From a virus: a DNA stretch of 26,648 bases. The position numbers and the translations under genes are program-made. Shown piece by piece: positions 1-26,648 of the stretch (its first letter is position 1; each line of letters begins with the position of its first letter). The DNA lies in IMG/VR virus record IMGVR_UViG_3300037480_000159, positions 1 to 26,648 of that record; one strand, 5' to 3'. The notes beneath the pieces were generated by a model. The model worked only from the letters and a program-made list of their open reading frames with translations. It was not told the DNA's origin and made no database searches.

Positions 1-22
1 AGACAAAGATCATGCAAAGCCG

Positions 23-433
23 GTGAGAGTCGGCATGATTACTTTACTTTTGGTCATTACTGGCTTAGGCATCTGGCTGTCAGTGGAAAGAGGCAATAAT
101 GCGGAATTAAGAAAGCAGATAACAGAAAAAGATGCAACCATTGCTTCACAGAAAGTAACCATCGATTATTGGCAAGCCATGTACAATGTTTTAGAGAGAG
201 AGTATGATCAATTTAAGATCATTACGGCGGCAGATGTATTGGAATCCCAAAATGAAATCACGGAACTAACCCTTAGCCGTTCATGGTTTATCAATTGGGG
301 CTGGGGAATATCAAATGACTGTGATGGAACCGACAACTTATGTGGAGAAGGATTTATACCCAGGCTTCTCAAAAGGATAAGGGAATTTAAAGGAAAAGTT
401 GAAGAAATCAATGTAGGGACGGAGGCGTTGTGA
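23..433 (+). CDS. Membrane-anchored coiled-coil protein, spanin-like candidate
   Basis: The protein is 136 aa if it starts at GTG 23, or 132 aa from ATG 35. Residues 5-20 are a hydrophobic segment (ITLLLVITGLGIWLSV), followed by a charged, probably helical coiled-coil stretch (about 22-75) and a polar tail. One membrane anchor plus a coiled coil is the architecture of inner-membrane spanins (Rz type), but I recognise no specific family. The frame is open to the left window edge, so the gene may begin outside. Against that, another frame ends in TGA at 24-26, giving a GTGA overlap like the one at 430. It overlaps the next gene by 4 bases. Another possible role is a general phage membrane accessory protein. 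Confidence 0.6.
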   Translation: MRVGMITLLLVITGLGIWLSVERGNNAELRKQITEKDATIASQKVTIDYWQAMYNVLEREYDQFKIITAADVLESQNEITELTLSRSWFINWGWGISNDCDGTDNLCGEGFIPRLLKRIREFKGKVEEINVGTEAL

Positions 434-1077
434 AATTCAAGGCCATTATCTTGATTGTAATTATTGTGATAGTAGGCGGATTTCTCCTTGTCAAGATAGG
501 CGGGTGCGGTCCAGATAAAAGCCTGGCAGCCGAAAAGAAAAAGCATAAGGAAACAAAAGAGCAATTGGAAGCGGATATTAAAGTAATTGAAGAAGACCGG
601 GAGACTAAAAATAAAAAAATTACCTCTCTTCGAGATAGTCTTAAAAAACAAAAAAAAGCACGAAATGAAAGAGACAAGAAGATTGCTGATTTGGAATGTG
701 AAATTAAAGATATCCCAAAGCCCACCGGGGAATTCAAAACCCTTCCTGAAGCCCAAAGGGAATTTGACAAATTATGGATCGGCTATGAAAAAAGAGGCGG
801 ATTGATAATTGAACTGGAATCGCAAATTGTTTCTTTTAAAGAATCAGAAAAAGATTATGATGCATTGGACTTGGAATATAATGAGCGAGAAGTTACCTGG
901 AAAGCAGAGAAAGCCAAGTGGAAAGAGAAAGAGGATGAGGATGCCAGGCATATTGCGGCGCTTAAGAAATTGAGGAAAAAACGTTTCTCCATTGTTCTAG
1001 GCCCTGGATTCGGAATTAATGGGAAATTCAGCATCATGTTATGCATCGGTTATGATATCACAGGATTGCTGAAATGA
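430..1077 (+). CDS. Coiled-coil protein with N-terminal membrane or lipoprotein signal
   Basis: This 215-aa protein starts at GTG with a GGAGG site just upstream and a GTGA overlap with the preceding gene. Residues 5-22 are a strongly hydrophobic segment. It is followed by I23-G24-G25-C26, which resembles a lipobox with Cys26 as the lipidated residue. Residues about 35-180 are Lys/Glu-rich coiled coil. The C-terminus (about 185-215) switches to an aromatic, glycine-containing, beta-like segment (FSIVLGPGFGINGKF). As I recall, similar ends occur in lysis-module proteins of phages of Gram-negative hosts. With the gene before it, this could be a spanin pair, though 215 aa is long for an outer spanin. 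Function is inferred from architecture and position only. Confidence 0.6.
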   Translation: MKFKAIILIVIIVIVGGFLLVKIGGCGPDKSLAAEKKKHKETKEQLEADIKVIEEDRETKNKKITSLRDSLKKQKKARNERDKKIADLECEIKDIPKPTGEFKTLPEAQREFDKLWIGYEKRGGLIIELESQIVSFKESEKDYDALDLEYNEREVTWKAEKAKWKEKEDEDARHIAALKKLRKKRFSIVLGPGFGINGKFSIMLCIGYDITGLLK

Positions 1078-1319
1078 CAATGACAAAAAAACAAAAAGAT
1101 GCCATTAAACAATTAGAATTAGCTTTTAGAAAATGCAGCAATGCAAGATTGATATTTTATGGGTTGAATGCCGAGCTTTATTGTTGTGATAGTCGTGTTG
1201 AAAAAACAGCCAGTACCCATGGGGGATTCCCCGGATTTATAGAAGCGATAAATGATAAAGATATAGAGGCTATTGCTATAAATACCTCCAGGTCCTATCT
1301 CGAATCTGGCGGGTTGTGA
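1074..1319 (+). CDS. Hypothetical small protein
   Basis: This 81-aa protein starts at ATG 1074 in an ATGA overlap with the previous stop; a second in-frame ATG lies at 1080. It has a basic, helical N-terminus (KKQKDAIKQLELAFRKC) and a mixed C-terminal part with a CC pair (YCCDSR). There is no signal peptide or membrane segment, and I recognise no family. The coupling suggests it is co-expressed with the coiled-coil genes before it. Confidence 0.55.
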   Translation: MTMTKKQKDAIKQLELAFRKCSNARLIFYGLNAELYCCDSRVEKTASTHGGFPGFIEAINDKDIEAIAINTSRSYLESGGL

Positions 1320-1332
1320 TGGGGATAAATTG

Positions 1333-1386
1333 ATGCTTTTTTTCAAAATAGCTCTTCCATATGAGGGCGGAGAGAGGAAGGGTTGA
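1333..1386 (+). CDS. Possible 17-aa leader peptide before the methyltransferase
   Basis: An ATG at 1333 opens 17 codons (MLFFKIALPYEGGERKG) whose TGA shares one base with the methyltransferase ATG at 1386. The spacing would allow translational coupling. There is no good ribosome site in front of it, so it may be an accident of the gap between genes. Confidence 0.2.
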   Translation: MLFFKIALPYEGGERKG

Positions 1387-2354
1387 TGAGAATTCATAAT
1401 TCAAAATACGGGCATGTGTACCGGGGGGATTGCCTGGAAATCATGAAGGGGCTTAAATCGAATTCTATTGATTGTCTTGTTACCTCTCCTCCTTACTGGC
1501 AGTTAAGAGATTATGGCTTCCCCGGTCAGTGGGGCTTGGAGCCTACCATCCATGAATATCTTGAAAAGCTGTGGAAGTTCATGGATGAAGTCAAAAGAAT
1601 TCTCAAAAACACCGGGACTGTCTGGATTAATTTAGGGGATACCTATGGGACAAAAAGCGGTAATTTTGGACAACTTAATGGCTCAAAAAACCAGGAATAT
1701 TTAAAGATGGAAAATCCTATAAAACAACCACCATCTATTCATAAATGCCTTTTACTAATCCCCCACCGCTTCGCCATAGGTTGCATCGACCGGGGGTGGA
1801 TTCTCCGTAACGATATCATTTGGGGTAAGATTAACCCTATGCCGGAAAGCTGTACCGATAGATTCTCCAAGAGGCATGAACACGTTTTCTTTTTCGTTCG
1901 CAACCAAAAGTATTATTTTGATCTGGATTCGATAAGGGATAATTACATTGATTTTGATACAAGGGACGGGAGAGACCATACCGGCCAAAGATATAGAGTA
2001 AACACAGAACATAGAGAGGGGGTAAAGCATTGGTGGTCAAAAGGCGGCAAAAACCCCGGTGACGTCTCCGATTTTTGGGCATTGAAAACCACGCCGTCAA
2101 ATGATGAGCATTACGCAAGCTTCGGAACCGACTTGATTGATAAACCGATAATGGCAGGGTGTCCTCCGGGCGGGGTTGTCTTAGACCCATTCTGCGGCTC
2201 CGGTATAACCCTACAACGGGCTATACAATTAGGTAGAAAAGCCATAGGGATTGACGGCAAAAAAGAATACGTTGATATTGCAGTCGAAAAGATGAAAACG
2301 GAAAAAGAAAAGGGGAAGCTTTTTAAAGATAGCCATGGAGCAAAAAAAATTTGA
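1386..2354 (+). CDS. Site-specific DNA methyltransferase (N4-cytosine or N6-adenine, beta class)
   Basis: This protein of about 322 aa transfers a methyl group from SAM to an amino group of a DNA base. Catalytic motif IV, TSPPYW, lies at about residues 33-38, followed by LRDYG and GQWGLEPT. SAM-binding motif I, DPFCGSG, lies near the C-terminus (about 265). The order IV before I defines the beta class. SPPY is found in N4-cytosine and some N6-adenine enzymes, so the target base is not settled. I chose ATG 1386 over an in-frame TTG at 1383 because of its spacing from the GAGG/AAGG run at 1374-1381. No restriction enzyme is adjacent, so it is an orphan enzyme that probably protects phage DNA from host restriction. 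Confidence 0.9.
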   Translation: MRIHNSKYGHVYRGDCLEIMKGLKSNSIDCLVTSPPYWQLRDYGFPGQWGLEPTIHEYLEKLWKFMDEVKRILKNTGTVWINLGDTYGTKSGNFGQLNGSKNQEYLKMENPIKQPPSIHKCLLLIPHRFAIGCIDRGWILRNDIIWGKINPMPESCTDRFSKRHEHVFFFVRNQKYYFDLDSIRDNYIDFDTRDGRDHTGQRYRVNTEHREGVKHWWSKGGKNPGDVSDFWALKTTPSNDEHYASFGTDLIDKPIMAGCPPGGVVLDPFCGSGITLQRAIQLGRKAIGIDGKKEYVDIAVEKMKTEKEKGKLFKDSHGAKKI

Positions 2355-2369
2355 CTTTGAGGAGTGAAA

Positions 2370-2963
2370 ATGAATGAAAAAGAAGAAAAACAAGCGGAAG
2401 AGGCAAGCCGAAAGTATGCAGAAAAGCGGAAGGGAATTATTGAATGTTTCCCCAAAAAAGGAATAGGCGCTGAAATCGGGGTGCTGTATTGCCATTTTTC
2501 AAAACACATTTTAGAAATAGCGAAACCAAAATTATTATATTTAGCTGATCCATGGATGCATGATCCACGTCAAGAAGTAAGGGAATCAAATTGCGGCCGC
2601 CGGAGTCAAGAGCAAATGAATGAGATGCATGATGATGTGATGAGGGAATATTACAATTCCCATTACTATAATGTTACAATCCATAGGGGGAAATCAGCAG
2701 AGTTTTTTGAAATAATAGCGAAACAATTTTTTATAAAATTTGATTTCGTTTATATCGATGGGGATCACACATTTATGTATGTTTTACTTGATTTATGTCT
2801 ATCGTGGGGAAACATGAATCCGGGTGGCATTATTGCCGGGGATGATTATGGTGTTGTGGGGTGGTGGAATAACGGGGTAACGGAAGCCGTTGATTTGTTT
2901 TGCGAAAATGGGGGAATAAAACCAGAAATAATCGGGAATCAATTCTTGATAAGGAGGATATGA
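2370..2963 (+). CDS. Class I SAM-dependent methyltransferase (Methyltransf_24-like)
   Basis: About 197 aa. A SAM-binding motif I-like segment, GAEIGV, lies at residues 33-38. The conserved block YIDGDHTFMYV (about 128-138), followed by NPGGIIAGDDYG, is typical of Methyltransf_24/FkbM-related small-molecule or sugar methyltransferases. ATG 2370 is preferred over GTG 2364 because GAGGAG ends 5 bases before it. No DNA-methylation motif (S/DPPY) is present, so the substrate is probably not DNA. The nearby aminotransferase and ATP-grasp genes suggest a sugar or peptide-like metabolite, but this is inference from context. Confidence 0.75.
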   Translation: MNEKEEKQAEEASRKYAEKRKGIIECFPKKGIGAEIGVLYCHFSKHILEIAKPKLLYLADPWMHDPRQEVRESNCGRRSQEQMNEMHDDVMREYYNSHYYNVTIHRGKSAEFFEIIAKQFFIKFDFVYIDGDHTFMYVLLDLCLSWGNMNPGGIIAGDDYGVVGWWNNGVTEAVDLFCENGGIKPEIIGNQFLIRRI

Positions 2964-3250
2964 TGAAGGGAAATTTAATTAGAATTATAAAAAATATTGA
3001 GGTGAATATATCGGATGCTTTAAGAAACCCAAATACAAAAACATCAGTAAGTAGATTTTGTAGCCATATAGAAATTGAAAGAATGTTCAAAAAATTAGCA
3101 ATTAATTTAAAGAAACTTGGTATTGTCAGTAAGCTTGACCGATCTAGTTTACAAATAAAATTGACAAATAATTCTAAAATTTATTTTTTTTGTGAAAGTC
3201 AAATAAAAGATGGTAAGCAAAATGGGATTTATTTCGATTATTTCGTATAA
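2963..3250 (+). CDS. Hypothetical protein
   Basis: About 95 aa from ATG 2963, which is preceded by AAGGAGG (2951-2957); ATG 2960 is also possible. Starting further upstream, at 2900, would overlap the methyltransferase for no reason. The protein is basic, with a helical first half and a beta-rich second half (LQIKLTNNSKIYFFCES). It ends in aromatic residues (IYFDYFV). I recognise no family. The local sequence is noticeably AT-richer than the flanking enzymes. Confidence 0.55.
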   Translation: MKGNLIRIIKNIEVNISDALRNPNTKTSVSRFCSHIEIERMFKKLAINLKKLGIVSKLDRSSLQIKLTNNSKIYFFCESQIKDGKQNGIYFDYFV

Positions 3251-3273
3251 CCGTTTTTGATAAGGAAGGCATA

Positions 3274-3474
3274 ATGAGAATAGACGAAATTAAACCAGGG
3301 GAAAAACTGATTTATAATTACCAGTATCCGCCAAAGCCTGAGATAGTAACGGTAAAAGCAAAACCTTATATTTGGTATGACAAAAAGGGGACGCATATCG
3401 AAATCCCCGTTGAAGAAAAAGATTTCAATATTGACATATCCTTTTTGTCAGAGATGAAGGGAGGTAATACATAA
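3274..3474 (+). CDS. Small hypothetical protein, paralogue of the 16957 gene
   Basis: This 66-aa protein has AAGGA upstream of its ATG. Its N-terminal pattern (D-E-I-K-P-G-E-K, then YNY, then PEIV.V..KP) matches the 67-aa protein at 16957-17160 (KDIRPGVKALYDY, then PKIVAI..YP). The two therefore look like paralogues of a small, probably beta-barrel fold. Its stop codon shares one base with the aminotransferase start (TAATG). Function unknown. Confidence 0.55.
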   Translation: MRIDEIKPGEKLIYNYQYPPKPEIVTVKAKPYIWYDKKGTHIEIPVEEKDFNIDISFLSEMKGGNT

Positions 3475-4691
3475 TGAGAAAAGAGATACCGTTCAGTGTA
3501 CCGTTTATTGGGGATGAAGAAATAAACGAAGTCTCGAAAGTGATCCGTAGCAAATGGATCACAACCGGGGCAAAAGCAAAGGAATTTGAGGAGAAAGTAA
3601 AGGAATATATAGGGGTTAAGCATGCAATAGCTGTGTCCTCCTGCACCGCTGCACTTGAAATATCCCTGGCAGCCCATGGCGTCGGTCCCGGGGATGAGGT
3701 TATTACTACTGCATATACTTTCGTTTCTACGGTGTTGGCAATTATTCATTGTGGAGCAGCGCCCGTTTTCGTTGACGTCGATCCTGAAACATTCAACATA
3801 TGCCCTAAGAAAATTGAAGAGAAAATCTGCATCAATTACGAATATAGCAACGAGAGACTAATTTGTAGAAAAACACAAAAGATTTTAAAGGGCATTATCC
3901 CGGTTCATTTTGCTGGCCAATCCTGTGAAATGAGGAAAATAAACGAAATTGCTAAAAAGTACAACCTGTTTGTAATTGAAGATGCCGCCCATGCTATTGG
4001 CGCCTTTTCCTATGAAAATATGATAGGGAAAACTCAAAATCTGGTGTGCTTTTCCTTTTATGCCAACAAAAATATTACCACGGGAGAAGGTGGAATGATT
4101 GTTACGGATAAAGGAAATATTGAAGAAATATTAAGAATGTATTCGTTGCACGGCATCACGAAAAGTACAACAGCCAGGGATAAAGGGGGCCTTCCGTTTT
4201 ATGATGTTGTTTATCCTGGGGTTAAGGCAAATATGTCTGATATTCAAGCAGCACTCGGAGTAGTGCAAATGGGAAAATTACGGCGGATAACAGGCTTAAG
4301 AAATGTTATAGCATATTGGTATGAATTTTATTTAAAAAATGATGAAGGAATCGCAGAGGGAATCACAATACCAATGATAAAAAAATATAATTACTCTGCC
4401 CGGCACTTATATCCAATATTGTTAGACAGAAGTCTAATCAACAGCCGGGATGAAATTATGAAACAATTAAGAGAGGCAGGCATAAACCCTTCCGTTCATT
4501 TTATACCGGTACACTTCCATAGTTGGTTTAAAAAATATTTCAAGGAGCCTCTTCACCTTCCGGTGACTAACGATCTTTTTTACCGGGAGATATCGCTTCC
4601 GATGTATCCAGAACTAAAAGAAGAGGACGTCAAGTATATTTCAGAAAAGCTGAAGTGTTCAATTTCAAACGCATTTTTAAACGCATTGTAA
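3474..4691 (+). CDS. DegT/DnrJ/EryC1/StrS-family aminotransferase
   Basis: This 405-aa protein is full length for PLP-dependent nucleotide-sugar aminotransferases. Visible features are SSCTAALEISL (about 55-65) for cofactor phosphate binding, GDEVITTAYTFVST (73-86), the PLP-ring acidic site EDAAHA (169-174), and the Schiff-base lysine K199 in SFYANKNITTGEGG. Relatives convert a keto-sugar nucleotide to an amino sugar using glutamate as donor (ArnB, PseC, DesV types). An insertion at about 112-138 (PKKIEEKICINYEYSNERLI) is longer than in minimal members. AAGGGAGG precedes the ATG. In a phage this suggests glycan modification of host surface, virion or DNA. The substrate cannot be read from the sequence. 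Confidence 0.88.
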   Translation: MRKEIPFSVPFIGDEEINEVSKVIRSKWITTGAKAKEFEEKVKEYIGVKHAIAVSSCTAALEISLAAHGVGPGDEVITTAYTFVSTVLAIIHCGAAPVFVDVDPETFNICPKKIEEKICINYEYSNERLICRKTQKILKGIIPVHFAGQSCEMRKINEIAKKYNLFVIEDAAHAIGAFSYENMIGKTQNLVCFSFYANKNITTGEGGMIVTDKGNIEEILRMYSLHGITKSTTARDKGGLPFYDVVYPGVKANMSDIQAALGVVQMGKLRRITGLRNVIAYWYEFYLKNDEGIAEGITIPMIKKYNYSARHLYPILLDRSLINSRDEIMKQLREAGINPSVHFIPVHFHSWFKKYFKEPLHLPVTNDLFYREISLPMYPELKEEDVKYISEKLKCSISNAFLNAL

Positions 4692-4700
4692 GGAGTAAAT

Positions 4701-4859
4701 ATGAAAACAAAAAAACCACAAATTTGCATTAAATGTGGAAGTGAGACAAATAATCCAGAATGGTTTTTTCCTTTACCTTCCAAAAAAGGTGACAAAGGAG
4801 AAGGGCCTTTATGCGAACGGTGCTCAAGTGATATCATCATGAGAGATGGAAGATACTGA
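4701..4859 (+). CDS. 52-aa zinc-ribbon protein
   Basis: The frame starts at ATG 4701 after AAGGAG (4690-4695). It encodes 52 aa with two CxxC knuckles: C9-x2-C12 and C38-x2-C41. The sequence between them contains PEWFFPLPSKKGDKGEG. Two CxxC pairs about 25 residues apart are the standard layout of a zinc ribbon. It sits between the aminotransferase and the ATP-grasp gene and is one of several tiny zinc-ribbon proteins in the window. Its role (nucleic-acid or protein binding) is unknown. Confidence 0.6.
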   Translation: MKTKKPQICIKCGSETNNPEWFFPLPSKKGDKGEGPLCERCSSDIIMRDGRY

Positions 4860-4870
4860 CACTTCTTACC

Positions 4871-4901
4871 AGTTGAAAAAAATCATAAATGATATTATAA
4901 T
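4871..4901 (+). promoter_or_regulatory. Sigma-70-type promoter P1, fused to the ATP-grasp start codon
   Basis: TTGAAA (4873-4878), a 17-base spacer, and TATAAT (4896-4901). The ATP-grasp ATG at 4907 lies only 5 bases after the -10, so the predicted transcript starts at or beside the AUG. The start of the site (AGTTGAAAAAA) and the run before the -10 (ATGATAT) are shared with the site at 9871. Confidence 0.65.
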
Positions 4902-4906
4902 AGGGG

Positions 4907-5908
4907 ATGATAGATAAATCTGTAAATATCCTGATAACTGCCGCCTCTAGACGGGTGGCATTGGTAAAGGATTTTAAACGAGCTTTAAAGGGAACCGGAA
5001 AGGTAATTGCAGTAGACTGTGACCCCCTGGCCGCCGCGCTCTATTTTTCCGATAAACGCTATCTGGTGCCCTTAATAGCGGACCCATCTTATCTTAATGC
5101 AATCAAAGAGATTATAGAAAAAGAAAAAATCAATCTTATAATCCCCACTATTGACCTGGAGCTCTTACTCTGGGCAGAAAATAAAAGTTATTTTAAAAAA
5201 AAAGGGATTCATGTATCGATATCACCCCCGAAGACCATAAAAACATGCAATGATAAATGGGAAACATTTAGATTTTTTTCAAAACATGATTTGCTGTTTG
5301 CTTTTACTTTCCCTCCGTGCGGTACAATGAATATTCAACGGTTTCCCCTCATAATAAAACCGCGATCTGGCCGGGGCAGTGTAGATGTAGTGAAGGTAGA
5401 AAGTGAGAGAGAGTTAGCTTTTTATCTTGGGAGAACGAAACAACCAATTATCCAGGAATATCTACCAGGGAAAGAATTCACGGTGGACGCTTTCTTCTCC
5501 AGGACCGGGGAATTAATTTCTTATGTCCCTCGATACCGGTTGGTAATTCGAGCCGGAGTATCAGACCGCGGGGAAACATTCAAAAGTAAAGAAATCGAAA
5601 GGCTCATAATTGCAATCTCAAAAAAGATGAAATTTGAAGGAGCCGTCAACTTTCAGGGGAAAATTAACGAAGCCGAAGAGGTCAAATTTTTTGAAATCAA
5701 CCCCCGGTTCTCAGGCGGCATCCAGTTGTGTACCGCTGCGATAACTGGCAGTTTTGCTGATTTGCTCATTAGGGAAATGAGAGGAGAGGCGTTGACTCCA
5801 CGGGTAGGGGAATATATCGATAGGCTTACAATGACAAGCTTTGAAGATAGCCTATTCCTGGACTCACAGCAAAATTTAGTTGAAAAAAACCGGGAATCAT
5901 GCTATTAA
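4907..5908 (+). CDS. ATP-grasp ligase, carbamoyl-phosphate-synthase-like
   Basis: This 333-aa protein has an N-terminal Rossmann-like pre-ATP-grasp domain (NILITAASRRVALV, residues 7-20; VDCDP 36-40). An ATP-grasp fold follows: KPRSGRGS (151-158) is the glycine-rich loop, QEYLPGKEFTVD (183-194) the hinge, and FFEINPRFSGG (261-271) holds the Mg/ATP ligands E263 and N265. Members of this CarB-like group join a carboxylate to an amine or thiol at the cost of ATP and often sit in glycan or natural-product loci. ATG 4907 has no normally spaced ribosome site (only GGGG touching it), and a strong promoter ends 5 bases before, so a leaderless transcript is likely. Context suggests it could acylate the amine made by the aminotransferase upstream; this is inference. 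Confidence 0.82.
   Translation: MIDKSVNILITAASRRVALVKDFKRALKGTGKVIAVDCDPLAAALYFSDKRYLVPLIADPSYLNAIKEIIEKEKINLIIPTIDLELLLWAENKSYFKKKGIHVSISPPKTIKTCNDKWETFRFFSKHDLLFAFTFPPCGTMNIQRFPLIIKPRSGRGSVDVVKVESERELAFYLGRTKQPIIQEYLPGKEFTVDAFFSRTGELISYVPRYRLVIRAGVSDRGETFKSKEIERLIIAISKKMKFEGAVNFQGKINEAEEVKFFEINPRFSGGIQLCTAAITGSFADLLIREMRGEALTPRVGEYIDRLTMTSFEDSLFLDSQQNLVEKNRESCY
5878..5908 (+). promoter_or_regulatory. Promoter P5 of the ParB-like gene, inside the end of the ATP-grasp gene
   Basis: AGTTGAAA at 5878-5885 (-35 TTGAAA 5880-5885), a 17-base spacer, and TATTAA (5903-5908), then 6 bases to ATG 5915. The -10 contains the stop codon of the ATP-grasp gene. It begins with the same AGTTGAAAAAAA as the site at 4871. 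The -10 is weaker than in the sister sites. Confidence 0.5.
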
Positions 5909-5914
5909 TACAGT

Positions 5915-6574
5915 ATGAATAATAAAATTATAAATGTCACTTGTAAGGGCAGCCGGGCAATATCATTACAGGAGCTTGAAGCCTTTCAAGGGAATCTGGT
6001 TGAACTAAAACAAGAAAATTTAGAAAAGTTAAAGCGACTATTGATAAAATATGGGTTTCGGTTCCCGGTCTTTGTCTGGAATACAAAAATTATTGATGGA
6101 CATCAACGTCTTTTCGTTTTAAAGCATTTAATCGAAAACGAAGGTTATCAATTCCCACATCCCATTCCCGTCTGTGATATCGAAGCGGAAAGCGAAAAGG
6201 AAGCAAAGGAACTGGTTCTGATTGCCCGTTCGGAATATGGTGACACAATCGATCAAGGCCTTTATGAATTCATAGAAACAAACAATCTGCCATTCCCCGA
6301 TCTAAAAGATGACATCAAACTCCCCGGGTTAGACCTAGAATATTTTGAGCTTAATTATTATGGGCAAATGGACCTTAACGGGGTGAATATTGATGAGCTT
6401 TTGTATAACAAGAATAAAGACACCATGGATATGACCAAACTGAATGAAGCAATTATTAAAATCAGGGTTAATATCCAGGAATTTAAAAAAATTACGGATA
6501 TAATGAAACGCGCAGGCACGACACCGGAAGATGTCTTTTTTGAAGGGCTGAAAGGATATGAAAGGGATATATAG
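5915..6574 (+). CDS. ParB/Srx-like nuclease-fold protein (IbrB-like)
   Basis: This 219-aa protein has a ParB/sulfiredoxin-fold N-terminal half. Residues 34-70 run from ENLEKLKRLLIKYGFRFPV to the signature DGHQRLFVLK (61-70), the usual GHxR nucleotide-binding motif. The C-terminal half is helical and unassigned. The 17-base overlap with a PAPS-reductase-like gene is the arrangement of IbrB/IbrA pairs in enteric prophages, where the pair regulates surface-protein genes by an unclear mechanism. The ATG has no ribosome site and follows a promoter -10 by 6 bases, so leaderless translation is likely. It is not a partition protein: the HTH domain of true ParB is absent. Confidence 0.78.
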   Translation: MNNKIINVTCKGSRAISLQELEAFQGNLVELKQENLEKLKRLLIKYGFRFPVFVWNTKIIDGHQRLFVLKHLIENEGYQFPHPIPVCDIEAESEKEAKELVLIARSEYGDTIDQGLYEFIETNNLPFPDLKDDIKLPGLDLEYFELNYYGQMDLNGVNIDELLYNKNKDTMDMTKLNEAIIKIRVNIQEFKKITDIMKRAGTTPEDVFFEGLKGYERDI

Positions 6575-7472
6575 GAAAAATAGTGCCGCGGAGTCCAGGC
6601 GGAAATTGAAAATATTAAAAGAATTGCAATCCTGCCCCCTTATTGAAAAAATTAAAATAGCAAATAAAATAATTGATAAATCTCTTCAATTAGGAAAGCC
6701 GGCAATCCTATATTCTGGGGGCCGGGATAGTACCGTATTGCTTCATTTGCTATTGCAGCATGACAGGGACATCCTGGTTATCCACAATAACACAACCCTG
6801 GGGGACCCTGCCCTCCTGGAATATGTCAGGGGAGCCACAAGTGGGCTGAATTACATTGAAACAACTGCGGTTGAACCGGTCAGGATGTGGAAAGAAAAAG
6901 GATATTATCCCATACTTAGCAAACGCGGATTCACGGCATATAAAAAGCGTATTCCCGGGCTTCAGGTCAGCGCGGTCCAATGCTGTTATCAGCTGAAAGA
7001 AATGCACGCAAATCATGTTTTGAAAAGTCAAAAAATCCAGGTCATATTTTGGGGGAATAGAGCCGGGGAATCCAATCGCCGGAAGTTCTCCTTTATCGAT
7101 AATGGATTTTTATTCAAACCAAAAAAATATATATGGCATCAAAGTTATCCATTACAACACTTCATAAAACAAGATATCGAATCGTATTTAAAGAAAAATG
7201 TCCCGGGATTCCCGCTGCAAAAAACATTCGAAAGTGGATGCCTATGTTGCGCGACCGATATCACGTACCGGGATAATAACTTGACCCGGCTATTTCATAG
7301 GGACCGGGAGCTATGGGAATTTTACATGGCTAATGGGTTTGCAAAAGAAATAATGAGAATCAAAGGGTATAGCAATGTGACTGAAAAGGAGATATGCCGC
7401 GTTATAAAAAAAGCGCCGGAATTTTTGTTATGTATAAAGGGAAAGAAAAATGGGCAGGCGAAAAGGAAGTAA
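6558..7472 (+). CDS. PAPS-reductase/DndC-like PP-loop protein (IbrA-like)
   Basis: This 304-aa protein has the PP-loop ATP-pyrophosphatase motif SGGRDST at residues 53-59. The family block GNRAGESNRR lies at 166-175 and corresponds to the GxRxxES motif of PAPS reductases and DndC. Cysteines C142, C143, C228, C230 and C231 could bind an iron-sulfur cluster, as in DndC-type enzymes, but the exact spacing differs from what I know. It overlaps the ParB-like gene by 17 bases and probably works with it. Candidate roles are IbrA-like regulation or nucleic-acid thiolation. DndB, DndD and DndE are not in the window, so phosphorothioation is unsupported. It overlaps the TerS gene by 23 bases. Confidence 0.78.
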   Translation: MKGIYRKNSAAESRRKLKILKELQSCPLIEKIKIANKIIDKSLQLGKPAILYSGGRDSTVLLHLLLQHDRDILVIHNNTTLGDPALLEYVRGATSGLNYIETTAVEPVRMWKEKGYYPILSKRGFTAYKKRIPGLQVSAVQCCYQLKEMHANHVLKSQKIQVIFWGNRAGESNRRKFSFIDNGFLFKPKKYIWHQSYPLQHFIKQDIESYLKKNVPGFPLQKTFESGCLCCATDITYRDNNLTRLFHRDRELWEFYMANGFAKEIMRIKGYSNVTEKEICRVIKKAPEFLLCIKGKKNGQAKRK

Positions 7473-8004
7473 AAATAAAACCCCGGCGCAACGGGAAAAG
7501 GAGAAGGCAAACAAAAATCCTGTTGGCCGGCCGCCTAAATTGCCAGACATCGACTTAAAACAGGTTGAAAGGCTAGCTACATTTGGCAGGCTCGATTTGT
7601 CCGATATCGGGTACATCCTTAATATTTCCCATGAAACAGTTAATGCTTACAAAAAGAAGTATCCTGAATTTCTTGATGCAATAAAAAAAGGCCGTAGCAA
7701 AGCCAATTATAATGTTAAACAGAAAATGTTTGAACGGGCAATCGGTTATACACATAAAGAGAAAAAAATATTTTGCGTGAAAGTAGAGCCAACAGAAAAA
7801 ACCCCAGATGGGGTAGTTATAAAGGAAGTCGAGGTTGACAAATATTACCCGCCAGATCCAACCTCATTTATTTTCTGGATGTGTAACCAGGTGCCGGATG
7901 AATGGAAACGGGACCGTCAATCAAAAGAAGACACTATCGACCGGGCCGAAGAGTTGAAGGCGATAGCTGAAATATTGGATAAAAGGAATAGGAGAAATAA
8001 ATGA
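7450..8004 (+). CDS. terS: Terminase small subunit (TerS)
   Basis: This 184-aa protein has a very basic N-terminus with two AT-hook-like patches, GRRKGSKNK (2-10) and VGRPPK (25-30). A helix-turn-helix region follows (RLDLSDIGYILNISHETVNAYKKKYPEF, about 48-75). The rest resembles phage small terminases: KANYNVKQKMFERAIGYT, then YYPPDPTSFIFWMCNQVPDEW. TerS binds the packaging site in phage DNA and hands it to TerL. ATG 7450 overlaps the PP-loop gene, with GGGAAAG just upstream. The identification rests on the domain pattern and on TerL lying one gene downstream. Confidence 0.82.
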   Translation: MGRRKGSKNKTPAQREKEKANKNPVGRPPKLPDIDLKQVERLATFGRLDLSDIGYILNISHETVNAYKKKYPEFLDAIKKGRSKANYNVKQKMFERAIGYTHKEKKIFCVKVEPTEKTPDGVVIKEVEVDKYYPPDPTSFIFWMCNQVPDEWKRDRQSKEDTIDRAEELKAIAEILDKRNRRNK

Positions 8005-8282
8005 TAATAAAAAATTTTAAATGGGCATTACAGCGTCGAAAATATAGAATTAAAAAAATAAGAATAGCCTCAATTTTTGAAATTGCAATCGCTTTAAATT
8101 TAATACAGCTTAAACTTAATCCTGAAATTGAATATTATATTCAAGCAAAAATGAAATCCGGGAAAACGGCTGTATATAAATATTCAGATTGTGAATCCGC
8201 ATGGGGCACTGACTGGTGCTGGTATATATTCAGCTTTCATCATTGGTTAGAAGATGGTGAATTTTACCCCACCTATTGCTAA
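8001..8282 (+). CDS. Hypothetical protein inserted between TerS and TerL
   Basis: This 93-aa protein starts in an ATGA overlap with terS. The first 45 residues are very basic (WALQRRKYRIKKIRIA) and helical. The rest is aromatic-rich (WGTDWCWYIFSFHHWLEDG) with tyrosine clusters. It has no membrane segment, and I recognise no family. The base composition is more AT-rich than in either terminase gene, which suggests a later insertion (moron). Confidence 0.5.
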   Translation: MIIKNFKWALQRRKYRIKKIRIASIFEIAIALNLIQLKLNPEIEYYIQAKMKSGKTAVYKYSDCESAWGTDWCWYIFSFHHWLEDGEFYPTYC

Positions 8283-8288
8283 AAAGAA

Positions 8289-9650
8289 ATGACTGCAAGT
8301 ATAAGCCTTGAACGATATCGAGAACTTGAAAAACTGGTTGATGAATGCATACCGGAATTAAAGCCGCAAACGCAAGGCGAAAAAGAATTAACCCCTATTC
8401 AATGGGCATTATTAGAAGACAATGAGCATCAAATAATATGCAGCCATTCAGGTAGAAGGGCACGAAAAACCTTGATTTTTTCTAGGAAGCTTTTCCGTAA
8501 CGCATTAAAAACCCCCGGTCGGTATATTTGTGGAGCCCCTACTCATGAACAGGCAAAGGAAATATTTTGGGATCGGATGGATGCAATGACTAGGCCTTTC
8601 CAGTCACGAAAACCCCACGAAACAGACCGGAAAATATGGTTGACAAATGGCTCTGAGATAAAGATTGCAGGACTTGAATCCGGGGAACGGCTGAAGGGAA
8701 AGCCGGCAGCCGGGTTTCACATTTCAGAGGTGAGCGATGTTAAAGAGGAGATATGGTTAAGACATTTCGTGCCAATGTCCCTTGACACCAATGCCTTCTT
8801 TTATCTTGATGGTGTTCCCGGTGGCGGGATGGGTTGGTTTTATGATGTATGCTTGCAGGCATGTGGCGGGGCGTTACCGGAAAGGAATGAGTCCATAGGG
8901 GGGGCATATGGAATATCAAGAAAACATCCCCATATGGCTTACTATCATTGGAAAAGCTCCGATGTCTATGAACAATGGAAACTTGACCTCATCCAGGAGC
9001 AATATATTTTTAGTGAGGAGATGTTTCAACAGGAGTTTGAAGGGCGTTTTATTTCACTTAAGGGCCAGGCGTACAGAAATTACAGTATTAAGAATCAAAG
9101 CGAAACTGGATATAATCCAGCCTATGTTGTAGCGATTGGGTGGGATTTCAACCGTACCCCCATGGCCTGTACGTTTTCGCACATAATCGATGGGAAAATC
9201 TACACCTTTGATGAGGCTTTTATTGATGATTGTACAACGGCGCAAATGATTGATCATATTCTATTTGAAAAAAAATTCAGTCCGGAGATGTGCATCGCCT
9301 ACCCTGACAGCACCGGAAAAGCAGAAAAATCAAATGCTTCGAAATCGGACATTCAGCAGATACGGGCGGCAGGCATCCCAGTAAATGCGAAATCAGGTAA
9401 TCCCCGGGTAAAGGATCGGATTGCAAATGTCAATCGATTGCTGAAAGACAGAAAGGGAATAGTCCGAGCATATATTAATCCACGCTGCAAATATTTAATT
9501 AATGATTTCAATAAAGTGAAATGCGACCAAGACGGAAAAGAAGAACCAGAGCAAAAGAAAGGCCGGCTGACTCACATTTCAAGCGCGTGGGGCTACATGG
9601 CATATTATTTATTCCCCATGTACGCGGGGGGCATTAAGATGGTGTCATAG
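8289..9650 (+). CDS. terL: Terminase large subunit (TerL)
   Basis: This 453-aa packaging motor has an ATPase domain and an RNase-H-like nuclease. The Walker A position is SGRRARKT (54-61), where the usual GK is RK. AGFHISEVSD (141-150) holds the Walker B position, with SE in place of DE. FFYLDGVPGG (170-179) matches the coupling motif region. The nuclease has AIGWDFNRTP (D286) and CIAYPDST (D340). The third metal-ligand site, usually HxxDAxGY, reads HISSAWGY (429-436). The overall order and length fit TerL well. The altered key residues are odd and are noted as a finding. Confidence 0.88.
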   Translation: MTASISLERYRELEKLVDECIPELKPQTQGEKELTPIQWALLEDNEHQIICSHSGRRARKTLIFSRKLFRNALKTPGRYICGAPTHEQAKEIFWDRMDAMTRPFQSRKPHETDRKIWLTNGSEIKIAGLESGERLKGKPAAGFHISEVSDVKEEIWLRHFVPMSLDTNAFFYLDGVPGGGMGWFYDVCLQACGGALPERNESIGGAYGISRKHPHMAYYHWKSSDVYEQWKLDLIQEQYIFSEEMFQQEFEGRFISLKGQAYRNYSIKNQSETGYNPAYVVAIGWDFNRTPMACTFSHIIDGKIYTFDEAFIDDCTTAQMIDHILFEKKFSPEMCIAYPDSTGKAEKSNASKSDIQQIRAAGIPVNAKSGNPRVKDRIANVNRLLKDRKGIVRAYINPRCKYLINDFNKVKCDQDGKEEPEQKKGRLTHISSAWGYMAYYLFPMYAGGIKMVS

Positions 9651-9658
9651 GAGGAAAA

Positions 9659-9871
9659 ATGATTACTAAACAATACATCACAGAAGCAAAGCAAGCACTG
9701 ATTGATTACGGAGTTACAGAAAACAAATTTATTATAAGGGTCACTCCATATAACGCAACTGATATATTTCTGAAAATGATTAGGGAGGACTTCCCGGAAT
9801 GCACGGTTGAAATTGTACCATTGCCAGGCGAAAAGGAATATTATCATACGAACTGCCTTTTCCCTTTATGA
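9659..9871 (+). CDS. Hypothetical protein
   Basis: This 70-aa protein has a strong GGAGG site (9650-9654) before its ATG and lies 8 bases after terL. It begins with an amphipathic helix (YITEAKQALIDYG), followed by alternating beta strands (KFIIRVTPYN; CTVEIVPLPG) and a short tail with YYHTNC. The family is not recognised. It ends just before a promoter. Confidence 0.55.
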   Translation: MITKQYITEAKQALIDYGVTENKFIIRVTPYNATDIFLKMIREDFPECTVEIVPLPGEKEYYHTNCLFPL

Positions 9872-9901
9872 GTTGAAAAAATACGCGAATGGTATTATAA
9901 T
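9871..9901 (+). promoter_or_regulatory. Sigma-70-type promoter P2 before the portal operon
   Basis: TTGAAA (9873-9878), a 17-base spacer, and TATAAT (9896-9901), then 6 bases to an ATG at 9908. That ATG opens a 4-codon frame (MRLT) whose TGA overlaps the ATG of the 59-aa gene at 9919. Much of the site matches the one at 4871, including AGTTGAAAAAA, the AATG in the spacer and TATTATAAT. Confidence 0.65.
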
Positions 9902-9918
9902 ATTTAAATGAGGTTAAC

Positions 9919-10098
9919 ATGAAGAAATTAAAAGTTAATTATATTCCCTTCCGGTGGCTAAAAGAATTATATATCAACCGGCAGTTAAAAAAGGCTATTC
10001 GGACATGGAGGGAGAGCATGCTGAAAGTTGAACGGAGGAAAAAACAAGAGTGTGTCGAGTATTTAGACAAAATATCAAACCTGTTATTGGGGGTATAA
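9919..10098 (+). CDS. Small basic protein before the portal
   Basis: The frame begins at ATG 9919, with GAGG 5 bases upstream, and encodes 59 aa. It is rich in Arg and Lys and almost wholly helical (LKELYINRQLKKAIRTWRES, then VERRKKQECVEYLDK). No membrane segment is present. It may bind DNA or the packaging complex, but this is only suggested by charge and position. Its stop is one base before the portal ATG. Confidence 0.55.
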   Translation: MKKLKVNYIPFRWLKELYINRQLKKAIRTWRESMLKVERRKKQECVEYLDKISNLLLGV

Positions 10099-10099
10099 A

Positions 10100-11545
10100 A
10101 TGGAAGGAATGAGTCCAGACCTAAAAGCAAACACGACATCCAGGGATGAAACCGGGGGGATAATTCAGCAGTTAGAAGATGACTCCACCCGGCAGGATGC
10201 AATGGAAGTCAGATATGATATGCAACTTGAATCATGGCAGGATATATTGGTGAAGCGGATAAATGAGCGGTTATCCGATGATAGCAAAACCAAAATGGAG
10301 ACCTATATTCGTACCCGGTTTTGTCCATTCAAATCAATTAATGAGGAGGTGGCAGACCTTTACACCGATGACCCGACCAGGGAATTTGAAGGACCAAGCA
10401 TGGAATTTTTTCAAGAAACTTACGAAAGGATTGACATTGACACCCTCATGGAATTGGCGAATATTTTCTTGAATGCCGTAAACGAAGTCTTGCTATACGT
10501 TAAGAGAGTAGACGATAACCAAATTGACGTTGACTTTTTACCTCCTCACGTGGTCACTGTACTGTGTGATTCAGATAACCCCACAATCCCGGTTGCCGTT
10601 TATATTAAAAGGCGGTGGGATGCATCGGAAGATTATACGCCAAGCAACCGGTACTGGATGGTTTGGACGAATTCCCTACATTACATTTTAAATGGGAATG
10701 GTTCCCGATCTCCAATTGAAGGAAATGAGGGGATGTTGAACCCGTGGGGAGAGCTGCCGTTTGTTTTTCTTCACCGTAAGCGTCCGATTGACGGCTTTTG
10801 GAACAATTCAACCGGCAACAGCCTTTTTGAGTTTACAATTTCATACGGTATCTGTGACGTAATGAACAATTTTACAAAATTTTGGAGCGGGTTTAAACAG
10901 GTTGCTGCATTTGGGGACCGAGTCGTTATTCCATCAGGCATGCTGTTAAGTCCCGATGTTGCCATGACGGTGGAAGGTGACAGCGTAAGCGTGACAACCC
11001 TTGACTTCCAGATCAACCTTGACCAGTTATCAAAAGATATGCAAACTCAGATTGCTGCTATTTCTCAAGAATACGGTATTGACATGGGTAATTATAGTAT
11101 GTCGGAAAAAGAAAGTGGGCGGGCGATTTATATACGGAATACGAAATTACAAAAAATTCGAAAAAAACAGGAGAAGGTGCTGCGTGCCGGGGAAATACGA
11201 TTGTTTGAATTGACCAAGGGAATTAACGCTATTTTGAACGGGAAACAACCGGAGAGTGATACTACAGAAATGAACTTGAATTATGCTGAAATGAAAGCAT
11301 ACGTAGAGCCAAAAGAAGAGCTTGACATCCAGGCGCAGGAAATTGAATTAGACCTGGCAGACAAGGTCGAAGTATTCATGGAAAGGAACCCAGGATTTAA
11401 GGATTATAATGAAGCAAAGAAGCGGTTGATTGAAATCCATAAATCAAATAATGAATTTGAACAGATACCGGACGCATCTATCACCGAGGAACTTAATCGA
11501 GAAGGAGAAAAAGAGAATGAGGAGAATACTGAAGATACCCAATAG
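10100..11545 (+). CDS. Portal protein (SPP1 gp6-like)
   Basis: This 481-aa protein has the size and features of SPP1-type portals, the dodecameric ring at the capsid vertex through which DNA passes. The N-terminal helical part (20-110) includes TYIRTRFCPFKSINEEVADLY. A beta-rich wing follows with VDFLPPHVVTVL (144-155). The typical segment NPWGELPFVFLHRKRP lies at 214-229. Helical stem and crown regions follow (LDQLSKDMQTQIAAISQEYGI, about 309-328; acidic C-terminus EEENTEDTQ-like). It follows terL after two small genes, as expected. Its tail overlaps the next small gene. Confidence 0.82.
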   Translation: MEGMSPDLKANTTSRDETGGIIQQLEDDSTRQDAMEVRYDMQLESWQDILVKRINERLSDDSKTKMETYIRTRFCPFKSINEEVADLYTDDPTREFEGPSMEFFQETYERIDIDTLMELANIFLNAVNEVLLYVKRVDDNQIDVDFLPPHVVTVLCDSDNPTIPVAVYIKRRWDASEDYTPSNRYWMVWTNSLHYILNGNGSRSPIEGNEGMLNPWGELPFVFLHRKRPIDGFWNNSTGNSLFEFTISYGICDVMNNFTKFWSGFKQVAAFGDRVVIPSGMLLSPDVAMTVEGDSVSVTTLDFQINLDQLSKDMQTQIAAISQEYGIDMGNYSMSEKESGRAIYIRNTKLQKIRKKQEKVLRAGEIRLFELTKGINAILNGKQPESDTTEMNLNYAEMKAYVEPKEELDIQAQEIELDLADKVEVFMERNPGFKDYNEAKKRLIEIHKSNNEFEQIPDASITEELNREGEKENEENTEDTQ

Positions 11546-11693
11546 CATTTTGGGCCTATGTGATAAATGCCAGGCGATTTTTCCGAAAGGGTCAACTAAC
11601 CTGCCAAAAGAACAAATAGAAATGGGGATTTGTGATTGTTGCTTTTTAATTAATAAAAAAAAGTTATTGAAAAAATCACAAAATAATGTATAA
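11517..11693 (+). CDS. 58-aa zinc-ribbon protein
   Basis: A start at ATG 11517 with AGGAGA 8 bases upstream gives 58 aa. A longer in-frame version from 11430 would lie deep in the portal gene and is less likely. Two cysteine pairs, CDKC (14-17) and CDCC (about 39-42), bracket a basic linker (FPKGSTNLPKEQIEMGI), and the C-terminus is Lys-rich. This is a zinc-ribbon layout. It overlaps the end of the portal gene by 29 bases. Function unknown. Confidence 0.55.
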   Translation: MRRILKIPNSILGLCDKCQAIFPKGSTNLPKEQIEMGICDCCFLINKKKLLKKSQNNV

Positions 11694-11694
11694 T
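11664..11694 (+). promoter_or_regulatory. Promoter P3, inside the end of the zinc-ribbon gene
   Basis: TTGAAA (11667-11672), a 16-base spacer, and TATAAT (11689-11694), followed 7 bases later by ATG 11702. It resembles the sites at 4871 and 9871 (TTGAAAAAAT start), but the spacer is one base shorter. It would drive the structured leader at 11702-11833 and the membrane protein gene at 11834. Confidence 0.6.
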
Positions 11695-11701
11695 ATTAAG
11701 T

Positions 11702-11821
11702 ATGATGATAAATAGCCAGGCAAACAAGCGAAAGAATCTTTTTTTCATCCAAGATAAATGGTCTTTATCAGGGGGCAGCCGTGCCTGGCTATTTAATGTC
11801 CCCTGGTGGAGGCTTTTTTAA
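11702..11821 (+). CDS. Possible 39-aa leader peptide, leaderless
   Basis: ATG 11702 follows the P3 -10 by 7 bases and opens 39 codons, beginning MMINSQANKRKN, containing GGSRAWLF, and ending PWWRLF. The stop TAA directly touches the AAAGGAGGG site of the next gene. There is no ribosome site in front, so translation would have to be leaderless. The same bases carry a long inverted repeat, so the region may instead be a non-coding leader RNA. Confidence 0.3.
   Translation: MMINSQANKRKNLFFIQDKWSLSGGSRAWLFNVPWWRLF
11709..11795. repeat. 14-base perfect inverted repeat
   Basis: The arms are 11709-11722 and 11782-11795, with sequence TAAATAGCCAGGCA and its exact reverse complement. They lie 14 bases downstream of the promoter -10 and between two genes. 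A match of this length is unlikely to arise by chance at such a short distance. Confidence 0.85.
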
Positions 11822-11833
11822 AGGAGGGAAATC

Positions 11834-12178
11834 ATGACCGATAAAGAAATTAAGGAATATGCAAAAACATTAACAATGGCAGATATGCGTGAAAAGTTCA
11901 ATGATGAATTTGGCTACATTAATGACTTTGGTTATAAAGTGTTAGATGCATTCAATGAGTTAGAGAAAAAAAAAGCAAAAGAAAAGGGGTTTTTCCCTTC
12001 TCTTTGGTATTTATTCAAGGGTGGTTGCAGGGTTTACGTTTATGACGATTGGCTTTTAGCATGGTCAACATTTCATGAATATAACATTTTCAGAATAGCT
12101 GGCATTACGTTATCGATAGTAACAATCCTTGTGTTAGTTCTGATTTTTGTTTTCGATCTGCCGTTAAAGCTGCAATAA
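11834..12178 (+). CDS. C-terminal transmembrane protein, hypothetical
   Basis: This 114-aa protein is preceded by a strong AAAGGAGGG site 6 bases before the ATG. The N-terminal two thirds are soluble and charged (DKEIKEYAKTLTMADMREKF). A single hydrophobic segment at about 88-110 (ITLSIVTILVLVLIFVFDL) ends the protein. A tail-anchored topology is therefore likely, with the N-terminus in the cytoplasm. No family is recognised. It is the first ordinary gene after promoter P3 and its structured leader. Confidence 0.6.
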   Translation: MTDKEIKEYAKTLTMADMREKFNDEFGYINDFGYKVLDAFNELEKKKAKEKGFFPSLWYLFKGGCRVYVYDDWLLAWSTFHEYNIFRIAGITLSIVTILVLVLIFVFDLPLKLQ

Positions 12179-12193
12179 AATAGTGGGACAATC

Positions 12194-12469
12194 ATGAAAG
12201 AACCAACAATAACTGAGTTTTTTGATGCATATGCAAAAGCATGTGAGTCGCGACCTGGACCATTTGATCATCTCTATTTGCTGACAGAGAAAGAAAGAGA
12301 GCGGTGGTTAACAAATTATAGCCAACAAAATGAGGTCGATGAGATATTAGAAGAAAACCCAGGATTAAGCAGTAGAGCCGTGAGAGTTGAAGTATTAAAA
12401 AGAGAATTGAAGGGGAGAAATAGGTGCCGATTGATTTATGAAAGCAATAAGCTGGATTCAAGAAAATGA
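12194..12469 (+). CDS. Hypothetical helical protein
   Basis: This 91-aa protein has a weak GGGA ribosome site. It is charged and helical (ITEFFDAYAKACES, then LTEKERERWLTNYSQQNEVDEIL), with an LSSRAVRVEVLKREL segment that could be a DNA- or protein-binding helix pair. It overlaps the next gene by 4 bases (ATGA). I recognise no family. Confidence 0.5.
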   Translation: MKEPTITEFFDAYAKACESRPGPFDHLYLLTEKERERWLTNYSQQNEVDEILEENPGLSSRAVRVEVLKRELKGRNRCRLIYESNKLDSRK

Positions 12470-12825
12470 AACCATTATTAAAAAAAATGACAGCCGAAGA
12501 ACACGCGAAATGGGATAGTGGCAGAAAGGGCGGAATTATACGGCGGCTTAAAGAAGGGTATACGATGCCATGGGGGTGGGGTATTTATCGGATGGATTAT
12601 TTAAGAAGACATTTATCAATCGCTCCTATCCCCTTGAATTTCATCTTCCGTTGGGCATATGATTTTTACTGGTGGCTTGAAATGGGCGATAAGAGGGCCC
12701 AGTTTGAAGAGAAAATATACAAAAAGGGATTTGATGAAGGTTATTTACAAAGGGGCAGCGAAATGGTAATATCTATACTAGAGGAAACCCAGGAGGTAAA
12801 CCATGGCAAAAAAATATACGATTAA
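12466..12825 (+). CDS. Hypothetical protein
   Basis: This 119-aa protein starts in an ATGA overlap. It has a basic N-terminus (EHAKWDSGRKGGIIRRLKEGY), then a tryptophan- and tyrosine-rich middle (PWGWGIYRMDYLRRH; FRWAYDFYWWLEMGD), and a helical end. The middle is aromatic rather than plainly hydrophobic, so a membrane segment is doubtful. The last 23 bases overlap the next gene. Function unknown. Confidence 0.5.
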   Translation: MKPLLKKMTAEEHAKWDSGRKGGIIRRLKEGYTMPWGWGIYRMDYLRRHLSIAPIPLNFIFRWAYDFYWWLEMGDKRAQFEEKIYKKGFDEGYLQRGSEMVISILEETQEVNHGKKIYD

Positions 12826-13375
12826 AGAATTAGCTGAACATTTAAATCTATCGGAAACCGAGATCATGTACTTTGTTAAATCCGGCGATTTAAATTTTTC
12901 ACGCATTGCTGGACTTAAAATTGTGTTCAGAGAGAAGCACGTCAAGGGCTTCATGCCTGTTTTAGAAAAGTATATCATTCAGAAAGGTACGGTAGGTGTG
13001 ACTATTGGAGAAATGGGGATCGCACTTAAAACTATGTCAAATTGGGAAATGAGTCCCCGGGGCATTATGGCACAGCTTAAAGTAAAAGTAGGCCAAAGGG
13101 TCGGGAAAGGAGCAGGACCGCTCATGGAAAATGAAGGTGGCATGCTCGAATTGGAACCAACAATCCGTAAAGAAGGGCTGCAATTAATTGAAATAAAGGA
13201 CCCCTGCCAATGGAATCCGGAAATAAATGACCTAAATAAAGGATTCATGTCCGGATGGGAGCACCATGTGAAAGCAACCTGGATTATTGGTGCAAACGGC
13301 AAATGGCGGCTATGCGATGGATGCGCCGCGCTCCCCAAGTTCAAGCGGTTCACGGTGAGGAAAAGGATTGAATAA
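12803..13375 (+). CDS. Excisionase/MerR-type HTH protein with unknown C-terminal domain
   Basis: This 190-aa protein has an AGGAGG site 6 bases before its ATG. Residues 5-50 (YTIKELAEHLNLSETEIMYFVKSGDL, then RIAGLKIVFREKHV) have the look of a HTH_17/excisionase-type winged helix: KELAEHLNLSE is the turn and IVFREKHV resembles the usual arginine-plus-strand wing. The C-terminal 130 residues contain two cysteines in LCDGC near the end and are unassigned. Such short HTH proteins act as transcription or recombination regulators. Its place among accessory genes gives no further clue. Confidence 0.55.
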   Translation: MAKKYTIKELAEHLNLSETEIMYFVKSGDLNFSRIAGLKIVFREKHVKGFMPVLEKYIIQKGTVGVTIGEMGIALKTMSNWEMSPRGIMAQLKVKVGQRVGKGAGPLMENEGGMLELEPTIRKEGLQLIEIKDPCQWNPEINDLNKGFMSGWEHHVKATWIIGANGKWRLCDGCAALPKFKRFTVRKRIE

Positions 13376-13376
13376 A

Positions 13377-13766
13377 ATGACTGGGCATGAGAAATGGTTG
13401 CGAAGTAAATTCCTTTGGCCTTATATACAGGCAATAATTCCTGACAAAAAGTGGTTTGCAGGCGGTACTGTATGGGAAATTCGCGACGTCATAAAATGGA
13501 AAAGAATGGAGAAGATGGGGACCATGGGAATATCTGGTTTTGTTATCGTAGATGACCCAGACGAATTTATTATTGAACACGGTAGCCCCGGGGAAGTGTA
13601 TATAAATAAAGGCAAGCTGTCATTTAAACATGTCCATGATGCCATTAGGTTTATGGAGAATATGTTGAAAATGGAAATACTTCCTCTTCCAAAACTCGAA
13701 ATGGGGTTTCCTCCATTGACAGTAGAGCCAATTAAAAAGGAATATATGCATCCTTCTTTTGATTGA
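13377..13766 (+). CDS. Hypothetical protein
   Basis: About 129 aa from ATG 13377; a TTG at 13368 would extend it by 3 residues. Purine-rich AAAAGGA lies upstream. It is mixed alpha/beta: an aromatic start (WLRSKFLWPYIQAIIPDKKW), a beta region (GISGFVIVDDPDEFIIEHG), and a proline-rich tail (ILPLPKLEMGFPPLTVEP). No membrane segment is present and no family is recognised. Confidence 0.5.
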   Translation: MTGHEKWLRSKFLWPYIQAIIPDKKWFAGGTVWEIRDVIKWKRMEKMGTMGISGFVIVDDPDEFIIEHGSPGEVYINKGKLSFKHVHDAIRFMENMLKMEILPLPKLEMGFPPLTVEPIKKEYMHPSFD

Positions 13767-13791
13767 GAAAGAAGATGAGGAGGATTGAATA

Positions 13792-13881
13792 ATGGAAATT
13801 TTAGCTCTTGTCTCATTTCTTATTGGCTATATAGCCGCAGTCGTGGCTGTTAATTATATTTATAGTAAAAAGGCAAAATGA
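13792..13881 (+). CDS. 29-aa single-pass membrane microprotein
   Basis: The short frame starts at ATG 13792 after a GAGGAGG run (13776-13782, 9 bases upstream). It encodes MEILALVSFLIGYIAAVV, then AVNYIYSKKAK. One hydrophobic helix (about 3-22) and a positively charged end predict insertion with the C-terminus inside. Its stop overlaps the next ATG (ATGA), which supports real, coupled translation. The role is unknown; holin-like or membrane-targeted regulator peptides have this form. Confidence 0.5.
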   Translation: MEILALVSFLIGYIAAVVAVNYIYSKKAK

Positions 13882-14084
13882 TGGAATGGACAAGGAAAAC
13901 GTGCGAAAGCTGTTTGTTTAGGATAGCTGATACATGCAGGAAAAATCCGCCTTCTATAAAGTTGCAAAACCCTGAATTCAAAATTGATTTTTACCCGACT
14001 GTTTTGGTGATTGAAGGCAGGGAATATGTTTATCAAGTGGCGTGCTCTCAGTGGGAGAAGGGGTTGAATAATGATTCCATATAA
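13878..14084 (+). CDS. Small cysteine-rich protein, metal-binding candidate
   Basis: This 68-aa protein starts in an ATGA overlap with the microprotein. Cysteines form C9-x2-C12, C20-R-K-N-P-P, and a late C57 in ACSQWEK. The order CxxC, CRxxPP, CxxW is one I associate with small phage and bacterial proteins that bind zinc. The middle is a beta segment (FKIDFYPTVLVIEGREY). It overlaps the next gene by 14 bases. Confidence 0.55.
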   Translation: MMEWTRKTCESCLFRIADTCRKNPPSIKLQNPEFKIDFYPTVLVIEGREYVYQVACSQWEKGLNNDSI

Positions 14085-14328
14085 TAAATACACCCAATTG
14101 AGTTTACCTTTATTTGAAAATTTAATAATCCAAATAGCCATTGAGAAAGCAAAAGAGAAGATGGGGGGGTGGTGTCCAGAATGCTTTAACCCGTGGGAAG
14201 TTTGGGTTGATAATGGTGACGTTATTATTCGTTGTGATCATATCCGAAATGGTGACTTGAGATATGCAAGGAAACCGAAAATTGAGAATAGAATAATATT
14301 GGAGTGGAATAATGGGCCAATTCCTTAA
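14071..14328 (+). CDS. Small zinc-ribbon-like protein
   Basis: This 85-aa protein has GGAGAAGGGG upstream of its ATG. A helical start (LFENLIIQIAIEKAKEKM) is followed by WCPEC and, 19 residues on, RCDH, which gives CxxC...CxH as possible zinc ligands. The end is basic (RYARKPKIENR). Function unknown. It overlaps the next gene by 17 bases. Confidence 0.5.
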   Translation: MIPYNKYTQLSLPLFENLIIQIAIEKAKEKMGGWCPECFNPWEVWVDNGDVIIRCDHIRNGDLRYARKPKIENRIILEWNNGPIP

Positions 14329-14800
14329 CGCTGCCTACCACCTGAGAATCAAAAACCTTTACGATGGCATGAAGGAGAGGAAAATTCCCAATCGGCTTAA
14401 TCCCGGGGATTCATTCATGGTTAATCGAAAGCGTATTACAAAATTCGTGTTGCCGTTCATACCTAAGGCATACCGTGAAGGGGTTGATTATGCAACGGTA
14501 GTGGTCAAACAGCAGCATAACCAGGATATTGAAAAAGATTACCGGATTGATGCGAAAATGAAGGATAAGCTTTTGCTTGAATCCCTGGCCCACATTATGA
14601 ATGCCGAAAATGTCTACCGGTTAAAACAGAAAGGGTACCAGAAAATAAAAGAGCTGCAGCCCGGGATCACGAAGAGAGAAGACCCCCAAAAAGAACAGAT
14701 TTGGAATGAATACGTGAACGCGGTCAAGGCTGCCGTGAATAATCTCTTCATCCGGGCTGGGCATGAGGGGACATTAAGTGTTTATCGGAAAATTAAATGA
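14312..14800 (+). CDS. Hypothetical protein
   Basis: This 162-aa protein has GGAGTGG upstream of its ATG. It is highly basic and mostly helical, with a beta hairpin in the middle (GVDYATVVVKQQHNQ) and a final amphipathic region (WNEYVNAVKAAVNNLFIRAG). It ends LSVYRKIK. The bases coding that end (14776-14793) recur at 14961-14978 at the end of the next gene. It is one of the larger proteins in this cluster, and no family is recognised. Confidence 0.5.
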   Translation: MGQFLNAAYHLRIKNLYDGMKERKIPNRLNPGDSFMVNRKRITKFVLPFIPKAYREGVDYATVVVKQQHNQDIEKDYRIDAKMKDKLLLESLAHIMNAENVYRLKQKGYQKIKELQPGITKREDPQKEQIWNEYVNAVKAAVNNLFIRAGHEGTLSVYRKIK

Positions 14801-14978
14801 ACAGATACGATTTATATGATGACTACGTTTGCGCCTGTGGGAATCAGCAATGGTATATACATGAAAAATATATTTTTTGTAGAGAGCGTGGAAGCTCAAT
14901 AAAATTAAACAGGTTGTTACCGCCAATAATATTTAATGTCAATTATGGTATTTTAAGTTCAAGTGTTTATCGAAAAAT
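14776..14978. repeat. Direct repeat at two successive gene ends
   Basis: The 18 bases at 14776-14793 (AAGTGTTTATCGGAAAAT) recur at 14961-14978 with one change. Both copies encode VYRKI just before a stop codon, in successive genes (14312 and 14797). Confidence 0.7.
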
Positions 14979-14991
14979 AGGGGAGGTATAA
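14797..14991 (+). CDS. Degenerate zinc-ribbon protein, mosaic of neighbours
   Basis: This 64-aa protein starts in an ATGA overlap. Residues 11-29 (YVCACGNQQWYIHEKYIFC) match the start of the 16381 protein (YTCICGNQKWVIK). The second knuckle here reads CRERG where CxxC is expected; a CGT arginine codon replaces what would be a TGT cysteine. The C-terminal half has LNRLLPPIIF, resembling RKLLPPINF in the 15634 protein, and ends VYRKIGEV like the 14312 protein. It appears to be assembled from neighbouring pieces and may no longer bind zinc. Confidence 0.5.
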   Translation: MNRYDLYDDYVCACGNQQWYIHEKYIFCRERGSSIKLNRLLPPIIFNVNYGILSSSVYRKIGEV

Positions 14992-14992
14992 G

Positions 14993-15229
14993 ATGAAATA
15001 TCAGTTTGATTATCCTTTTATCAGAGAGGGCAGGCACATAGTAGCTTTATATCCAGAGCTGAACGATAAAGAAAAAAAAAGTGCATTGAAGGTATGGGGT
15101 AAAGAAATAACTGAAAACGGTCATGAATTATTTTCCGAGTATATGAAAGATAAAACCCCTATATTTATTGGTATGGGGTTCAGTTATAATGCTGAGGGGA
15201 AACGGGAAACAGAAGAATTTTGGTTATGA
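14993..15229 (+). CDS. Hypothetical protein
   Basis: This 78-aa protein has a GGGGAGG site 8 bases upstream of its ATG. It combines a short N-terminal aromatic segment (YQFDYPFIREG), a charged helix (ELNDKEKKSALKVWGKEI) and a beta end (PIFIGMGFSYNAEG). No motif is recognised. Confidence 0.5.
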   Translation: MKYQFDYPFIREGRHIVALYPELNDKEKKSALKVWGKEITENGHELFSEYMKDKTPIFIGMGFSYNAEGKRETEEFWL

Positions 15230-15629
15230 AAATAGAGGAGGCGTAAAGATGCTATTAATTGGATTTATCATGTCGGTAATAATAAATATTTGGTATGCAA
15301 GGCGGATGTATAAAATCAGATCTATAGCAAAAGAAATGTCAAGGGAATCAAAAAAAGTCAAAAGTGAACTTGATAAGATATCCGAGGCATGGGAGAATAT
15401 TGATAGAGCGGAAGCCTCCAAGATTTATATAAAAAGGTAATAGAGGAGGCGTAAATGGGAAATTTAAAATATGGATATGTTGAAACTATTGACGCCTATG
15501 ATGTGAGAGATAATGCAAGCGAATTCCATCAAGCATTAGCACATGATATTATCGTATGTGAATTGCTAATCCAGCGACGGAAAGAAAATAAAATAATGAA
15601 TGAAATGTTATGTCGAAAAATAGAGGAGG
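15229..15629. repeat. Repeated ribosome-site cassette between small genes
   Basis: Near-identical gene junctions: AATAGAGGAGGCGTAAA occurs at 15231-15247 and, shifted to its own start, at 15439-15455. TCGAAAAATAGAGGAGG occurs at 15613-15629 and, with one change, at 14970-14986. Each copy supplies the GGAGG of the next small gene. Confidence 0.65.
15249..15440 (+). CDS. Small membrane-anchored coiled-coil protein
   Basis: A start at ATG 15249, 7 bases after GGAGG, gives 63 aa; an earlier in-frame ATG at 15168 lies inside the previous gene. Residues 1-17 (MLLIGFIMSVIINIWYA) are a hydrophobic anchor. A charged coiled coil follows (ARRMYKIRSIAKEMSRES, SKKVKSELDKISEAWENI). One membrane helix with a cytoplasmic coiled coil is predicted. 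Function unknown. Confidence 0.55.
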   Translation: MLLIGFIMSVIINIWYARRMYKIRSIAKEMSRESKKVKSELDKISEAWENIDRAEASKIYIKR

Positions 15630-15637
15630 CCAAATGA
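15455..15637 (+). CDS. Hypothetical protein
   Basis: This 60-aa protein follows a GAGGAGG site. It has a short N-terminal part (YGYVETIDAYDVRDNA) and a long helix (FHQALAHDIIVCELLIQRRKEN...). Its end overlaps the next start by 4 bases (ATGA). No family is recognised. Confidence 0.5.
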   Translation: MGNLKYGYVETIDAYDVRDNASEFHQALAHDIIVCELLIQRRKENKIMNEMLCRKIEEAK

Positions 15638-16284
15638 ATCAAATTGATCACAAAACAATCATCGATGCGGATATGCTTGAAATAACGGCTTCAAAAATAG
15701 TAACGGAATTGAATAATCGGAAATTGTTGCCACCAATAAATTTTAAAAAAAGCATGCAAGAAAGCGTGGGTGACATCGGAGAGTTGATAAACGCTATCGC
15801 AAATATAATAAAGGAAAATATGGAAAAATGGAGTGAAAATGCTAAAATACCGGATAAAGGATGGTCGATCAAATGTGAACGGGAATTAATTGAAGAGGGT
15901 AAAATTCCAAAAATTATTTATATTGTATTTGGTGAAACTGGCGAATACGACGATTACCAACAATGGCGGATTTGTTGTTATGACAATCGTAATGATGCGA
16001 TACATCATGCAATTAATGCACAAAATGAAGGCCGCAAGATACTGAAGAAATACAGGTGGTTTGAGAGCGGAGAAATAAAAAATAAATATGACCCATTTTT
16101 CTTTTCACGCGGCAATATCGATTATGGCGTAGAGCCTATAATAATGGATGATGGGGGCTGGATGCAAAAATGGAATTTCATTGAGTTCTCTAAAGGTAAT
16201 GGTAAAATCCAAACGGTTGATGAATTGCTAAAAGATATTGAAGGTTTTGAGGGAAAAGTAAATGCCAGTAAAAAAGAAGGGTAA
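15634..16284 (+). CDS. Hypothetical protein, DUF7336-like segment possible
   Basis: The start at ATG 15634, directly after GGAGGCCAA, gives 216 aa; the in-frame ATG at 15610 is in the previous gene. The N-terminal 80 residues are helical. The middle (KIIYIVFGETGEYDDYQQW, then a DNRNDAIHHAINA helix) has the look of small phage domains whose pattern is strand, E-Y-D-D-Y, then helix (DUF7336-type); this is a weak impression. The C-terminal part is aromatic and acidic. It overlaps the 39-aa gene at 16262 by 23 bases. Confidence 0.55.
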   Translation: MNQIDHKTIIDADMLEITASKIVTELNNRKLLPPINFKKSMQESVGDIGELINAIANIIKENMEKWSENAKIPDKGWSIKCERELIEEGKIPKIIYIVFGETGEYDDYQQWRICCYDNRNDAIHHAINAQNEGRKILKKYRWFESGEIKNKYDPFFFSRGNIDYGVEPIIMDDGGWMQKWNFIEFSKGNGKIQTVDELLKDIEGFEGKVNASKKEG

Positions 16285-16381
16285 AAAGTGGGCGATTGGC
16301 CGGGGGCCTGCAATTTATCCAACGAAGGCGGCAGCGGACCGGGCCATGCGCGGAATGCATGCCCAAAAAGGAGGCGTGTGA
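16262..16381 (+). CDS. 39-aa basic protein
   Basis: The frame starts at ATG 16262, with GAGGG 8 bases upstream, and ends in TGATG overlapping the next ATG. It encodes MPVKKKGKKWAIGRGPAIY, then a helix TKAAADRAMRGMHAQKGG. The pattern of a Lys-rich start, a tryptophan strand, and TKAAAxRAxR is common in small phage proteins and at the ends of phage proteins. It is more GC-rich than its neighbours. The good ribosome site and the overlaps at both ends argue for a real gene. Confidence 0.55.
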   Translation: MPVKKKGKKWAIGRGPAIYPTKAAADRAMRGMHAQKGGV

Positions 16382-16569
16382 TGGACGAAGTGTATACTTG
16401 TATATGTGGGAATCAAAAATGGGTTATAAAAGTTGATTTTATCGAATGCACTAAATGTGAAAGGGAATACGGGCATCAACCTGATGGCTTTTTATTAGAT
16501 CGGAATTATCATCCTGGGCTTTTTAATGAGGCCCGTGAACAATATTTACAAAAAGGAGGTAAGAAATGA
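16381..16569 (+). CDS. 62-aa zinc-ribbon protein
   Basis: ATG 16381 lies 6 bases after GGAGG (16370-16374). A longer frame from 16288 would read through the 39-aa gene in another frame and is rejected. The ribbon is CxCGNQ (7-12), then CTKC (23-26). It is the intact counterpart of the degenerate protein at 14797. The C-terminal half (GHQPDGFLLDRNYHPGLF) is unassigned. It overlaps the next gene by 4 bases. Confidence 0.55.
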   Translation: MDEVYTCICGNQKWVIKVDFIECTKCEREYGHQPDGFLLDRNYHPGLFNEAREQYLQKGGKK

Positions 16570-16955
16570 TTGAGGAACAAATAACTCATATTTGGGGGTT
16601 GCATCTATTTCACAAAAGATCAAATCCACACAGAAAACGTTGGAAAGTAGGTGAAAACGGGGAATGGGAATTCAAAAACAGGAAAGAGGCTTTACTGTCA
16701 ATTGATAAAGATATGGTTAAAACACATGGTCTTCTTTCTAATAAAAAAATGGTTGCAATCAAGGTCCACAAGTCATTGCCTAAATATACCGAATCACTGG
16801 AACATCTTCAAAGTCCTAAAGCTTATCCCGTTTATGAAGATACGGCATTGCCATTCCCAGGGTATCTTGTAGCACAGGATGAAAATAATATTCCTATTTT
16901 GTGTATAACCACCTGTTTTAAAAAATGGAAAGAAGATGCATATATAGAGATGTAA
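16566..16955 (+). CDS. Hypothetical protein
   Basis: This 129-aa protein follows AAAGGAGG. It is a mixed alpha/beta protein, with a basic start (FHKRSNPHRKRWKVGENGEW), a possible nucleic-acid-binding lysine cluster, and a beta-rich end (FPGYLVAQDENNIPILCITTCF). No motif or membrane segment is recognised. Confidence 0.5.
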   Translation: MIEEQITHIWGLHLFHKRSNPHRKRWKVGENGEWEFKNRKEALLSIDKDMVKTHGLLSNKKMVAIKVHKSLPKYTESLEHLQSPKAYPVYEDTALPFPGYLVAQDENNIPILCITTCFKKWKEDAYIEM

Positions 16956-16956
16956 A

Positions 16957-17160
16957 ATGCCCATGAAGCATAAAGATATACGACCAGGGGTTAAGGCTTT
17001 ATATGATTACAGCCTTGTTTATTCCCCAAAGATTGTTGCTATTACATCTTACCCAACTCTTGTGTTTTCTGGATATGTTTGCTGGCTTAAGGGGATTGAT
17101 CACTATGTACCTATCGAAAGTTTAGAGAGTACTAAAAATGCCAAAGATGAAATTTGTTAG
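16957..17160 (+). CDS. Small hypothetical protein, paralogue of the 3274 gene
   Basis: This 67-aa protein has no clear ribosome site; a second ATG lies at 16963. The line KDIRPGVKALYDY...PKIVAI..YP matches the 3274 protein (DEIKPGEKLIYNY...PEIVTV..KP). A short beta-rich fold is likely. Its last 23 bases overlap the minor head gene. Function unknown. Confidence 0.5.
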   Translation: MPMKHKDIRPGVKALYDYSLVYSPKIVAITSYPTLVFSGYVCWLKGIDHYVPIESLESTKNAKDEIC

Positions 17161-17644
17161 AATAACAGTAGGTGACAAGCGGGTTTGCCAGGATTGCATC
17201 CGGTTTGAAGACCTCGCCCCGGCAACCCTAGAATGGTGGCAGGCGTCCGGGTACATGCCACGGCAAGCTCCGACGGAATGCGGAACGAAATGTCGCTGCG
17301 GATTAGCACCTTCTACATTTGGAGAATTGGAGCAGAAGGTAAATGAGGTGATTGAGAAAACTGTCCAGGAGGGGTTTGGTAAAACCGTGATTGACCTGAC
17401 CACCGGGCGGCGGCTATTACTCAGAGATTTCGACCAATACGAGGGCCTGCGAACCATGCAATATGAGAAGATTGCCGAAATGGAAAACCTGATTTTGCAA
17501 TGGAAAATTGCCAATAATGGGGTTAAGCTCCCCGGGGAATTTTTTCAATTGCAGGATATTGGTGATATGACATTTTGGTTGGAAGGGAAGCCGGTAAAAC
17601 CTATTTTGCCAATAAAAAAGAAAAAAAAGGAGGATAAGAAATGA
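17138..17644 (+). CDS. Minor head protein fragment, Mu-F/SPP1-gp7-like C-terminal domain
   Basis: This 168-aa protein carries the cysteine motif of phage head morphogenesis proteins: VGDKRVCQDC (11-20), then WWQASGYMP, then TECGTKCRCGL (46-56). This order (CxxC, W..G.P, CG..CRC) is typical of the C-terminal domain of Mu gpF/SPP1 gp7-like minor capsid proteins. The usual N-terminal helical domain of about 200 aa is missing, so the gene is either a stand-alone domain or one half of a split protein. Its place between portal and scaffold fits, though many small genes lie between. The C-terminus is lysine-rich. Confidence 0.65.
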   Translation: MPKMKFVRITVGDKRVCQDCIRFEDLAPATLEWWQASGYMPRQAPTECGTKCRCGLAPSTFGELEQKVNEVIEKTVQEGFGKTVIDLTTGRRLLLRDFDQYEGLRTMQYEKIAEMENLILQWKIANNGVKLPGEFFQLQDIGDMTFWLEGKPVKPILPIKKKKKEDKK

Positions 17645-17901
17645 ATCAAGAACAAAACGCAAGTGAAGCCCTTTTGGCTTTTTGTGGGTGGTTAACTTTG
17701 CATGATGAAGAAATGGTTTTGTCGGCTCATAGTGACTGCGCACCAATCGTTGAAAAGATAAAGGCGTTTTGTGAATTCAACAAATTGTCGGAGCCGCGAC
17801 CGGGATGGGAAAAGAATTTCAAGCATCCACCAGGTGTCAAGCCATTTAACACTGAATTCGTAGGTGACGCAGTGTCGGATGCCAGTGAAGAGGAAAGGTG
17901 A
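17641..17901 (+). CDS. Hypothetical conserved-type phage protein
   Basis: This 86-aa protein follows AAAGGAGG with an ATGA overlap. The pattern AFCGWLTLHDEEMVLSAHSDCAPIVEKIKAFCEFN, then PRPGWEKNF resembles small phage proteins I have seen with WLT...SAxHDxAP..E....FC.xN. Function is unknown in that group. It is acidic and soluble. Confidence 0.5.
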   Translation: MNQEQNASEALLAFCGWLTLHDEEMVLSAHSDCAPIVEKIKAFCEFNKLSEPRPGWEKNFKHPPGVKPFNTEFVGDAVSDASEEER

Positions 17902-17991
17902 ATGGCCAATAAGATGAAATATAAAGCAATCATAAGCGGTTTCCAGTCAAAAAGAAAAGGGAGAAATGAGGATGGAATATCATTATTTTGA
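17902..17991 (+). CDS. Possible 29-aa microprotein
   Basis: ATG 17902 directly follows the previous TGA and has GAGGAAAGG upstream. It encodes MANKMKYKAIISGFQSKRKG, then a short end. The start resembles the N-terminus of a longer phage protein, so it may be a truncated remnant. It overlaps the next gene by 26 bases in another frame. Confidence 0.3.
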   Translation: MANKMKYKAIISGFQSKRKGRNEDGISLF

Positions 17992-18157
17992 TTTAAGAGA
18001 TAAAAGTAGAAATGGTCACATTGTTTATCAATTACGTATACCGAAAGACAGAATCGAAAGCGAAATACAAAAACAACTGATAGAAGAAAAGCAATATTGT
18101 GTTAAAGTATCGATACATGGGATTGAAACAAAAAATCTTTATTGGGATAGATATTAA
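17966..18157 (+). CDS. Hypothetical protein
   Basis: This 63-aa protein starts at ATG 17966 or, with better spacing from AGGGAG, at ATG 17972. It has alternating charged strands (EYHYFDLRDKSRNGHIVYQL) and a helix (DRIESEIQKQLIEEKQ), and ends in KNLYWDRY. No family is recognised. Confidence 0.5.
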   Translation: MRMEYHYFDLRDKSRNGHIVYQLRIPKDRIESEIQKQLIEEKQYCVKVSIHGIETKNLYWDRY

Positions 18158-18177
18158 AAATATTGAAAGGAGAAAGG

Positions 18178-19011
18178 ATGATACTTAAAAACGTGAAAGC
18201 AGTAATTGTAAACGGCATGCGTTTAGACGTGGAGTATACGGACGATGTGAATAATCTGCAAGGTGATAATTTGGGGAATATAAACCATTCTAATGCGATC
18301 ATTTACATCAAGAAATCAATGGTTCCCTCGATGCAAAGTAGGACGTTATGGCATGAGGTCGTACATTCAATTGGATTTTTATACAAAGTCATCGAATCGG
18401 AAGACAATCCAGAGATTGAATTTAATGAAAGGGAAACAAGCAGGCTGGCTTCCGCTTTGAATTCTTTAGAGATTGAACGTGAAGAGCCAGAAGAAAAAGA
18501 GAAAATTTCAGGTTGTAAATGGTCTTTTTTATTCGATGAACGTCCAGGTGATGGAGTAATTTGTATAGTGAAAGGAAAGGAATGGGCAAATTTTGAGTGT
18601 GCGAAATGGGATGATAAAGAAGATGCTTTCATATTGGATAATGGAGATAAATATTTCAATCAAAAAACATTGTGGATATGTTTCAGTCAAGGATTATGGG
18701 AAAACTTGGTTGTGGGCAGAGATAACGAAACAATATCAGCTAAAGGGAAATCCGATTGGTTAAATATTGGAGATGAACATCCAGATACAAATAGAACCTG
18801 CATTATAATTACAGAGGCAATCGAAGATTATATAATCGCTACCTGGACCGGAAGGCATTTTGAATGGTTGCAAGACGGGAAAGTAAAACAGTCGCCAGAT
18901 AATGTTTTACTTACTTGCTGGAAATATGTCCAAGAAAACGAAACGCAAGAAGAAATCGATGCCCAGCTTGAAAAATTAGACAAGGTGCGGAATGCTTCAA
19001 TATCAATTTAG
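18178..19011 (+). CDS. Zinc-metalloprotease-like protein fused to two DUF551-like repeats
   Basis: The start at ATG 18178, 5 bases after AAAGGAG, gives 277 aa; TTG 18163 is less likely. The N-terminal 100 residues contain SRTLWHEVVHSIGF with HEVVH at 59-63, the HExxH zinc-protease motif, then NERETSRLASAL (83-94), where a glutamate could be the third ligand. This layout occurs in small phage proteins related to ImmA/IrrE. The rest holds two similar repeats (about 115-170 and 194-250), each W-x5-DE-x-P, then CI, then A-x-W, resembling DUF551. I have not seen this combination before. Substrate unknown. The 3' end overlaps the next gene by 20 bases. Confidence 0.65.
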   Translation: MILKNVKAVIVNGMRLDVEYTDDVNNLQGDNLGNINHSNAIIYIKKSMVPSMQSRTLWHEVVHSIGFLYKVIESEDNPEIEFNERETSRLASALNSLEIEREEPEEKEKISGCKWSFLFDERPGDGVICIVKGKEWANFECAKWDDKEDAFILDNGDKYFNQKTLWICFSQGLWENLVVGRDNETISAKGKSDWLNIGDEHPDTNRTCIIITEAIEDYIIATWTGRHFEWLQDGKVKQSPDNVLLTCWKYVQENETQEEIDAQLEKLDKVRNASISI

Positions 19012-19477
19012 CGAAAAAGGAATAAAGGAAGCACGGCGGAATTTCCGGAAACTTTATACCGCTGTTCAACAGGGTCGGGTAAAAGCCATGGAAGCTGGTG
19101 GTAAAAAAGCGGTTGAAATAATCCGCAAAAGGACCACCTCCGGAAAGGATGTTAACCACCGGAAATTTAAAAAATATTCAAAGGCATATGCGAAATGGAA
19201 GGGGACTTCTTTCGTGGACCTGGAATTAAGGGGAGTTATGTTGAATGCCGTATCCCTTAATGCATGGGCCAAGAAATGCCGGATATTCATCAAGGGTACC
19301 GGGGAATTGATAAAAAAGGCAATCGTTCATAATAACGGTGGCAGGTCTGGGCGCGGTACCGGGTTTGCGATGCCAAAGCGGGAATTTATGGGTGTCGAAA
19401 AAGAAAGGGACGAAGTCATCAAGCCAATACGTGAATGGTGGTATAAGTTTGCCAAAAAATTAGGGTTCGGGAGGTGA
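18992..19477 (+). CDS. Tail-completion/virion morphogenesis protein (Mu gpG-like)
   Basis: This 161-aa basic protein has the pattern of phage virion morphogenesis proteins that finish tails or join head and tail. A helical start (EARRNFRKLYTAVQQGR) precedes KAVEIIRKRTTSGKDVNHRKF (about 45-65). The end reads VHNNGGRSGRGTGFAMPKREF, where MPxREFxG is the family hallmark, followed by a final helix (REWWYKFAKKL). It is the first clear structural gene after the minor head fragment. Confidence 0.68.
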   Translation: MLQYQFSEKGIKEARRNFRKLYTAVQQGRVKAMEAGGKKAVEIIRKRTTSGKDVNHRKFKKYSKAYAKWKGTSFVDLELRGVMLNAVSLNAWAKKCRIFIKGTGELIKKAIVHNNGGRSGRGTGFAMPKREFMGVEKERDEVIKPIREWWYKFAKKLGFGR

Positions 19478-19480
19478 ATG

Positions 19481-19687
19481 ATGAGCTTAATTATGCTGTC
19501 ACATAACGGGGAAATAATCAGTAGATTTGAATACGGTGGGGAATTGCCAGTTAAAGGAGATCATATTTTACATTTAGACGGAGGGTCGAGTGCTGAGTAT
19601 AAAATAAAAATCAGGAAATTTGTGCCTTGCTTTAATGATATTGATGACCATAGCTATTGGGTGTTTATATTAGAAGATTTAAAATAA
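19481..19687 (+). CDS. Small hypothetical protein
   Basis: ATG 19481, 6 bases after GGGAGG, gives 68 aa; ATG 19478 is also in frame. Almost all of it is predicted beta strand (IMLSHNGEIISRFEYGGELP, then YKIKIRKFV, then YWVFILEDLK), as in a small barrel. Function unknown. Confidence 0.5.
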   Translation: MSLIMLSHNGEIISRFEYGGELPVKGDHILHLDGGSSAEYKIKIRKFVPCFNDIDDHSYWVFILEDLK

Positions 19688-20245
19688 ATGAGAATGATAA
19701 AAGTCCAACACATAAAGCGTAAGCGCCTGGTTTACAGCCTCGACGAATTAGCAATCGGGACCGTAGTTGATTGGAGAAAGCCGGTGGCGCTAATCGGTGA
19801 CGGGGAATCGAAATGTAGATTTATATTCAACCGGGAGAAAGTAACAGTATTTGCTTTAAACCGGGCGGCCAGGGTCTACCCAGCAGACATGATGGTTAGC
19901 GGAGAGGGGCACGGGGCATCCCTGGAATCCATTGTCCCGGTATACATTCCGTTTGTAACAATACAAAAACAGGATGTAGAGAAATATAAATTGATAAGCG
20001 GTGCCAATGGAGTGGCATTCCTTTCTTTCTTGGTGCAATGGGTTGAGAAAGGTCCGATCATATTGCAAGGGTTTAATTTCTCAAATTCTGACCAACCAAA
20101 TTATGATTGGAGAGCACAGATTAACGGAATCCGCGCATGTTGGACGACAGCAAAGGGGCGGAGCATTGAGATATTCACAACCAATTACAATGCTGAGCTT
20201 GGGTTTCTGACCGTGAAAAAGCCGAATAAGGATTTATATCTATAA
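19688..20245 (+). CDS. GT42/MAF-like Rossmann protein, copy 1
   Basis: This 185-aa protein has a strand followed by the loop VALIGDGESK (33-42), then VFALNRAARVYPADMMV (54-70), and late ANGVAFLSFLVQW (106-118) with IILQGFNFS (124-132). The order nucleotide-loop, N-R, then helix and LxGFxx is like GT42 sialyltransferases and MAF/DUF115 (MptE-type) proteins, but no catalytic residue is certain. The next gene is a paralogue with the same landmarks. It could transfer a sugar, possibly linked to the aminotransferase and ATP-grasp genes near the left end. Weak ribosome site. Confidence 0.5.
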   Translation: MRMIKVQHIKRKRLVYSLDELAIGTVVDWRKPVALIGDGESKCRFIFNREKVTVFALNRAARVYPADMMVSGEGHGASLESIVPVYIPFVTIQKQDVEKYKLISGANGVAFLSFLVQWVEKGPIILQGFNFSNSDQPNYDWRAQINGIRACWTTAKGRSIEIFTTNYNAELGFLTVKKPNKDLYL

Positions 20246-20258
20246 GAGGTTTAATGTT

Positions 20259-20801
20259 ATGGTACAAAAATGGAACCTGCCAGCATTCCCGATAAATTAC
20301 AACCAGGATTTTGCGGTTATTGGAGATGGGGAAAGTGCTGGCTGCCATGAATACAATCCAAAAGTAATTAAAATATTTGCCATAAACCGATCCCTTCGCT
20401 TTATTGCAAATATGCAAAATACGGTTGATGTCTTGACAATGTATCATCACGAAGAGTATATGGTTGACTACCTTAACCACAACTATTCCATGCAAACCCT
20501 CAATCTCATCATAATCCAGCTTTTTGATATCAGAAAGCACCACCTCCCATCCGGGGACACCGCAAATATGCTCATTCACTACCTGGTGCAAAAAATGAAA
20601 TCATGGGGGGTCCGGGATAAGAAGATTTATTTGACCGGGTTTGACTATTCATATAAAAAAGACTGGAAGCCTCAAATTAAATCGCTCAAATATTGCCAGA
20701 TAATGGCAGAGTACAACAATATCGACATTATTTGCACATCAGAAAATAAGAGGTTACCATTTTTGAAGCACGAAGAGCCATTGACTAAGTTCTTGGTATA
20801 A
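20259..20801 (+). CDS. GT42/MAF-like Rossmann protein, copy 2
   Basis: This 180-aa protein has AGAGG upstream of its ATG. Shared landmarks with the preceding gene are FAVIGDGESA (18-27), IFAINRSLRF (39-48), TANMLIHYLVQKMKSWG (101-117) and IYLTGFDYSYKKDWKPQI (123-140). The last part, NNIDIICTS, matches SIEIFTT of copy 1. The two genes are an old tandem duplication with most surface residues changed. The stop is only 5 bases from the end of a minus-strand gene. The function is as for copy 1, equally uncertain. Confidence 0.5.
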   Translation: MVQKWNLPAFPINYNQDFAVIGDGESAGCHEYNPKVIKIFAINRSLRFIANMQNTVDVLTMYHHEEYMVDYLNHNYSMQTLNLIIIQLFDIRKHHLPSGDTANMLIHYLVQKMKSWGVRDKKIYLTGFDYSYKKDWKPQIKSLKYCQIMAEYNNIDIICTSENKRLPFLKHEEPLTKFLV

Positions 20802-20806
20802 TTTCT

Positions 20807-21103
20807 TCAAAATTCGTCCTCTAATTTATCAATACGCCTTTCAATTTCCCGTGCCCATTCAATCGTTAAAAGTTCATGGACCAGCTTGTCATCAGGAATT
20901 TTTAATATTTTAATTTCTATTCCATTTTTCCCGCAACTTTTCCAATCAATAAATCCGGTTCTATATAATTGAACAACACGTCTTTGAAACCATGTTTTCC
21001 CTATACCTAACTTTTCCAATAAATCTTTTTTTTTAATTTTTATGGTGTCATCATTTTTTTCTAAACTGCATAAAAGCTTCAGCAAATCAAGTCCATCAAT
21101 CAT
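20807..21103 (-). CDS. Winged-helix DNA-binding-like protein
   Basis: This 98-aa protein lies on the opposite strand. Residues 18-60 (NDDTIKIKKKDLLEKLGIGKTWFQRRVVQLYRTGFIDW) have a helix-turn-helix followed by KNGIEIKILKIP, a plausible wing, so it looks like a winged-helix regulator. The C-terminus is a charged helix (HELLTIEWAREIERRIDKLEDEF) that could dimerise. It is the last gene of the minus-strand cassette and overlaps the previous one by 8 bases. It is a candidate regulator of the divergent operator. Confidence 0.55.
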   Translation of the reverse strand: MIDGLDLLKLLCSLEKNDDTIKIKKKDLLEKLGIGKTWFQRRVVQLYRTGFIDWKSCGKNGIEIKILKIPDDKLVHELLTIEWAREIERRIDKLEDEF

Positions 21104-21293
21104 TTTTCCTCCCTAAAATCTCATCATCTGAAAGCCCAGTTAATTTTTTCAAGGCCATTAACAAATCGGTTCCCGGCTTCCCTTTATCATTAAAAATCAT
21201 CGACAGCCAAACACGCCCCCATTTTGGGCCAAGCCTTTTCATTATCCAACGATACGTGACCGCCTCTTTTTCTCTCCATTCATTCAGTGTCAT
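21096..21293 (-). CDS. Small XRE-like HTH candidate
   Basis: The start at ATG (21291-21293 on the minus strand) follows GGAGG with the right spacing and gives 65 aa; a longer frame from 21305 places the ribosome site inside itself. The end (KGKPGTDLLMALKKLTGLSDDEILGRKN) resembles the last helices of XRE-type HTH domains (LLxALxxxxGLSxDEL). The N-terminal helices are atypical, so this is tentative. Confidence 0.45.
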   Translation of the reverse strand: MTLNEWREKEAVTYRWIMKRLGPKWGRVWLSMIFNDKGKPGTDLLMALKKLTGLSDDEILGRKND

Positions 21294-21306
21294 TTCAACC
21301 TCCATT

Positions 21307-22020
21307 TTAATTCAATGCGAATACTTTCCTTTTTATCAAAAAGAATGCATTGATAAAACTTCCATGATCTAATTCCAAATTTACCCCATGGGTTTTTTTA
21401 TTTCCGAACATCCCGTATTTTTCATCGTCTAAGCTATCGCCATTTAAAATTCTAAGAAACTTCACTAAGTTTGCATATCCATTGGGGTGTCCATCTCCGT
21501 CGTTATATTTGCTCATGCCATACACATGATATTGGGTTCCGCAATAATCATAGAAAATATCATGTAAACATTGGGGCATTTTGATTAATTTAATTGCTTC
21601 AAATATCTCTTCTGCATACCATTCTTGACAACAAATCTCTTTACTAATTTCAGTTATTTTACCGATTAAGATTTTTTTAGAATATTCAATGACACCAGGC
21701 CCCGTAGCTAAAGATTCTTTCCATTGTTTGGCGGCATTTAAAATTATATCGTTAAATTCATTAATGTACGCAGCAATAGATTCCTTTTCCCTTTCGATTC
21801 GCTTGGCATTCGTCCAATGGCTGCATAAAGTAGCCTGGAATGCGTTTAACTCAAGTTCGGTACATTTTTTTTTAACGATGCTATCCCTATACTCACAGTA
21901 TCCGAGACATAGAACACTACAATGGATATTCCCTTCGCACTTATCAAACCCCAAATGGCATGTCGGTCTCATTTGATGCCTGTAATTACCGTCACTGCAA
22001 CTCCGATCTAATTCATCCAT
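21307..22020 (-). CDS. Cysteine-rich hypothetical protein, first gene of the minus-strand cassette
   Basis: This 237-aa protein has its own promoter and a GGAGG site. The first 75 residues hold many cysteines and histidines (CSDGNYRHQMRPTCHLGF, KCEGNIHCSVLCLGYCEY, KKKC, LCSHW), which suggests zinc or iron-sulfur binding. The middle is helical. The last part (GDGHPNGYANLVKFLRILNG, then a beta end) is unassigned. No known family is recognised. It may be a sensor or anti-repressor for the two small DNA-binding-like proteins behind it; that is inference from order only. Confidence 0.5.
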   Translation of the reverse strand: MDELDRSCSDGNYRHQMRPTCHLGFDKCEGNIHCSVLCLGYCEYRDSIVKKKCTELELNAFQATLCSHWTNAKRIEREKESIAAYINEFNDIILNAAKQWKESLATGPGVIEYSKKILIGKITEISKEICCQEWYAEEIFEAIKLIKMPQCLHDIFYDYCGTQYHVYGMSKYNDGDGHPNGYANLVKFLRILNGDSLDDEKYGMFGNKKTHGVNLELDHGSFINAFFLIKRKVFALN

Positions 22021-22035
22021 ATTTCACCTCCACTA

Positions 22036-22047
22036 ATAGTATACTAT
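22036..22047. promoter_or_regulatory. 12-base palindrome on the minus-strand -10, operator candidate
   Basis: ATAGTATACTAT is a perfect palindrome that includes the TATACT -10 of the minus-strand promoter. A dimeric repressor bound here would block that promoter. Confidence 0.45.
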
Positions 22048-22066
22048 AGGTTTACCTTTTTGTCAA
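22038..22066 (-). promoter_or_regulatory. Minus-strand sigma-70 promoter of the cassette
   Basis: Read on the minus strand: TTGACA (22061-22066), a 17-base spacer, then TATACT (22038-22043). The -35 is consensus and the -10 near consensus. The gene starts at 22020, with GGAGG in between, so the leader is only about 10 bases. Confidence 0.75.
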
Positions 22067-22101
22067 CAAAATTAACGCTAAAAATAAAATAGTTGACAAA
22101 T
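22059..22101. repeat. Inverted repeat covering both divergent -35 boxes
   Basis: TTTGTCAAC (22059-22067) and GTTGACAAA (22093-22101) form a perfect 9-base inverted repeat. Each arm contains the TTGACA of one promoter, so the symmetry may be a consequence of the promoters or a bound operator. Confidence 0.6.
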
Positions 22102-22122
22102 TCCAAAAATTATATTATTATT
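22094..22122 (+). promoter_or_regulatory. Sigma-70 promoter P4 of the capsid operon
   Basis: TTGACA (22094-22099), a 17-base spacer, and TATTAT (22117-22122), followed 5 bases later by ATG 22128. It begins AGTTGA like the sites at 4871, 5878 and 9871. It would drive scaffold, coat and tail genes. Confidence 0.7.
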
Positions 22123-22126
22123 TCAT

Positions 22127-22162
22127 ATGAACCAGATTGAGTTCATAGGAACACGGTTCATA
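22127..22162 (+). promoter_or_regulatory. 5' hairpin next to the scaffold ribosome site
   Basis: TATGAACC (22127-22134) and GGTTCATA (22155-22162) form an 8-base stem. Inside it GTTC-ATAG-GAAC (22141-22152) forms a second small hairpin. The stem sits at the predicted transcript 5' end and its last base abuts AAGGAG (22162-22167). It could stabilise the message or control ribosome access. Confidence 0.55.
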
Positions 22163-22193
22163 AGGAGTAATAATGACAGACATTGCAACTGAT
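22128..22193 (+). CDS. Possible 21-aa leaderless leader peptide
   Basis: ATG 22128 lies 5 bases after the P4 -10 and opens 21 codons (MNQIEFIGTRFIRSNN...), running over the scaffold ribosome site and stopping inside the scaffold gene in another frame. It is supported only by the repeated promoter-ATG layout. Confidence 0.2.
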
Positions 22194-22844
22194 AGCGTTC
22201 AGCCAGGGGTTGAGCCTATCATAAATAGTCAAGCCCAGGGGGCAGCCGAACCGGTGGCCGGGGAGGATTTGGAAGGAATTAAAAAAAACAGGGATGATAT
22301 TTTGGCAGAAAAAAAGCAGGTTTCGGCTGATTTGAAAAAAGCAAATGCAGAACTTGAAAAAATAAAGAAATCCCAAGCTGAATCTGAGAAAAAAGCACTA
22401 TTAGAACAAGAAAAATTCAAAGACCTTTATGAAATGGGAAAAGTCGAAAATGAAAAGATTCAAGCCACAATTGCAGAAAGCGAAAAAAAAAGTAATTTTA
22501 AAGACGCCGCTATGCTTGCAGGAATACAACCAAAGTTCTTAAAATTTGTAATGGCAGAAATGAGCCAGGTTGAATTCGATGAAACCGGGAACCCCACGAA
22601 TGCAGGAGCATTTTTCGTGGGTTTCAAAGAGTTATATCCCCAATTTTTTAATCCTGAGAATGGCGCCGTCCCAATACCAAAAACGGACAGTGCCAAAACA
22701 AATTTGACCGGCACGCAACAAAAACCTATAACCCCAGCATGGATAAAATCAATGCAACCGAAAATACCCAATATGACACCTGACGAATATAGAGATTTTA
22801 GAAATAAAATAGATACAGCAAGGGAAGCCGGCCAAATTCAATAA
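22173..22844 (+). CDS. Phage scaffolding protein
   Basis: This 223-aa protein has AAGGAG 5 bases before its ATG. A short disordered start (1-35) is followed by a long coiled coil rich in Lys, Glu and Ala (about 35-110, e.g. LKKANAELEKIKKSQAESEKK). A C-terminal part (PNMTPDEYRDFRNKIDTARE) could contact the coat protein. This composition and the position directly before the coat gene define phage scaffolds, which guide capsid assembly and then leave. It is the first ordinary gene after promoter P4. Confidence 0.78.
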   Translation: MTDIATDSVQPGVEPIINSQAQGAAEPVAGEDLEGIKKNRDDILAEKKQVSADLKKANAELEKIKKSQAESEKKALLEQEKFKDLYEMGKVENEKIQATIAESEKKSNFKDAAMLAGIQPKFLKFVMAEMSQVEFDETGNPTNAGAFFVGFKELYPQFFNPENGAVPIPKTDSAKTNLTGTQQKPITPAWIKSMQPKIPNMTPDEYRDFRNKIDTAREAGQIQ

Positions 22845-22866
22845 TTTTTGAAATTGGAGGCTTACC

Positions 22867-23721
22867 ATGGCTACAGAGCCATTTAACACTACGAACCAAG
22901 CAAATATAATCCCCGAAGATTTTGAAAGTACCGTTATCTATTCATATTATCAGGCTAACCATATGCTCAAATTACTGGATAGCTTTAACGTCAGGTTGGG
23001 AATGGATACTCAGAATTACCCGACCATAGAAGAGTTAACGGCAGAAGAGGTAACGGAAGGCACTGACCTGGAGGGAAAAAGTATCACTCCCGGACAAATC
23101 CAGCTCATTATGGATAAACATTACGCAGTCCCGATGACATTCACTCAAAAAGTTCTTGCTCAAAACCAATTCACGAACAGCCTTATTGATAAATATGCGA
23201 CGCGGGCAGGTGAAGCATTAGCATATACACAAGAAGGATTATTGTTGTCCCTCTATTCAAGTATGAGTCAGTCCGTATCTGGATTGACGAACTTAACGGT
23301 TGCGGCTATATTGGAAGCGAAACGTTACATTTTTCAAGCAGGTGTACCTCAATATGTTGGAGATCAGCGAGAAAAATTCGCACTCGTTGTTACGCCAAAG
23401 CAATATGAGCAAATGCTGCAAATTAACAATATTGCCACTGCTAGTACTTTTGGGGTTCCAACCGCTATCAAGGGTGTGCTTGAAGAGTTATACGGTTGCC
23501 AAATTTACGTAACCAACAATATAGCTGTTGATTCTGCATTTTACAACAATATGCTTTTCCATAAGGATTATGCAATGGTAGGTACCCAGTTGGGGGTCAA
23601 CTTTATCATTGAACCCGGGATACAACCTCACACATTATCCAGGAAAGCGAGCGTGGGCCATCTCTATGGTTACGTGGAAAAAAGGGACGGTTTAGGCGTC
23701 CGTTTACCGACTACAACTTAA
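22867..23721 (+). CDS. Major capsid protein (HK97-fold type)
   Basis: This 284-aa protein has GGAGG 6 bases before its ATG. The N-terminal arm (1-45) is followed by a segment typical of the E-loop and spine region (TEGTDLEGKSITPGQIQLIMDKHYAVPMTF). The middle has LTNLTVAAILEAKRYIFQAGVP, then REKFALVVTPKQYEQML. The last part (YGCQIYVTNNIAV, then KDYAMVGTQLGVNFIIEPG) is the A-domain pattern of coat proteins. Order after scaffold supports this strongly. No protease gene is seen, which suits a scaffold of the separate type. Confidence 0.85.
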   Translation: MATEPFNTTNQANIIPEDFESTVIYSYYQANHMLKLLDSFNVRLGMDTQNYPTIEELTAEEVTEGTDLEGKSITPGQIQLIMDKHYAVPMTFTQKVLAQNQFTNSLIDKYATRAGEALAYTQEGLLLSLYSSMSQSVSGLTNLTVAAILEAKRYIFQAGVPQYVGDQREKFALVVTPKQYEQMLQINNIATASTFGVPTAIKGVLEELYGCQIYVTNNIAVDSAFYNNMLFHKDYAMVGTQLGVNFIIEPGIQPHTLSRKASVGHLYGYVEKRDGLGVRLPTTT

Positions 23722-23733
23722 GGAGCAAATAAC

Positions 23734-24117
23734 ATGACACCAGAAATAATCATTCAAAAACCGGAAGATTTCACGCCAATTGATATTGATGTTGAAACTG
23801 GATTAAAGAAAAATCCATATAAATGGACCGTCACTGGAAAAACCGGTGAGAGCCGATATCACACTAATTACGATTACGAGGTACAGGTCAGCACCACGAA
23901 AAGTCGGAATGGGGAAGCGGCAGAGCAGATTGTACCAGTGTATCAATACCTCCGTGCAAAAGATAGGGACGGGATGATTCCGGTAAGAAAACATTTCATG
24001 AAGCATATACAACCCTTCGGATATAAAAAGAAAATTCAATTTGTTGTACCCAGTAATGTATTTAAGGAAGAAAAACAAAAGAATGGTGCAGGTCGCCCCC
24101 CCGACAAAAAAAAATAA
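23734..24117 (+). CDS. Hypothetical structural protein
   Basis: This 127-aa protein has AAGGAG upstream of its ATG. The body is beta-rich (YKWTVTGKTGESRYHTNY, then YEVQVSTTKSRNGE) and the end is basic (KQKNGAGRPPDKKK). The position between coat and connector suggests a head-associated role, for example decoration or head completion, but no family is recognised. Confidence 0.55.
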   Translation: MTPEIIIQKPEDFTPIDIDVETGLKKNPYKWTVTGKTGESRYHTNYDYEVQVSTTKSRNGEAAEQIVPVYQYLRAKDRDGMIPVRKHFMKHIQPFGYKKKIQFVVPSNVFKEEKQKNGAGRPPDKKK

Positions 24118-24132
24118 TCTATATGGATAAGC

Positions 24133-24822
24133 ATGGCGATAACTACACAGATAAGTCAAAACGAGGTGTTCAAGGCAACCGCTGAGACCCTCATTTTGAC
24201 TGTGTACGAAGACGGGGCCCTTGCCACACTTACAAATGCATCTTATATTATCTATGACAGCGGGACTACTGAAAAAGGAAGTGGGAGTATTACGCCGGGA
24301 ACCGGAACGTTGACAATCTCAATCCCAACCACTTATTATGCAGTAGTAGCGGAAAATTGCCGGGTAAAGTGGACATTCACGGCATCGGGGAAAGTGAATA
24401 CATTCCAAAACCTTTTCGATGTCGTATCAACGAAAGTGTGTAATACCGTGGTTGATGCTGATTTACTGAAAGAATACCCAGCGTTACTAAATGATTTGCC
24501 AGCAACTCAAAGTAATTATTCAACTCAAATTCATCTGGCATTTAAGAAAATGAAAAATGATGCACGATCAAGGGGTGACAAACCCCACCTCATAATTGAT
24601 TTTTCCCCAGAGCCATTCCAGGATATAATTGTGCAAAAAGCATTAGCGATAATCCATTTCAACCGGTCCCGAGAAAAGGACGATATTTGGTGGTCTCGAT
24701 ATGAAGTTCATGAACGAGAATACCAGAAATTATTCAAAAATGCAAAATTCCCATATGACTCCAATGATGACAGCGTGGTAGATGAAAAGCATAATTTCGC
24801 ATCAATACGGTTTGCCAGGTAA
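24133..24822 (+). CDS. Head-tail connector protein with N-terminal beta domain
   Basis: This 229-aa protein has two parts. Residues 1-100 are beta-rich, Ig-like (AETLILTVYEDGALATLTNA, then GTLTISIPTTYY). Residues 105-229 are helical: DADLLKEYPALLNDLPATQ, then IHLAFKKMKNDARSRGDKP, then WWSRYEVHEREYQKLF. The second part has the pattern of head-tail adaptor proteins that plug the portal (SPP1 gp15/HK97 gp6 type). The extra beta domain is not usual for that group. Confidence 0.62.
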   Translation: MAITTQISQNEVFKATAETLILTVYEDGALATLTNASYIIYDSGTTEKGSGSITPGTGTLTISIPTTYYAVVAENCRVKWTFTASGKVNTFQNLFDVVSTKVCNTVVDADLLKEYPALLNDLPATQSNYSTQIHLAFKKMKNDARSRGDKPHLIIDFSPEPFQDIIVQKALAIIHFNRSREKDDIWWSRYEVHEREYQKLFKNAKFPYDSNDDSVVDEKHNFASIRFAR

Positions 24823-24827
24823 TTGAC

Positions 24828-25271
24828 ATGGCCACATTTGGTGATATTTACGATCTGTATAACACAGAAATTGGTACCTGGACCGGGTACAATGAAAATG
24901 AAACTATAAATGATGAATCTTACCAGCCAGATACTACAGCAAATAAAGGATTTTTTCTCGAATGTAACACAAACGCACATCATGACCCGGAGGAAGGCGG
25001 AGCTATGACAGGCAAAACCGAAGTGACTGTTTTAGGATTTGCATTGAAAGTTCTCTATAAACACGATCAGGCGAACACCTTTGCACAAAATGAAAAGGCA
25101 ACTTGGAACTTAATTGACGCAGCGAAAAAACAGCTTTTTGATTTCTCTGGTGGCCGGGGCGACATTATGTTTTTTGGAACAATTGAAAAAGCGAATTTCG
25201 CAAGTGATTTCAAACTTGTGACTTTTACTTTTACGGTAATGTTTCAATGGAGTATGGAGATAGGCGGATGA
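24828..25271 (+). CDS. Tail terminator-like protein
   Basis: This 147-aa protein has a helix at the start, a beta sheet with GKTEVTVLGFALKVLYKHD (62-80), a helix (EKATWNLIDAAKKQLF) and a last strand pair (FKLVTFTFTVMFQWSME). This alpha/beta arrangement ending in a long strand is that of tail terminators that cap the tail tube. The place after the connector and before the tube protein fits. No decisive motif exists for this family. Confidence 0.5.
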   Translation: MATFGDIYDLYNTEIGTWTGYNENETINDESYQPDTTANKGFFLECNTNAHHDPEEGGAMTGKTEVTVLGFALKVLYKHDQANTFAQNEKATWNLIDAAKKQLFDFSGGRGDIMFFGTIEKANFASDFKLVTFTFTVMFQWSMEIGG

Positions 25272-25510
25272 AACAAAAAAAAACAAATCAGAAATATGGT
25301 GAGGAAAAAGAAAACCAATTTGAGTCAGCAATAAGGCCAGACCCGAAAGCACAAAAGTCGAAAGCCGTAACCAATGAACCGGAAATTATTCTTGAAGAAA
25401 AGAGCGGCGTCCGGGTATGGCAAAGCGGCTATAAATTAAAAAAAGATGAAATGATCACGCAGCACCAAAACATTCATATTGGGGCAATAGTGGTCAGGAG
25501 AAAAAAATGA
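25268..25510 (+). CDS. Hypothetical small protein
   Basis: The start at ATG 25268, in an ATGA overlap, gives 80 aa; an in-frame ATG at 25247 lies in the previous gene. The first half is highly charged and disordered (QKKTNQKYGEEKENQFESA). The second half is beta (EIILEEKSGVRVWQSGYKL, then IHIGAIVVRRKK). It is placed between the tail terminator and the tail tube. Function unknown. Confidence 0.55.
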   Translation: MKQKKTNQKYGEEKENQFESAIRPDPKAQKSKAVTNEPEIILEEKSGVRVWQSGYKLKKDEMITQHQNIHIGAIVVRRKK

Positions 25511-26523
25511 GCGTACCAAATAGACAGAATACAAATGCGATTGCACTGGGTAGCACATGGAACACAGCGCCGTCAATGAGCACAAATTCGATTTTTTACC
25601 CTCAGACAATGAGTGGACTTATCCGTGAAATTGCAGACGAAATAAATAAGGGTGCTGGGCAGGGGCTTGTTCTTCAAAGTGTGCATGGTCCGGATATGCC
25701 CAATTCCCCAAACTTTACCATTTGGGCGAACGAAGCTGACTTTGTGGCTTTACTTATAACAGCGATGCACTATGCAAACGATACCAAAACAGGTGCTGGG
25801 GACCCCTATACACACACTATGGTATTCCAGGAAGTTAGCCCTTACTTTTTTGGAATTGTGTACGAAGAGGCTAACCGGGTAAAAAGCCTTTCCTCTGCAA
25901 TGATTGACGGAATAACGGAAACTTACGAAGGGGATGCCGGGGTGCTTACCTTCAATATAACATCAAAGGGGACAACGATATTGACTGTTGCTGCAAGCAC
26001 TTTGACATATGCCACAGCAAAAGCAAAATCAACACCATTTTTGATGAAAAATACAACCCTCTGGATGAACAATCAGGCCGGTGGTGCATTAAGTAGCTCG
26101 GAGGAGGTTGAGGTAACGGACCTAATTATTACCCGCCCCCGCCCTGCAGCGACATTGCATGCAACCGGGAATAGTGTGATTTCGCAACCATTACAGGGGG
26201 ATGTCCCGGAACAAACCGTTACATTCAAAATTCCGTTGACATCCGCTGCACAGATTACATTTGCAGAAACGCTTTATGATGCATATATCGCAGAGACATT
26301 ACAGAAAATGGAAATAACAAACAGTGGTACAAGTGCGGATAGGGAGCGGAAAATCCTGGAACCACAGGTGAAATTGACGAAGGTTGACCAGCCACAGGAA
26401 GATGTCATTCCCTGTGAAGTAGAGGCCAGGTTTGAAGTGGCTGCCACAAATCCAACCGGAATGGCAAACACAGCATCGTACCTAACATGGAAAAACGACA
26501 TAGATGCAAGCCCATTAATATAA
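25507..26523 (+). CDS. Major tail (tube) protein
   Basis: This 338-aa protein has AGGAG upstream and an ATGA overlap. It is beta-rich throughout: FTIWANEADFVALLITAM (71-88), then THTMVFQEVSPYFFGIVYE, then SSAMIDGITETYEG. Late segments include EVTDLIITRPRP and a repeated-type strand run with FKIPLTSAAQITFAETLYDAY. Such long, threonine- and valine-rich beta proteins after the tail terminator are phage tail tube subunits. A tube gene implies a sipho- or myovirus. Confidence 0.65.
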   Translation: MSVPNRQNTNAIALGSTWNTAPSMSTNSIFYPQTMSGLIREIADEINKGAGQGLVLQSVHGPDMPNSPNFTIWANEADFVALLITAMHYANDTKTGAGDPYTHTMVFQEVSPYFFGIVYEEANRVKSLSSAMIDGITETYEGDAGVLTFNITSKGTTILTVAASTLTYATAKAKSTPFLMKNTTLWMNNQAGGALSSSEEVEVTDLIITRPRPAATLHATGNSVISQPLQGDVPEQTVTFKIPLTSAAQITFAETLYDAYIAETLQKMEITNSGTSADRERKILEPQVKLTKVDQPQEDVIPCEVEARFEVAATNPTGMANTASYLTWKNDIDASPLI

Positions 26524-26565
26524 AAAATAAAATAAAAGACGGTCTCATAGAGGCTAAGGAGAATT

Positions 26566-26648
26566 ATGAATTTCGAGTTACAAGAGTATAGCGTTGCGGT
26601 ATGGTCCCCTGAAATTGGTGGTAAGTTTGAAGGATTGAAGTTAAAACT
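26566..26648 (+). CDS. Partial gene at the right edge, tail protein candidate
   Basis: AAGGAG precedes ATG 26566, and 27 codons remain open to the window end (MNFELQEYSVAVWSPEIGGK...). Position after the tube gene suggests a tail assembly gene. The 5' part is too short to identify. Confidence 0.5.
   Translation, partial: MNFELQEYSVAVWSPEIGGKFEGLKLK

Follow-up and report, generated by a model that had tools for sequence, protein, structure and literature searches.

Sigma-70-type promoters set beside AUGs in an uncultivated phage, and a conserved crossed-helix RNA behind one of them

Several promoter-like sites of one phage carry an ATG at a nearly fixed distance past the -10 box. Is this ATG a working part of the promoter, which would then deliver leaderless messages, or does it accompany something else? 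The question was raised by a sequence-only reading of the window analysed here, which is an entire virus record (26,648 bases) of an uncultivated phage and may be only part of its genome. Five plus-strand sites were proposed to form a phage-specific promoter class coupled to leaderless translation. All five are present as described, with ATGs (at 4907, 5915, 9908, 11702 and 22127, plus strand) 5, 6, 6, 7 and 5 bases past the -10. The opening AGTTGA is shared by four of them, as had been stated, and site 4 has TATTGA. The sites, as predicted, and the genes around them are as follows.

4871..4909, plus strand: site 1, AG-TTGAAA-N17-TATAAT-AGGGG-ATG, 11/12 consensus, matrix score 36
4907..5908, plus strand: ATP-grasp (PylC-like) gene, a leaderless candidate
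5878..5917, plus strand: site 2, a weak promoter-like string in the closing codons of the ATP-grasp gene, ahead of the ParB-like gene (5915)
8289: terminase gene terL, without an SD
9869..9921, plus strand: site 3, TGA-GTTGAAA-N17-TATAAT-ATTTAA-ATGAGGTTAACATG, score 39, promoter giving the gene at 9919 a short SD leader
10100: portal gene, SPP1-like
11664..11704, plus strand: site 4, TTATTGAAA-N16-TATAAT-ATTAAGT-ATG, score 29, promoter of a structured RNA
22038..22066, minus strand: divergent promoter, TTGACA-N17-TATACT, 11/12, giving a short SD leader to the gene at 22020
22091..22129, plus strand: site 5, AG-TTGACA-N17-TATTAT-TTCAT-ATG, 11/12, score 34, promoter of the scaffold/capsid operon
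22173: scaffold gene
22867: major head gene

Strength and conservation of the promoter family

The layout TTGA(A/C)A-N16/17-TAT(A/T)A(A/T)-N5-7-ATG was found five times on the plus strand of the record and never on the minus strand, against 0.013 expected from 300 dinucleotide shuffles; the anticipated enrichment of motif plus ATG is thus borne out. Six plus-strand sites reach at least 11/12 of the consensus (0.56 expected in shuffles), and four of these six have an ATG at 5-7 bases (0.04 expected). The remaining two lie within coding sequence, at 22883 in the major head gene and at 24310. With a looser threshold of 9/12, the count of promoter-like strings is at chance (61 versus 60 in shuffles). 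The chance of an ATG at 5-7 bases past a TATWAT box is 7%, and for four of four sites it is about 2e-5, uncorrected for the post-hoc choice of distance.

The four strong plus-strand sites (4873, 9873, 11667 and 22093) are one sigma-70-type promoter sequence family. A position matrix was built from these sites and two homologues in a related phage, and sites were ranked by leave-one-out, which grouped each strong site with the other family members. Scores were 29-39 for the strong sites, 21 for the divergent minus-strand promoter at 22066 and 15.8 for site 2 (5880); shuffle maxima had a mean of 13.3 and a highest value of 18.3. Bases common to the set in both phages are AG before the -35, an A-tract after the -35 and AATGRTAT before the -10. 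TTGACA and TATAAT-like boxes 16-18 bases apart, above chance, are carried by all four sites at 11/12. Since boxes this close to the sigma-70 consensus suffice for host RNA polymerase, the host enzyme would be the reader of the four sites. On the same ground the claim of a phage-specific class lacks support: in this possibly partial genome the boxes fit the host consensus.

Transcripts would start about 7 bases past the -10. At sites 1 and 5 the gap from TATAAT or TATTAT to the ATG is only 5 bases, which would place the usual start inside the AUG. At sites 1 and 3 there is an alternative -10, TATTAT, three bases upstream (TGRTATTAT, an extended -10), and its use would shift the start. The idea of a promoter family that starts on or beside an AUG survives as a prediction for the four strong sites, two of which are kept in the relative, and is unproven for site 2.

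Relatives were sought by scanning viral contigs with six proteins (TerL, major head, ParB-like, ATP-grasp, portal and the 14312 protein) and two promoter/RNA DNA patterns. These scans returned a single relative, L001, an 8 kb sequence whose TerL is 85% and portal 71-72% identical, and a distant ParB homologue, L002, which is SD-led. L001 carries counterparts of sites 3 and 4 only, and sites 1, 2 and 5 fall outside the comparison. In genome contigs all that the TerL scan found were terminases of Ignavibacteria, which at about 26% identity are too remote for comparing promoters. Among isolate phages the best TerL matches were at about 28%, and the portal and head searches were without a match.

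What lies behind sites 1, 2, 3 and 5

Site 1 is intergenic (upstream stop at 4858), and its predicted transcript start falls at the AUG of the ATP-grasp gene or within one or two bases of it. The usual start would lie within this AUG; it would not if the promoter used the extended -10 TGATATTAT, which overlaps the first -10 and lies three bases upstream. The Pfam domain PylC-like_N spans ATP-grasp residues 8-103, and because the match runs from profile position 1 at residue 8, the start at 4907 is right. There is no usable SD at 4907 (+0.6 kcal/mol). From the first T of the -10 to the start codon there are 11 bases at 4907 and 12 at 5915, as in the leaderless layout of about 12. The ATP-grasp gene is the sole good leaderless candidate of the family. 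Two of the AUGs had been taken for gene starts without a good ribosome site; this agrees with the sequence at 4907 and 5915, and the lack of an SD there is nothing special. Most genes of this phage are SD-led, and an SD is absent from several, terL included. A missing SD is therefore no hallmark of the family's promoters.

The score of site 2 lies inside the range of the shuffle maxima. Its -10, TATTAA, is without the final, most conserved T and ends in the ATP-grasp stop codon, and the start at 5915 has a weak SD (-3.3). Site 2 is probably a chance string rather than a promoter.

Site 3 has its homologue at L001:2250-2299, where GAGTTGAAAAAA and AATGGTATTATAA are identical and six intervening bases are changed. 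Past the -10, ATTTAAATGAGGTTAACATG in this phage stands against TGAAGTGAGGTAAAACATG in L001: the ATG is replaced by GTG, and the SD TGAGG with the ATG behind it is retained in both. Site 3 is an ordinary SD arrangement with a very short predicted leader. Small genes between terL and the promoter and between the promoter and the portal gene are present here and both missing in L001. At sites 3 and 4, in both phages, the stop of the preceding gene overlaps or abuts the promoter. By this comparison the promoter is the conserved unit, kept at both sites amid diverged flanking sequence and altered genes, and the ATG is retained at site 4 but not at site 3.

The ATG of site 5 is part of a predicted hairpin.

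22126..22162, plus strand: 5'-terminal hairpin UAUGAACC...GGUUCAUA, including the site-5 ATG, immediately followed by the SD that serves the gene at 22173

The ATG lies in the 5' arm, and AAGGAG followed by the scaffold gene comes directly behind the hairpin, which has -10 kcal/mol and is equally stable in 5 of 200 shuffles. At the divergent promoter the ATG is 17 bases past the -10, with GTGGAGG in between. At sites 3 and 5 the promoter-proximal AUG was found not to be the gene start, an SD-led gene lying further down; 4907 alone is a gene start, by its Pfam match.

The folded RNA behind site 4 and the readings weighed

The homologue of site 4 (L001:3750-3788) keeps TTGAAAAA, GTATAATATTAA and TATGA, and the ATG is kept despite a one-base indel. 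Behind it the following elements are predicted.

11702..11821, plus strand: possible 39-codon leader frame from the site-4 ATG
11709..11722, plus strand: 5' arm of helix A, TAAATAGCCAGGCA
11760..11777, plus strand: 5' arm of helix B, GGTCTTTATCAGGGGGCA
11782..11795, plus strand: 3' arm of helix A, TGCCTGGCTATTTA, within the loop of helix B
11797..11819, plus strand: 3' arm of helix B, TGTCCCCTGGTGGAGGCT, then a U-tract, terminator-like

Counted from 11700, helix A is a 14-bp pairing of 10-23 to 83-96, and the 18 bp of helix B, several of them G-U, join 61-78 to 98-115. The L001 counterparts, counted from 3785, lie at matching positions: 12-23 with 84-95 for A, and 60-71 with 104-115 for B, to which seven further pairs are added for a total of 19. 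An equally good crossed pair was found in 0 of 500 shuffles for either phage's sequence. No other crossed pair in the full record scores as well as this one; the same holds for all of L001, except that the complementary strand ties there. Across 23 pairs comparable between the two phages, five double and three single changes keep the pairing and none breaks it, and helix B is 100% paired versus 46-62% when slid by 1-3 columns. A shuffle control of covariation equalled the observed value in 68 of 500 cases, power being low with two sequences. Five to six U's directly follow helix B in both phages. Rfam returned no family above its gathering threshold for this phage, the best being leu-phe_leader at 25.9 versus 70 bits, and none for L001; leu-phe_leader (RF01743) was rejected, its score being far under threshold and aided by AT-rich flanks. 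A putative RNA of about 115 nt with two long crossed helices and compensatory changes is conserved in the two phages and new to Rfam. Separately, a repeat at 11754-11781 that could pair with 22221-22248 was at chance level and was dismissed.

Can the two helices stand together? With only 1 nt linking them in this phage, they cannot both be present at full length. A complete H-type pseudoknot was dismissed on geometry, since its 14 bp would have to be spanned by a linker of 1 nt; a partial pseudoknot is possible. When folding of the growing chain was predicted, helix A was present at lengths 92-110 and helix B from 116 in both phages; in the full-length fold of this phage helix A returns. The elements of an attenuator are predicted here, namely a terminator hairpin with a U-tract in a 5' leader and an earlier, competing helix A. 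The best readings of the RNA are an attenuator, in which an early helix competes with a terminator, and a stand-alone phage small RNA; in the model, termination would occur at helix B, and A and B would compete.

Taken as a whole, the family is real and ordinary in type, with support for leaderless expression at a single gene. The explanation favoured, with moderate confidence, combines host-type restart promoters, ultra-short leaders, a sequel specific to each site and competition between A and B. The four strong sites would be host sigma-70-type promoters that restart transcription at operon heads, placed at the extreme edge of the transcribed unit, where the 5' leader is near nil or just fits a ribosome site or 5' structure. 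The start at site 1 would lead to the ATP-grasp AUG itself, probably leaderless, that at site 3 to an SD and start codon, that at site 5 to the 5' hairpin and then an SD, and that at site 4 to the folded RNA ending in a terminator. There, helix A would form first in the growing transcript, through pairing of the RNA's first ~20 nt to the loop of B, and the completed helix B with its U-tract would compete with it. With B formed, transcription would end and an RNA of about 115 nt would be released; with A holding, polymerase would enter the next genes. The near-constant AUG would have a function at site 1 and possibly at site 4, and would otherwise arise as a by-product of the SD (AUGAGG) and hairpin (UAUGAACC) sequences.

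The site-4 RNA may instead be a stand-alone, trans-acting small RNA composed of promoter, folded body and intrinsic terminator, with readthrough incidental, a reading given a substantial minority chance. The promoter and terminator-like end bound a unit of about 115 nt in both phages, an unpaired stretch, CCAANATAAATRGTC, is conserved in the A-B loop, and the first genes downstream are dissimilar between the phages, which favours a small RNA. The SD of the following gene lies within a few bases of the U-tract in both, which favours a leader.

A phage-specific class built for leaderless mRNAs, in which the AUG would be a working part of the motif, is unlikely. The position of the ATG at 5-7 bases in all four strong plus-strand sites, its survival at site 4 in L001 and the ATP-grasp gene without an SD speak for such a class, against which stand the GTG with retained SD at site 3, the ATG buried in a hairpin stem before AAGGAG and an SD gene at site 5, the related minus-strand promoter at 22066 that feeds an SD gene, and the plain sigma-70 boxes. 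With site 2 probably no promoter, the proposed coupling to leaderless translation is not sustained for the class.

A leaderless leader peptide at site 4 is plausible. Ribosomes from the leaderless AUG would cross both helices, A and B, and readthrough would thereby be coupled to translation. The frame is open for 39 codons here and 45 in L001, across B in both, and its stop in L001 overlaps the ATG of the next gene. This form of attenuator is nevertheless improbable: openness alone is not significant (chance P 0.10 and 0.063), and the two peptides show little similarity by eye, save for residues within the helix A arms. It is likewise doubtful that site 4 represents a new phage attenuator class, in which a leaderless AUG at +1 is followed by a helix arm pairing with the terminator loop; if true, the choice between the short RNA and readthrough into the operon would be made jointly by folding of the RNA and by ribosomes loading at +1. 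Chance, an ATG happening nearby in AT-rich sequence, agrees with the shuffle-like 9/12 count and with site 2 and is very improbable for the family, whose high scorers are strand-specific, at operon heads and conserved in L001 at both testable sites (3 and 4), which contradicts chance for those two.

Known promoters, leaderless genes and leader RNAs

In TA-led leaderless bacterial genes, the start codon follows TANNNT at a distance of about 12 bases (Zheng et al. 2011, PMC3160421; for Deinococcus-Thermus, PMC12340547). Site 1, and weakly site 2, is alike in having TATAAT and about 6 bases to the ATG with no SD. The sites differ in their strong -35, only one or two open a full gene, and most genes of this phage are SD-led. 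The phage lambda cI mRNA is cited as leaderless in PMC3017554 and PMC3160421. The ATP-grasp gene is predicted to be likewise a phage gene begun at the transcript 5' end from a sigma-70 promoter, whereas the phage here has no demonstrated repressor gene or regulatory circuit. SigA promoters with an extended -10, such as TGNTATAAT in C. difficile (PMC7438776), are alike in TTGAAA/TTGACA, the 16-17 spacer, TATAAT and, at sites 1 and 3, the upstream TG; the extra common bases set the sites of this phage and its relative apart as a recognisable group. An uncultivated phage may set transcription starts right at gene starts. An AUG beside a -10 box does not by itself imply leaderless translation: in the relative the AUG drifts and the ribosome site stays.

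The folded RNA behind site 4 is a more interesting find than the promoter family. Conserved and absent from Rfam, it is a candidate termination switch or phage small RNA. The trp and his leaders are transcription attenuators, and SAM-II is a pseudoknot riboswitch (compare PMC9373788). The site-4 RNA differs from such systems in being without a ligand, an amino acid codon run or an Rfam family at threshold. As a 5' leader it would resemble them in its competing helices, the later one with a U-tract, and in a possible leaderless peptide, and its predicted pairing is 1:3 against 2:4, a crossed arrangement, in place of 2:3 against 3:4.

Stop codons at the site 3 and site 4 promoters

In the window, the promoters of sites 3 and 4 each have an ATG 5-7 bases past the -10. 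Both there and in L001 (an 8-kb sequence, the only relative found), these two promoters share bases with the stop codon that closes the preceding frame, or lie directly beside it. At site 3 a TGA stop sits at the -35 end; at site 4 a TAA stop lies inside the -10. This contact is common to both phages, yet the upstream reading frames are not alike.

Stop codon and promoter contacts
Window 9869-9901, site 3
Window 11689-11694, site 4
L001 2253-2280
L001 3773-3778

Structured RNA behind site 4

Site 4 is followed by a conserved RNA with two long crossed helices and a terminator-like end (window 11700-11835; L001 3785-3918), within which the unpaired stretch CCAANATAAATRGTC is also conserved. The crossed-helix RNA had no match in Rfam.

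Accessory genes of the two phages

Both phages carry genes of sugar or cell-surface type, and the L001 gene resembles a sialic-acid synthase.

Sugar and cell-surface type genes
Window 3474-4691, DegT-family aminotransferase
Window 4907-5908, PylC-like ATP-grasp
L001 4860-5849, putative sialic-acid synthase (NeuB-like), between structural genes

The 17138 protein has a homologue at L001 6792-7808 with an extra C-terminal domain fused on, which by eye looks like an ADP-ribosyltransferase; the window copy ends at 17644 without it. Within the plus-strand structural region of the window, a short minus-strand operon of three genes (20807-22020) has at its head a good promoter, located at 22066, that diverges from the one at site 5. 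Its last gene appears to encode a small winged-helix protein.
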